Source: a virus. From it: a DNA stretch of 44,971 bases. Shown piece by piece: positions 1 through 44,971 of this stretch. The DNA is taken from IMG/VR virus record IMGVR_UViG_3300001460_004689, positions 12,719 to 57,689 of that record. One strand, given 5' to 3'. The position numbers and the translations under genes are program-made. The notes beneath the pieces were generated by a model. The model did no database searches. It was not told the origin of the DNA and saw nothing but the letters and a program-made list of their open reading frames with translations. How positions within the stretch are numbered: the first letter of the stretch is position 1; every line of letters begins with the position of its first letter.

Positions 1-885
1 ATGGATTTTCGTTTTAGTAATCTTTGTAATATGAGTTGTAGAAGTTGTAGTCCTACATTTAGTACACAATGGTACGACGACTTTATGAAAAAGTTTGGCG
101 AAGTGCCCGACGATATTGCACCTCAAAAATTTATACAACTTAAAAACAAAAAAGGATTTGAGGAAGAACTTTGGCCCTACTTGGATACTGTTGAGGAAGT
201 TTACTGGGCAGGCGGTGAGCCGCTTGTAACTGATATGCATTGGAAAATTATGAACTATTGGATTGAGACCAACAGAGCTCATGAAGTAAATGTTTTGTAT
301 ACAACCAACTTTAGTCAGCTTACTTACAAAAGACAAAATGTATTAGACTTATGGAAAAAATTTAAAAGTGTAGAATGTACAGCAAGTTTAGATGGTATGG
401 GAAGTCGTGCTGAATATATTAGAAAAGGCACAGTATGGAGTGACATAGTTGCTAATAGACAACTAATGATGGAACAAACTCCTAACATTAATTTTGATAT
501 TACACCAACAGTAAGTTGTATGAACGTATATCATTTACCAGACTTTCACGAAGATTGGGTAAACAAAGGATTACTTAAAGTAGGACAAATGCGTATCAAC
601 AACTTACTAGATCCTGATTACTTTTGTATGCAAGTATTGCCTAAGACATTCAAAGATAAAATTACAGCTAAATGGGAACAGCATATTCATTGGGTTCAAA
701 ACCATCCTCAATATGATTCAGGACAAAACTTTGTTCGCAGTGCAGAAGGTATGCTTAATTTTTTACACAGCGAAGATCGCAGTGACTTATTAGAAAAAAC
801 TATTCATCAGCTTGAAGAATGGGATCCTATTAGACATGAAGATTGGCGTGTAGCAATACCTGAATTAGCAGAGGCACTAGCATGA
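1..885 (+). CDS. N-twitch radical SAM protein, 5'-truncated by window edge
   Basis: Radical SAM enzyme that would reductively cleave S-adenosylmethionine to a 5'-deoxyadenosyl radical; substrate unknown. The visible part begins at the strand that carries the cluster motif CNMSCRSC (CxxxCxxC, residues 9-16), followed by AGGEP near residue 70-74. Homologues elsewhere in this window have about 110-140 residues before this motif, holding an extra Cys-rich twitch domain, so the ATG at base 1 is almost certainly internal and the N-terminal domain lies outside the window. The stop overlaps the next start as ATGA. The radical SAM assignment is firm; the twitch assignment rests on similarity of the core and C-terminal part to the paralogues. 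Confidence 0.85.
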   Translation: MDFRFSNLCNMSCRSCSPTFSTQWYDDFMKKFGEVPDDIAPQKFIQLKNKKGFEEELWPYLDTVEEVYWAGGEPLVTDMHWKIMNYWIETNRAHEVNVLYTTNFSQLTYKRQNVLDLWKKFKSVECTASLDGMGSRAEYIRKGTVWSDIVANRQLMMEQTPNINFDITPTVSCMNVYHLPDFHEDWVNKGLLKVGQMRINNLLDPDYFCMQVLPKTFKDKITAKWEQHIHWVQNHPQYDSGQNFVRSAEGMLNFLHSEDRSDLLEKTIHQLEEWDPIRHEDWRVAIPELAEALA

Positions 886-2159
886 GTAAAACTTTTTGCT
901 TACATCCTTTTGTAAATTTAAACAGCAATACTGAAGGCAGTGTGAAGTTGTGTTGTAGCATTACAGAAAACATACATGCAAAAAATACCGACGGTAGCGA
1001 ATTTAATTTTGGCACCAACAGTATAGAAGAGATTTGGTATAGTGATTATATGGTAGATATAAGATCACAATTACTAAAAGGTGAAAAGCCTAAAGCGTGT
1101 GATGTATGTTGGCGTTTAGAAGATTTAGGAATACAAAGCAGTAGACAAAGTGCTTTTACTGAATACAACGATATCGGACTAAGGCGTGATAGTAGTATGC
1201 ACAGTAGACCTCCATTGCCAAACAGTTTAGAACTGAGATTGGGTAATTTTTGCAATTTAAGATGTAATAGCTGTTGGAGTCTAAGCAGTGATAGAATACA
1301 TGATGAGCGTATGAAAATATTAGATACAGATCATAGTTTACCTGGTTGGATTCGTGACGAATGGACAAAAGAAATTAACATGGCAAGTGCTAGTAACATG
1401 AATTGGTGGCAAAGTAAAGACTTTGACAATACAATACAAAAACTTGCTCCAACACTTAAAAGACTTTATTTGACTGGAGGCGAGCCAACACTTATACGGC
1501 GCAATATAGAAATAATGAATATAATACTCCGCAGTGGCAATGATGAATGTTATGTTGCACTAACAACAAACTTAACACATTGGAACAAAGATTTTTACGA
1601 TACACTTACTCAGTTTAAAAACGGAGAAGTGCAGATCAGTATAGACAGTGTGTATGATAGAAACGAATATATCAGATTCCCAACTAAATGGGATCATGTA
1701 GAAAAGAACATAAACAAACTGTGGTATAAACTTCCCCATACATGGAAAATAAAACATTATACTGTATTACAAAATTATAATTATGATGATATTCCACAAA
1801 TTTTAGATTGGGTTGTACAGTTTAAAAATAATCACAAAGAGCAAAACTTACTTTATATATGGTCTCCCATAGTGTTAGATAATCCCCCGTACTTAGATAT
1901 TCGTATAGTAGATAAACAAGTAAGACAAGAAGCCGCTGATAGACTTAAAAATTATGATCCTCAATACGATAACTTAAACTTATATTGGAATCATGGAGTA
2001 GAACAAGCAATTAAGTTATTAGAATCTGATGCAATGGAAGAAAAAAAGAGACAAAAGCTACTGAGTAGATTTAGAGAATTTAACGATACTATGGACCGCA
2101 ATAGAAATACAAACTGGATTAGTACATTTCCTAATATTGCCGCAAAGGTGTTAGTATGA
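882..2159 (+). CDS. N-terminal-twitch radical SAM protein
   Basis: 425 aa. N-terminal auxiliary Cys domain: FCLHPF (C6), LCC (C24/C25) and CDVCW (C73, C76), a layout normally seen in C-terminal SPASM/twitch domains but here placed first. The radical SAM core follows, with CNLRCNSC (C124, C128, C131) and TGGEPT. The start is the ATG of an ATGA overlap with the upstream gene, and its own stop overlaps the next start the same way, so translation is probably coupled. The core cluster binds SAM and the N-terminal one may bind a second 4Fe-4S cluster; substrate and product are unknown. Strongly paralogous in architecture to ten other genes in this window. Confidence 0.88.
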   Translation: MSKTFCLHPFVNLNSNTEGSVKLCCSITENIHAKNTDGSEFNFGTNSIEEIWYSDYMVDIRSQLLKGEKPKACDVCWRLEDLGIQSSRQSAFTEYNDIGLRRDSSMHSRPPLPNSLELRLGNFCNLRCNSCWSLSSDRIHDERMKILDTDHSLPGWIRDEWTKEINMASASNMNWWQSKDFDNTIQKLAPTLKRLYLTGGEPTLIRRNIEIMNIILRSGNDECYVALTTNLTHWNKDFYDTLTQFKNGEVQISIDSVYDRNEYIRFPTKWDHVEKNINKLWYKLPHTWKIKHYTVLQNYNYDDIPQILDWVVQFKNNHKEQNLLYIWSPIVLDNPPYLDIRIVDKQVRQEAADRLKNYDPQYDNLNLYWNHGVEQAIKLLESDAMEEKKRQKLLSRFREFNDTMDRNRNTNWISTFPNIAAKVLV

Positions 2160-3163
2160 ATCAACTAATAAAAATAGAACAAGCAGGTGATCCGTTTGTT
2201 AATATTACATGGCAAGTAAGCAACTTGTGTAACTTTCGTTGTACCTACTGTAATGAATACAACTGGAATGGCAGTAATTTAAACTTAGATGTTGAAGCTA
2301 TAAAAGCAGGATTGACCAAACTGATTGACTATGAACTTGCTAGAGGATATACAAGACTAAAAGTATTCTTTAGTGGAGGCGAACCTTGCTATTGGAAACC
2401 TCTTACTAAAGTAATGGATCATATATTAGCAAGCGGAATGAGTGAAGTCAAGTTTGCAGTAAACACAAATTTAAGCAGTAAACTAAAATGGTGGGAAAAG
2501 AATGTACACTACTTTGATGACGTAGTAGCAAGCTATCATCCAGAGTTTGTAGACAGTGATCACTATTTGGAAATATACAAATACCTAAGTGATAAAGTAA
2601 ATTACTTGTGTGGTCGTATGATGATGCATGAGCCAACATGGGATCAAGTAATAGATTTTAGCAAACGTATAAAGCAAGAGATGAAAGATGAAAACTGGCG
2701 TATTGAATACGTTCCGATATTTGAAGAACTAAGTCACACTACTCGACCATACAATTACAAAAATCCAGAACATAAAAAGTTTTTAGAAACTACAAACTTA
2801 GAACAAGATATAAAGTTTGGTGTACCTGCTAAAGCTGAAGGCATGGCAAGTGTTGAAGTATATGATGATGGATCAGTACAGCCTATTAATTGTAATAGAC
2901 TAGTAGCAGAAAGTCGCAATTACTTCAAAGGATGGAAATGTTTGATACCAATGGAAAGTATTTTTATTAACTGTGAAGGTAAAATAGATATGGGTAGTTG
3001 TGGTGTTATGCCTCAGGTAGGAAACTTGTACGATCCTAATTTACAGTTAGATTTGCCAGAAAGTGTGATATGTCCAAAAAGTCACTGTCACTGTGGTACA
3101 GACATTTATATAACAAAATACAAGGATAGAAATTATGGAACAACTAGTACAGCAATACTTTGA
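2156..3163 (+). CDS. Radical SAM protein with C-terminal Cys-rich domain
   Basis: 335 aa. The radical SAM motif CNFRCTYC is near the N-terminus (C25, C29, C32), followed by SGGEP near residue 74. There is no N-terminal twitch domain; instead Cys residues cluster at the C-terminus (INCEG, GSCG, ICPKSHCHCG), which suggests a SPASM-like auxiliary cluster in the usual position. It therefore belongs to a different subgroup from its neighbours, related in layout to the proteins at 25958-26929 and 35363-36475. Start is the ATG of an ATGA overlap. Role unknown; it sits inside a run of N-twitch paralogues and may act on the same substrate. Confidence 0.85.
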   Translation: MNQLIKIEQAGDPFVNITWQVSNLCNFRCTYCNEYNWNGSNLNLDVEAIKAGLTKLIDYELARGYTRLKVFFSGGEPCYWKPLTKVMDHILASGMSEVKFAVNTNLSSKLKWWEKNVHYFDDVVASYHPEFVDSDHYLEIYKYLSDKVNYLCGRMMMHEPTWDQVIDFSKRIKQEMKDENWRIEYVPIFEELSHTTRPYNYKNPEHKKFLETTNLEQDIKFGVPAKAEGMASVEVYDDGSVQPINCNRLVAESRNYFKGWKCLIPMESIFINCEGKIDMGSCGVMPQVGNLYDPNLQLDLPESVICPKSHCHCGTDIYITKYKDRNYGTTSTAIL

Positions 3164-3455
3164 TGCATGGAATGCAAACAGCGTAGAACAACTAAGACCT
3201 TTACTGCATGATGCAGTAACACTAACAGATTGGGAAATTAGTGAAAGTGGACTAGAAGCAGTTATCAGTGCTAATCAAAAAATATTTGATGCAGTACCAG
3301 GAATACATGTTACTGTACACGATATGGCTACAAGTACAAATCAAGTTATGGCACAAATAACAGTGCATGTCAACGAACAAGAACAATTATCAGTTATTGA
3401 CGTACTAACTATTAGTAACGACAAAATAACAAGTATCAAGGCATATAAAAAATAA
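3135..3455 (+). CDS. SnoaL/NTF2-like small protein
   Basis: 106 aa. The sequence begins with the typical helix of the NTF2-like superfamily (VQQYFDAWNANSVEQL), then LLHDAVTLTDW, and ends with strands such as DVLTISNDKITSIKAYKK. SnoaL-like proteins of this size are cone-shaped folds that bind hydrophobic or ring-shaped ligands; some are cyclases or isomerases, others only bind. No catalytic residues can be assigned from sequence alone. It overlaps the upstream radical SAM gene by 29 bp and its TAA overlaps the next ATG (TAATG), so it is embedded in the radical SAM operon and may process or bind a product. Confidence 0.75.
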   Translation: MEQLVQQYFDAWNANSVEQLRPLLHDAVTLTDWEISESGLEAVISANQKIFDAVPGIHVTVHDMATSTNQVMAQITVHVNEQEQLSVIDVLTISNDKITSIKAYKK

Positions 3456-4681
3456 TGGAAGAAGAAACCTATTGCGTATTGGCTTACAATCATTTGAGTA
3501 TTGACCCACAAGGTCAAGTACGTCCTTGTTGTAACTATAACTTTCACAAGCAAAGTTTTAGAGATACCAAATGGAAATTTAAAAGCATATGGAATAGTGA
3601 TAACCTTGCTGACTTGTTAACAGGGCAACCGCATATAGAATTAAGAAAAGACATAGAGAAAAATCACAAGCACACGTTCTGTGATAGATGTTGGGTAAGT
3701 GAACTTAATGGTGGCGAAAGCTATCGTAATATGTGGAACGATATTTTTAAATGTGGCACCAAAGATAAGTTTCAGCGTGAGATAAAAATTGAATATGTAG
3801 AATTTACACTAGGCAATAAATGTAATATACAATGTAGAATGTGTAACCCTTGGAGTAGCAGTATGTGGGCTGACGAGATTTATAAAAATCCGCAGTTAGA
3901 TTTTTGGGATACTGCACCGCATCTAAACAAAGATAAATTTGAATGGTACTACACTCCGCAGTTTGATAAAATATTTGCAGAAATACTACCCACACTTAAA
4001 CATGTAAACATGCTAGGCGGTGAGCCATTGTTTAATGCAAAATACTATGAGATACTACAACATATAATAGATAGCGGAAGATCCAAAGATATTGTAGTAC
4101 AGTTCAACAGCAATATGCTAGCAATACAATCTAAGGTATACGACTTGTGGAAGCAGTTCAAAAGCATACACATCAATATGAGTTGTGATGGCGTTGAAGG
4201 TGTAAATGAATATGTTAGATGGCCCGGCAAATGGAGCAAGTGGGAACGAAATCTTAATAGAGTATTTGAATTACAGCAAGAACTAGGAGAGGACAAACTA
4301 AGATTACAGGTACATAGTACATTGAGTAGTTTAACATGGCTTGACTTAGGTAACTTGTACAACTATACCAAAACATTACCTATAGGCCCAACACTACCTT
4401 TTCTAATACAAGTAACACAACCTGCTCAGATGGACGCAATACATTTGCCACAATCACTCAAAGACAAAGGCTATGAACAAGCTATCACAGCAATAGAAAA
4501 TGCTGATGCAGAGGATTGGGAAGTGTCAAACAATCGCAGTTTATTAGAGCATGTAATGAATACAGAGCGTGATCCGGATAAGTGGGAACAGTTTATAGTA
4601 GAAACAAATGAACTTGACAAAGTACGCAAACAAAGCATACTTTCGTTTATACCTGAATTTGAAGAATACTGGCATGAATAA
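3455..4681 (+). CDS. N-terminal-twitch radical SAM protein
   Basis: 408 aa. N-terminal Cys domain: YCVLAYNHL, RPCCNY (C24/C25), then FCDRCW and a GGESYRN stretch. Radical SAM core: CNIQCRMC (C123, C127, C130), then LGGEPLF. The start is the ATG in TAATG, directly coupled to the SnoaL-like gene. The C-terminus ends with the helix pattern seen in the paralogues (LDKVRKQSILSFIPEFEEY, compare LDRTRSTSMIEVIPEF at 27098-28279), showing common ancestry over the full length. Substrate unknown. Confidence 0.88.
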   Translation: MEEETYCVLAYNHLSIDPQGQVRPCCNYNFHKQSFRDTKWKFKSIWNSDNLADLLTGQPHIELRKDIEKNHKHTFCDRCWVSELNGGESYRNMWNDIFKCGTKDKFQREIKIEYVEFTLGNKCNIQCRMCNPWSSSMWADEIYKNPQLDFWDTAPHLNKDKFEWYYTPQFDKIFAEILPTLKHVNMLGGEPLFNAKYYEILQHIIDSGRSKDIVVQFNSNMLAIQSKVYDLWKQFKSIHINMSCDGVEGVNEYVRWPGKWSKWERNLNRVFELQQELGEDKLRLQVHSTLSSLTWLDLGNLYNYTKTLPIGPTLPFLIQVTQPAQMDAIHLPQSLKDKGYEQAITAIENADAEDWEVSNNRSLLEHVMNTERDPDKWEQFIVETNELDKVRKQSILSFIPEFEEYWHE

Positions 4682-5813
4682 CTTACATCCAATTAGTGAA
4701 TCTCAGAGACCTTTGCGTGGAACTACACTTGATCTTATTTCTCAAGGCAGTAAACATTGTCTGGTGTTGGATACACCTTTTCATTTAGCACACACTGATA
4801 TACCTTTTGATCAGGTACATTATTTTTCTAATTTAGATACTATCTATCCAGACGTATGGCAGGACATATTAGATAGAAAAACAAAACTTATATTCATGTT
4901 TACAGATTGGTGGCACACAGTAAATGTAAACGAAACTCACAATCAACCGAGTGGTAATTTAATTAGTTTAGACCTTTATAAAATTTGTTATGAACTTTGT
5001 AAACGCTACCGCATCTTAGATAACAGTGCTTTTGTAAGTCCTAGTAGTATACAATATGTAGAACAGTTTGAAGATTGGCCCATAGTAAATTACAATGAAC
5101 CATTTAATAGATACTTTGAATTCTCTCGTGACATTGAGGTGTTGTACAATACAACACCAATGCAAAAACATTTTTTATGGCTCAATAGAAGATGCAGAGA
5201 ACACAGAGTATATGCACTACATCAAGCATATAAAATAAATTTATTTGATAACTGTATATATAGTTTACACGATTTAGAAAATTTTTCTGACAAAGAATTT
5301 ATTAAGTTTCTAAGCGAGTATTTGGATCCTAAAGATATTGATCTAACGTTTAGAAAATTAAAAAAGAGATTGGATCACGGTTATAGTTCAGTTACTGATA
5401 AACAACATTTGTCTGAAATAACAGATTTAAAATACTACAGTGACCAAACTTATTTAGATATTGTTGGAGAGTTTAATTGTAGTAATCACAAAGTATTTCT
5501 GACTGAAAAAGTAAGTAGGAGTATTGTATTAGGAAAACCTTTTGTGGTGTTTGGAGATAGAGGAAGTTTACATGAACTTAGATCCTTAGGGTTTCGCACA
5601 TTTGGTGACTTTTGGGATGAACGTTATGATAAACTTAGTACATCAAAACAGCGTATAGATGCCGCACTACAAACGCTAGATTGGATAAGAAATAATATTG
5701 ATATCACACAAGGATACAGCAACGATATGATAGAAATATTAGAATATAATCGAAAGCACTATAATACAATATGGATGCAAAGTCAATCGGAGTTATTTAA
5801 AAAAATACTATGA
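4674..5813 (+). CDS. Putative glycosyltransferase (GT10/exostosin-like), phage type
   Basis: 379 aa from the ATG at 4674, which overlaps the upstream stop by 8 bp; an open frame runs further upstream but only inside the previous gene. The C-terminal half carries VFLTEKVSRSIVLGKPFVVFG, resembling the nucleotide-sugar binding segment of GT-B fucosyltransferase/exostosin-type enzymes (TEK...PV/FV.G), then a conserved-looking LRSLGFRTFGDFWDERYD. A middle segment reads FLWLNRRCREHRVYAL. Such proteins are frequent in marine phage genomes near sugar genes. It would transfer a sugar from an activated donor onto a glycan or surface protein; donor and acceptor are unknown. Family assignment is by motif resemblance only. 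Confidence 0.5.
   Translation: MNNLHPISESQRPLRGTTLDLISQGSKHCLVLDTPFHLAHTDIPFDQVHYFSNLDTIYPDVWQDILDRKTKLIFMFTDWWHTVNVNETHNQPSGNLISLDLYKICYELCKRYRILDNSAFVSPSSIQYVEQFEDWPIVNYNEPFNRYFEFSRDIEVLYNTTPMQKHFLWLNRRCREHRVYALHQAYKINLFDNCIYSLHDLENFSDKEFIKFLSEYLDPKDIDLTFRKLKKRLDHGYSSVTDKQHLSEITDLKYYSDQTYLDIVGEFNCSNHKVFLTEKVSRSIVLGKPFVVFGDRGSLHELRSLGFRTFGDFWDERYDKLSTSKQRIDAALQTLDWIRNNIDITQGYSNDMIEILEYNRKHYNTIWMQSQSELFKKIL
5138..5158 (+). other. Strong inverted repeat inside coding sequence
   Basis: GGTGTTGTA, loop CAA, TACAACACC: a perfect 9-bp stem with a 3-base loop inside the glycosyltransferase-like gene at 4674-5813. No U-run follows. It may be a processing or pausing signal or chance. Confidence 0.4.
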
Positions 5814-7339
5814 AACCACAACAAGTAATAGAACAAGTTACTGATATGGCAATATGGGAAAATGCTATATGGGTTAATGCTATGGAAAAAGTATTCTTTG
5901 TACCAATTTGGAGAAATGCTAATACAGAGTTTATGCATCTTGCAGAACAGTTTGGATACACACTAGAATACAACTTCGATCTGACAGACTATACAGGATA
6001 TGCATTTGTTAGACATCCAAATAAAAGAATAGCAGGACAAATATGGCGGGCAATGCAAAACCAAAACTACAGTTTAGAAGAATGCTTACATTTTATTAAC
6101 AGCAATGACCTAACCAGAGATCCTCACTTTAGAACACAAAAAAGTTTTTTAGATCCATATAATATAAAATATTTTATAAACTTAGACTATCTAAATCCTG
6201 TCGGACACAAACATATAGACAGTGTTATTGAACAAATGAAATTACCAAAGCAAGTTCGCAGTGCAATAGATCCAGATGCTAAAAAACAAATCGAAAAACA
6301 GTTGCACAAAAGTAGTGCAATAATAAAATACAGACCAGATATAAACTTAGTTGTGCCCAGTGTAGGTATTGTAGGAGTTGGTAATATTGGAAGTGTATTG
6401 TATGATGCTCTAACACAACACAACGTTGTTGTCAAGAGGTATGATACAAGAAATGAATATGACGGACTTGACAGTGTAAAACAATGTGATATAATATGGA
6501 TTTGTGTTGACACTCCAACTGTTGAAGGTGAAAAAGATTTTGATTACACAAACTTAAAGTCGGCACTAAGCAATTTTTCAAACAAAACAGTTATTGTTGG
6601 TTGTACAGTTAGTCCGGGTACTTGTGCTAAAATTGAAACTGATTGCAAGTTAATATACATGCCTTTTTTAATAAGTCAAGGTAATATTATGCAAGGTATA
6701 ACAACACCCGACTGTTGGTTTATAGGCGGCGAGTATGACCAAAGGATTGAAACACTAATAGAATGTATCAGTTATGCAGTACAGCATTGGGGAACATGGC
6801 AAGAAGCAGAACTAGCCAAAGCATTGTACAATGCATGGATAATACAAAAAATAAACTTTGCTAACTGGGCAGGAGATCTGGCTGACACAGTAGGTAATGC
6901 AAATGCTCATACTGTAATGCAATGGCTTGGAAAGTCAGACAAACTCATAACAAGTAATGCATACATGAAACCAGGCTGGGGCGATGGTGGACCGTGTCAC
7001 CCTAGAGATAACCTAATGATGAGTTGGGTAAGTAGAAACTTAAACTATGATCCAGCATGGAATCAACACACAACTAGACTAGCACAAGCTGAACTAATGG
7101 CAAAACGTGCAGTAGCAACTGGATTACCAGTAATTATATTAGGCAAAAGCTACAAGCCAGATGTTGATAGTACCGAAGGCAGTTATAGTTTAGTAGTTGC
7201 AGATTATATAGAAAAAATGGGCGGCACTGTTTACTATGAAGACCACTTGACAAAAGGCGATTATTGTTATATAATAGCACATGATAGATGGTACGGACAT
7301 GAGCCGTCTGAAAATAGTAAGGTGATCAATCCGTGGTAA
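5810..7339 (+). CDS. Sulfotransferase-like domain fused to UDP-glucose/GDP-mannose-type dehydrogenase
   Basis: 509 aa. Residues 184-509 form a nucleotide-sugar 6-dehydrogenase: GIVGVGNIG (NAD binding), CDIIWICVDTPT, TVSPGT and the catalytic Cys in GDGGPCHPRDN (about C395), then a C-terminal domain with LGKSYKPDVDSTEGS. This oxidises a UDP- or GDP-sugar to the uronic acid. The first ~175 residues are extra: FFVPIWRNANT (29-39) resembles the 5'-phosphosulfate loop of sulfotransferase family 2, and AFVRHPNKR (65-73) with DPHFRTQ (104-110) resembles its FVRDP..R and DPHW.PQ segments. The loop is degenerate, so sulfotransfer activity is uncertain. ATGA overlap upstream; translationally coupled to the methyltransferase downstream. 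Confidence 0.75.
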   Translation: MKPQQVIEQVTDMAIWENAIWVNAMEKVFFVPIWRNANTEFMHLAEQFGYTLEYNFDLTDYTGYAFVRHPNKRIAGQIWRAMQNQNYSLEECLHFINSNDLTRDPHFRTQKSFLDPYNIKYFINLDYLNPVGHKHIDSVIEQMKLPKQVRSAIDPDAKKQIEKQLHKSSAIIKYRPDINLVVPSVGIVGVGNIGSVLYDALTQHNVVVKRYDTRNEYDGLDSVKQCDIIWICVDTPTVEGEKDFDYTNLKSALSNFSNKTVIVGCTVSPGTCAKIETDCKLIYMPFLISQGNIMQGITTPDCWFIGGEYDQRIETLIECISYAVQHWGTWQEAELAKALYNAWIIQKINFANWAGDLADTVGNANAHTVMQWLGKSDKLITSNAYMKPGWGDGGPCHPRDNLMMSWVSRNLNYDPAWNQHTTRLAQAELMAKRAVATGLPVIILGKSYKPDVDSTEGSYSLVVADYIEKMGGTVYYEDHLTKGDYCYIIAHDRWYGHEPSENSKVINPW

Positions 7340-8523
7340 TCAATGAAGCAAAACAATGTCGTGTTTGCGGCAGAGATGTTATGGAAATCATCGACTTTGG
7401 TGAAATCTATATCAACGATTTTCCTATCGAGCCACAGAAGAATAAAGGCCAAGCGCCTATGATACTGGATCAATGTTTAAGTTGTAGTCTAGTACAAATG
7501 CGACACACAGTAGATCCGCAAGTATTATATGGAGATCACTATTGGTACGAAAGTGCATTAAATCCAAAACTAAAACAAAATCTATTAGACATCGCTGACA
7601 TTGCAAATCAGCACACACAGCCCGGTGATTGCGTACTTGACATAGGTGCAAATGATGGCACACTACTAAGTGGTGTAGAACAAGATAGAGTCCGTATAGG
7701 ATGCGAACCTGCTAGCAATCTGTGGAATAAACTATGTGAACATGCTGATGTAGTGTTGCCCACAATGTGGGATAGCTCAAAGCTACATCACAAATGCAAA
7801 GTGGTCACAGCCATTGGAATGTTTTATGATATGGACGATCCCAACGACTTTATTAAAGGTGTAGCAGATGTACTCACAGATGATGGTGTATTTATTGCAC
7901 AGCTGATGACACTAGCACCTATGCTAAAGAAAACAGATTTAGGAAATGTGTGTCACGAACATTTAGAATACTACAGTTATAGAAGCTTGGTAGAACTATA
8001 CGAACGTAATGGCTTACAAATAAATGAAGTTAAAGAGAATGACATACAAGGCGGTAGCTACCAAATATATGCAGGACTATATCATAGTGGTAGTATAACT
8101 TACTTTGAAGAGATAGCAACTATTGGATCATTTTTTGAAAAAATAAAACAACACGGAGTACTTCTTAGAGCAATTCTCAGCGATGCAAAAAAGAATGATA
8201 GTAAATGTTATGTATATGGCGCAAGTACAAAAGGTAATACTATGCTACAAATATGGAAACTAGGCGAATACTTCGAAGGAGCCGCAGAGATACATCCAGA
8301 TAAGATTGGTAGATATACAGTAGGTACTGATATTCTAATAGAGGATGAAAAAGAAGTATTACAAAAAGCAGATTTACTTTTTGTTCCAAATTTTGGATTC
8401 AAAGATATATTTGTTGAAAAATTAAAAGATTGGATACTGGATGGTGGTAGACTAGTGTTTGCAATGCCAGAAGTGGAGGTAGTACATGCGGACAATATTG
8501 ATAAGCACACCGAGAGCAGGTAG
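7333..8523 (+). CDS. NDP-sugar C-methyltransferase family protein
   Basis: 396 aa from a GTG start at 7333, chosen because the frame must include the N-terminal zinc-site cysteines CRVC (C9, C12) and CLSC (C48, C51). These are followed by a class I SAM methyltransferase core, VLDIGANDGTLL (about 101-112), the HEHLEYYS segment, and a C-terminal Rossmann-like domain with YGASTKGNT. This order (putative zinc-binding, methyltransferase, C-terminal domain) matches the TylC3-like sugar C-3-methyltransferases that make branched deoxysugars. The HEHLEYYS stretch corresponds to the active-site His-Glu-His region of that family. Overlaps the dehydrogenase by 7 bp, consistent with one sugar pathway. Confidence 0.85.
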   Translation: MVINEAKQCRVCGRDVMEIIDFGEIYINDFPIEPQKNKGQAPMILDQCLSCSLVQMRHTVDPQVLYGDHYWYESALNPKLKQNLLDIADIANQHTQPGDCVLDIGANDGTLLSGVEQDRVRIGCEPASNLWNKLCEHADVVLPTMWDSSKLHHKCKVVTAIGMFYDMDDPNDFIKGVADVLTDDGVFIAQLMTLAPMLKKTDLGNVCHEHLEYYSYRSLVELYERNGLQINEVKENDIQGGSYQIYAGLYHSGSITYFEEIATIGSFFEKIKQHGVLLRAILSDAKKNDSKCYVYGASTKGNTMLQIWKLGEYFEGAAEIHPDKIGRYTVGTDILIEDEKEVLQKADLLFVPNFGFKDIFVEKLKDWILDGGRLVFAMPEVEVVHADNIDKHTESR

Positions 8524-9934
8524 TCACGCTCGTTGTAGTCAGTTTGATAATCCTCTGTACGAATGTTTAAGTCCAATGGATTTGTTATTGCCTAGAACAG
8601 GAAGCCACAGTGCTTTAAATTTAGATATACTAAGTGACGACTTTAATAAAGCATTAGGAGATATGGACTGGGGTAAAGCATATGATCTCAGACCTAATAT
8701 GCCAGACAATCATCATATACTAGACTATGATGAAAATATGCAACAAATAAAAAGCTACGAGTACCCAAGTAAAGAATATGTTTTAAATGTTATACAAATA
8801 AGAATAGATAGACTCAAACTAATAGACGATTGGTGTGTTAAAGTTATGAGATATCACGGATTAAAACAACACCATTTAGAACAGTTGTTAAATATCAGTG
8901 ACAATACTATTAAGTTACAACGTAAGAGCAAGGTGGATCAATGTGTTAGTCAATATCTTGCAACATACAACAACATTTGGCACAATGCACAAGGTGAAGA
9001 GGTACTTAGTATAGACTATGAATTATTTAGAGGTATAGTTCAAGAGACAACCAAAGATGATATATGGACCAGTTCATTTGACCATATTACTACTGAGTAC
9101 TATGAAGATTTAGATTTGTCAACCAGTAACTGGCAAAAAAACAATATACAAGTTGACTATGATAGACAAATATGTTCTAATATAGTTAATACATTCTTAG
9201 ACAAACAAGGCCAAGCAATGAATATAAGCGAATCATTTGAAAAAGAATTACTAAACACCGACTGGAGCTCATACTATGATATAGTATCCGATACTGGATA
9301 TCTCAAATCAATCACAACCAGTATGGACTATTGGCAAGTGCATATGAAAGCACTTGATAAAATAGGTATTAATGTTATGAGTAAAGATATTCAATGGCTT
9401 GATATTGGTGTGTGGTTTGGTGTAATGCCTTATATTATGCAAAAGTTAGGATTTACTAATATAGATACTACAGATTGTTACAATCACAGAACTTCACTTG
9501 ACGGTGAGTTTCAGCAACTGTGGAAACTGTTTAATTTAAATCCACAAGAACTAGAAGTGTTGCCTCAACAAGATTTTAAACTAAACAAAAAATATGATTT
9601 AATTACAATATTTAAAAGTAATTTATATTGGAAAACACAAGACGTAATACATTATGATGGCAAAACATTAAACAGAGAATGGCAAACACAGGGCAAAGAC
9701 GACAAGCATCATACTTACTTTACTGTTTACGATAAACACGATTGGGATATAGTGTTTAGAAGTTTAAGAAAACATCTCAACCCTGGTGGTGTTGCTGTTA
9801 TAAATCCTGAACCTTGGGTATATGATAGTTTTGAAAATCTCAGTGAAACAAAGCAATGGTTAGAAAAGACTGGAGTTTATAAAGAAGATTATAAACTAAA
9901 TGAACTTTCAAATTACCTAGTGGTTAACCCGTGA
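8486..9934 (+). CDS. Sulfotransferase-like P-loop domain fused to SAM methyltransferase
   Basis: 482 aa. The N-terminus ILISTPRAGSHA (4-15) looks like a sulfotransferase-type phosphate-binding loop (PRSGS/PRAGS), and a second PRTGSHS follows at about 36-42. The C-terminal third is a class I methyltransferase: WLDIGVWFGVMPYIMQKLGF (about 303-322), NIDTTDCYN, KYDLITIFKSN and LNPGGVAVINPEPW. The product would modify a glycan or glycoside by methylation and possibly sulfation. It overlaps the previous gene by 38 bp and ends in a GTGA junction with the next. The methyltransferase half is well supported, the sulfotransferase half less so because the 3'-phosphate-binding Ser region is not clear. Confidence 0.65.
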   Translation: MRTILISTPRAGSHARCSQFDNPLYECLSPMDLLLPRTGSHSALNLDILSDDFNKALGDMDWGKAYDLRPNMPDNHHILDYDENMQQIKSYEYPSKEYVLNVIQIRIDRLKLIDDWCVKVMRYHGLKQHHLEQLLNISDNTIKLQRKSKVDQCVSQYLATYNNIWHNAQGEEVLSIDYELFRGIVQETTKDDIWTSSFDHITTEYYEDLDLSTSNWQKNNIQVDYDRQICSNIVNTFLDKQGQAMNISESFEKELLNTDWSSYYDIVSDTGYLKSITTSMDYWQVHMKALDKIGINVMSKDIQWLDIGVWFGVMPYIMQKLGFTNIDTTDCYNHRTSLDGEFQQLWKLFNLNPQELEVLPQQDFKLNKKYDLITIFKSNLYWKTQDVIHYDGKTLNREWQTQGKDDKHHTYFTVYDKHDWDIVFRSLRKHLNPGGVAVINPEPWVYDSFENLSETKQWLEKTGVYKEDYKLNELSNYLVVNP

Positions 9935-10824
9935 CTTATTATATTGCAGGCAATAGAGGACTGGTAGGAAAGTATTATACTGAGTATAAACAAGCTCATG
10001 GTGGTAATACTAGTACAACAGACTATACACATTACCTAAGCACATATACAGATATACTACAAAAGAATCCTACACATGTTGTTATCAATGCCGCAACTGT
10101 TGGAGGATTACAAGAAGATTTGGATCGCAGTAGTGAACTAATGTTGCGTAATTTGAAAATACAAAACAATATATTCGAAGTGTGTATGGAAGCAGGTATA
10201 CAAAATTTATTACTGCAAGGCAGTACATGTAGCTATCCACTAGTGGGTGATCAGCCTTTTGTTGAGGAACAACTAATGTCAGGTCAACCACATGAAGGTT
10301 ACTTGACCACAGCGTTACCCAAGTTGGTAGGCATGTATCAGTGTAGAGCTATAAACCAAGAACGTAACTATTGTTGGCGCACAGCTATCAATACAAACAT
10401 GTTTGGTCCTGGTGACCGTGTAGGTGAACATGCACATGTAATTGGTGCATTAATGCAAAAGTTTGTAGACGCAGTGCGTAATGATCACACCGAAGTAGAA
10501 ATATGGGGTAGCGGTAATCAAAGCAGAGACATACTATACATCAAAGATGCAGTAAGAGCAATGGATATTATTCTCAACAACAAAAAGTATGATACTGTAA
10601 ATGTTGCCAGCGGTGTAGAGATTACAATTAAACAACTTGCTGAAACATTAAAAACAATAAGCGGTTTCAAAGGTAGACTATGGTATAACACAGACAGACC
10701 AGAAGGCATTAAAAACAGAGCTATCTGTAACAAACGTTTGCAGTCACTGGGTTGGCAACCTGAATACACAGTTGAAGATGCACTAACAGAAACATACGAA
10801 TGGTATTACAATGTTAGAACCTAA
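9931..10824 (+). CDS. GDP-L-fucose synthase-like SDR epimerase/reductase
   Basis: 297 aa with a GTG start (GTGA overlap). Extended SDR: AGNRGLVG (NADP binding, compare GHRGMVG of WcaG), INAATVGG, LLQGSTCSYP, NTNMFGPGD, HAHVIGALMQKFVDA, IWGSGNQSRDILYIKDAVRAM. These segments align with GDP-4-keto-6-deoxymannose epimerase/reductase. The epimerisation Cys (C100 in STCSYP) and His (about H169, HVIGA) are present, as are Ser98 and Lys131. The Tyr of the YxxxK pair, however, is Thr127 (codon ACA at 10309), so reduction may be altered. Sits between sugar methyltransferase and aminotransferase genes. Confidence 0.8.
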   Translation: MTYYIAGNRGLVGKYYTEYKQAHGGNTSTTDYTHYLSTYTDILQKNPTHVVINAATVGGLQEDLDRSSELMLRNLKIQNNIFEVCMEAGIQNLLLQGSTCSYPLVGDQPFVEEQLMSGQPHEGYLTTALPKLVGMYQCRAINQERNYCWRTAINTNMFGPGDRVGEHAHVIGALMQKFVDAVRNDHTEVEIWGSGNQSRDILYIKDAVRAMDIILNNKKYDTVNVASGVEITIKQLAETLKTISGFKGRLWYNTDRPEGIKNRAICNKRLQSLGWQPEYTVEDALTETYEWYYNVRT

Positions 10825-13009
10825 TGAACTTGTCCAAGATGTTGATAGATACTGTATTTTGTTAATTGGAAAACCTAGTTTTGTAGGAACAAAATTTTGG
10901 TGCGAACACACAGTACAAGCTCTTAAAAAAAATGTCGAAACGTTGGGGAAACCGGTAGATGTGATATCCATAATATGGAAAACAGATTCAGGATGGGCTG
11001 GTAATAACCGAACTATAATTTCAGGTTTTTTTCCTTTGGAAGACACTGATCACCCTTATGGTTCAGATGAATTTTGTAAACAACTACAACTTATGTTACA
11101 TGATGAAAAAACTTTTACAGGTACAATTAAAGTAAAACCTGATTTAGAAGAATATCTCAGAGAGCAATTTGATTTTGTTGACACATTTACAACTTATTAT
11201 GTAGACTACTATGATATAGTAAAACGTTTGCGAAAAGAGTACAACAAAGATATTATTCATAATCCAGGATGGCAAATACAATATTATCAATTGACTGAAG
11301 CATATAGACTGAATCCTGATATGTTTGATAGGTATACCAAAGATAGCTTTATTTTAAAACTAAGATATGATAATTTTTTTAGATTTGGATTGAAACAGCA
11401 AAATTGTTTATTAGAATATTACGCTAGTAAATTAAATGAATATAAATTCAAACTACACCCAACTGAGTTGGATATAGCTTCACGTTGTCCAAATATTCTA
11501 TTAGAAAAACCAGAGGATAATAATCACCAATGGCATAGTAGTAACACATCTATCATTGCAGGAAAACAATTTTGGATATCAGATATGATGATAGGATTTG
11601 ATGGCGATGGAATAAAAACTTTAGTCAAAAACTATGAGCAGTGGACAAAACAAACCACAAATGGATATAATCGTAATTTTGTAAAAAATGAACACGAAGT
11701 AAACATGCATAAACTACATGACAAAATAGACTCTAATCTTGGTGAATTTACAGCCCATAGGCACTTAACAGAATTTTTGTTTGATTATAATTACAACATA
11801 CATTTTACTCCTAGGGCGGCACAAAATATTGCAAGAACACCAGAAGCTCACAATGGTCTTTATGATACCCACAGACGAAAATGGTACGATTACACAGAAG
11901 ATCAAATAGAAAAGCTACATTACTATTTCAGAGGAGAAAAAAGGATGACACCTAACAGTCATATGAACCCAGTTTACGGTGTTGATGAACGCAATAGTGT
12001 TAAAGAATATATCAACAGTGATGGCTGGATTATGGAACACACCAAGACCAGAGAAATGGAGCAAATGATTTGTGACTATACTGGTGCTAAACATGCACAC
12101 ATGGTTCCTAGTGCTACAATGGGATTGTTACTAGCAAGCATGTTGGCTGATGTAAAAAAAGATGAACATTTTAATTGTCCTGCATACACACAAGCCGCTA
12201 CAGCAAATGGTGCTATACTAATGGGAGGTATACCTAATTTTTGTGATGTTGAACCCGAAGCTTACACCATTGATTGGGAACATGTTACACAAAGAGTTGT
12301 ATTTGTTACCAGTATAAATGGCAGAACAACTGATTCATATGCTGAAGATATTAAACGTCACAGAGATGCTGGACACTTTGTTATTGAAGATGCCGCACAA
12401 GCGTTAGGCAGTTGGCACAAAGATTGGCATGTAGGTACTTTTGGTGATGTAGGTATTTTTAGTTTTGGTGCTCCTAAAATTATTACTACAGGACAAGGCG
12501 GTTGTATAATCACTAACAGTGAGGAGATAAGTGAACGCATACATGCTATAAAGAACTTTGGACGTACAGTGGGTGTAGGAGAAACATACAATGTAATGGG
12601 AATGAATTTTAAATTTACTGATTTACAAGCAAGTTTTGGGATAGCACAAATGCGTAGATTACCCGAAGTAGTAAAACGTAAAAAGCAAATATACCAAAGG
12701 TATGTGGATAACCTTAAAGGATATGTAGAATTTATTAATACTGATTTAACTACAGTAACTCCAACTTACCCTGAAATAATTGTAAGTCGCAGAGACGAAC
12801 TAGCAGAACACTTGCGTAAGCACAACATTGGGTGTAGAGCAGTTTACGATAGTTTAAGTAATCAACCATATCACAGTCAGTGGGCAATTCCAACTCCAGT
12901 AACAGACAAAGTAGCTGAGACTGGTTTACAATTACCCGGACAAGCAGATTTATCAAATTATGACATTGATGAAATATCTAATGTTATACTTGACTTTTAT
13001 AAACTTTAA
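10811..13009 (+). CDS. Glycosyltransferase-like domain fused to DegT/DnrJ/EryC1 aminotransferase
   Basis: 732 aa. The C-terminal part (about 395-732) is a PLP-dependent sugar aminotransferase of the DegT family: VPSATMGLLLAS, VIEDAAQALGS and SFGAPKIITTGQGG with the PLP Lys at about 556. The N-terminal ~390 residues resemble the protein at 14278-15327: an early CILLIGKPSF strand, LKLRYDNFFRFG matching YRQRYDLLLQPR, and a late FLFDYNYNIHFT matching FSLQYNYTIHHAG. That unit looks like a phage glycosyltransferase-like (WavE-type) domain. The fusion would couple making an amino sugar to its transfer. ATG start overlaps the upstream gene by 14 bp; the 3' end overlaps the convergent SDR by 26 bp. 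Confidence 0.78.
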   Translation: MLEPNELVQDVDRYCILLIGKPSFVGTKFWCEHTVQALKKNVETLGKPVDVISIIWKTDSGWAGNNRTIISGFFPLEDTDHPYGSDEFCKQLQLMLHDEKTFTGTIKVKPDLEEYLREQFDFVDTFTTYYVDYYDIVKRLRKEYNKDIIHNPGWQIQYYQLTEAYRLNPDMFDRYTKDSFILKLRYDNFFRFGLKQQNCLLEYYASKLNEYKFKLHPTELDIASRCPNILLEKPEDNNHQWHSSNTSIIAGKQFWISDMMIGFDGDGIKTLVKNYEQWTKQTTNGYNRNFVKNEHEVNMHKLHDKIDSNLGEFTAHRHLTEFLFDYNYNIHFTPRAAQNIARTPEAHNGLYDTHRRKWYDYTEDQIEKLHYYFRGEKRMTPNSHMNPVYGVDERNSVKEYINSDGWIMEHTKTREMEQMICDYTGAKHAHMVPSATMGLLLASMLADVKKDEHFNCPAYTQAATANGAILMGGIPNFCDVEPEAYTIDWEHVTQRVVFVTSINGRTTDSYAEDIKRHRDAGHFVIEDAAQALGSWHKDWHVGTFGDVGIFSFGAPKIITTGQGGCIITNSEEISERIHAIKNFGRTVGVGETYNVMGMNFKFTDLQASFGIAQMRRLPEVVKRKKQIYQRYVDNLKGYVEFINTDLTTVTPTYPEIIVSRRDELAEHLRKHNIGCRAVYDSLSNQPYHSQWAIPTPVTDKVAETGLQLPGQADLSNYDIDEISNVILDFYKL

Positions 13010-13880
13010 TTAAATTTTGTATACCTTGGTCTAGTGTTTCTGTAGCAGTAAAACCCAAGTTCTTAATTTTTGTATAATCAACAAAATAGTTTCTACCATC
13101 TTGGTCATGTTCTAATGTAGTATTGTTTTCATAAGTCCAAGCGGGTATATGCTTTCGTATTGTTTCGCATATTTCTAGTTTAGTATGGTTAAGTGTTTCG
13201 TCACCCACATTCCAAATCTCATCACGCATTTGGTCGTGTTTTTCTATAGCCCAAGCAAATGAGCGTACCAAATCGTTTATACTAATAAATGTTCTTTTGA
13301 AATGTCCTTCAAACAACACCATGTGTTCACCCATACAGGCTTTGCGTACAAAGTCGTTTATCAACAAGTCGTTGCGTAGTCTATTGCTAACACCAAATGC
13401 TGTCGCAGGTCTGAGTATTACAGCATTGCTATCCAGCATACGCTCACCTGCCAGTTTGTAGACACTATATGTGCTAATAGGATTGGTGTTTACCTGCTCG
13501 GTACATACACTATCTAGTGCTCCATACACACTGCCGGTACTTGCATACACAAAAGGTTTATCATCACTAGCTATAACTACTCTTTTAGTGCCTTCTACAT
13601 TAATTCTATACGCTAGGTCTGGTTCAGCGTTGCAAGCTGGAAAGCCAATTATACCAGCTAGGTGTACCACAGCATCAGCTTGTTTGAGTATAGGTTCAAC
13701 TTCAGGTGTACAAATGTCTACACAGTGTAGATTAAAGTTATCGTTGTCCACTATGTTTAGTACAGGTTCGATACCCCACTTGAGCCAGTCTATACAATCA
13801 ACAGTATGACCTTGACGTAAAAAATATTCACTGAGCCTACAGCCTATATAGCCGGCTCCTCCTGTTATTGCTATTCGCAT
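12984..13880 (-). CDS. NAD-dependent sugar epimerase/dehydratase (extended SDR)
   Basis: 298 aa. Start at 13880 gives MRIAITGGAGYIG directly; a longer frame exists but adds residues with no SDR counterpart. GGAGYIG binds NAD, CVDICT and VVHLAG follow, STGSVYG carries the catalytic Ser, and YSVYKLAGE is the YxxxK motif. RPATAFG and KRTFISINDLVRSFAWA fit UDP-glucose 4-epimerase/UDP-glucuronate decarboxylase relatives. Exact substrate is not determinable. Its start overlaps the stop of the cupin gene (13871-14245, same strand), forming a two-gene minus-strand operon that runs into the 3' end of the aminotransferase fusion. Confidence 0.85.
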   Translation of the reverse strand: MRIAITGGAGYIGCRLSEYFLRQGHTVDCIDWLKWGIEPVLNIVDNDNFNLHCVDICTPEVEPILKQADAVVHLAGIIGFPACNAEPDLAYRINVEGTKRVVIASDDKPFVYASTGSVYGALDSVCTEQVNTNPISTYSVYKLAGERMLDSNAVILRPATAFGVSNRLRNDLLINDFVRKACMGEHMVLFEGHFKRTFISINDLVRSFAWAIEKHDQMRDEIWNVGDETLNHTKLEICETIRKHIPAWTYENNTTLEHDQDGRNYFVDYTKIKNLGFTATETLDQGIQNLIKVYKSQV

Positions 13881-14245
13881 CTTGTTAATGGTTCCTTGCA
13901 TTTGTCCCAACGTTTAGTTAGCAGTGCTATCATTTTACAGTCGGCTGTAGGATAGAAAGTATGTGGAACATTCATTGGCAAATATATACAATCACCTGCA
14001 CTTACTGGAGTTACTAGTTCTTCACCTTTGGTAATTTCTGTATACACACCTTCACCTTCTACAAACATAATATATTCATCAAATTCTTTGTGATAGTGAT
14101 GTCCTCTGACCGCACCTTTTAGTGTAACTATATAGTTCCATTCTTTAATACTATCCTCTTCTGGCAAATAGGTTTGTATAATACCTCTGCCGTCTTTGAA
14201 AGTAACAGGATTTATTTGAGGATCTAACTTGATAATTCTTTGCAT
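13871..14245 (-). CDS. Cupin sugar isomerase/epimerase-like protein (WxcM/FdtA-like)
   Basis: 124 aa from ATG at 14245 (MQRIIKLDP). A longer start at 14260 exists, but the same promoter-ATG arrangement at 18117 favours 14245. Single cupin domain: GAVRGHHYHKEFDEYIMFVEGEG (metal/ligand His pair and Glu), then AGDCIYLPMNVPHTFYP. This pattern matches small cupins of nucleotide-sugar pathways such as FdtA-type 3,4-ketoisomerases and WxcM C-terminal domains. It likely rearranges a 4-keto sugar for the neighbouring SDR and aminotransferase. The promoter-like palindrome at 14244-14257 lies immediately upstream. Confidence 0.75.
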   Translation of the reverse strand: MQRIIKLDPQINPVTFKDGRGIIQTYLPEEDSIKEWNYIVTLKGAVRGHHYHKEFDEYIMFVEGEGVYTEITKGEELVTPVSAGDCIYLPMNVPHTFYPTADCKMIALLTKRWDKCKEPLTRCE

Positions 14246-14257
14246 AAATATATTTAT
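14242..14257. promoter_or_regulatory. Bidirectional T4-late-type promoter palindrome
   Basis: GCATAAATATATTTAT contains the perfect palindrome ATAAATATATTTAT (14244-14257), giving an ATAAATA late-type -10 element on each strand between divergent genes. On plus it would start transcription about 20 nt before the ATG at 14278. On minus it abuts the ATG at 14245, predicting a near-leaderless mRNA. The identical 16 bases occur at 18114-18129, also at a divergent junction. T4-like phages use TATAAATA for late transcription by the sigma factor gp55; use here is inferred. Confidence 0.65.
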
Positions 14258-14277
14258 CATTAACAGAGCATATAATT

Positions 14278-15327
14278 ATGGACTATAATAAGAAAAGAAA
14301 AATTGCAGTAGTACTAACTGGTGCTCCTAGAGCTGTGAGCCTGGATCTATGGCGCAAATGGGTGCCGGAAAACTTTGGTACTACACAAGGTGCCGAGATC
14401 CATATATTCATTTGTGCTAGTAATTATGATAGTGCTGACAGATACCTAGTAGGAGAAGATCCGAATCTAGCAGGATTGGATAAAGAACCTTACATAGACT
14501 ATAATGACCTAGAGAAAAGACGAAAAGCAAATAATTTACTCAATACGTTATTGATTGAAAGAGATAGTGATGGCTATGTTGTAAAAGGAAAGATACCTCT
14601 TAATAAATCCAAATGGGAAAAGTATCATCGTGAATGTTGGGCATGGGCTGATAGCCTAACTTTTGTTTATTGGGATAGTTATCAAATAAGCAAAGAAATG
14701 GCTGAACATTTTTCTGCACCTGTGCAAGACACCGCAACATGGCAAAATCAACATTTGCTATATGTTAGTGCTTATCATCAAAATAAAGAATTTTTTGATA
14801 GTTTAACAGCTGATGATATGGTATATAGACAACGATATGATTTACTACTCCAACCTCGATTTGATTTATGGGTATTTGCTGAAAAATTGTTTGACAAAGG
14901 CTATACAGACCTAGGATTTCAACTCAGTCCTAGAGTATTAGTACCTAAACTAAGTATTGTCAGAGGTAAGTTATGTGCAGATGATGTTTGGACTGCCTGG
15001 GATGGACCTGGTGCTATACTATTTGCTAACCAGTATGTGAACTATCTAAAACAAAAACAGGAACATTGGGATAAAGCTCCAGTAGACGAAAAAGAGTTAG
15101 GTGCAGATGGGGTTGATTGGCATATCCCAGAACAAAGTATTCCTGGATTTAGTTTGCAGTACAACTACACTATACATCATGCAGGGGGTCGGCAAGAATT
15201 AGGGACAGAATATTTCAGCAGAGGAGATGGAATAGATTTTCCAGAAGCAATAACTGACCAATACAGATACCATTGGTATGATTGGACAGAAGAAATGGTA
15301 CAGGAGATTAGACAGCAATGCAGTTAA
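14278..15327 (+). CDS. Glycosyltransferase-like protein (WavE-type), phage
   Basis: 349 aa, first gene of a plus-strand run downstream of the promoter palindrome, with only a weak AGAG upstream. N-terminal KIAVVLTGAPRAVSLDLWRKW and EIHIFICASNYDSAD, then VYRQRYDLLLQPRFDLW, a GPGAILFANQYVNYL stretch, and near the end HIPEQSIPGFSLQYNYTIHH. The RYD motif and arrangement resemble LPS/capsule synthesis proteins of the WavE type and the N-terminal part of the fusion at 10811-13009. Likely transfers a sugar onto a glycan; no donor can be named. Overlaps the RPE-like gene by 10 bp. Confidence 0.55.
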   Translation: MDYNKKRKIAVVLTGAPRAVSLDLWRKWVPENFGTTQGAEIHIFICASNYDSADRYLVGEDPNLAGLDKEPYIDYNDLEKRRKANNLLNTLLIERDSDGYVVKGKIPLNKSKWEKYHRECWAWADSLTFVYWDSYQISKEMAEHFSAPVQDTATWQNQHLLYVSAYHQNKEFFDSLTADDMVYRQRYDLLLQPRFDLWVFAEKLFDKGYTDLGFQLSPRVLVPKLSIVRGKLCADDVWTAWDGPGAILFANQYVNYLKQKQEHWDKAPVDEKELGADGVDWHIPEQSIPGFSLQYNYTIHHAGGRQELGTEYFSRGDGIDFPEAITDQYRYHWYDWTEEMVQEIRQQCS

Positions 15328-15926
15328 GTTTAAGTTATATATGTGATAGACCATACAATATCTATCAAAGCTACGAAAAGCTAAAGCCTCATTACGATAT
15401 GAGTGTACACATGGACTTTATGGATGGACACTTTGTTCCACGTTTGGGTGTGCATCCAGAAGCAGTAGACGAACTGAGTTATCCCAGCCACATCGACGCC
15501 CACTGTATGATAGCTAGTAACAACCCAGCATGGGACGACATACTACGCACACAAGCAGATGTTATATTTGCACACTACGAAAGTTTCCACAGTGAAACAG
15601 ATTGTGTTGACTTTTTGTCAAGAGATCCAAGACTAAAGCTAGCGTTCAAACCATATCATACTATAAAACAAATAGACACTATTTGCGATAGACTATCAGT
15701 TGATGAATTTTTATTAATGGCTTATGCTCCGGGTATCAAAGTACAAGATGCATACTACAACTTGGAAACACTAGAAGATACACAACGTCATGTTACAGTT
15801 GATGGGGGAGTTACAATAGACACAGTAAGACAGTTTAGAGAAGATCCCAAAGTAACACTGGTGGTAGGAAGTAAAGTATTGTTTAATGATAAATTTGAGG
15901 AGAACCTTGAGTGCCTAATCTCTTAA
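15318..15926 (+). CDS. Ribulose-phosphate 3-epimerase family protein
   Basis: 202 aa, near the usual ~220 aa. TIM-barrel pentose-5-phosphate 3-epimerase: VHMDFMDGHFVP with metal ligands H31 and D33 and the conserved MDG, then IDAHCMI (third metal His), and HVTVDGGVTIDTVRQF with the catalytic Asp, followed by LVVGSKVLF. All key residues are present, so an active epimerase is plausible on Ru5P or a related keto-sugar phosphate. It sits with a nucleotidyltransferase/kinase fusion, a SIS isomerase and an HAD phosphatase, which suggests production of an activated sugar rather than central metabolism. GTGs and ATGs overlap on both sides. Confidence 0.85.
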   Translation: MQLSLSYICDRPYNIYQSYEKLKPHYDMSVHMDFMDGHFVPRLGVHPEAVDELSYPSHIDAHCMIASNNPAWDDILRTQADVIFAHYESFHSETDCVDFLSRDPRLKLAFKPYHTIKQIDTICDRLSVDEFLLMAYAPGIKVQDAYYNLETLEDTQRHVTVDGGVTIDTVRQFREDPKVTLVVGSKVLFNDKFEENLECLIS

Positions 15927-17326
15927 TACCTTGCAGTGGTCCTGGCACCCGAAGTTCTGGATATACCAAATTTCACAAAACATTGAATCGAGTAGGTTCG
16001 TGTGCAGTAATAGATCATATTATTGCTAGCTACACTAACATTGACACAGTCTATGTAACTCTTGGATATCAAAGAGAACGTGTGCGTGAATACTTAACAC
16101 ATGCTGGTTACAATAACATAGAATTTATTGAAATAGACAACTGGAGCGAAGGGCAAATGTCTAGCTTTAGACAAATACCCGAACATGTATTTGATAGTCC
16201 GTTATATTACAACGCATGTGACAACTGGAGCGACCAGGTTCCTGCTGTACACGACAATACATTTTTTACATGCAATCCTTCTAACAGTTCATATTATGAT
16301 ACAGATGGTGATTTAGTTTACAGTGGCATAAGTTTTATGAAAGACAGTATGGACTATTATCGCATACTACAAGCCAGTACCCACAATAGGAATGATCTCT
16401 TAATAATGAAAGAGCTTGATACACTACAGCACCAAGAATTGGATACTTGGTATGATATAGGCAATCGAGAAAGTCGTGCTGGTACAGTTACACAATTTGA
16501 AGATGAGTTATTAGTTCTTGACAAGAACCATCAGGAAGTATACAAAGTAAACAATAGAATAATTAAATTATTCGATAATCCTACTACTATTAATTTAGAT
16601 AATAACACATTTCCACACCCCCAACCAGTAATGAGTACAGACACATCATTGAGTTATGAGTTTGTAGAAGGTGAAGTAAATCCTTATGGTGACAACTTTA
16701 CAAAATTTTGGAAGAATTTAGAGAATCTATGGACGTATTGTTTAACCAACAATTCCCCAACTGTTAATAAACAACTGTGGCAAGAGAAAACCTGGCGAAG
16801 GTTTGAGATGATGTGTAAGTCAGATGAAAAATATGCCGGAACGTTAAAAGTTAATGGAGTCGATATAGACTGTACTCGAACAATAGAAAATATTGATTGG
16901 GATATTCTTAATAATGGTATACTAGGACCTTGTCACGGTGACTTAACAATGGATAATATTATTGTCAATAAAGATAATATATACTATATAGATCATCGTG
17001 CTGGCGTAGTCAATGATATATTTTATGATATTTGTAAATTTTATCACAGTTTACATTTGCATACATTCAATTTAGAAAATTATCACTTGACAGAAACAGA
17101 TGATGGTTATACAATAAAACTATCACTTAGTGAAGAGGATGAACTTCGACTAAATCAGTTTCGCCTTAGTCCTATATATTGTCAGAACAAACGCAAGATA
17201 GAACTGGGTATTGGATGTATCTGGCTTAGTATGAGTCCTCTAAATGTTGACAAACAACTAAACAAGTTTCTGTTTTTGTCAGCTATACAACAGTTAAAAA
17301 AGTATGATACAACAGACAAAAAGTAA
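15911..17326 (+). CDS. Sugar nucleotidyltransferase-like domain fused to APH-like kinase
   Basis: 471 aa from a GTG start at 15911, overlapping the epimerase. The N-terminus LLIPCSGPGTRSSGYTKFHK (4-23) is a variant of the GxGTR..P/TK signature of sugar-1-phosphate nucleotidyltransferases. NWSEGQMSSF and a possible metal-binding ACDNWSD follow. The C-terminal half has the aminoglycoside-phosphotransferase/choline-kinase loop CHGDLTMDN (about 340-348) and YYIDHRAG (about 357-364). The protein could phosphorylate a sugar at C1 and then activate it with an NTP, like separate HddA/HddC-type steps. Overlaps the SIS gene by 23 bp. Confidence 0.75.
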   Translation: MPNLLIPCSGPGTRSSGYTKFHKTLNRVGSCAVIDHIIASYTNIDTVYVTLGYQRERVREYLTHAGYNNIEFIEIDNWSEGQMSSFRQIPEHVFDSPLYYNACDNWSDQVPAVHDNTFFTCNPSNSSYYDTDGDLVYSGISFMKDSMDYYRILQASTHNRNDLLIMKELDTLQHQELDTWYDIGNRESRAGTVTQFEDELLVLDKNHQEVYKVNNRIIKLFDNPTTINLDNNTFPHPQPVMSTDTSLSYEFVEGEVNPYGDNFTKFWKNLENLWTYCLTNNSPTVNKQLWQEKTWRRFEMMCKSDEKYAGTLKVNGVDIDCTRTIENIDWDILNNGILGPCHGDLTMDNIIVNKDNIYYIDHRAGVVNDIFYDICKFYHSLHLHTFNLENYHLTETDDGYTIKLSLSEEDELRLNQFRLSPIYCQNKRKIELGIGCIWLSMSPLNVDKQLNKFLFLSAIQQLKKYDTTDKK

Positions 17327-17810
17327 CTTTGAACAAACATGGATTAGCTATGTAAACGAGCTTAATAATACTGATAACGAAGTTGCGATTATCAGTGAGA
17401 TTAAACGTGCAAATCGTATCGTGTTTATTGCTAAAGGCAGAGTTGGGCTAGCAACTAAAATGTTTATGCAACGACTCAGCCAAATGGGTTACACAGTAAG
17501 TCACAGTGAAGACTTACTAATAACTCCTATAGATGAAAATGATCTAGCAGTGTTTGTAACAGCAAGTGGATCAACACTGAGCAGTCTGGCATACACAATG
17601 GTAGCAACAAATGCAGGATGTCGAACAATGGCTATTACATTTAATCCTGACGGAGCAATATGTAAACAGTGCGACAACATAGTAAGTTATCCACAACCTA
17701 AAACACAAGGCTTGATGAAAAGCTACCATGAGATAGGATTCATTTATATATTTGAAAAAATTATCAGTTTGCTTCCACAGGATCAATTTGTTCATACAAA
17801 CTTTGAGTAA
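17304..17810 (+). CDS. SIS-domain phosphosugar isomerase
   Basis: 168 aa, a complete single SIS domain: RIVFIAKGRVGLATKMFMQRLSQMGY, then SEDLLITPIDENDLAVFVTASGSTLSSLAY, GCRTMAITFNPDG and a final CDNIVSYP. The GRVGLATKMFMQRL segment resembles the G-R-S-G-L-V-A-K-x-F-A-x-R-L of 6-phospho-3-hexuloisomerases, and SGSTLSS is the phosphate-binding Ser/Thr loop. It would isomerise an aldose/ketose phosphate feeding the kinase/nucleotidyltransferase upstream. Convergent with the HAD gene, with a 47-bp 3' overlap. Confidence 0.82.
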   Translation: MIQQTKSNFEQTWISYVNELNNTDNEVAIISEIKRANRIVFIAKGRVGLATKMFMQRLSQMGYTVSHSEDLLITPIDENDLAVFVTASGSTLSSLAYTMVATNAGCRTMAITFNPDGAICKQCDNIVSYPQPKTQGLMKSYHEIGFIYIFEKIISLLPQDQFVHTNFE

Positions 17811-18117
17811 ACCAATGTTCACTGTTAAAACTTTTATCGCAAATGTACATGTCAAAGTTTGGCTTTGCATTCATAACAAGTTCATGATACTTGCAACCCC
17901 ATTCAGCAAGTTGTTCAGTGGTCATGTCAGTCCAGTCGATGCCCTTAGTAGCACCTCTGGCAGTCCAATATACTATGGTATGTCCTTGCTCGTAAAGTTT
18001 ATTAATTTTTTCTATTCTATCTTTGAAAGGTTTTTGGCTACGATACTGTTGTTCAGTCTTTCCTTTGTGAGGAAGATCTTCACAGATGGTGCCGTCAATG
18101 TCAACATATATAAGCAT
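17764..18117 (-). CDS. HAD-superfamily phosphatase
   Basis: 117 aa. HAD motif I is DIDGT (D6, D8). The protein continues with INKLYEQGHTIVYWTARGA (motif II Thr) and a motif III region KPNFDMYICDKSF; the usual second acidic residue appears as Cys-Asp rather than Asp-Asp. Small HADs of this type occur in polysaccharide loci beside SIS isomerases and nucleotidyltransferases and remove a phosphate from a sugar intermediate. The start codon at 18117 is directly fused to the promoter-like palindrome, as for the cupin gene. Function in heptose-like activation is inference from the neighbours. Confidence 0.8.
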   Translation of the reverse strand: MLIYVDIDGTICEDLPHKGKTEQQYRSQKPFKDRIEKINKLYEQGHTIVYWTARGATKGIDWTDMTTEQLAEWGCKYHELVMNAKPNFDMYICDKSFNSEHWFTQSLYEQIDPVEAN

Positions 18118-18129
18118 AAATATATTTAT
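18114..18129. promoter_or_regulatory. Second copy of bidirectional T4-late-type promoter palindrome
   Basis: The same 16 bases as at 14242-14257 (GCATAAATATATTTAT), with palindrome 18116-18129, at the divergent junction of the HAD gene and the APS kinase gene. On minus it runs directly into the HAD start codon. On plus a leader of about 25 nt with GGAG (18146-18149) precedes the ATG at 18155. Recurrence of the exact sequence at the only two divergent junctions argues for function. Confidence 0.68.
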
Positions 18130-18154
18130 TAACTATGTACTTAATGGAGTTAAA

Positions 18155-18583
18155 ATGAAAATCCTAATATTTGGACTACCAGGCAGTGGCAAAAGTACAC
18201 TAGCAAAACCTTTTGCTGAGTTAATAGATGCAGTGTGGTTAAATGCTGATCAAGTAAGAGAACAAGCTAACGATTGGGACTTTACACCCGAAGGTAGAAT
18301 GCGTCAAGCAAAACGTATGCGAGACCTAGCAGATGGTGTTGTTGCCAATGGCGGTATAGCAGTAGCTGACTTTGTTTGTCCAACAGAACGTGCAAGACAA
18401 GAATTTGCACCTGACTACACAGTGTGGATGGATACTATTGAACAAGGACGCTACGCGGATACAAACGCTATATTTGAAAAACCGCCTGCATGTGACTACC
18501 ATGTAGCCAAATGGTTTACAGACACAGCTGAGCAACTTAAACCAGTTGTAGAAAGATGGAGACAACGTAATGGCTTTCTCTAA
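18155..18583 (+). CDS. cysC: Adenylylsulfate (APS) kinase-like P-loop kinase
   Basis: 142 aa from ATG at 18155, preceded by GGAG with good spacing; a longer upstream frame runs through the promoter and is rejected. Walker A is GLPGSGKST (7-15), then WLNADQVREQANDWDFTPEGRMRQAKRM and GGIAVADFVCPTERARQEF, matching APS kinase (LDGD.vR, GFs..dR, A.IsP....R) with Asn in place of the first Asp. APS kinase phosphorylates APS to PAPS, the donor for sulfotransferases, and this window has two sulfotransferase-like domains. A related small-molecule kinase cannot be excluded. Overlaps the next gene by 14 bp. Confidence 0.75.
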   Translation: MKILIFGLPGSGKSTLAKPFAELIDAVWLNADQVREQANDWDFTPEGRMRQAKRMRDLADGVVANGGIAVADFVCPTERARQEFAPDYTVWMDTIEQGRYADTNAIFEKPPACDYHVAKWFTDTAEQLKPVVERWRQRNGFL

Positions 18584-18944
18584 TAACAAGCCCACTGCAC
18601 AAATGTTAGGTAGATGGCAACCCTGGCATGAAGGTCATACAGAGCTGTTCAAACGTATTCGCAGTGAATATGATCAAATTTGGATTGCAGTAAGAAACGT
18701 ACAAGGATGGGAAGACAATCCTTTTGACTACCACGATATTAGAACAAAGATTAATAACGCACTATTTGCTGAAGGTTTTAGGTATGCACATGATTATGAA
18801 ATATCACTTGTGCCAAATATTGTAAACATCAGTTACGGCAGAGGCGTAGGTTATACGTTTACTGAGCATGATTTGGGAGAGCGTGTACACAATATAAGTG
18901 CTACAAAAATTCGTGCTGAAATGAGACAGCGAGGTGAGCTTTAA
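18570..18944 (+). CDS. HxGH-type nucleotidylyltransferase
   Basis: 124 aa. GRWQPWHEGH (14-23) is the nucleotide-binding (T/H)xGH loop of the cytidylyltransferase/NMN adenylyltransferase family, and ISATKIRAEMRQRG near the C-terminus is the matching ISxTxIR motif. The length fits small cytidylyltransferases; the substrate could be a sugar- or glycerol-phosphate, NMN or another phosphate ester. Its tight coupling to the APS kinase suggests a joint role, but the sequence lacks the QxRNPxH motif of ATP sulfurylase, so it is not a standard sulfurylase. Confidence 0.75.
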   Translation: MAFSNNKPTAQMLGRWQPWHEGHTELFKRIRSEYDQIWIAVRNVQGWEDNPFDYHDIRTKINNALFAEGFRYAHDYEISLVPNIVNISYGRGVGYTFTEHDLGERVHNISATKIRAEMRQRGEL

Positions 18945-19132
18945 TGTGGGTCCTGGTATTTGTATACTTTTATGATGCAACTCCTTATGTTGAAAAGGTA
19001 AGTCAACACAGAGATATGACTGAGTGTTTTTATGCAAGAGAAGCATTAGCTGATGAAGTAGGCAGAGGTGCAGGATACTTCAAAGCAGGACAACAAGCTA
19101 TGTGTATTAATATGGACGAGACTAAAATATGA
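18944..19132 (+). CDS. Small conserved-type protein of unknown function
   Basis: 62 aa. Start is the ATG in TAATG with the upstream stop; its own stop overlaps the next start (ATGA). N-terminal MWVLVFVYFY is hydrophobic but too short and too close to charged residues to be a confident membrane segment. The rest has a Cys near the middle (TECFYARE) and one near the end (AMCIN). Coupled translation on both sides supports a real gene. Function not recognised. Confidence 0.65.
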   Translation: MWVLVFVYFYDATPYVEKVSQHRDMTECFYAREALADEVGRGAGYFKAGQQAMCINMDETKI

Positions 19133-20094
19133 TTACCTGGGGTTGGACAGGTATGAGCCACGATGCAAGTCTTGCAGTGTTTGTTGATAATAAATTCAGA
19201 TGGGCAAGACGTACACAACAATATACGCATGTGGTCAATGACAAGACACTGTGTTTGCCATTAATTAAGGATGCATTACAATTTGGTAAACCTACACAAA
19301 TATATTTTTATGAAATACCTTGGCTTAAAAAAACACGTCAACTGTGGGCAGGTCAATACACACTACTAGGCAAACAATCACCTACAAAATATATGCGGAG
19401 TTTTTGGAAAGATGCGCCTAAAAGCACTACAACTAGTCATCATTTGAGTCATGCCGCCGCAGGATATTACACAAGTGGATTCGATGATGCCGCTATACTA
19501 GTAATGGATAGTATCGGAGAATGGAATACAATTACTATTTGGGAAGGCACAGGTTCAGAACTTAATCGTAAGTTTGTACAAAATTATCCACACAGTATAG
19601 GTATTTGGTACAGTGCAATGACACAAAGAGTAGGACTACAACCTCAGACACAAGAACATATGATCACTGAGATGGCACAAGTTGGAAACAGTGATAGATT
19701 TTATGAATTAATTAAAACAGAATTTATTAAAAAAATGCCAAGTATTGATGATCCTAGGTTACTGTTTAAAAGAAATTGTCACAGAGGATGCAGACACTGG
19801 CGTCCCGAATTAAATACAGTACAAGACTTAACAGATATCGCTTCGGCTACACAACGTATATTTGCAGAGATAGTTGACTTATTAATTGTATGCAGTCTAC
19901 GATTGACCACTAGTAAGAATATTGTGCTTATGGGTGGCTGTTCAATGAACAGTGTTTGCAGAGAATCGGCCAATAAATATTTTGATAAAACTTGGATTAT
20001 GCCAAGTCCTGGTGATGCTAGTAGTGCATTAGGTTGTGTATTAGCACATACTAAATCAAAAATACGAGTTAAAAAAACAATATGGAGCGAGTAG
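19129..20094 (+). CDS. NodU/CmcH-family carbamoyltransferase, N-terminal domain only
   Basis: 321 aa. HHLSHAAAGYYTSGF (H104, H105, H108) is the metal-binding signature of the Kae1-like domain of carbamoyltransferases, followed by AAILVMDSIGEW, LMGGCSMN and SPGDASSALG. These enzymes transfer a carbamoyl group from carbamoyl phosphate, via carbamoyl-AMP, to a hydroxyl of a sugar or antibiotic. Family members such as NodU and TobZ are about 560-580 aa with a second C-terminal domain; here the frame stops after the first domain with no frameshift remnant, so a one-domain phage version is likely. Starts in an ATGA overlap. Confidence 0.8.
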   Translation: MITWGWTGMSHDASLAVFVDNKFRWARRTQQYTHVVNDKTLCLPLIKDALQFGKPTQIYFYEIPWLKKTRQLWAGQYTLLGKQSPTKYMRSFWKDAPKSTTTSHHLSHAAAGYYTSGFDDAAILVMDSIGEWNTITIWEGTGSELNRKFVQNYPHSIGIWYSAMTQRVGLQPQTQEHMITEMAQVGNSDRFYELIKTEFIKKMPSIDDPRLLFKRNCHRGCRHWRPELNTVQDLTDIASATQRIFAEIVDLLIVCSLRLTTSKNIVLMGGCSMNSVCRESANKYFDKTWIMPSPGDASSALGCVLAHTKSKIRVKKTIWSE

Positions 20095-20211
20095 ATGCTT
20101 AATAAGATTAAGAACTTTTTAATGTATCCGTATACGAGATATAAAGAAAAACAACGGATTAAAAAGCGTTTAGAGGAATTACGCAAAAAAGATCCTTTTA
20201 TATATGAATAG
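20095..20211 (+). CDS. Very small basic protein (38 aa)
   Basis: Begins with ATG immediately after the carbamoyltransferase stop (TAGATG) and ends 8 bp before the next gene. The product starts MLNKIKNFLMYP and ends ELRKKDPFIYE, with a Lys/Arg/Glu-rich helix between. It fills what would otherwise be a 125-bp gap in a gapless region. I recall similar short basic proteins ending in DPFIY from cyanophage genomes, which supports a real gene, but no function is known. Confidence 0.65.
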   Translation: MLNKIKNFLMYPYTRYKEKQRIKKRLEELRKKDPFIYE

Positions 20212-20219
20212 GAAGCCAC

Positions 20220-20924
20220 ATGTTAGATGTAATACAGATTAGCTACCACGAGCCTTATGCAGACGATAACTTTGAATTACTGCAACTTTTCGCACCTCTG
20301 GCAAAACAAATTAAAGGTGTTAAAGGTATATTCGCGGCACACCAGGAGGCAGCTAATCTAGCTGAAACTAAAAACTTTTATGTAATTGATGCTGATGCCA
20401 TCATTGATGAACAGTTTAACTTTGGCTTTACTCCAAACCAACGCAAAGATGCATACCCTGGTGTGCCTGAAACCGATTGTGTTTATGTGTGGCGCAGTCG
20501 TAATCCTGTAAATGATTTACTTTATGGATATGGTGGTGCAAAATTATTCCCCACACAAGCACTAAGAGACGCAACAACTTGGAGTGTTGATATGACCACA
20601 ACACTAGGTTGTCCATTTGTACCCAAGTTTCAAGTTAGTAATATTACAGCATTTAATACAGATCCTTATAATGCATGGCGCAGTGCGTTTAGAGAATGTA
20701 CAAAACTAGCCAGTGCTATTATCCCTAACAATGACAACACAGACAACGAATATAGATTAAAAGTATGGCAGACCAAAGGTGCTGATAGACAGAACGGTGA
20801 ATATGCAATACTAGGAGCAAAGCAAGGCGCTGACTTTGGTACACAATACATGGGACAACCTGACGTACTAAGTCAGATAAATGATTTCGATTGGTTAAAG
20901 GAGACATTTGATGCCGCAACCTAA
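20220..20924 (+). CDS. GT-A-like phage protein (putative glycosyltransferase)
   Basis: 234 aa, preceded by GGAAG (20211-20215). Pattern: DVIQISYHEPYADDNFELL, VKGIFAAHQEAAN, FYVIDADAII (D57 and D59, a DxD-like motif after a strand, as in GT-A folds), VYVWRSRNPVNDLLYGYGG, SNITAFNTDPYNAWRSAFRE and a final INDFDWLKETF. This set of segments is typical of a protein common in T4-like marine phages. The DxD-like motif suggests metal-nucleotide-sugar binding. Catalysis is not demonstrated by the sequence. Confidence 0.65.
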   Translation: MLDVIQISYHEPYADDNFELLQLFAPLAKQIKGVKGIFAAHQEAANLAETKNFYVIDADAIIDEQFNFGFTPNQRKDAYPGVPETDCVYVWRSRNPVNDLLYGYGGAKLFPTQALRDATTWSVDMTTTLGCPFVPKFQVSNITAFNTDPYNAWRSAFRECTKLASAIIPNNDNTDNEYRLKVWQTKGADRQNGEYAILGAKQGADFGTQYMGQPDVLSQINDFDWLKETFDAAT

Positions 20925-21951
20925 AAACAAAACAAAGTATTATGAAGGAAAAAGTGAAGAAGGTTTAGAATACTCTGCACTTACTCCAGACGGTAAACAA
21001 GTAAAAGCATATAAGCCTACTGAAAACTTTTATTGGATGAATGGTTTAGAAGAGTATCTAAAGCATATTAATCATCATCATTTAGAAGAATTTTTAGATA
21101 TTAAAAAAGCAGTAATGCATGGCAATATATGGAAGATTCGAAGGCGTTTAATACATGAAATACAGCGTGGATGGTTAGATGATAGAGATGCACCACAAGC
21201 AAGTCCGTTGAGTGTAGAGTTTGTTAATATATTACTTGCTCACTACAGCGGTTGGGACTATGCAAGACACAGAAAGATACTACGCTATGTGGCACATTGT
21301 ATTGATGATGATTTTATTAGAAAGATCAGCAGTTGGAGTATTAGATGGCAAGTTAAAGCAAATCTAAATGATCACTTTAGCAGAGGTCAAATGCGAAGCA
21401 AGATGTGGATGATAGATCAATTAAATTCGTGTTTGGAAACAGATTATTTAGGTATGGTATTTCATTATGGTGGTTGGTATGCTACAATAGCCAAACTATT
21501 ATTTGATAATTTTAGAGTAAAACAATATTTTAATTTTGAATTAGATCCACAGTGTACACAAATAAGTGAAGATTTTAACTACGAACAGTATCAAAATGAA
21601 TGGAACTATAAATGTATTACTTACGATTGCGGTAAGTTAATTTATGGTCCATCAGGAGACACAGAGTTTACTACTACTCGTATGGATGGCAAAGTTATTG
21701 ATTTTTGTCATACTCCTGATATAATTATCAACACCAGTTGCGAGCATATGAACGAAGATTGGTTTCATAACTTGCCCGATGGACAATTAATATGTTTACA
21801 AACAAATGATTATTTTAGTAACGAGCAACACTCAAATTGTTGCAAGGATCTTGCAGATGCAGAAGCCAAATATCCAATGAGCGAAGTGTTGTACAGTGGT
21901 GAACTTGATACTGAAGTATACAATAGGTTTATGCTGATTGGCAGAAAATGA
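20911..21951 (+). CDS. Methyltransferase-like phage protein
   Basis: 346 aa from ATG at 20911, which has a strong AAGGAG upstream (20898-20903); a TTG one codon earlier is less likely. The N-terminal ~190 residues are helical and unrecognised. The C-terminal part has a Rossmann pattern: MVFHYGGWYATIAKLLF (SAM-binding loop position), YFNFELDPQC (acidic residue after strand 2), DIIINTSCEHMNEDWF and LPDGQLICLQTNDYF. This is consistent with a class I SAM methyltransferase, although the glycine loop is unusual. Overlaps the upstream gene by 14 bp. Confidence 0.5.
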   Translation: MPQPKNKTKYYEGKSEEGLEYSALTPDGKQVKAYKPTENFYWMNGLEEYLKHINHHHLEEFLDIKKAVMHGNIWKIRRRLIHEIQRGWLDDRDAPQASPLSVEFVNILLAHYSGWDYARHRKILRYVAHCIDDDFIRKISSWSIRWQVKANLNDHFSRGQMRSKMWMIDQLNSCLETDYLGMVFHYGGWYATIAKLLFDNFRVKQYFNFELDPQCTQISEDFNYEQYQNEWNYKCITYDCGKLIYGPSGDTEFTTTRMDGKVIDFCHTPDIIINTSCEHMNEDWFHNLPDGQLICLQTNDYFSNEQHSNCCKDLADAEAKYPMSEVLYSGELDTEVYNRFMLIGRK

Positions 21952-22172
21952 TCACTGAAAAAATGACACTTAGGCAAATGCAAACTGAAGCCGCACGGGC
22001 ACTAAGTACTATGCAAGCTACTAACAACAACATTAGCCAGTTTAATAAGCTAGCCCATCACAATAGTCAACTATGGTATAAGGCAGTTATCGACTGGTAT
22101 GTTGAACAATATGGTGACTTGCCCAGCCAAGTAGGCCCGGGTAAAGATGTAAAGTTGATACTAGATGTATAA
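21948..22172 (+). CDS. Small helical protein of unknown function
   Basis: 74 aa. ATGA overlap at the start and an 8-bp overlap with the downstream radical SAM gene. The sequence is mainly helical with Gln/Asn-rich stretches (SLQ-like ATNNNISQF) and a C-terminal WYVEQYGDLPSQVGPGKDVKL. No cysteines, no membrane segment. Position directly before a radical SAM gene raises the idea of a partner or substrate peptide, but nothing in the sequence proves it. Confidence 0.6.
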   Translation: MITEKMTLRQMQTEAARALSTMQATNNNISQFNKLAHHNSQLWYKAVIDWYVEQYGDLPSQVGPGKDVKLILDV

Positions 22173-23247
22173 CTACGAAGATGTGCGTATGGTGCATTTG
22201 GAAATTACGCAAAAGTGTCAAGCGGCATGTCCTATGTGTGACCGTAATGAAAATGGCGGAGTAGACAATCGCCATATAGATAATAGTGAACTAAGTTTAC
22301 AAGACTGTCAAGCAATCTTTACACCCGCATTTATTCAACAACTCACCGGAATGTTTATGTGTGGCAACTTAGGTGATCCTATAGTAGCCAAAGATACACT
22401 AGAGGTATTCAAATACTTTAGACAATACAACTCAGAGATGTGGCTAAGTATGAATACTAATGCTGGAGCAAAAGATGTTAAATGGTGGCAAACACTTGCT
22501 AAAACAATTGGTAGACAAGGTGCCGTTATATTCTCAGTTGACGGTCTTAGCGACACTAATCATTTGTATAGGCAAAATGTTGTCTGGGCTAATGTAGAAC
22601 GCAACATGCGAGCATTCATTGATGCAGGTGGCAGAGCTCGTTGGGACTATATTATATTTGGACACAACGAACATCAGGTTGAAGAAGCCGAAGCACTCTC
22701 TAAACAATGGGGTGTAGAACGTTTCCAAAAGAAAAAGTCAGCACGTTTCTTTAGTGCTAAAAGTGTTAGTAAAGACAGTCATCAAGCACAGAATCGTAAA
22801 GGTGTTGAAACACAACTGATAGAAAAACCTAAACAGTTAGGCAATCAAAACTTAGCATTGTTAAAGCAAAAAGAAATAGCCAAAACTTATGGCGGTATGA
22901 AGAATTATTATGATAAATGTTCAATCAAATGCAAAGTAGCAGAAGAAAAAAACATCTTTATTACAGCAGAAGGCTTGCTTATGCCTTGCTGTTGGGCCGC
23001 TGGACGTATGTACAAATGGTGGCATCAAGATCCTAGAGTAGAACAAATATGGGATTTTATCGATAGAGCTGGTGGCAAACAAGGTATTGATGTAATAAAC
23101 AATGACTTACAACAAGTAATGCAAGGATCCTTGCTTAAAGATATCGAAAAAAGTTGGGACTTACCTAGCGTAGAGCAAGGAAAACTAGGAGTATGTGCTA
23201 TGAAGTGCGGCACGGAGTTTGATCCGTTTGCAGAGCAATTCAATTAG
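22165..23247 (+). CDS. Radical SAM/SPASM-type protein
   Basis: 360 aa. HLEITQKCQAACPMC carries the cluster Cys (C18, C22, C25) close to the N-terminus. In place of GGEP it has CGNLGDPI, a variant seen in some radical SAM/SPASM proteins. FSVDGLSDTNHLYR is the typical strand-5 region. The C-terminal third has many cysteines (KCSIKCK, MPCCWAAG, VCAMKCG) fitting a SPASM domain with auxiliary 4Fe-4S clusters. It differs from the N-twitch paralogues and from the other three non-N-twitch enzymes. Substrate unknown. Last gene before a 15-bp gap containing a promoter-like site. Confidence 0.85.
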   Translation: MYNYEDVRMVHLEITQKCQAACPMCDRNENGGVDNRHIDNSELSLQDCQAIFTPAFIQQLTGMFMCGNLGDPIVAKDTLEVFKYFRQYNSEMWLSMNTNAGAKDVKWWQTLAKTIGRQGAVIFSVDGLSDTNHLYRQNVVWANVERNMRAFIDAGGRARWDYIIFGHNEHQVEEAEALSKQWGVERFQKKKSARFFSAKSVSKDSHQAQNRKGVETQLIEKPKQLGNQNLALLKQKEIAKTYGGMKNYYDKCSIKCKVAEEKNIFITAEGLLMPCCWAAGRMYKWWHQDPRVEQIWDFIDRAGGKQGIDVINNDLQQVMQGSLLKDIEKSWDLPSVEQGKLGVCAMKCGTEFDPFAEQFN

Positions 23248-23249
23248 CA

Positions 23250-23262
23250 GTTAAATATAGTT
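23250..23262 (+). promoter_or_regulatory. Late-promoter-like site fused to the start codon at 23263
   Basis: The only gap in this part of the window (23248-23262) reads TTAAATATAGTT followed by the ATG. Aligned on the start codon, 13 of 15 bases from 23251 to 23265 match the minus-strand sequence in front of the cupin and HAD start codons. It lacks the palindrome. No Shine-Dalgarno sequence is visible at usual spacing. It likely starts a transcription unit for the second radical SAM run. Confidence 0.45.
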
Positions 23263-24669
23263 ATGAAAACTGACAAAATTAGCCCAACATTTTGTGCGTT
23301 ACCTTGGTTACATTTATCAAGCAGACCAGATGGCAAAATGCGAACATGCTGTACATCAAATGCCAGCAGTGTTCAAGACCCAGACAGTAGTAAAAAAGTA
23401 GGCGGAGGTGAAGTTGGCGTAGTTAAAAACGACGACGGTGTTCCTGCAAATTTCAATCACACCAGTTTAACTGATGCATGGAATTCGGATTACATGCGTA
23501 ATGTTCGCAAAATGATGTTGCGTGGTGAAAAGCCAGCACCTTGTTTAAAGTGTTACAAAGAGGAAGAAGCTGGTCATCTAAGCAAACGCAACTGGGAGAC
23601 AGAGTATTGGGGTAATAGATATGATCTATTTGATCTCGCTAGTGAAACAAAGGAAGATGGCACAATAGATCCTAAGATACGCTATATTGATTTGCGTATG
23701 GGTACAAAGTGTCAGCTGGCTTGTGTTATGTGTAGCCCACATGATAGCAGTGGTTGGGTCAAAGACTGGAAAGCCATGTACCCACAAATAGATAATCCCA
23801 ATCTTAAAGGTACTAGTGGTTGGGATAACAAAGGAAAGAATCACGGAGCAACATACAATTGGCACATGAACAATCCACGCTTTTGGAAAGAGCTTATGGA
23901 ACAAGTTCCACACATGTATCAACTATACTTTGCAGGTGGCGAAAGTCTTATTATTAAACAACACTATGATCTATTAGAAGAATGTATTAAACAAGGTTAT
24001 GCTAAAAATATAGAACTACGCTACAATTCAAATGCAGTTGAATGGCGTGACGACTTATTTGATCTGTGGGCAGAGTTTAAACGTGTTCGCTTTCACTACA
24101 GCATAGATGCACATGGTGAACACAATGATTATATACGCTATCCAAGTGTATGGGAACACCAAGAGAAAGTGTTTTGGCTGTTGGACGAAACTGCTCCACA
24201 AGTAGAAGTTACTACAGCTACTACTATTATGGCTCTCAATGTAGCGTACATACCAGAGTTTGTCAAGTGGAAAGTTGATCAAAACTTTAAAAAGATCAAT
24301 AAGTGGCCCTTGGGTGCAGGTGGTATTAACATGCACTATGCATATTGGCCACCACAACTTAATTTAAAAGTATTACCACAACACATTAAACAGCAGGTAA
24401 CTGACAAGTATGAACAAGAGTTTTTTCCTTGGATAGAAGACAACTGGGATCGTTTTACAGGAGTTGCTGAATCGGGTATAAGCAAACAAGACTTCTTAGA
24501 TGCTCCGTATGGCATCAAACGTTTTAAAGGTGTTATTAACTTTATGAATCAAGAAGACTGGAGTGCTAGACTACCTGAGACCAAACAATGGTTAAATCTA
24601 GTTAATAAACAACGCAACTGGGGAAACAAGTTTCATGACGTATTTCCTATACTTAGTGAACTACTATGA
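23263..24669 (+). CDS. N-terminal-twitch radical SAM protein
   Basis: 468 aa, the longest of the group. N-terminal Cys domain: TFCALPW (C11), RTCC (C29/C30) and PCLKCYKEEE (C94, C97). Radical SAM core: CQLACVMC (C150, C154, C157), preceded by DLRMGTK. The glycine-rich motif is GGES rather than GGEP. The N-terminal domain contains a Gly/Val/Lys-rich insert after the CC pair (SSKKVGGGEVGVVKNDDG), absent from most paralogues. Start is fused to a late-promoter-like sequence. Ends in ATGA with the next gene. Confidence 0.88.
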   Translation: MKTDKISPTFCALPWLHLSSRPDGKMRTCCTSNASSVQDPDSSKKVGGGEVGVVKNDDGVPANFNHTSLTDAWNSDYMRNVRKMMLRGEKPAPCLKCYKEEEAGHLSKRNWETEYWGNRYDLFDLASETKEDGTIDPKIRYIDLRMGTKCQLACVMCSPHDSSGWVKDWKAMYPQIDNPNLKGTSGWDNKGKNHGATYNWHMNNPRFWKELMEQVPHMYQLYFAGGESLIIKQHYDLLEECIKQGYAKNIELRYNSNAVEWRDDLFDLWAEFKRVRFHYSIDAHGEHNDYIRYPSVWEHQEKVFWLLDETAPQVEVTTATTIMALNVAYIPEFVKWKVDQNFKKINKWPLGAGGINMHYAYWPPQLNLKVLPQHIKQQVTDKYEQEFFPWIEDNWDRFTGVAESGISKQDFLDAPYGIKRFKGVINFMNQEDWSARLPETKQWLNLVNKQRNWGNKFHDVFPILSELL

Positions 24670-25961
24670 AGAAGTTAGATCCTAACGAAAAGTGGTCAGA
24701 AGAAAAAGATCCACGTAATTATAGACAAGGTGATGCTATACCAGAAGGTGATCCTGTGTGTATTGTGCCGTGGACTACTATTTGTCTGAGTGCAAACGGC
24801 AACATAAAACCTTGTTGTGCTTACGATGGACAATATGTTGAAAAGAGAGAACATTTTAATTTCTACGACGGTGATACATTAGAAGATGCACATGAAGGAT
24901 TTGAATGGTTAAGACAAGCATTTGTTAATAAAGAAAAACCTATACAGTGTAATCAGTGTTGGAAGAATGAACGCACACTCAGCAACAGTAGACGCAGTTG
25001 GATGTACGATAAGATTAAACACAAGCCACAAAGCTATCCGGTTAAATCACCTTTAAAATTAAAACATATGGATCTTAACTTTGGTAATACCTGTAATTTA
25101 AAATGTAGACACTGTGGCAGTTGGGGCAGTACTAATTGGTTCAAAGAAGATATAAAATTAAATAGTATTAATAAAAAATTTAAAAGAGCAGTGAACCATG
25201 GCATGGTCAGAGATGTTGATCCTAATTATTGGATTGAGAGACAACACTACTTTAAAGATATGGAACGCATAGACTTTAAAGGTGGTGAACCTTTTATGCA
25301 ACAAGGACATTATGATGTACTAAGAATGTTAATAGATAACGGCAGTGCAAAGAATGTAGACTTGGGGTATGTAACCAATGGAACAAAGAACCCTGCGGAA
25401 CTTGAAGAACTGTGGCCTTACTTTAAAAAAGTAATATTGAATATAAGTGTAGAAACTAGCAAGCCCGGATTGTACGAATATTTCCGAGGTGGAAAAATAC
25501 AAACAATAGAACAATTAGAAAAGAGTGTCTATTGGTTTGATCAATTTGACAATGTCAAAGGACAATTTGCTATTGCTATTAGTACATATAATATGTTTGA
25601 TTTGCAAGAACTAGGTGAATGGGTTGAAAAGGTAACAGCAAATACAAGATCATTTAAAACACTGTTTGCTAATAGAACCAGTGATCATAAAAATCGTTAT
25701 GAAAGACCTAATAACTTTAGTAGTTTAGTAACAACACCTGCTTACTTGGATCCTAATAATATGCCTCCGCATATGAAACAAAAAGTATTAGAGCGTTGGG
25801 ATAAAAATTATCACAGTATGGATCATCTCAGAGACGCAATGCACAGAACTGAGTACGATCCCGAGCAATGGGAACTATTCAAACAATACACCAGAGAACT
25901 AGATCGTATCAGAGGTGAAAGTGTATTGGATCATATACCCGAACTGGTAGGTGAATTATGA
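24666..25961 (+). CDS. N-terminal-twitch radical SAM protein
   Basis: 431 aa with an N-terminal extension of about 28 residues before the first Cys. Auxiliary domain: VCIVPWTT (C32), KPCCAY (C50/C51), QCNQCWKNE. Radical SAM core: CNLKCRHC (C143, C147, C150), then KGGEPFM. The region after the core motif has LNFGNT before it and GSWGSTNWF after, parallel to the paralogues. ATGA overlaps at both ends suggest strict translational coupling with the radical SAM genes on each side. Confidence 0.88.
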   Translation: MKKLDPNEKWSEEKDPRNYRQGDAIPEGDPVCIVPWTTICLSANGNIKPCCAYDGQYVEKREHFNFYDGDTLEDAHEGFEWLRQAFVNKEKPIQCNQCWKNERTLSNSRRSWMYDKIKHKPQSYPVKSPLKLKHMDLNFGNTCNLKCRHCGSWGSTNWFKEDIKLNSINKKFKRAVNHGMVRDVDPNYWIERQHYFKDMERIDFKGGEPFMQQGHYDVLRMLIDNGSAKNVDLGYVTNGTKNPAELEELWPYFKKVILNISVETSKPGLYEYFRGGKIQTIEQLEKSVYWFDQFDNVKGQFAIAISTYNMFDLQELGEWVEKVTANTRSFKTLFANRTSDHKNRYERPNNFSSLVTTPAYLDPNNMPPHMKQKVLERWDKNYHSMDHLRDAMHRTEYDPEQWELFKQYTRELDRIRGESVLDHIPELVGEL

Positions 25962-26929
25962 AACTAATTAGGGTAGAACACAGTGCTAAAAAATATAAAC
26001 AATGGGTACGCATTGAATGGAACATGGGTAGACGTTGTAACTTTGATTGCAGTTATTGTGGTAGAGATTTGCATGATAATACTAGCAAGCACTTTCCTTA
26101 TGAAAAGTTTGAATATACCATAAGCACACTGAGAGAATTTTACAGTGACAAACAAATACGCATGAGTTTAACAGGCGGGGAACCATTTGTACACCCACGC
26201 ATATTAGATATATTAAAACTATTTCCCAAGTACGGAGTAGAAGAAGTTAGTACAATTACCAATGGAAGTTTACCTTTAAAGAAATATCAACAAGCATTAG
26301 AATATATTAATAATTTAATATTCAGTTGGCACTTTGAATTTTTGCGTGTGGATCATATGAAATCAGTATTAACTGAATTACCCAACAACAAAGTAAAAGT
26401 TCATTTGATGTATTTGCCAGGCAGACTAGAAGAGATACATGATGTAGTTGAGTGGCTCAAAGACAATGGTATTAAATTTAATATAAGGCGCATTAGACCA
26501 ATGACCAACACAGCTGGTGAGTTTAATCCTCCCGGTGCTAGTGGTATGCAGTTTGAAGGAATACAGTTTGGAGGAGCCGAAGGATACTACAGTCAAGCAG
26601 AACTAGACTATATGGACAGCTTTAACAAAGCCGGTACAGCTGGTGTAAATTGTGAATTGTTTACCAAAGAAGAACAATGGTTGGACAATGTTAATACACT
26701 AACCAAAAACAAATGGAATACATTTAAAAAATGGAAGTGTATGGCTGGTATTGAAACACTTATGATAGACAATGACGGAAGTGTGTATAGAGCAACATGT
26801 AAACAAGGTGGCGTGTTAGGTAATATTGAAACTGGATTCACACTTGAAAATGATCCTGTTATATGTGCAAAACAATGGTGCAACTGTGCCGCAGATTTAA
26901 ACACAACAAAATGGTTGGAAACAGCATGA
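25958..26929 (+). CDS. Radical SAM protein with C-terminal Cys-rich domain
   Basis: 323 aa. The cluster motif CNFDCSYC is near the N-terminus (C27, C31, C34), with LTGGEPFVHP. At the C-terminus are MAGIETLMIDNDGSVYRATCKQ, then LGNIETGF and a final CAKQWCNCAAD, a SPASM-like set of cysteines. The LGNIETGF segment also occurs in the protein at 35363-36475, so the two are close paralogues. Start overlaps the previous stop (ATGA) and its stop overlaps the CHCC gene start. Substrate unknown. Confidence 0.85.
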   Translation: MKLIRVEHSAKKYKQWVRIEWNMGRRCNFDCSYCGRDLHDNTSKHFPYEKFEYTISTLREFYSDKQIRMSLTGGEPFVHPRILDILKLFPKYGVEEVSTITNGSLPLKKYQQALEYINNLIFSWHFEFLRVDHMKSVLTELPNNKVKVHLMYLPGRLEEIHDVVEWLKDNGIKFNIRRIRPMTNTAGEFNPPGASGMQFEGIQFGGAEGYYSQAELDYMDSFNKAGTAGVNCELFTKEEQWLDNVNTLTKNKWNTFKKWKCMAGIETLMIDNDGSVYRATCKQGGVLGNIETGFTLENDPVICAKQWCNCAADLNTTKWLETA

Positions 26930-27105
26930 CAAATAATGCATGGCAAATTCCAGGTTATGAAGAAGTAATCGTTTACAGTGATACTGATAGAGTAAAGTGC
27001 AGTGGAGAGAACTTGGATCATCCATTGGTTTATTATACTATACCTGAGGGAGGTGAAGTTGTTTGTGGTTATTGCGATATAATTTTTAGGAAGCGTGATG
27101 ACTGA
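26926..27105 (+). CDS. CHCC-type zinc-ribbon protein
   Basis: 59 aa from the ATG at 26926 (ATGA overlap); a longer frame upstream is only read-through of the radical SAM gene. The sequence has RVKCSGENLDHPLVYYTIPEGGEVVCGYCDIIF, matching the C-x-H-x-C-x2-C zinc site of the zf-CHCC family, related to the complex I subunit NDUFS6. Small free-standing versions probably bind zinc. Being enclosed between radical SAM genes, it might be a structural or regulatory accessory of those enzymes; that is inference. Confidence 0.8.
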   Translation: MTNNAWQIPGYEEVIVYSDTDRVKCSGENLDHPLVYYTIPEGGEVVCGYCDIIFRKRDD

Positions 27106-28279
27106 CACATTTTGCGTATTACCATTTACACATCTTAGCACAAGACCCGATGGTTCGATTACTCCTTGCTGTCGTAGTAGAGATACACTAGGACACATCA
27201 GCAACATGACGTTTGAACAAGCATGGAACAGTGATCGTCAACAGCAATTAAGAAAAGATTTATTAATAGGTGTGCGTAACAAACACTGTTTTCAGTGTTG
27301 GGATATGGAAGATCAAGGTTCAGTTAGTATGCGACAAAGCATGAACAAGACCAGACAACACATGATCCCTAGTAAATGCACACAAGAGATGCCATTTGAA
27401 GTACCAGTACTTGAATTAAAGATGAGTAACTTGTGTAACTTTAGGTGCAGAACATGCAAGCCTGATCTAAGCACAACCTGGCTCAAAGACTGGAATGCAG
27501 TTAAACATGAATATGAAAGTCACGGACTAACAAATGACACAAAGCGTCAAACAAACTTTGACAATGACCAGTTCGTAGAAGATATTGTAAGGCTAGCACC
27601 CACTATTGAAATAGTAGAGTTTGCAGGCGGTGAGCCACTTATGGATCCATTGCACTACAAAGTGCTAGAAGCATTAGAACCTTTCGCAAGTAATATTACA
27701 GTTAAGTATAGCACAAATCTCAGCAAAGTCAAGTTCGGAAAATTTGATACTATAGCCAGTTGGGCAAAGTTTAAAGCTGTTGATCTCAGTCTCAGTATAG
27801 ATGGATACCCTGAGCTAAACAACTATATAAGAACTGAGTCAGACACTGATGTTCTAGCAAAAAACTTACAGCTTGTCAAGAGCGAATTAAAAGAAAAATA
27901 TGTGGGTAGAGCGGCACTGTGCTACAGTGCTTGGAATGTTTTTGGGTTACCTGAAAGTTATGAATACTTTGAACATGTATTAGATACTCCTGTACATGGT
28001 AACATAGCATGGGATCCTATATTCATTAATCCACAAGTATTGCCCAAAGAGCTAAAGCAAAAAGCTACACTAAAATATAAAAAATATTTAAATACTGTAG
28101 AGCCCAGAGGTGAACGTAATAAACGTATACATAGATTTATAAATCAAAATATGAACTTTTTAAATGACAAAGATCAAAGCCAACACTTTGAACAGTTTAT
28201 ACGTTTTACAAAAACACTTGACCGTACAAGAAGTACTAGCATGATTGAAGTTATACCGGAGTTTGCTAATTATGTCTGA
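27098..28279 (+). CDS. N-terminal-twitch radical SAM protein
   Basis: 393 aa from ATG at 27098, preceded by AGGAAG (27088-27093); a GTG one codon upstream is possible. Auxiliary domain: DTFCVLPF (C6), TPCC (C24/C25), HCFQCW (C64, C67) then MEDQGSVSMRQS. Radical SAM core: NLCNFRCRTC (C113, C117, C120), then AGGEPLM. It is a compact, typical member of the family and serves as a good reference for the domain order. C-terminal helix LDRTRSTSMIEVIPEF. Overlaps its neighbours by 8 bp on each side. Confidence 0.9.
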   Translation: MTDTFCVLPFTHLSTRPDGSITPCCRSRDTLGHISNMTFEQAWNSDRQQQLRKDLLIGVRNKHCFQCWDMEDQGSVSMRQSMNKTRQHMIPSKCTQEMPFEVPVLELKMSNLCNFRCRTCKPDLSTTWLKDWNAVKHEYESHGLTNDTKRQTNFDNDQFVEDIVRLAPTIEIVEFAGGEPLMDPLHYKVLEALEPFASNITVKYSTNLSKVKFGKFDTIASWAKFKAVDLSLSIDGYPELNNYIRTESDTDVLAKNLQLVKSELKEKYVGRAALCYSAWNVFGLPESYEYFEHVLDTPVHGNIAWDPIFINPQVLPKELKQKATLKYKKYLNTVEPRGERNKRIHRFINQNMNFLNDKDQSQHFEQFIRFTKTLDRTRSTSMIEVIPEFANYV

Positions 28280-29582
28280 CGCACAAACTATAGCAGATCA
28301 GTACCGTGTTAGTCCAGACGAATGGATATGTATACATCCATGGAGTCATCTTGCTATTACACCCAAGGGAGGAGTTAGACTGTGTTGTCACACACAAAAA
28401 GCACCCGACGTTGGAAATTTAAATGAAAATACTGTTGAAGAAATCTTTAATGGTGAATCAATGCGGCGAGTTAGAAGACAGATGCTAAACAATCAGGTTC
28501 CTAAGGAATGCGGTAAATGTGCTAGAATAGAAGATATGAATGCTAGGTCACCTAGAATAAGAGAACACACAAGATTGTACAGCGAAAAAATAAGACAGGA
28601 TTATATCTATAAAACCAAACCAGATGGTACAGCAGATTATAATTTAAAGTATTGGGACGTTAGATTTAGTAATGTGTGTAACATGGCTTGTGTTATGTGT
28701 AGCAGTGAATGGAGTAGCATGTGGATCAAACATGCAAAAGACTATACTGAATCTTATGATGCAACTACAATAGACAATGATCCTAATTTAAATTATTTTA
28801 AAAGTCAATACAACGATTTAGGAAAAACAAAAATAGTTAACGAGCCTAGTTTTCAATGGATAGATGACTATATTGATCAAGTTGAAAACATATACTTTGC
28901 AGGTGGAGAACCAATGATAATGCCCAGTCACTGGTATATATTAGAAAAACTACACAGTGCAAAGCGTTTTAATGTTAAAGTAAAATACAATAGTAACATG
29001 CTCAAACTGGGTCATCAAGGCAAACATGCACTAGACTATTGGTGTGATTGGAATTATGGTAAGCTAGCAGTCGAAAGCAGTATAGATGAAACAGGCGAAC
29101 GTGCAGAATGGATACGCTATGGCACTGAATGGCAAACTGTACAACAAAATATCATAACTGTCAGAGATGCAGGTGTTAAGATACAACCTATCGTAAGTGT
29201 CGCAGTTTATAATATCGTCAGACTGCCTGCACTATTAGAAGAATTATATGATTTATTTAAACACAAAATAGCTATTAATTTAGTTTATAATCCTGAATGG
29301 CGTTTAGAACTCATTGATAGATCACAACGACTTGCACTAATTGATCCATTAAAAAAGTTAGAACATCTAATAGCTGATAGAAATCAAATGGATATAGTTT
29401 ATCACAAGCTAAAAGAACCTCAAGTTGAAGTAACAGACGGCGGTATGAAAATGCTATTACCAAGACTTGCATTGTTGGATACACATAGAAACAAAAATAG
29501 TATGCAGTTGTTTCCTGAACTAGAACAAATAAATCAACGCATGGGCGGACTATACGAGCAGAAGAGGCAACAGTATGAGTGA
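28272..29582 (+). CDS. N-terminal-twitch radical SAM protein
   Basis: 436 aa from ATG at 28272; a longer TTG-started frame lies entirely within the previous gene. Auxiliary domain: WICIHPW (C20), RLCC (C38/C39), ECGKCARIED. Radical SAM core: NVCNMACVMC (C136, C140, C143) and AGGEPMI. It lacks the Trp after the last auxiliary Cys (CAR instead of CW), a small deviation. The C-terminal part ends with SMQLFPELEQINQRMGG, parallel to the family C-terminus. Substrate unknown. Confidence 0.88.
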   Translation: MSDAQTIADQYRVSPDEWICIHPWSHLAITPKGGVRLCCHTQKAPDVGNLNENTVEEIFNGESMRRVRRQMLNNQVPKECGKCARIEDMNARSPRIREHTRLYSEKIRQDYIYKTKPDGTADYNLKYWDVRFSNVCNMACVMCSSEWSSMWIKHAKDYTESYDATTIDNDPNLNYFKSQYNDLGKTKIVNEPSFQWIDDYIDQVENIYFAGGEPMIMPSHWYILEKLHSAKRFNVKVKYNSNMLKLGHQGKHALDYWCDWNYGKLAVESSIDETGERAEWIRYGTEWQTVQQNIITVRDAGVKIQPIVSVAVYNIVRLPALLEELYDLFKHKIAINLVYNPEWRLELIDRSQRLALIDPLKKLEHLIADRNQMDIVYHKLKEPQVEVTDGGMKMLLPRLALLDTHRNKNSMQLFPELEQINQRMGGLYEQKRQQYE

Positions 29583-30732
29583 TACTTTTTGCATATTGCC
29601 CTGGATGCATCTAGCTACAAACGCAAGCGGTAACTTGCGAGTGTGTTGTAATAGTACACCTGGTGAAAACTTTATACTAAAGCCTGACGGAACGCCATAC
29701 AAACTGTACAAAGACGATATGAAAGAAGCGTGGAACAGCGAAACATATGCAACTATTCGTAAACAGTTGTTGAACAATGAACGTCCTGGCATGTGTACCC
29801 GTTGCTTCAGAGAAGAGGACAGCGGTATCCGCAGTGCTAGACAAGCATGGAATCACAAGTGGCAACAAGATGAGAACTATAACGAATCCGCCCCTTTCGA
29901 TATAAAATACGTTGATTTACGTCTCAGCAACTTGTGTAATTTAAAATGTAGAATGTGTAATCCATATGCTAGTAACATGTGGGTAAAGGAATGGGCCAGT
30001 GTAGAACATGCACTAGAACCCAGTGAGTATGAACGTCTCAGTCGCATGGATTGGCCCGAAAGAGAAAAGACCTGGGAAAACTTATTTGCTATTGCACACA
30101 CTGTTGAAGAGATATACTTAACAGGAGGTGAGCCCACTGTTATTAAAGAACAAAAAAGATTATTAGATTATTTTATTGACAATGGCACAGCAAAGGATAT
30201 ACGCTTAAAGTATAATACCAATTTGGTCAAAGTGCCCGCTTGGTTGTTGGAAAAATGGCGCCACTTTAAACGTGTACAGCTTAATTGTAGTATTGATGCT
30301 ACGGGCGATTTGGATCACTACATACGTTTTCCAAGCAAGTGGTCCACTGTACTAAAGAACTTTGAATATATTAGAACACTAGACAATGCTGATATAGAAA
30401 TACACTGTACAGTGCAGATGTATAATATACTTAGATTAAATGATTTCATCGAATGGGCAAAACCATATGAGCATAAAATATATTTTAATATATTAAATCA
30501 TCCTGAATATTTGAATATAAGAGTGTTACCCAACAAACTTAAACAGCAAGCACACGAACAGTTAACGCCTTATGTAGACTTACCCAAAGTACAGGGTATA
30601 ATTGATTACATGTGGCACGAAGATTGGAGTAATCGTTTAAGTAAATTCTACAAGTATACGCACACACTGGACGCTAGCAGAGATGAAAACTTGTATAACA
30701 TAGTACCGGAGTTTGAACATTATGAAAAATAA
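29575..30732 (+). CDS. N-terminal-twitch radical SAM protein
   Basis: 385 aa. Auxiliary domain: DTFCILPW (C6), RVCC (C24/C25), MCTRCFREEDSGIRSARQ (C74, C77). Radical SAM core: NLCNLKCRMC (C121, C125, C128), then TGGEPTV. The segment LDASRDENLYNIVPEFEHYE closes the protein as in its paralogues. It overlaps the upstream gene by 8 bp and the downstream one by 11 bp. Together with the proteins at 27098 and 882 it shows the family consensus most clearly. Substrate unknown. Confidence 0.9.
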   Translation: MSDTFCILPWMHLATNASGNLRVCCNSTPGENFILKPDGTPYKLYKDDMKEAWNSETYATIRKQLLNNERPGMCTRCFREEDSGIRSARQAWNHKWQQDENYNESAPFDIKYVDLRLSNLCNLKCRMCNPYASNMWVKEWASVEHALEPSEYERLSRMDWPEREKTWENLFAIAHTVEEIYLTGGEPTVIKEQKRLLDYFIDNGTAKDIRLKYNTNLVKVPAWLLEKWRHFKRVQLNCSIDATGDLDHYIRFPSKWSTVLKNFEYIRTLDNADIEIHCTVQMYNILRLNDFIEWAKPYEHKIYFNILNHPEYLNIRVLPNKLKQQAHEQLTPYVDLPKVQGIIDYMWHEDWSNRLSKFYKYTHTLDASRDENLYNIVPEFEHYEK

Positions 30733-31954
30733 ATTCTTTTGTCCGTTTCCTTGGAATCATTTGATGTTTAAAAGTAATGGCAGAGTACAAGCCTGTTGTG
30801 AAACATATGAACATCAATTTGATCCTGGTGGTGCCACCATAGCAGAAATAGCAAATCATCCCATAATCAAACAACTCAGATTAGATATACTTGACCCTGA
30901 CAAAGTACCTGGCATGTGTTGGAAGTGTGAAAATAGAGAACAGGTGCTGGGTACTAGTGTGAGAATGAATACAGCACTAATGCATAAACATTGGGATGAA
31001 GAGTCAGCTAAACAAGCTACCAATGCGGATGGCAGTATGGACAACTTTCATTTAGAGCATTTAGATATACGTTGGAGTAACTTGTGCAATTACAAATGTA
31101 GGTTTTGTCATCTGGGCAGTAGCAATCTTTGGCTCAAAGAAACACAGATGTTAGGACAGTATGTATCAGATGCATACAATCCTAAAACCGGTATTGCTGA
31201 ATACGATATGGATTGGGAAGATCTAAAAACACACTTGCCTTATGTACGCTATGTTAAACTAGCAGGAGGCGAACCAGCAATTATGCCAGGAACTTATCAA
31301 CTGTTAGAAGAGTTGATACGAATAGGTAATACTAAAAAAGCCAAATTAACGCTAATTACCAATGCTACAACTCTGCAGTATGGAAAATACGATTTGATTG
31401 GATTGATGAGTGAGTTTGATATTTGTAAAGTACAAATGAGCATGGAGGGCATGGGTATAAGACATGAATGGGCTAGAAGTGGTAAAAAAGACTGGGACAC
31501 TATTGCTGAAAATATACAACAGTTTGAAAAATGGTCCAATGTAACATATGATAAATTAAATCAGAATAATGACAGTAACACTCGAAAATTAAATTTTCAT
31601 ACAGGTATAAGTTGGATGAACATGTATCATTTAGCAGACTTTGTACTAGCATATCCAAATATTAAATTTGTTTTTAATCTAGTAACTCAGCCTAAAGAAA
31701 TGAGTATGTTACATTTTGATGTAAAAGAATTAAAACGTTGTAGCGACTATTATACAGAACTATTGCAAACTGTACACACTCCAATGGTTACAGATCATTT
31801 ACAACAACTTAAAAACGCAATAGACAACAGTATTAAAAAAACAGACCAATCAGGTAATGTGAATAACTTTAGAATGATGCAGGATAAGTTAGATCACTTT
31901 AGAAATCAAAGTTTCACAACAGCATATCCAGAGTGGGCTCACTTGTATGCATAA
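30722..31954 (+). CDS. N-terminal-twitch radical SAM protein
   Basis: 410 aa from ATG at 30722; an in-frame TTG nine bases upstream is less likely. Auxiliary domain: FFCPFPWNHL (C7), QACC (C25/C26), MCWKCENRE (C66, C69). Radical SAM core: NLCNYKCRFC (C122, C126, C129) and AGGEPAI. The strand-5 region reads VQMSMEGMGIRHEWAR where most paralogues have a SIDxxG sequence, so the substrate pocket may differ. Overlaps the next start by 8 bp. Confidence 0.88.
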   Translation: MKNKFFCPFPWNHLMFKSNGRVQACCETYEHQFDPGGATIAEIANHPIIKQLRLDILDPDKVPGMCWKCENREQVLGTSVRMNTALMHKHWDEESAKQATNADGSMDNFHLEHLDIRWSNLCNYKCRFCHLGSSNLWLKETQMLGQYVSDAYNPKTGIAEYDMDWEDLKTHLPYVRYVKLAGGEPAIMPGTYQLLEELIRIGNTKKAKLTLITNATTLQYGKYDLIGLMSEFDICKVQMSMEGMGIRHEWARSGKKDWDTIAENIQQFEKWSNVTYDKLNQNNDSNTRKLNFHTGISWMNMYHLADFVLAYPNIKFVFNLVTQPKEMSMLHFDVKELKRCSDYYTELLQTVHTPMVTDHLQQLKNAIDNSIKKTDQSGNVNNFRMMQDKLDHFRNQSFTTAYPEWAHLYA

Positions 31955-33134
31955 AGATACATATTGTCCAATGCCATTTGTAACACTAGCAGTCAATCCA
32001 AACAATTGGCTAACAAGATGTATGATGAGTAATCACAACATGGGTACCATTGAACATGATAGTTGGAGCAATGACAAGTTTACCGCTCTGCGTACTGATA
32101 TGCTTGCGGGTAAGTGGGACCAAGAAGGTTGTAAAAGCTGTTGGTTCAAAGAAACAAATGGTCAAAAAAGTAGACGCAACAGATGGATAGACAGTGAACT
32201 AAAGTATATGGGTGCAGAAAATGTTTATGCACAAAATTTAAGCGTAGATAGAAATACTATAAAACATCTATATATGAACTTTAATAATATATGTAATTTT
32301 AAATGTAGAATGTGTGGACCGCATTACAGCAATGCTTGGTTACCTGATTGGAAAAAAATGCAAGCATGGGAAATGGATGAATCATCAAACAAATCTTATA
32401 CTAAACAGTTACAAAATGCTGGTGATAAACATCTACAAGTAAAACAACAAATAGATGTAGATAAATTTTTACATGAGTTTGGTCCTGAACTTGGTGAACT
32501 GCATGGTATTTGGGTAACTGGCGGCGAACCTTTTATGGATAATAGCGTGTTTGATTTTTTTGAAAAGTTAGAACAGTACTGTGATCCTCAACAACTCAAA
32601 GTATTAATTACAACAAATGCCAGCAAACTAGATGTACACAAACTTGAACAACTACGAGGATTCAAACGACTACAAATTCATGTTAGTATAGATGCTACCG
32701 GAGATCTATACAAATATATGCGTGGTTACAACTATACATGGGAACAAGTTGACCATAAGATAAAACAGTTGCACCAACATCAAAAACAATATAATTTTAA
32801 ATTAAGTTTAAATGGAACATATCAACTACACAACATGCTTAACTTGGAACAGTTTTACAATTGGTGCTTACAGTATGTTGATTTAGAGTATATTGAAATG
32901 CGTGTGCTGAGTGGACCTAAATGGCTACAAGCAAGACATGCTACTGATCGAATTAAATTACAAGCACTAGCACAACTGGATAGATTAAGAGAAAGATTTC
33001 CAAAACATCAATACTTTGATGACATATCCAAAGAAATTAATGCTCAAGCAGATCTTAAATATCAAAAAAAGTTTGTAACTTGGAATAAAAAGCTAGATGA
33101 GATAAGAGGAGAGACATATGATTATAACTGGTAA
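31947..33134 (+). CDS. N-terminal-twitch radical SAM protein with altered CC pair
   Basis: 395 aa. Auxiliary domain: TYCPMPF (C7), then TRCMMSN (C25 followed by Met, where paralogues have CC), and GCKSCWFKE (C62, C65). Four cysteines remain, enough for one 4Fe-4S cluster, which suggests that the second Cys of the usual CC pair is not essential. Radical SAM core: NICNFKCRMC (C116, C120, C123), then TGGEPFM. Ends LDEIRGETYDYNW. Overlaps the SDR gene by 17 bp. Confidence 0.87.
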   Translation: MHKDTYCPMPFVTLAVNPNNWLTRCMMSNHNMGTIEHDSWSNDKFTALRTDMLAGKWDQEGCKSCWFKETNGQKSRRNRWIDSELKYMGAENVYAQNLSVDRNTIKHLYMNFNNICNFKCRMCGPHYSNAWLPDWKKMQAWEMDESSNKSYTKQLQNAGDKHLQVKQQIDVDKFLHEFGPELGELHGIWVTGGEPFMDNSVFDFFEKLEQYCDPQQLKVLITTNASKLDVHKLEQLRGFKRLQIHVSIDATGDLYKYMRGYNYTWEQVDHKIKQLHQHQKQYNFKLSLNGTYQLHNMLNLEQFYNWCLQYVDLEYIEMRVLSGPKWLQARHATDRIKLQALAQLDRLRERFPKHQYFDDISKEINAQADLKYQKKFVTWNKKLDEIRGETYDYNW

Positions 33135-33666
33135 TCCAAAACAAGGAGTAGCACAAGCACTATATAAATTATACCCTACAGCAGAATATGTAAGTAGAGA
33201 TACAGGACTAGACCTAACTAATACAGATCATATATTTGAATTTGCAAATATGTGTATTAAACATGATGTAATCATATTAAACAGTGCATTATGGCGCTTT
33301 CATCAAACTATCCTACTGGATATAGTATACAAGGCACTTAGAACAGCCAAAAGCGAAGCACATATTGTGTGTATTGGCAGTACTACTGATAGAACTAGCA
33401 AAGGAACAGCTTGGTTATACAATGCTGAAAAGAAAGCACTTAGAGATTATGCGAACAGTTTAGGACTAGTAGGTGTATGGCACAGTGGTCCAAAAGTAAG
33501 TTATATCAGCTTTGGCACACTCAGTAACAATCAACACAAGCACCCTGACAGGGTGTGTATGGATATAGATGTAGCTGTGAGCTACATAAAGTGGTTGATA
33601 GATCAACCCAAACATGTTACAATAAACGAGATAAGCATTGATCCGATGCAGGCGAGGCAAGAATGA
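33118..33666 (+). CDS. Short-chain dehydrogenase-like protein
   Basis: 182 aa with AGGAGAG upstream of the ATG. N-terminal MIITGNPKQGVAQALYKLY fits a degenerate SDR TGxxxGxG nucleotide loop. VIILNSALW occupies the NNAG position, CIGSTTD supplies Ser, and WLYNAEKKAL is the YxxxK pair. Shorter than classical SDRs (~250 aa). Related to the protein at 36477-36971. Likely an NAD(P)H oxidoreductase or a nucleotide-binding relative; substrate unknown. Sits between radical SAM and nucleosidase genes with overlaps on both sides. Confidence 0.65.
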   Translation: MIITGNPKQGVAQALYKLYPTAEYVSRDTGLDLTNTDHIFEFANMCIKHDVIILNSALWRFHQTILLDIVYKALRTAKSEAHIVCIGSTTDRTSKGTAWLYNAEKKALRDYANSLGLVGVWHSGPKVSYISFGTLSNNQHKHPDRVCMDIDVAVSYIKWLIDQPKHVTINEISIDPMQARQE

Positions 33667-34211
33667 TAACAATATGTGTAGCTCTGGAAGCTGAACTACC
33701 CGATTTTAAAATGAATGGATATACAGTAATATATACTGGAGTAGGCAAAGTACAAGCGGCTACTGCACTTGCAAAAAGTCTATGTCATTTTCATAAACCA
33801 TTTGAAATATGGAATTACGGTACCGCAGGAGGTGTAAGTGGTATTAGTGGACTACATGAAGTTGGTGCATTTTTACAGCGTGATATGATGGCAGAGCCAC
33901 AAGCACCCAGAGGCAGTATTCCTTTTAGTGAACCATTATTGGGTGAAATACAAACGTCAACACAAGGTATACGTTGTGGTACGGGAGATAGTTTTGTTAT
34001 GTCAGCTGACCCGTGGTTTGAACAACAAAACATAGATTGTGTAGATATGGAAGGCTGGGCATTGGCTTATGTAGCACAACAATATAATATTCCATTTAGA
34101 AGTTTTAAATATATTAGTGATATGGCAGACGAAAATGCTATGGAAGACTGGACTACCAATGTAGCCAATGGTGCAGAAATCTTTACGGAGAAGGTAAGAA
34201 ATGGAGTCTAG
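33663..34211 (+). CDS. 5'-methylthioadenosine/S-adenosylhomocysteine nucleosidase-like
   Basis: 182 aa, shorter than typical MTANs (~230 aa). GVGKVQAATALAKSL, YGTAGGVSG, VDMEGWALAYVA (substrate-binding Met-Glu, M129-E130) and YISDMADENA (catalytic-type Asp, D153) follow the order and signatures of the Pfs/MTAN purine nucleosidase family; an N-terminal Glu (E9 or E11) is also present. MTANs cleave adenine from SAH, methylthioadenosine and 5'-deoxyadenosine. The last is released by radical SAM enzymes and inhibits them, so placement between radical SAM genes makes functional sense. ATGA overlap at start; its 3' end overlaps the 50-aa gene. Confidence 0.82.
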   Translation: MITICVALEAELPDFKMNGYTVIYTGVGKVQAATALAKSLCHFHKPFEIWNYGTAGGVSGISGLHEVGAFLQRDMMAEPQAPRGSIPFSEPLLGEIQTSTQGIRCGTGDSFVMSADPWFEQQNIDCVDMEGWALAYVAQQYNIPFRSFKYISDMADENAMEDWTTNVANGAEIFTEKVRNGV

Positions 34212-34353
34212 TGAATACGAAAGCTGGAGTGTAAAAGAATTTTTAGAACACGAATTAAAAGGTGTTCGTGAATTATATATGGAAACAAAAGATCCTATGT
34301 TACCACATGTAATAGAATACTTGGAAAGAAGACTCAAAGGTAAAATAGGGTGA
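34201..34353 (+). CDS. Small acidic helical protein (50 aa)
   Basis: The ATG at 34201 is preceded by GGAG and AAGG (34187-34194), overlaps the nucleosidase by 11 bp, and the TGA at 34351 forms a GTGA junction with the next gene. The product begins MESSEYESWSVKEFLEHELK and ends IEYLERRLKGKIG, an amphipathic helical, Glu-rich sequence. It closes what would otherwise be a 138-bp gap. No family recognised. Confidence 0.65.
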   Translation: MESSEYESWSVKEFLEHELKGVRELYMETKDPMLPHVIEYLERRLKGKIG

Positions 34354-35366
34354 GATGTGGCTGGGCTGATAATATATTAGTTGTAGAAACTGACGGCTGG
34401 AGTAGACCATGCTGTGGAGAGCCTAGTGTGGGCAGTAGAATACAAAAACTGCAAGGAGCAACACCCTTGCAGTCAGCGTGGCTCGATCCTAAGTTAGTGT
34501 ACCTTAGACAACAATTACAACAAGGTTACAGTAAATTAACTGATCCGTGGTGTAGACGTTGTAAACAAGTAGAAGCAACAGGTAATAAAAGTTTACGCAC
34601 AGGACAAAAGATACTAGGCGATCCGGGTGAGTTGAAAGCATTGCAATTTAAATTAAGTAATACTTGTCAGTTAGCTTGTGGGCATTGTGGTGAAAGTTTA
34701 AGCAGTCAACATCACAAGTATACACATGGAGGCACTGGAGTTATTAGAGCAACTGACAACATTGATCCTATTATCAATGATGTGGCTACACTGTTACCAC
34801 AACTGGAATGGATTAAATTTACAGGAGGCGAACCTTGGCATGATAGAGACCATTGGCGTATACTAGAAGGCATTGAGCATTTGGATCGAAGTCATTGTGA
34901 ACTTCGCTACATAACAAATGCACTAAGTAAAGTAAAGCAAACACTGTGGCAAGGCTGGCGTAATGTTCAAATTGATATTAGTATAGATGGATTATTTGAT
35001 CGTTACGAATGGTTTAGACAAAATGCTAAATGGGACAGGCTGTACGAAAAATATAATTATTATGTAGACCAAGGTTATGATGTTAGTGTAAATTATTCAA
35101 TTACACCATGGACCATTGAAGATTATAGCGAAGCATGTGAAATGTTTACTAATATTAAATCAAATATTGTTACATATCCAAGCTCGTCAAATATAGCTAA
35201 TATACCCAGAGGTTTATTAGCACTACCTAAAAATACACCGGGATTAAATATGTTAAATGGAGATCAAAAAACATTGTCACAATTAAGGTCCTGGGCAGAA
35301 GGCTGGGATACGAGATGGAACCAATTGGGAAAATCTAAACAACTTTATCCTTGGTTAGTACAATGA
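34350..35366 (+). CDS. Short N-terminal-twitch radical SAM protein
   Basis: 338 aa from a GTG start (GTGA overlap). It is the shortest complete member: the first auxiliary Cys is at residue 3 (RCGWADN), then RPCC (C21/C22) and WCRRCKQVEATG (C68, C71). Radical SAM core: NTCQLACGHC (C106, C110, C113), TGGEPWH, then DISIDGLFDRYEW. It lacks the P-W/F after the first Cys that is conserved in its paralogues. A perfect 8-bp stem inverted repeat lies inside its 5' region (34449-34472). Ends in ATGA with the next gene. Substrate unknown. Confidence 0.86.
   Translation: MRCGWADNILVVETDGWSRPCCGEPSVGSRIQKLQGATPLQSAWLDPKLVYLRQQLQQGYSKLTDPWCRRCKQVEATGNKSLRTGQKILGDPGELKALQFKLSNTCQLACGHCGESLSSQHHKYTHGGTGVIRATDNIDPIINDVATLLPQLEWIKFTGGEPWHDRDHWRILEGIEHLDRSHCELRYITNALSKVKQTLWQGWRNVQIDISIDGLFDRYEWFRQNAKWDRLYEKYNYYVDQGYDVSVNYSITPWTIEDYSEACEMFTNIKSNIVTYPSSSNIANIPRGLLALPKNTPGLNMLNGDQKTLSQLRSWAEGWDTRWNQLGKSKQLYPWLVQ
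34449..34472 (+). other. Inverted repeat inside coding sequence
   Basis: CTGCAAGG and CCTTGCAG form a perfect 8-bp stem with an 8-base loop, 99 bases into the gene at 34350. No U-run follows, so it is not a rho-independent terminator. It could be a translational control hairpin or chance. Confidence 0.4.
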
Positions 35367-36475
35367 CACAAGATTTAAAATGGAGCGAATATGACTTTAC
35401 CAAAATCCCGTTTGACGACCTTGTTAGCGTCGGGCAAAGGACACTCTTATATCGAGACGTATTTACTGTTAGCTGGCTCCTCGGCAGATTCTGTAATTAC
35501 AAATGTAGCTACTGCTGGCCCTACGCAAGAAGCGACAGGAAAGATCATAGACCTACAGAGTTATGTCTTGCAACGATCGACGAAATAAAGAGGCAAGCCC
35601 GTGTTAATGGTTTTAACAGCTTTCATTTTAGCTTGTCTGGTGGTGAGCCTACTTTCCACCCAGGATACTTGGATATACTGTCGCATTTGGCTGATGATGT
35701 CAGTAATACTAATTACACTAGTGTCCATATGACCTCAAATTGCAGTCGCAATATGAAATGGTTCAAAGATTATGTAGAGCGTGTTAAGCCTTTCCACCGA
35801 GCAAGTATTACAGCAAGTTTACATACAGAACATTTAAATAGTAAAGAGAAGATGCAGGACTTTGCAGACAAGTTAATCTTCTGTCAGGAGCATGATGTAC
35901 AAATTACAATCAATATGGTTATGGTTCCAGAATGGTTTGAGAAAGACTGGGATAATGCCCTCTTCTTCCACAATCAAGGAATCAACGTTACCCTCAAACC
36001 CCAAAGTGATCCAACGGCAAGTAGAGTCGTGGACGGTTATACAGACGAAATGCTACAGCGATTGCATAACGGAATGCCACAAATGGGCTATACTGAAACA
36101 AAGCGGCAGTGGGCAGACCGTCCAAAACCTAGTTTCGAACTGCCGACTACAGCAATAGGCGGCAACGATAAAACAGTACCTTGGCACTTCCAAGTAGAGT
36201 TTGAAGATAGCACAGGTAAAAAATGGTATATGGATCAAGCAGAACGTTTTAATGCTTTTAACTTTAATAAGTTTAAAGGATGGAGTTGCAATGCTGGCTA
36301 TCAAGGTATTATTATTAGAGAGCCAGATGGTAGTATCAAACGTAGCTACAGTTGTTATGATAATCCATTGGGTAATATAGAAACTGGATTTAAATTATTT
36401 GACAGTGCTATGCCTTGTATAAGTCCAAGTTGTGTCAGTAGTGCAGATAGTAAAATACCAAAACGGAAAGTTTAA
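35363..36475 (+). CDS. Radical SAM protein with C-terminal Cys-rich domain; mosaic composition
   Basis: 370 aa from ATG at 35363 (ATGA); an in-frame TTG upstream is rejected. Radical SAM motif CNYKCSYC (C44, C48, C51), SGGEPTFHPG, and a C-terminal part with GWSCNAGYQ, SYSCYDN, LGNIETGFKLF and CISPSC, closely matching the C-terminal layout of the protein at 25958-26929. Hand counts give about 43% G+C for 35401-36180 but about 34% for 36181-36480, so the first two thirds differ in base use from the tail and from typical neighbours. This suggests recombination or recent acquisition. Function unknown. Confidence 0.84.
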   Translation: MTQDLKWSEYDFTKIPFDDLVSVGQRTLLYRDVFTVSWLLGRFCNYKCSYCWPYARSDRKDHRPTELCLATIDEIKRQARVNGFNSFHFSLSGGEPTFHPGYLDILSHLADDVSNTNYTSVHMTSNCSRNMKWFKDYVERVKPFHRASITASLHTEHLNSKEKMQDFADKLIFCQEHDVQITINMVMVPEWFEKDWDNALFFHNQGINVTLKPQSDPTASRVVDGYTDEMLQRLHNGMPQMGYTETKRQWADRPKPSFELPTTAIGGNDKTVPWHFQVEFEDSTGKKWYMDQAERFNAFNFNKFKGWSCNAGYQGIIIREPDGSIKRSYSCYDNPLGNIETGFKLFDSAMPCISPSCVSSADSKIPKRKV

Positions 36476-36476
36476 A

Positions 36477-36971
36477 TTGAAATATGCAATTACAGGACAC
36501 AGTTACGGAATAGGCGAAGCACTATACAATCGCCTTGATAGTATAGGATTCAGCAAAAGCACAGGGCATGACATACATGACAGCAACATTAGAAAACAAA
36601 TTATTGAAGCTAGCAGTGATTGTGATGTTTTTATTAACAATGCACCAGCAGGGTTTGCACAAAGTCATTTACTATTAGAACTGTGGCATGCATGGCGAGA
36701 CACTGATAAAACTATTATCAATGTGGGCAGTAGAATAGCACAGCCTAATTTTGATTTACCAATGGAATACAATCATTTGCTTAGATATCAAATGCACAAA
36801 CGCACACTCAAACAACTTAGTGAAACGCTAAGTGCTTTAGATACACCAGTAACTGTAAAGTATCGTTGGTTTGCATATGTTGGTACGCCTAAAATACTAG
36901 CCAAATATCCTCATTTTACAGAAAATGATTATATAAGTATTGATGAAGCTGTGGAAATAATACTCGCATGA
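36477..36971 (+). CDS. Short-chain dehydrogenase-like protein
   Basis: 164 aa from a TTG at 36477 with GGAAAG upstream (36465-36470). TTG is chosen because it gives MKYAITGHSYGIGEALYNRL, a proper TGxxxGIG nucleotide loop; no ATG or GTG does. CDVFINNAPAG is the NNAG motif, NVGSRIAQ supplies Ser, and RYQMHKRTL is the YxxxK pair. Length is short for an SDR. Similar in layout to the protein at 33118-33666. It overlaps the next gene by 4 bp. Probably an NAD(P)-dependent oxidoreductase; substrate unknown. Confidence 0.72.
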   Translation: MKYAITGHSYGIGEALYNRLDSIGFSKSTGHDIHDSNIRKQIIEASSDCDVFINNAPAGFAQSHLLLELWHAWRDTDKTIINVGSRIAQPNFDLPMEYNHLLRYQMHKRTLKQLSETLSALDTPVTVKYRWFAYVGTPKILAKYPHFTENDYISIDEAVEIILA

Positions 36972-37537
36972 AATATTTTAAAGAATTAAATAATCTTCCA
37001 GTATATACTGATTTATTACAACAAATAAATCAATACGATTTTCCATGGCGTAGTAATCAAGTGTGTATCAATACAGTGCCAGGACATGAATCAGACACAG
37101 AGTATGGCGTTGGCAGTTTGGTATATGATTGGGAAAACAAACACACTGAAAAAGACGAACACGGAAATGATCGTGTAGTTGTGCCTGAGTTTGCAGTACC
37201 AAAGCAAGAACAAGACTTTACAAAGGTGTGTGATGTATTTCGAGGCACAGTGTTTGAACACATATACACAGAGCTGAATAAACTGTATGTGTTGGGCAGA
37301 GTTAGACTTATGCGAAGTAAAAGCAAAACTTGTTTAAGCTGGCATCAGGATACCAGCACACGAATACACTATCCGATTAAAACACAAGAAGGATGCTTTA
37401 TGTTAATTGAAGATGAAGTAATACATCTCAAACAACATCAATGGTATTGGACAAACACACTACCAAAACACACAGCATTCAATGCTAGTAGAGAAGATAG
37501 GCTACACCTAGTTGTAGTTGTACTAGATGAACGATAA
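36968..37537 (+). CDS. 2OG-Fe(II)/aspartyl-asparaginyl hydroxylase-like protein
   Basis: 189 aa. SWHQDTSTRIHYPI has the metal-binding HxD (H126, D128) with the downstream Arg-x-His-x-Pro typical of the aspartyl/asparaginyl beta-hydroxylase branch of the cupin-like 2-oxoglutarate/Fe(II) superfamily. KHTAFNASREDRLHLVV supplies the distal His (H168) and an Arg for 2OG binding. It would hydroxylate a small molecule or a protein side chain using O2 and 2-oxoglutarate. First of seven such genes in this part of the window. Confidence 0.8.
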   Translation: MKYFKELNNLPVYTDLLQQINQYDFPWRSNQVCINTVPGHESDTEYGVGSLVYDWENKHTEKDEHGNDRVVVPEFAVPKQEQDFTKVCDVFRGTVFEHIYTELNKLYVLGRVRLMRSKSKTCLSWHQDTSTRIHYPIKTQEGCFMLIEDEVIHLKQHQWYWTNTLPKHTAFNASREDRLHLVVVVLDER

Positions 37538-38336
37538 TCTATTTGACAGCCCGTGGGTACAAAGTCCACAAATACCCAGTGTACAACAGTTAATAAAAAC
37601 TGTAGAACCTGTTAACTATCCACGTGGTAGCGGACAAGCTAGACAGCGTTTGGACTTATTAGAACAAAAATATCGAGCATGGGTAAGTGACTGTATCGAT
37701 CTTGCACAGTTTAAACACTGTTACTTTGTTAATGGTGTAACAGATGCACTCAATCAATGGATAGCAACTGAATCAAGACCTTGGCAATATCTCAAAGGTG
37801 ATTATGAATATGCTCGTATGATTGGCGGTAACGGTGAATGTGTTGACGAGATACAACCCGATAAACTACTGTATATCAGCAATCCTGCATGTGCAACTGG
37901 TAACGTAATAGAGCTTGACAAAGTTGAAAATGATGTTATACTGGATTGTGCATATGTCGGAACGACTAGTAAACATCGGATACTCCCGCCTAAAAATACT
38001 GAGCAAATATGGTTCAGTTTTAGTAAAGGATGGGGACTAATTGGACAGCGTAGTGGATTGGTATTTTCTAAACGACCACACCGCAGTTTAAATATAATGA
38101 AACGTGTAGAAGCGTGGAACTATACCAGTGTTGAAATATGTTTAGCTATTTTAGCTAATTACGATATAGATACAGTTTATAACGAATATAAACAAAAACA
38201 ATTAGATGTATGTACTGAAATGAATCTAACACCCAGCGATTGTTTTTTCATAGCCAACAGTACACACGAAGAATACGCTAAACGAAGGCGTATAGGCAAC
38301 ATTGCCAGACTAGACTTGTCTAAATTATTAAGATAA
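37527..38336 (+). CDS. PLP-dependent aminotransferase-like protein (fold type I)
   Basis: 269 aa, short for the family (~350-400 aa). YFVNGVTDALNQW, YISNPACATGNVIELD, VILDCAYVGTTSK and SFSKGWGLIGQRSG (PLP-binding Lys) match, in order, the class I/II aminotransferase motifs: cofactor loop, S-NP, D-x-AY and SFSK-x-x-G-x-x-G-x-R-x-G. The small N- and C-terminal domain seems reduced. Possible amino acid or amino-ketone transaminase for a product also handled by the 2OG oxygenases. Overlaps the upstream gene by 11 bp; a 25-bp gap follows. Confidence 0.7.
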   Translation: MNDNLFDSPWVQSPQIPSVQQLIKTVEPVNYPRGSGQARQRLDLLEQKYRAWVSDCIDLAQFKHCYFVNGVTDALNQWIATESRPWQYLKGDYEYARMIGGNGECVDEIQPDKLLYISNPACATGNVIELDKVENDVILDCAYVGTTSKHRILPPKNTEQIWFSFSKGWGLIGQRSGLVFSKRPHRSLNIMKRVEAWNYTSVEICLAILANYDIDTVYNEYKQKQLDVCTEMNLTPSDCFFIANSTHEEYAKRRRIGNIARLDLSKLLR

Positions 38337-38361
38337 GTAATAGTCTAATTAGGAAACTAAC
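38337..38361 (+). promoter_or_regulatory. Short gap with Shine-Dalgarno before the gene at 38362
   Basis: One of the few gaps in the window. AGGAA (38351-38355) lies six bases before the ATG at 38362. No ATAAATA element and no stable hairpin with a U-run is visible, so it looks like a translation initiation region rather than a promoter or terminator. Confidence 0.5.
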
Positions 38362-38973
38362 ATGAAAAAACAAGATTTACCTTCAATAGCCAATCTGAAT
38401 CTTGACATCGATCTTGCAAGATTAAGAGAAGCAACAGATACACTTGCACAAAAATTTGTGGATGTACGAACAGCAAACCCAATGCTATGCGATAATCACA
38501 TGGAGTTAGTAGCAGATGTTTATGATAATTTTGAACAAATTAACTTGACTGAGCCAAGCGAAATACTACCATATGAACCTAGTATTAAAAAACGTTTGAG
38601 ACGCAGAGAAGAGCATTTGTATAATCAACCTACACAAGATTACACTGATAGTGTATTCCAAAAAATTGTAACACAATTAAAAGCGCCTGCTAGCAGAGTA
38701 CGAATAACAAAGCTCGCACCAGGCAAAACTATTCCTTTTCACGTAGACTATGATGTGAGTTATGCAGTCAGGTGTATTGTTCCAGTATATGGCGGAAAGA
38801 ATGTAATTAATTTATTTAAAAGAGACGGAAAGCTAGAAGCATATAATTTAGAAGATGGAACGGCAAACTTTCTTAATATTGGTTATCCACATGCTGTGGT
38901 TAATATGAGTGACCAACCAAGAATAGCTTTGATGTTTAGTTTGGATGGCACAGATGACCTCACAACTTTATGA
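38362..38973 (+). CDS. 2OG-Fe(II) oxygenase (aspartyl hydroxylase-like)
   Basis: 203 aa. LAPGKTIPFHVDYDVSYAVRCIVPVYGG contains HxD (H127, D129) followed by the usual VRCIVP strand; NIGYPHAVVNMSDQPRIALMF carries the distal His (H177) and the 2OG-binding Arg. The layout fits the aspartyl/asparaginyl beta-hydroxylase-like group. The N-terminal ~70 residues are helical and unassigned. Good Shine-Dalgarno upstream. Substrate unknown. Its 3' end overlaps the TauD-like gene by 20-29 bp depending on that gene's start. Confidence 0.8.
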   Translation: MKKQDLPSIANLNLDIDLARLREATDTLAQKFVDVRTANPMLCDNHMELVADVYDNFEQINLTEPSEILPYEPSIKKRLRRREEHLYNQPTQDYTDSVFQKIVTQLKAPASRVRITKLAPGKTIPFHVDYDVSYAVRCIVPVYGGKNVINLFKRDGKLEAYNLEDGTANFLNIGYPHAVVNMSDQPRIALMFSLDGTDDLTTL

Positions 38974-39745
38974 CTACACAGACGACGAACTAAGAGACAC
39001 TATGAAGCAAGTCCAGCAAGATGGGCTTGCAATATTCACTGAACAAGAATATACAGAAGCACAACTTACCAGTATATTCAAACGTGTTGGTGAATGTGAA
39101 GCACCTGGATTGTTTATGAATGATCCAGATCATCCTGAAATATTTAAAGTAAGTGGTGAAAGAGATGCAGAAGGAAACAAAATTGGTATGTTTGGCGATG
39201 GCGAATTGGGCTGGCATAGCAACGGAAACAGTAGGCATCAAATTGACAAGATACTTATAGGTTTGTATTGTGTAAAAGGTGATCCTAATACTACACTGAG
39301 TATATGCAATACCAGTCAACCTTATTATGATCTTAGTGAGGACGAACGTGAGTATTACGAAAGTATAAAAATTAAGATCAAGTTTAAGAATCATACCATG
39401 TACAGTTTAGATGATGATGACCCTGAACTGGAGTTTATGAACAAAAACAGAGGCAGTATTAGAAATCTAATAGGAGTACACCCGCACAATGATCTCAAGT
39501 ACTTTTACTTTCCCTACCACTTTATATGTGGTGCATGGGAAGGCAAAAAGAAAGTAGATCATGAACCTATTATTGAAAAGTTAATACCTAAAATATTCAA
39601 AAGCAAACATCAAACACATCATATATTTCAACAGGGTGACATGTTGTTTATGGATCAGTTTACCAGCTTGCATAGACGTACACCTGTAATGGGTCCTAGA
39701 TTACTTTGGAGAGTTGCTAGCGATTATAAAAGAATGTGGAATTAA
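38945..39745 (+). CDS. TauD/TfdA-like dioxygenase family protein with HxN in place of HxD
   Basis: 266 aa; an ATG at 38954 would be an equally good start. GLAIFTEQEYTEAQLTSIF, LGWHSNGNSR, LSICNTSQPYYDL, and the late FMDQFTSLHRRTPVMGPRLLWRV follow the taurine-dioxygenase family. The proximal His (H91) and distal His (H243, with Arg) are present, but the Asp of HxD is Asn (N93, codon AAC at 39221). The iron site would thus lack a carboxylate ligand, so the reaction could differ or the protein may not be a hydroxylase. One base separates it from the methyltransferase start. Confidence 0.75.
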   Translation: MAQMTSQLYDYTDDELRDTMKQVQQDGLAIFTEQEYTEAQLTSIFKRVGECEAPGLFMNDPDHPEIFKVSGERDAEGNKIGMFGDGELGWHSNGNSRHQIDKILIGLYCVKGDPNTTLSICNTSQPYYDLSEDEREYYESIKIKIKFKNHTMYSLDDDDPELEFMNKNRGSIRNLIGVHPHNDLKYFYFPYHFICGAWEGKKKVDHEPIIEKLIPKIFKSKHQTHHIFQQGDMLFMDQFTSLHRRTPVMGPRLLWRVASDYKRMWN

Positions 39746-39746
39746 A

Positions 39747-40433
39747 ATGCAATTACAAAAATCATTAAACAGACCTATACCTTGGCCCAGTATTCACAAG
39801 CTAGACCAACTCAAAGGAACAGAAAACAAACCAGTCAGAGTTCCACTACAAGAACAATATACCATTGCAGATATGGCTTATTTGGATACGCCAGAAGCAT
39901 ATCCATTGTTTGAAAAACAAGCAAGAATTATTAAAAATAAAAAGTATACAGGTATTATTGATGTTGGTTGTAGAACTGGTATAGTAAATGACATACTACA
40001 CGAAGATGGATTTAAATACTACGATTACAATTATTTTGGGTTTGATACAAGTAGCGAACCAATTCATAAAGCACAAAAAACTTATGCAAACTGTGATCAT
40101 ATAAATTTTGCAGTGCAAAGTTGGATCGTTCCTGTTAAAGTAGACTTTGAAGTTGACGTAATGATATTCAGCGGTGTACTACTGTATATAAAAAATAATC
40201 TTCTCCGAGAAGAATTCTTTAAAAATCAGATGGCACAACACAACTGTAAAAATGCAATTATACAAGAGCCTTATCATTTTCAAAGACATTGGGATGATAG
40301 ATTAATATTGAATACTATCACAAATGGCGGCTTAGACTTTTTAAATAAAGATTATAAAGTTGACGAACACTATTTAGACTTGCCAATATTTGCAGGAAAG
40401 AGAGTGTTGTACGATGTCAGTTCTCGCACTTAG
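39747..40433 (+). CDS. Class I SAM-dependent methyltransferase
   Basis: 228 aa from ATG at 39747, one base after the upstream stop; an earlier in-frame start would overlap the dioxygenase. Core: TGIIDVGCRTGIVNDIL (SAM loop DxGxxxG), YFGFDTSSEPIHKA (acidic strand-2 end), DVMIFSGVLLYI and an ending QEPYHFQRHW. Substrate unknown. SAH released here could be cleared by the nucleosidase at 33663-34211. Overlaps the FMN reductase start by 20 bp. Confidence 0.78.
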   Translation: MQLQKSLNRPIPWPSIHKLDQLKGTENKPVRVPLQEQYTIADMAYLDTPEAYPLFEKQARIIKNKKYTGIIDVGCRTGIVNDILHEDGFKYYDYNYFGFDTSSEPIHKAQKTYANCDHINFAVQSWIVPVKVDFEVDVMIFSGVLLYIKNNLLREEFFKNQMAQHNCKNAIIQEPYHFQRHWDDRLILNTITNGGLDFLNKDYKVDEHYLDLPIFAGKRVLYDVSSRT

Positions 40434-41025
40434 TACCAGTGCATGTCCGGATAGCATAAACTATCGTGGACTATTATTACTAAACAAGTTGTGCAATTTT
40501 ACTAGTGTAGATAGACTTAGCAACTACGACTTACCTGTTGTAAATGTAAATGGCATGGACGATCCAGTACCACAGTGTTTATTAGATCTAATAGATGAAA
40601 TGTGGAAGTATGATAAGTTTGTTTTTGCTGTGCCAGAGTTTACTGCTATGATGAGCAGTAGTACTAAAAATCTATTAGATTGGCTGGTAGTAACAAATAA
40701 TATGAACTTGGGACATGGAGAAGGATATCCTTTTACTAAAAAACATGTGATAATACTTACATTTACACCCAGTGGAAACGAAGGCGGCAGTAGGCATTTT
40801 GAACAAACCAAAGAAGTGTTTAAAAAGTTAGGTGCTAATGTAATATATATGGAAGCATTTAATGATTGTTGGGAAACTGTAGTACCTGGAAATGAACAAC
40901 ATTTTGCTGAAGCAGGAAACAGACTAAACAATTATCTAAGTTATCAAAAAGACAATAACAAATATTTTAAAAATAAATATTTACAATGGAACCAACAATG
41001 GAGAGACAATGGGACAGGAATCTAG
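40414..41025 (+). CDS. NADPH-dependent FMN reductase family protein (flavodoxin-like)
   Basis: 203 aa from ATG at 40414 (MSVLALSTSACPDSINYRG, the FMN phosphate loop region). FVFAVPEFTAMMSSSTKNLLDWLVV is the family signature PEYNxSxPxxLKNxxDW in slightly changed form, and VIILTFTPSGNEGGSRHF lies where the flavin is bound. It may reduce FMN or a quinone with NAD(P)H. Reduced flavin could help supply electrons to radical SAM clusters or oxygenases, but no direct sequence link shows that. Overlaps its neighbours. Confidence 0.78.
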   Translation: MSVLALSTSACPDSINYRGLLLLNKLCNFTSVDRLSNYDLPVVNVNGMDDPVPQCLLDLIDEMWKYDKFVFAVPEFTAMMSSSTKNLLDWLVVTNNMNLGHGEGYPFTKKHVIILTFTPSGNEGGSRHFEQTKEVFKKLGANVIYMEAFNDCWETVVPGNEQHFAEAGNRLNNYLSYQKDNNKYFKNKYLQWNQQWRDNGTGI

Positions 41026-41764
41026 AAACGTATTACTGGACAAGGGAGACTTCCCTGAAGAGATACCAGGCATTTGTGAATACATAGATATTCCCGACGA
41101 GCGTGAAATACTATTAAGCATGTGGGAACAAATTGTAGAAAAAGAAGAAACACTTGGCGTAGGTGAAAAACGTATGCTGGTAAATTGTCACAGTCATGAT
41201 AGACACAATGTATTTGGAAAAACAAAATGGCAAAGTTATGCAATGGGAGATTTGGGCGATACTGACAATGGTAATGGTAAAATATTTGAACCGTTGTTAC
41301 AAAGACATAGACAAGTACACCCTGACATGCAACTTAGAAGTACAGGATTTAATTTTAGCGACAGTGAAAAGAAAGAACTATATGTACACACAGACTTAGA
41401 TCCCAGAAGCGAACATCCAAATTATTTTAATATAGTGTTTCCTGTTCATGGTGCAAGTCGTATTGATTACTATGAAACTAGACCAGAAGAGATATGGTTG
41501 CCAGAACGTAATGCAAGAAAAGAATATTACTATCATGAATTTAGACCTGAATTTAAGTTTGATAAAGAACACAATGAAGGCAGACGCATTGGTCATATTA
41601 CTGTAGACAAGCCTGTGTTAATTGATACAGATGTATTACATGGTGTACAGATACAGCAAGCACCTAGACTTGCTTTTGTAGTACGTTACAACAACATACC
41701 AAAAGAACTAGACTTTCATGCTTTTAAAACACATGCTGAAGAGGTATTGAATGCTTTGGGTTAA
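41009..41764 (+). CDS. 2OG-Fe(II) oxygenase-like protein
   Basis: 251 aa. YVHTDLDPRSEHPNYFNIVFPV carries the HxD (H127, D129); PVLIDTDVLHGVQIQQAPRLAFVVRY carries the distal His (H211) with the following Arg. The double-stranded beta-helix pattern and spacing fit the 2-oxoglutarate/Fe(II) superfamily. A long N-terminal region (about 120 residues) is unassigned. Overlaps the upstream gene by 17 bp and the next by 14 bp. Substrate unknown. Confidence 0.72.
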   Translation: MGQESRNVLLDKGDFPEEIPGICEYIDIPDEREILLSMWEQIVEKEETLGVGEKRMLVNCHSHDRHNVFGKTKWQSYAMGDLGDTDNGNGKIFEPLLQRHRQVHPDMQLRSTGFNFSDSEKKELYVHTDLDPRSEHPNYFNIVFPVHGASRIDYYETRPEEIWLPERNARKEYYYHEFRPEFKFDKEHNEGRRIGHITVDKPVLIDTDVLHGVQIQQAPRLAFVVRYNNIPKELDFHAFKTHAEEVLNALG

Positions 41765-42305
41765 AACATATCCAATAACTATACCAGATTACTTTGCTGG
41801 ATTTTGTCAAGACTTTACAGAAAATAATGACCCTGCTCCAGAAGGAATGTACGAAAGTGTAGCTGATAGTAGTATGTGGACCATATGGAATACAGATCAA
41901 AAGAAAAGACAACAACTAGCAGAGTTTAGACAGAACATAAAAAATGTAACTGGAGCAAATTTAGATTATCCAAAAGGATTTCTTTGTATCTGGCGATATG
42001 ATGAGAACTTCACACAATGTCCAATACATATAGATGGTCAAGGTACACACAGTGGAGATATAACACCTAGAAAACATAACGGAAGTGTATGTACAAGTAT
42101 ACATGGAGAGTTTAAAATACACCTACATCACAGAGATACTAAAGAAATATTAGACAGTGTCTCAGTAACTACTAGTAATGTAATAGTATTGAACAATACA
42201 GTATATCCGCACAGTGTTGAAGGACAAGGTGATCTGGCTGTGTTTGGAGTTGATTTACAAAGTAATCCAGAAGAATTTTTTGCAGGAGAGGCGCCCAATG
42301 TATGA
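41751..42305 (+). CDS. 2OG-Fe(II) oxygenase-like protein
   Basis: 184 aa. CPIHIDGQGTHSGD (H93, D95) and VYPHSVEGQGDLAVFGVD (H154) form the HxD...H triad, with FKIHLHHRDTKEIL between. The first domain of the next protein has the same pattern (GPHIDRGD, VTLHDPETKQVLE, HHIEGVGDLVVFG), so the two genes arose by duplication. Small single-domain enzyme; substrate unknown. Overlaps the next start by 8 bp. Confidence 0.72.
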   Translation: MLWVKTYPITIPDYFAGFCQDFTENNDPAPEGMYESVADSSMWTIWNTDQKKRQQLAEFRQNIKNVTGANLDYPKGFLCIWRYDENFTQCPIHIDGQGTHSGDITPRKHNGSVCTSIHGEFKIHLHHRDTKEILDSVSVTTSNVIVLNNTVYPHSVEGQGDLAVFGVDLQSNPEEFFAGEAPNV

Positions 42306-43611
42306 TTGGTGTAGAACATACAAGTATGATATAGAACGTTTTGATCTAGCTACATTTATAGATCAAAGCAAAGCAAATGAAACAGAGCCCAACAGTGTTG
42401 GTTGGTATTTGTATGAAGATAAAAAAGACTTTAGCAAACAAACTGAACTACTCAGACATGAACTAGGACTAATGTTTGACAGTGAAATACGATACATGGG
42501 TGTGTGGGATTATTATCCAGGATTTGTTGACAGTTTAGGTCCACACATAGACAGAGGTGACATAGAGAATGCTGTGGTGTTTATGTGTCCTCGGGGCGAA
42601 TTAATAGTAACACTGCACGACCCAGAAACAAAACAAGTATTAGAAACTAAAAAACTTAGCGGTAATAATATAATGGTATTGTACCATACAAAGTTTATGC
42701 ATCATATTGAAGGCGTAGGTGACTTGGTAGTATTTGGATTGCCACAAGACTTTGATGCTGAAATGTTTTTTAGAGCAGATGGCAAATATTTCAAGAGACA
42801 TACAATAGATTATGATGTTGACAAACTACTTAATGAAGTAATGGAATTGTATCCTAGTGATCCAGATAAAATTACAACATTCAATTACTTTCCAATGAGT
42901 GAAGGACACACAGAATATACATTTACATTTGATCCTTTGCCAGATCATATGCGAGATGCTATTGAACGAACAACAGGTGAAAAACTTGTGCCAGGAATAA
43001 CTTATCTCAGTGACTTTAGAAATACAGCTACCAGTTTAGATATACACAAAGACCCACGTTGGAATGCACTAGGACCAATACCTCCTTTGTTAAGTATGGT
43101 TTGTTTAGATGGGTATACACGTTTTTATGTTTGGACTGGACGTAATGGTACAAAGCTATTAGACATGTGTTTGTATGGTCCGGGTGATGTAATTACATTT
43201 GATCATACAGAAGTTTTTCACAGTGCAGATAGTGTACTAAAGGATAGGCGTAAAAGAAATATGCAGTGCTACAGTTATGGAAATGAAGCTGTTCCATTTG
43301 TAGTACAGTACAATGATTGGTATAAAAAGTACAGACCTTGGGTAGAACAGTTTGTAGAAGAAAATAATATAACAGATAGTATTGATTGGGAGCAACCAAT
43401 CTTTACAGCATATGATAATTATGTTTTAGCCAGTATCAGTATAATAGATATTGAAGGCGATATAGGATATGTGAGAACCTATGACGCACACAAAGATAAT
43501 ACATTTGAGATAGCAATGAGACCACATGTAATTGACTGGGCAGAGGATAATGGTCTAAAGCCAATGGTAAAAAGAGAACATGACGGGACCGTTGTAGATT
43601 ATGCACTATAA
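42298..43611 (+). CDS. Tandem 2OG-Fe(II) oxygenase-like protein
   Basis: 437 aa from ATG at 42298 with AGGAG upstream (42284-42288); an in-frame start 28 codons earlier lies inside the previous gene. Domain 1: GPHIDRGD (H83, D85) and MHHIEGVGDLVVFG (H135/H136), close in pattern to the protein at 41751-42305. Domain 2: DIHKDPRWN (H250, D252), YGPGDVITFDHTEVFHSAD (H308) and RKRNMQCYSYG with Arg for 2OG. Two HxD...H sites in one chain suggest successive or two-substrate oxidation. A C-terminal ~100 residues remain unassigned. Confidence 0.72.
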   Translation: MYDWCRTYKYDIERFDLATFIDQSKANETEPNSVGWYLYEDKKDFSKQTELLRHELGLMFDSEIRYMGVWDYYPGFVDSLGPHIDRGDIENAVVFMCPRGELIVTLHDPETKQVLETKKLSGNNIMVLYHTKFMHHIEGVGDLVVFGLPQDFDAEMFFRADGKYFKRHTIDYDVDKLLNEVMELYPSDPDKITTFNYFPMSEGHTEYTFTFDPLPDHMRDAIERTTGEKLVPGITYLSDFRNTATSLDIHKDPRWNALGPIPPLLSMVCLDGYTRFYVWTGRNGTKLLDMCLYGPGDVITFDHTEVFHSADSVLKDRRKRNMQCYSYGNEAVPFVVQYNDWYKKYRPWVEQFVEENNITDSIDWEQPIFTAYDNYVLASISIIDIEGDIGYVRTYDAHKDNTFEIAMRPHVIDWAEDNGLKPMVKREHDGTVVDYAL

Positions 43612-44260
43612 AGTAATCGAACAAGCATTTACACAAGATGAACTTGATCAATTTGTTAACTATTGGGAAAATAACGCTGATAGCATCTATGTCACAAGAG
43701 GTATGAATAAACTACAAGAGCCATGGAGTTTACCTATTGTACAACGCATTATAAAGCCCGTGTTAGACCGTTACTTTGATACTAGTATAAAGAACTTGGG
43801 TGATAATATATACAGACATGATGCACCTTATTATCCACATGTAGATATAAGCAAAAACATTTATCCTTGCTTTAATGTTCTTATCCCAATAGCACAAGAA
43901 AAACCAGTTGAGCAACACTTTATAATATACGATCAGTGGGTCAATGAATATGTTGGTGCTACTTGGTTAGGTGAATGGTATGAACAGCAAGCAGACTTTG
44001 ATAATAATAAAAAACGTGCTTATCCTTATGACGATAAAATTGTAGAAGGAATATATAGTGATAAAGTATTGGATCATTTAACAATACAAGGAAAAGAACA
44101 TGCATTGTTTAAAGGATTAACAGGAGTGGCATTGGATTTTAAACCAGGCAATCTAATAATTTTTGACAGTAAACATATTCATGCAACAGGCACTATGACT
44201 GATGGTTGGAAAATGGGTTGCACACTTAGGTTTGCTGGAGACTACTATGAATATTTCTAA
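43601..44260 (+). CDS. 2OG-Fe(II) oxygenase-like protein
   Basis: 219 aa. YYPHVDISKNIYPCFNVLIPI (H80, D82) and NLIIFDSKHIHATGTMTDGWKMGCTLRFAGD (distal His H194 and Arg near the end) give the iron and 2-oxoglutarate sites of the superfamily; the layout resembles phage prolyl-hydroxylase-like proteins. N-terminal FTQDELDQFVNYWENN is a typical lead-in helix. Overlaps the upstream gene by 11 bp and the downstream one by 14 bp. Confidence 0.75.
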   Translation: MHYKVIEQAFTQDELDQFVNYWENNADSIYVTRGMNKLQEPWSLPIVQRIIKPVLDRYFDTSIKNLGDNIYRHDAPYYPHVDISKNIYPCFNVLIPIAQEKPVEQHFIIYDQWVNEYVGATWLGEWYEQQADFDNNKKRAYPYDDKIVEGIYSDKVLDHLTIQGKEHALFKGLTGVALDFKPGNLIIFDSKHIHATGTMTDGWKMGCTLRFAGDYYEYF

Positions 44261-44831
44261 GTTCAAACTGCCTTGTGGATATACAGTTGTACCTATTATA
44301 GTCAACGGACAAACACCAGATAAAAATGTTAATGACATTGCTATGCGTACATTACCATTACTAGAAGCTGATAGTGTAAATGATAAACTAGCAGACAACT
44401 ATACACTAAAAGGGCTTAAATTACAAGATATGCTTATATATAGTGTGTTGTGGGATTATCAAATGGATAGACCTGTACTATGCACAGGTGCTCAACATAC
44501 ATCCAAAAATACTTGTAGATTGTTTAGTCGATTTTGGTTATTCAGTGATTATAGAACAACTCAAACAAATCAAAAGTTCAATCAAATTGATGACTTTCAA
44601 ATTGACTTATGGCATATGCAACAATTACAAGATAGGTATCCATTTTTCTTTTGGAGTAGAGAAAAAGGTAATAGATTCTTTCAACGTATTAAACAAAAAA
44701 GACCAGATGTATTTGATACCTGGCATGTTCACAACGAAAATATTGAATTAATATGGAAGAATAATTGGCAAGGAATACTGTATACAGGTAATGCAGAATA
44801 CTTGAATGAATTAATTTTTAACGGCAATTAG
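44247..44831 (+). CDS. Protein of unknown function
   Basis: 194 aa from ATG at 44247 (overlapping the upstream stop by 14 bp); an earlier in-frame ATG at 44202 lies well inside the oxygenase gene. No recognised motif. Features: an N-terminal strand-rich KLPCGYTVVPIIVNGQ, a central aromatic cluster (LFSRFWLFSDYR) and a basic stretch FFQRIKQKRPDVFDTW. It has only a few Cys and no HxD. Its end overlaps the convergent desaturase gene by 21 bp. Possibly part of the same pathway as the oxygenases by position. Confidence 0.6.
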   Translation: MNISKFKLPCGYTVVPIIVNGQTPDKNVNDIAMRTLPLLEADSVNDKLADNYTLKGLKLQDMLIYSVLWDYQMDRPVLCTGAQHTSKNTCRLFSRFWLFSDYRTTQTNQKFNQIDDFQIDLWHMQQLQDRYPFFFWSREKGNRFFQRIKQKRPDVFDTWHVHNENIELIWKNNWQGILYTGNAEYLNELIFNGN

Positions 44832-44971
44832 ACCAGTCTTTGGATGAAAAAGTTTTTCTGCAATCCATCCGCCGGTGTCCCATTTATGCAATCGTATTTT
44901 ACGAAAGTTGTTATGGTGTTGTCTATGGAAACCTTCACCAGCAATAAAAAAGTTTAACCACGGAACATCTG
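44811..44971 (-). CDS. Fatty acid (acyl-CoA/acyl-lipid) desaturase, C-terminal fragment
   Basis: 53 codons visible, the 5' part lies beyond the window. The reverse strand reads FIAGEGFHRQHHNNFRK, the third histidine box (GEGxHxxHH) of membrane delta-9-type desaturases, which bind a di-iron centre with three His boxes. WDTGGWIAEKLFHPKTGLI follows and the protein ends VKN. In such enzymes this box is near the C-terminus, so the gene is probably intact outside the window. It would introduce a double bond into acyl chains in the host membrane. Overlaps the 3' end of the convergent plus-strand gene by 21 bp. Confidence 0.82.
   Translation of the reverse strand, partial: DVPWLNFFIAGEGFHRQHHNNFRKIRLHKWDTGGWIAEKLFHPKTGLIAVKN

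What the first reader, a model, noticed from the sequence alone, without database searches (positions are those of the whole stretch)
1..35366. Tandem family of eleven N-terminal-twitch radical SAM enzymes, plus four more radical SAM enzymes
Eleven genes (1, 882, 3455, 23263, 24666, 27098, 28272, 29575, 30722, 31947, 34350) share one layout: C-x-x-P-W/F, then a CC pair, then C-x2-C(W), then a CxxxCxxC radical SAM core with GGEP. The twitch-like domain precedes the core, the reverse of the usual SPASM order. Four further radical SAM genes (2156, 22165, 25958, 35363) carry C-terminal Cys domains. Fifteen radical SAM genes in 45 kb is extreme. Tandem expansion with divergence suggests several related steps on one substrate, or a shifting set of substrates. 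No precursor peptide is evident.
Basis: partly seen in the sequence, partly recalled or inferred. Interest (0 to 1): 0.88.

Follow-up and report, generated by a model that had tools for sequence, protein, structure and literature searches.

The report
Phage island of eighteen radical-SAM enzymes
A marine bacterial virus carries a long row of related radical-forming enzymes, three of which also sit together in genomes of a group of predatory bacteria, which suggests a shared and still undescribed pathway that probably decorates surface sugars.

Summary
The window lies in a 57.7-kb virus record with 18 radical-SAM genes: 14 with an N-terminal twitch-like four-Cys domain, 4 with C-terminal Cys. 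Of 10 N-twitch genes tested, 9 pass the cut-off of NCBIfam NF033640. The number is not extreme for this virus group: 18 records searched hold 9-25; phages with 11-12 are in print.

The copies are old lineages, not a fresh tandem expansion: all 14 resemble genes of other viruses more than each other, scatter over the whole tree, and those tested are under purifying selection.

New here: three enzymes (22165, 23263, 35363) form a trio that also occurs in Bdellovibrionota genomes at 41-67% identity. In 112 Bdellovibrionia genomes not used to find it, all 5 with the 23263-type carry the other two.

The surroundings (nucleotide-sugar enzymes, 2OG oxygenases, a nucleosidase) resemble the host-recognition cluster of marine T4-like phages. 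Best reading: radical tailoring of a sugar or surface glycan; the substrate is inferred, and peptide modification remains a serious rival.

The parts
1..885 (+). N-twitch rSAM, 5' end cut by the window (whole gene L009 12344-13603, 419 aa, four N bases)
   Evidence: 375 bits to NF033640 in the record
882..2159 (+). N-twitch rSAM (NF033640)
   Evidence: 299.8 bits
2156..3163 (+). rSAM with C-terminal Cys cluster
   Evidence: PF04055; Cys list
3135..3455 (+). SnoaL-like protein
   Evidence: PF12680
3455..4681 (+). N-twitch rSAM
   Evidence: 291.6 bits
5810..13009 (+). nucleotide-sugar block: UDP-sugar dehydrogenase-like, C-methyltransferase, methyltransferase-like, NAD epimerase, DegT aminotransferase
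12984..14260 (-). NAD epimerase and cupin, on the minus strand
15318..20094 (+). pentose-phosphate epimerase, NTP-transferase/kinase-like fusion (weak), SIS isomerase, kinase-like, cytidylyltransferase-like (just below cut-off), carbamoyltransferase N-domain
20220..20924 (+). glycosyltransferase-A-like protein, family A4, also in Bdellovibrionota loci
   Evidence: weak GT2 Pfam matches in 2 of 12 members
20908..21951 (+). methyltransferase-like protein, family A5, also in Bdellovibrionota loci
   Evidence: no PDB relative by sequence; the name rests on my reading of the alignment
21948..22172 (+). conserved 74-aa helical protein
22165..23247 (+). core trio 1: rSAM with C-terminal twitch, GNLGDP in place of GGEP
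23263..24669 (+). core trio 2: N-twitch rSAM
24666..25961 (+). N-twitch rSAM
25958..26929 (+). rSAM with C-terminal Cys cluster
27098..28279 (+). N-twitch rSAM
28272..29582 (+). N-twitch rSAM
29575..30732 (+). N-twitch rSAM
30722..31954 (+). N-twitch rSAM
31947..33134 (+). N-twitch rSAM without the CC pair
33663..34211 (+). nucleosidase of the MTA/SAH nucleosidase superfamily, may clear 5'-deoxyadenosine (inferred)
   Evidence: (below curated cut-offs)
34350..35366 (+). short N-twitch rSAM, below the family cut-off
35363..36475 (+). core trio 3: rSAM with C-terminal Cys, 58-67% identical to Bdellovibrionota proteins
36968..41764 (+). 2OG-oxygenase block: two Asp/Arg-hydroxylase-family, a PLP-transferase-like (named from its Mosig relative), TauD, methyltransferase, FMN reductase, one unknown; relatives of six in Pelagibacter phage Mosig

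Best explanation
The window is most of a host-recognition-cluster type island of a large, probably T4-like marine phage. Shown: 14 N-twitch and 4 C-type rSAM genes, open and, where tested, under purifying selection; a core trio (22165, 23263, 35363) present in related phages and in Bdellovibrionota genomes, there usually near a GT-A-like or a methyltransferase-like gene; the rest of the array turns over between sister phages. Inferred: the trio makes one conserved radical transformation on an activated sugar or glycan unit. The other N-twitch enzymes are exchangeable tailoring enzymes that, like sugar genes of O-antigen clusters, change the surface glycan that the phage displays or installs on its host. 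Each makes 5'-deoxyadenosyl radicals; the N-terminal twitch holds an auxiliary 4Fe-4S cluster; the nucleosidase at 33663 removes the spent 5'-deoxyadenosine.
For: Families and Cys layout. Selection. Trio: in 112 sampled Bdellovibrionia genomes that did not lead to it, 5 have the 23263-type, and all 5 also have the 35363-type (7 genomes) and the 22165-type (7); Fisher p 1.6e-7 for either pair. All three lie within 7 kb in 4 of these 5; in the fifth they are on two contigs. 24 of 33 records searched (31 virus records chosen for related arrays plus 2 Vibrio phages without it) carry the 35363-type. Sugar context: UDP-sugar dehydrogenase, DegT, epimerases, C-methyltransferase, carbamoyltransferase in the window; GT2 transferases, UDP-sugar dehydrogenase and Asp/Arg-hydroxylase-family oxygenases among 21 proteins chosen from the bacterial arrays, 10 of which had no Pfam match. 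Same sort of island in Pelagibacter phage Mosig between tail fibre genes and VrlC, described as host recognition cluster with LPS genes and rSAM cassettes in PMC7029224 (passages read). Campylobacter phage CP220 has rSAM genes beside an amidinotransferase and two NDP-sugar-transferase-like genes; that amidinotransferase has relatives in two Bdellovibrionia arrays and in L192. Structural neighbours of the core include the sugar enzymes BlsE (Z 9.0) and DesII (8.4), but RiPP maturases score the same.
Against: No rSAM of the array tested matches a model of known chemistry above a curated cut-off. The structure search does not separate sugar from peptide enzymes. No named surface-polymer exporter or ligase was found in the 39 window proteins and 1 upstream protein scanned with Pfam. 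The sugar block 4608-18132 has no good match in G002-G004 although the core rSAM genes do, so sugar genes and core rSAM genes are separable. The trio in some Bdellovibrionota loci (L193, L195) has neither the GT-A-like nor the methyltransferase-like neighbour. The glycan role of such islands is itself an inference in the literature.
Confidence: 0.48

Rival explanations
1. The enzymes modify a peptide or protein, as RiPP or protein maturases do: the substrate is a virion protein or the conserved 74-aa protein encoded at 21948-22172.
For: The 74-aa gene is followed by a 22165-type rSAM in 52 of 52 loci with at least 4 kb downstream, found by scanning for the small protein alone; the open frames overlap in 26 of them. 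Several of these loci are near-copies, so they are not independent. Closest structures include the peptide maturases SkfB, SuiB and CteB; SkfB is also the only PDB relative of the 23263-type by sequence. The arrays carry Asp/Arg-hydroxylase-family oxygenases.
Against: The 74-aa protein is predicted as a confident helical bundle (pLDDT 88) and is conserved along its whole length rather than in a core segment. No relative appears in the Bdellovibrionota loci, even among all frames of 25 aa or more. The methyltransferase-like gene upstream is nearly as tightly linked to it (75 of 80), so linkage alone does not mark a substrate. No peptidase or RiPP exporter was recognised in the proteins scanned.
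Confidence: 0.27
2. The array makes a diffusible small molecule or cofactor that helps infection or predation.
For: Multi-enzyme array with kinase-like, nucleotidyltransferase-like, carbamoyltransferase and oxygenase genes; similar arrays in Bdellovibrionia.
Against: Position next to tail genes in the record and resemblance to the host recognition cluster; no NRPS, PKS or RiPP family over a curated cut-off in the proteins scanned.
Confidence: 0.12
3. The copies are selfish or decaying cassettes accumulated in a hypervariable island without function.
For: Content turns over between sister phages; rSAM cassettes differ between near relatives in PMC7029224 (passage).
Against: dN/dS 0.03-0.24 in pairs with a usable dS, no internal stops in 17 of 17, invariant Cys sets, a trio conserved between viruses and bacteria.
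Confidence: 0.04

Closest known systems
NCBIfam NF033640, N_Twi_rSAM (twitch domain-containing radical SAM protein)
   Same: Same full-length layout; 9 of 10 tested window genes exceed the cut-off.
   Different: The model names a layout, not a function; no paper in the library holds its accession or short name. Here 14 diverged members stand in one phage record.
Host recognition cluster of pelagimyophages (PMC7029224, passages read; Pelagibacter phage Mosig)
   Same: Island beside tail genes with sugar, 2OG-oxygenase, carbamoyltransferase and rSAM genes; eight window proteins match Mosig island proteins above 45 bits, TauD at 395.
   Different: Mosig has 2 rSAM matches by PF04055 and no N-twitch match, three rSAM-like genes by annotation; its best relative of 22165 scores only 48 bits.
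Campylobacter phages CP220/CPt10 (PMC2853527, passages read)
   Same: 11 and 12 rSAM proteins in one phage, with an amidinotransferase and NDP-sugar-transferase-like genes beside them in CP220.
   Different: None of CP220's rSAM genes reaches the N-twitch cut-off; best 30.9 bits.
T4-like TARA_ERS488813_N000010 (PMC5332604, one section read)
   Same: 12 rSAM genes in a marine T4-like genome of 183 kb.
   Different: Its genes were not available here, so kinship is untested; the paper reads them as part of Fe-S metabolism.
SPASM/twitch rSAM enzymes (CteB, SuiB, SkfB, anSME; BtrN recalled)
   Same: Core fold, and an auxiliary-cluster motif C-x9-15-G-x4-C (motif recalled) followed by CxxC.
   Different: Auxiliary domain lies before, not after, the core.

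Membership tests
NF033640 N_Twi_rSAM | whole-protein score over the curated cut-off of 170 bits | tested here: met
   9 of 10 window genes; 34350 fails with 142.5, so it is not filed as a member; in the record scan gene 1 and L009 7936 and 11064 also pass; L009 9389 was not among the listed rows
NF033640 N_Twi_rSAM | N-terminal four-Cys twitch-like domain before CxxxCxxC | tested here: met
   14 of 14
SPASM/twitch domain homology of the N-terminal region | profile similarity to a C-terminal twitch | tested here: met
   33.6 against at most 16.2 in 60 shuffles; not seen with 35363's C-terminus (11.6)
SPASM/twitch enzymes | auxiliary 4Fe-4S cluster facing the SAM site | tested here: inconclusive
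   model pLDDT 81 but residues 150-162, which hold the core Cys, are under 50
Host recognition cluster of marine T4-like myophages | variable island between VrlC and gp14 with tail fibre genes | tested here: inconclusive
   tail structural protein at the record's start and shared genes with Mosig; VrlC and gp14 were not searched for in this fragment
RiPP pathway | rSAM plus precursor peptide with leader and modified core | tested here: inconclusive
   74-aa ORF linked in 52 of 52 but predicted well folded and absent from the Bdellovibrionota loci
T4-like phage | gp23-type major capsid protein (PF07068) | tested here: inconclusive
   absent from this fragment; present in 2 of 13 related virus records searched, many of them fragments

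The most novel reading that the evidence does not exclude
Marine phages and predatory Bdellovibrionota share an undescribed three-enzyme radical-SAM pathway (22165-, 23263- and 35363-types, with GT-A-like and methyltransferase-like partners) that installs one specific modification on a surface glycan or protein. Around it each lineage stacks its own set of N-twitch enzymes, so the array acts as a combinatorial radical toolkit for changing surface chemistry in attack on Gram-negative cells.
Probability: 0.25. Interest if true: 0.86.

Novelty: new variant of a known kind. Interest (0 to 1): 0.63.

Why it matters
Phages with a dozen rSAM genes have been in print since 2010 without a tested function that I found. 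A trio conserved between phages and Bdellovibrionota gives a fixed point: three defined enzymes with cellular carriers, so the pathway could be tested outside uncultured phages. It also offers many N-terminal-twitch enzymes of unknown chemistry.

Tried and rejected
Alignment A1 was too diverse for a collection scan; single proteins were used instead. RNA families were not searched. No tRNA in the window. PHROGs gave no family for the small protein, 20908, 20220, 4608, 14278, 41009 and 42214. PDB sequence searches with profiles of A4 and A5 found nothing up to E 1. Fold search of the small protein gave nothing under E 6. The Foldseek search with the 23263 model gave no match under E 0.001; VIA ranks BlsE, CteB, SuiB, SkfB and DesII within 1 Z. 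An hhalign run with a global-type option was repeated in local mode. The 35363-type has no match at E 1e-3 in 50,697 phage records, the small protein none at E 1, and the 23263-type only 3 weak ones. The idea that the 74-aa ORF is the trio's universal substrate was dropped because the Bdellovibrionota loci lack it; outside virus contigs it was seen only in L180, L181 and L185, MAG contigs with virus-like arrays. Recent phage-to-Bdellovibrionota transfer was considered; the 24-row tree puts the 9 Bdellovibrionota-type rows on one side (98/98) and 12 of 14 virus rows together weakly (82/89), so an old split fits better (two long virus rows, L058 and L065, fall elsewhere). A first co-occurrence test left out 5 discovery genomes (6 of 6, p 1.1e-8); checking showed that a sixth, G146, has the coordinates of locus L196 and so also led to the trio. 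Whether the Chloroflexi and Acidimicrobiaceae MAG contigs (L192, L194) are bacterial or viral was not settled. Papers: searches. No paper held 'N-terminal twitch' with 'radical SAM' or NF033640; 8 papers hold Bdellovibrio and radical SAM, seen as listing only, none about such arrays by title. The library is open-licence; most subscription papers are not held. Passages of PMC10470005 were read and not used.
Full report
WHAT IS THERE. The window is bases 12719-57689 of a 57,689-base virus record. The 15 reported genes are real, on the + strand and open. The record adds three N-twitch genes upstream and the start of gene 1, so it holds 18 rSAM genes, 14 N-twitch and 4 C-type. The window starts directly after an ambiguous base inside gene 1.

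LAYOUT. In the 14-row alignment four N-terminal Cys and the three core Cys are invariant. NCBIfam calls the family N_Twi_rSAM, NF033640. The N-terminal Cys region is related to a twitch at the other end of a protein: its profile matches the C-terminal part of 22165 far above shuffled controls, with Cys on Cys in the longer, global-type alignment. Exceptions to the motif are listed in the observation check.

HOW UNUSUAL. Of 33 records searched with NF033640 (this one, 30 virus records chosen because they match two of its genes, and 2 Vibrio phages), all match and 32 exceed the cut-off, with 2-22 matches each (weak matches counted). Of 18 virus records searched with PF04055 all carry 9-25 rSAM matches. 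Campylobacter phages with 11-12 and a marine T4-like genome with 12 are in print. The number is therefore a trait of the group.

HISTORY. Identity to one copy taken as reference is 22-32%, and the closest own paralogue of each copy is 24-39% identical, while each of the 14 has a closer match elsewhere. Many of those are in the near-identical record G001. Leaving G001 aside the statement still holds for all 14, narrowly (about 2-6 points) for 11064, 12344, 9389, 7936 and 3455. In a 178-row FastTree the 14 span the whole tree. Sister record G002 keeps 22165, 23263, 25958, 27095, 29575, 30713, 31947 and 35363 at 57-91%; G002-G004, which may be fragments, show no good counterpart of 882, 3455, 28245 and 34350. 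Selection is purifying in the 14 of 18 rSAM genes tested: dN/dS 0.03-0.24, 0 in one near-identical pair.

THE TRIO. A scan of bacterial genome contigs with the 23263 family found 20 loci; 10 are Bdellovibrionota by title, at 53-61% identity, and L188 joins them in the tree. There the gene stands near 22165-type (41-45%) and 35363-type (58-67%) genes: all three lie within the fetched locus in 9 (L182, L183, L184, L186, L187, L189, L191, L193, L195). In L188 the third is about 20 kb off, and L196 ends too early. In a sample of 118 Bdellovibrionia genomes, 13 have the 35363-type, 11 the 23263-type and 13 a 22165-type above 500 bits (15 at the looser E-value); all 11 carry all three (thresholds chosen by me). 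Six of these genomes had led to the trio; among the other 112 it is 5 of 5. One array ends near secE, nusG, rplK, rplA and rplJ, so at least this one is chromosomal. 39 of the 118 genomes have N-twitch genes over the cut-off. The 35363-type is present in 24 of 33 records (31 virus records and 2 Vibrio phages); some of those lacking it are short or end near the array. The trio loci mostly come from metagenome-assembled genomes.

SURROUNDINGS. Window: nucleotide-sugar enzymes, carbamoyltransferase, 2OG oxygenases, FMN reductase. 33663 is a nucleosidase of the MTA/SAH superfamily, below the curated cut-offs but matching solved MTA/SAH nucleosidases at best E 1.8e-8; it occurs in array loci of two other contigs (G002, L180) and distantly in L194. 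That such enzymes relieve 5'-deoxyadenosine inhibition of rSAM enzymes is recalled knowledge. Bacterial arrays: GT2 transferases, UDP-sugar dehydrogenase, PP-loop protein, flavin oxidoreductase and Asp/Arg-hydroxylase-family oxygenases among the proteins chosen for Pfam; 10 of the first 20 had no match. The 2OG block and some sugar genes have relatives in the island of Pelagibacter phage Mosig, of the type described as host recognition cluster.

THE SMALL PROTEIN. The 74-aa ORF at 21948 has relatives in 48 further viral loci and in 226 stretches of a collection scan, of which the 80 best were kept. Of these 80, 52 have at least 4 kb downstream and all 52 carry a 22165-type rSAM there; the open frames overlap in 26. 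The upstream methyltransferase-like gene is present in 75 of 80. It has no match in 50,697 phage records. Among the bacterial-contig loci it occurs only in L180, L181 and L185, whose arrays are virus-like, and in no Bdellovibrionota locus. Model: helical bundle, no PDB match. It may be a partner of 22165 or merely part of the same core block.

MECHANISM. Shown: conserved enzymes, conserved trio, sugar-rich setting. Inferred: radical chemistry on sugars or glycans; auxiliary cluster in the twitch; clearance by the nucleosidase. Not shown: any substrate. Peptide modification stays a serious rival.

VERDICT. A real and striking array, ordinary for its group in number, of a named family without a function known to me. 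The new part is the trio shared with Bdellovibrionota, which makes an old puzzle testable.

Noticed in passing
window 21948-22172: 74-aa ORF conserved in 48 further viral loci of the first set and 226 stretches of a collection scan; in 52 of 52 kept loci with enough sequence it is followed by a 22165-type rSAM.
   Followed up: yes
window 33663-34211: Nucleosidase of the MTA/SAH superfamily inside the rSAM array, also in G002, L180 and distantly L194.
   Followed up: partly
window 19129-20094: Carbamoyltransferase of only 321 aa with the N-domain alone; the relative in L180 is 500 aa, so the C-terminal part seems lost here.
   Followed up: no
window 10811-13009: DegT aminotransferase with about 390 extra N-terminal residues without any Pfam match.
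   Followed up: no
window 15911-17326: Weak NTP-transferase and kinase-like matches in one protein, possibly a fused sugar-nucleotide activating enzyme.
   Followed up: no
L200, L201, L204, L205, L213, L214: Dense N-twitch rSAM arrays in Bdellovibrionota genomes; GT2 or oxygenase genes in some; L214's array lies near secE-nusG-rplK-rplA-rplJ.
   Followed up: partly
L201 9166-10242, L202 6990-8066, L192 4895-5956: Relatives of the amidinotransferase that stands in the rSAM cluster of Campylobacter phage CP220.
   Followed up: partly
L009 12628-12718: Four ambiguous bases in the record; the window begins right after the last one, cutting gene 1.
   Followed up: yes
L192, L194: rSAM-rich loci on contigs binned as Chloroflexi and Acidimicrobiaceae; bacterial or viral origin not settled.
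   Followed up: no

Follow-up and report, generated by a model that had tools for sequence, protein, structure and literature searches.

The question raised by this locus is why a marine virus should carry a run of iron-dependent oxygenase genes, and what such enzymes might make or modify. T4-like marine phages have been found to carry multiple 2OG-Fe(II) oxygenase genes each, and the roles proposed for these so far are DNA repair or draw-down of 2-oxoglutarate (2OG) (PMC3037559). We analysed a stretch of 44,971 nucleotides (the window) from the virus record IMGVR_UViG_3300001460_004689, in which a reading of the sequence had predicted seven 2OG-Fe(II) oxygenase genes with eight H-x-D/N...H domains.

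Results

Composition of the operon

All seven ORFs of the original prediction were present in the ORF list at exactly the coordinates predicted, in a one-strand operon in which adjoining ORFs mostly overlap by 4–29 bases and the few gaps measure 1–25 bases (Table 1). The eight motifs proved to be real, each being conserved across its family, and this invariance of the metal sites means that they are not chance occurrences. The 2-His-1-carboxylate arrangement (H-x-D/E...H) was conserved in the families of all domains except TauD, and an Arg/Lys following the distal His was present in the OxA, OxB and TauD families. Six of the eight domains could be assigned to the double-stranded beta-helix (DSBH) fold or to a family HMM: three by Pfam, two by AF2 models compared with the PDB, and OxC by homology. 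Upstream, relatives of the SDR/Rossmann-like protein adjoin the OxA family in 8 of the 50 loci of the neighbourhood survey described below.

Table 1. Genes of the cassette and its upstream neighbour in the window.
Gene	Description	Coordinates	Strand	Evidence
	SDR/Rossmann-like short protein	36432–36971	+	ORF list; family name from sequence reading, no HMM match
OxA	Asp_Arg_Hydrox (PF05118) oxygenase, HQD...H...R	36968–37537	+	Pfam E 4.8e-8
AT	Short PLP fold-type I aminotransferase-like enzyme; core	37527–38336	+	HisC structure profile matches, best E 4.9e-4
AAH	Asp_Arg_Hydrox (PF05118) oxygenase, HVD...H...R; core	38362–38973	+	Pfam E 1.6e-6
TAU	TauD/TfdA-family (PF02668) oxygenase; core	38945–39745	+	Pfam E 2.3e-18
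MT	Class I SAM methyltransferase; core	about 39747–40433	+	Methyltransf_23 E 3.2e-5, under gathering score
FMN	NADPH-dependent FMN reductase; accessory	40414–41025	+	PF03358 E 1.1e-13
OxB	2OG-oxygenase-fold protein, HTD...H...R; same family as Mosig_00076	41009–41764	+	AF2 pLDDT 85
OxC	Oxygenase-fold protein, HID...H	41751–42305	+	hhalign 99.2% to OxD N-domain
OxD	Two-domain protein: N-domain (residues 1–160) AlkB-like DSBH; C-domain HKD...H...R	42298–43611	+	
OxE	Putative 2OG oxygenase, HVD...H...K	43601–44260	+	Motif level
GNx	Conserved protein; other loci have NAT, a GNAT acyltransferase, in its place	44247–44831	+	
DES	Acyl-CoA-type desaturase C-terminus; core	44811–44969	-	Cut by record end

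The two PF05118 proteins, OxA and AAH, have related families (hhalign 96.7%). Residues H126, D128, H168 and R178 of OxA were invariant in 29/29 sequences, and the metal triad of AAH was kept in 82/82; the best PDB profile match of AAH was a nucleoside-antibiotic beta-hydroxylase (E 5.6e-4). IMG/VR contains at least 107 relatives of the third Pfam-recognised oxygenase, TAU. This protein reads H-S-N where H-x-D/E would be expected, and so lacks the acidic third ligand of TauD/TfdA dioxygenases. In the aligned TauD set the middle residue was Asn in 126 of 131 sequences and Asp in the other 5, both His residues were present in all 131, and the family keeps the Arg/Lys after the distal His. Among solved enzymes the TauD profile matched RdpA (4.7e-17) and ScoE (1.6e-16), with the phage Asn aligned to their Asp column. 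In these alignments the Asn ligand is conserved, not decayed.

OxB gave no Pfam match, and a PDB sequence search with its family was uninformative. However, the AF2 model, from an alignment built without the Mosig row, matched 2OG oxygenases in both Foldseek and VIA searches, including proline 3-hydroxylase (Z 10.5, rmsd 3.2, 152 aligned), ALKBH5 (Z 10.3) and AspH (Z 9.9), and H127, D129, H211 and R220 were invariant in the 20–21 family members. The OxD N-domain was modelled with a pLDDT of about 90 over most of its length and resembled ALKBH5 (Z 13.5) and ALKBH7 (Z 13.3, rmsd 2.5 over 145 residues). Thus the structure-based family assignment that had been proposed as a check on the prediction places both modelled domains inside the DSBH fold, and OxC, as a homologue of the OxD N-domain, would share it. 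Neither the OxC nor the OxD N-domain family has a conserved Arg/Lys, the usual 2OG-binding residue, after the distal His, and so these two may not be ordinary 2OG enzymes. Used alone as query, the OxD protein gave no match among viral contigs or phages, whereas an alignment-based search with the OxC/OxD N-domain family reached 15 loci.

The assignment of the remaining two domains as oxygenases is putative and rests mainly on conserved motifs. The OxD C-domain, for which the AF2 model was poor, aligned with the N-domain (hhalign 53%, E 1.4e-4) such that the H-x-D and distal His coincide, and its profile search gave a weak match to WelO5 (E 0.14). For OxE, residues H80, D82, H194 and K204 were invariant in 9 sequences, and searches for an HMM, Pfam, PHROG (of note) or profile link found none. 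To describe the cluster as seven ordinary 2OG oxygenases was therefore right as to the oxygenase fold but too simple, because TauD has lost its acidic ligand and the AlkB-like pair lacks the 2OG-binding residue.

A recurrent core with exchangeable accessory genes

A gene-neighbourhood survey, another check that had been proposed, was seeded from TauD, using 50 loci for neighbourhoods and 36 well-covered non-redundant loci for counts. The cluster genes were found to recur as a conserved cassette: TAU was present in 36 of the 36 loci (by construction, as the seed), DES in 35, AT in 34, and MT and AAH in 33 each, with core gene order and overlaps recurring among the loci. Independent seeds (the OxB family, and the OxC/OxD N-domain family) reached loci with the same genes. 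The recurrent core consists of the desaturase, PLP aminotransferase, AAH, Asn-ligand TauD and methyltransferase plus one acyltransferase-like gene. The aminotransferase, methyltransferase and FMN reductase do alternate with the oxygenases, as predicted, but the first two belong to the conserved core and are not incidental. The predicted borders, 36968–44260, were also too narrow, as GNx and DES are members of the cassette, which in this record extends through 44247–44831 and the desaturase C-terminus, the remainder lying beyond the record end.

AT has both the PLP-binding lysine (Lys167 in 75/75 members with the column filled) and the homology (an Aminotran_1_2 match in 10/27 members) that would define a class I/II PLP aminotransferase. 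The MT profile matches SAM methyltransferases in the PDB. The DES fragment is up to 98% identical to relatives in 64 loci; the profile of its family matches PF00487 and the acyl-CoA desaturase structures 4zyo (1.6e-13) and 4ymk (4.3e-13), and its conserved His columns and homology to SCD1 indicate a delta-9 type family, of which this copy represents the C-terminus only.

GNx had no Pfam or PDB match and no detectable GNAT homology, whereas NAT matches GNAT (PF00583, 3.4e-5). One or the other was found in 34 of the 36 loci and never both together. Free swapping of the two was rejected, as only 2 changes were found on the TauD tree, mostly reflecting one lineage split, and the Fisher p of 2e-8 for their exclusivity is consequently overstated. 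The accessory genes behaved differently, with 8–10 changes on the same tree and exchange of peroxiredoxin, FMN reductase (23/36 loci) and further oxygenases between lineages. Gene family f8 and OxB changed in opposite directions in 5–6 of 7 independent pairs and never in the same direction, while FMN and OxB went together. The core genes with measurable dS (AAH, TAU and AT) had dN/dS values of 0.03–0.10 (0.03 for TAU, 0.09 for AAH) and are under purifying selection.

The setting of the cassette varied. In L002, L004 and L010 it lies beside ThyX and replication genes, with L004 abutting ThyX/replication-type genes, and clusters resembling it are present on MAG contigs of Bacteriovoracaceae/Bdellovibrionia, where an Asn-synthetase-like protein was noted by sequence reading. 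An ACP-dependent lipid route was rejected because no ACP domain was found in nine related records. Nor was any NRPS, PKS or adenylating enzyme recognised; on both counts the pathway must start from a metabolite of the host.

Identity of the virus and its iron-dependent enzymes

Among 50,697 phage records the cassette was found in one only, that of Pelagibacter phage Mosig, a match that supports the marine assignment of the original prediction. The gp23 major capsid protein was absent from the virus record, a 57.7-kb fragment, and was present in Mosig and in 4 of the 6 searched IMG/VR records above 120 kb, the closest relative among them. Since Mosig is the sole matching isolate for most genes and gp23 occurs in related records, identification as a marine T4-like phage is supported. 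The predicted co-location of three iron-dependent routes of C-H activation was also borne out, by the Fe-oxygenase-fold genes, 17 radical-SAM matches in the virus record and the acyl-CoA-type desaturase. The iron cost to the virus suggested on these grounds is plausible as a candidate idea, and would depend on how many copies of the proteins are made and on the iron available locally.

Discussion

We think it fairly likely that the cluster is one example of an oxidative biosynthetic (tailoring) cassette that is conserved among marine T4-like viruses and carried in their genomes. During infection the cassette probably assembles a single small molecule or lipid and oxidises it in ways that vary. 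The core enzymes would then act in sequence on a single infection-made metabolite: the desaturase and acyltransferase would provide an acyl chain or alter one, the aminotransferase would add or take off an amino group, and AAH, TauD and the methyltransferase would carry out hydroxylation and methylation. FMN reductase and peroxiredoxin may hold the iron in its reduced state and clear the peroxide that uncoupled oxygenases release, and swaps of accessory oxygenases would change how the final product is oxidised, a role comparable to that of tailoring genes in natural-product clusters. Granted such a cassette, our preferred but tentative guess at the product is an oxidised aminolipid or acyl-amine with a role at the host envelope. 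A broader reading, which we would put slightly short of even, is a virus-borne natural-product-like cluster, whose conserved core and exchangeable oxygenase modules would yield diversified molecules during marine bacterial infection; the Asn-ligand TauD lineage and the AlkB-like pair lacking the 2OG-binding residue are counted among its modules.

The same enzymes might instead produce an unusual sugar or non-sugar substituent which, with upstream sugar-nucleotide and glycosyltransferase genes, would decorate a host envelope glycan and so block superinfection or change host recognition. In Mosig, VrlC lies on one side of the cassette and the neck gene gp14 on the other, which is the position of the pelagimyophage 'host recognition cluster', a large, hypervariable stretch holding both glycosyltransferases and cassettes of radical-SAM genes (PMC7029224); the virus record analysed here stops partway through the cassette. 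Sugar-nucleotide-type genes were also read from the sequence upstream in the window, and an aminotransferase, acyltransferase, methyltransferase and hydroxylase would suit substituent synthesis too. However, AT is HisC-like, not DegT-type, the desaturase is of acyl-CoA type, and the three cassettes adjoining ThyX/replication genes indicate that adjacent glycan genes are not needed; we consider glycan decoration unlikely.

It is decidedly improbable, in our view, that what the oxygenases hydroxylate is a macromolecule of phage or host, namely tail fibres, tRNA, DNA or ribosomal proteins. Their folds do resemble those of AspH, JMJD, FIH and ALKBH proteins, AAH belongs to PF05118, and a DNA-repair role has been proposed for cyanophage 2OG oxygenases (PMC3037559); furthermore, genes of the m70/m71 type come after the cassette in about 15 of the 50 loci, and in the Mosig annotation m70 is a tail-fibre protein. 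Likeness within the DSBH superfamily nevertheless says nothing about substrate, and nothing in such modification would obviously call for the desaturase, aminotransferase and FMN reductase that are linked to the oxygenases. A collagen-like tail-fibre substrate was rejected, as four sequences scanned had no GXY repeats. Very unlikely indeed is a loose hotspot, in which unrelated auxiliary oxygenases gather in a hypervariable region and jointly may just draw down 2OG and alter nitrogen signalling. Such a site is known (PMC7029224), 2OG modulation has been proposed for cyanophages (PMC3037559), and accessory genes turn over frequently, but the five core genes occur together in 33–36 of the 36 loci at differing genomic positions, and in part also on bacterial MAG contigs, and the same core was partly seen in unrelated genomes with other neighbours. 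Residue-level conservation likewise suggests specific substrates.

A tailoring cassette with a fixed core that includes a desaturase, an aminotransferase and a methyltransferase would turn the oxygenase puzzle into a testable pathway question, for which a cultured phage-host pair exists in Mosig, isolated on Pelagibacter ubique HTCC1062. As the Asn ligand is conserved and has not decayed, the cassette may expose new iron-enzyme chemistry, and it may also reveal a new way in which viruses alter the chemistry of bacteria abundant in the ocean.

Comparison with known systems

Within the literature searched, mostly without subscription papers and with none from bioRxiv, no description of the cassette was found, and we regard it as a conserved yet previously undescribed multi-enzyme unit, present in more than a hundred viral contigs from the ocean. 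Its genes are annotated one by one in Mosig EXVC030M (genes 72–81, MT647606), and the genome announcement does not mention a cassette. Mosig has the same core (Asp_Arg_Hydrox, FA desaturase, aminotransferase, TauD and methylase), shares the FMN reductase and the OxB-family protein, and its TauD is 62.5% identical; it differs in having NAT where the window has GNx, a peroxiredoxin, and no OxC, OxD or OxE near the cassette. PMC7029224 calls aspartyl/asparaginyl beta-hydroxylase core to pelagimyophages, and the passages located in its account of the host recognition cluster do not describe the desaturase-AT-AAH-TauD-MT unit, which in several loci here lies near replication genes instead. The TauD of cyanophage P-HM2 also reads H-S-N, but its identity is 23.5% and it sits by itself, with replication genes around it; P-HM2 was therefore rejected as a cassette carrier. 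The closest solved relatives by profile search, ScoE and RdpA, carry H-x-D, in contrast to the H-x-N of the phage TauD family (126/131), and ScoE, among the nearest structures, acts on an amino fatty acid.

Relatives and modularity of the cassette

A search seeded with the oxygenase gene at 41009 (OxB) recovered a locus, L002, that is a near-complete repeat of the cluster's gene set. Searching viral contigs with an alignment of the TauD family (38945) gave at least 107 relatives, of which 80 were retrieved, and TauD alignment against 84,980 bacterial and archaeal species genomes found only four loci. Among 50,697 phage records, the aminotransferase AT (37527), AAH (38362), the methyltransferase MT (39747), OxA (36968) and the 41009 family were found in Pelagibacter phage Mosig only; Mosig was also the best match for TauD, with P-HM2 a distant second, and 42298 (OxD) and 43601 (OxE) had no relative in these records.

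The gene counts cover 36 non-redundant loci in which TauD has 4.5 kb or more of sequence on each side. TauD is present in all 36 by construction, as it was the survey seed, the desaturase (DES) in 35, AT in 34, and MT and AAH in 33 each. Accessory genes were the FMN reductase at 40414 (FMN; 23 loci), TA2, OxA and the peroxiredoxin PRX (17 each) and the OxB family (16), and the GNAT acyltransferase gene NAT and its counterpart GNx were each found in 17. The number of labelled oxygenase genes ranged from 3 to 8 per locus.

On the TauD tree the NAT/GNx state changed only twice, so the mutual exclusivity of these genes is largely a matter of lineage. PRX, FMN, OxB, TA2 and f8, which we judge to be a further oxygenase from a conserved H-Y-D...H...R pattern rather than an HMM match, changed 8–10 times each; FMN and OxB varied together, and f8 and OxB moved in opposite directions in 5–6 of 7 independent pairs and never in the same direction. 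Purifying selection acts on AAH, TauD and AT (dN/dS 0.03–0.10). We take the cassette to combine a stable core with tailoring modules that are exchangeable.

Folds and active sites of the oxygenases

The original prediction was of seven 2OG-Fe(II) oxygenase genes with eight domains, and every ORF was found where listed. Pfam placed 36968 and 38362 in PF05118, 38945 in TauD and 40414 in FMN_red; 41009, 41751 (OxC), 42298 and 43601 had no meaningful match in Pfam, PHROGs or NCBIfam. The AF2 model of 41009 (pLDDT 85) matched 2OG oxygenases, with AspH the best Foldseek match (E 6.6e-5) and, by VIA, proline 3-hydroxylase (Z 10.5, rmsd 3.2, 152 aligned) and ALKBH5 (Z 10.3). The 42298 model was good over residues 1–160 only, and this N-domain matched ALKBH5 (Z 13.5) and ALKBH7 (Z 13.3, rmsd 2.5, 145 aligned). 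It is homologous to 41751, and genes of the two types adjoin in the window, L002, L047, L071, L088, L093, L096 and L098. The 42298 C-domain gave a marginal profile match to its own N-domain, in which the metal residues line up, and 43601 is a putative oxygenase by its H80, D82, H194 and K204, invariant in nine relatives. The check on whether several domains lie outside the double-stranded beta-helix fold, which covered the six other domains, gave no such result.

The TauD family carries Asn at the position of the Asp ligand in the solved relatives RdpA and ScoE. This Asn is retained in 126 of 131 members, and the relatives from bacteria and P-HM2 have it too. In a 30-member alignment, neither of the His ligands varies, nor does the distal Arg. 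OxC and the OxD N-domain keep H-x-D...H without a conserved Arg/Lys after the distal His. All three may depart from the usual use of 2OG.

Genomic setting

The window is the right end (bases 12719–57689) of a 57,689-base IMG/VR virus record; the oxygenase cluster sits at its extreme right, and the record terminates within the desaturase gene. Upstream of the cluster are phage-tail-type genes, by reading, and then radical-SAM and glycan-type genes, and the 57.7-kb virus record has 17 radical-SAM (PF04055) matches. The predicted concentration of three kinds of iron chemistry (oxygenases, desaturase and radical-SAM enzymes) is real at the gene level; the suggested iron cost to the virus would depend on protein copy numbers. 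Mosig, the cultured carrier of the cassette, came from an oxygen minimum zone, which is notable for oxygen-dependent enzymes.

Location of neighbouring genes and of single features in related loci
Feature	Location	Observation
Radical-SAM genes (PF04055)	window 1–36475; L001 (same record) 7936–12799	many in tandem; common N-terminal Cys motif
Radical-SAM gene crossing the window's left edge	L001, near 12344–12799	a small number of bases masked or ambiguous (X when translated)
Genes assigned by sequence reading only	window 4608–20094	sugar-nucleotide-type: NDP-sugar dehydrogenase, epimerases (one on minus strand), DegT-like aminotransferase fused to unknown N-half, cupin, ribulose-phosphate epimerase, nucleotidyltransferase, SIS isomerase, carbamoyltransferase-like fragment
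gp23 capsid gene	record of L010, G002:C1:110962–112079	apparently interrupted by stop codons and shifts of frame; may be an assembly error
AT paralogue	L098:5512–6375	adjoins OxC/OxD pair; PLP lysine replaced by Arg (motif FDFTRGFG); probably no catalytic activity
NAT-family GNAT fused to SET domain (PF00856, E 2e-9)	L085:13225–14226	bacterial MAG contig

Clusters of this kind adjoin housekeeping genes in MAG contigs assigned to Bacteriovoracaceae/Bdellovibrionia. They suggest that bacteria have a biosynthetic counterpart, but errors in binning could also be responsible. Cassette-like clusters occur on L084, L085 and L086 (titled Bacteriovoracaceae, bacterium and Bdellovibrionia), where an Asn-synthetase-like protein, B12-type radical-SAM proteins and small Tat-signal-like proteins were also identified by sequence reading.

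Proposed chemistry and comparison with known systems

DES matches acyl-CoA desaturases, NAT GNAT acyltransferases and AT HisC-type enzymes; MT is a class I methyltransferase, and the nearest solved relative of AAH is a beta-hydroxylase from a nucleoside antibiotic pathway. Given the established functions of the desaturase, GNAT, HisC-type, methyltransferase and oxygenase families, this set would fit the making and oxidising of an acyl-linked amine, and the FMN reductase and peroxiredoxin would, by similar reasoning, fit the upkeep of iron oxygenases. No ACP domain was found in nine related records.

The Mosig genome announcement does not discuss the cassette genes, and the literature searched, mostly non-subscription papers, gave no description of the cassette as one unit. 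In pelagimyophages, a host recognition cluster that is hypervariable and holds glycosyltransferases and radical-SAM cassettes has been described (PMC7029224), and for the 2OG oxygenases of cyanophages a role in DNA repair or 2OG modulation has been proposed (PMC3037559). We place the cassette among phage auxiliary metabolic genes.
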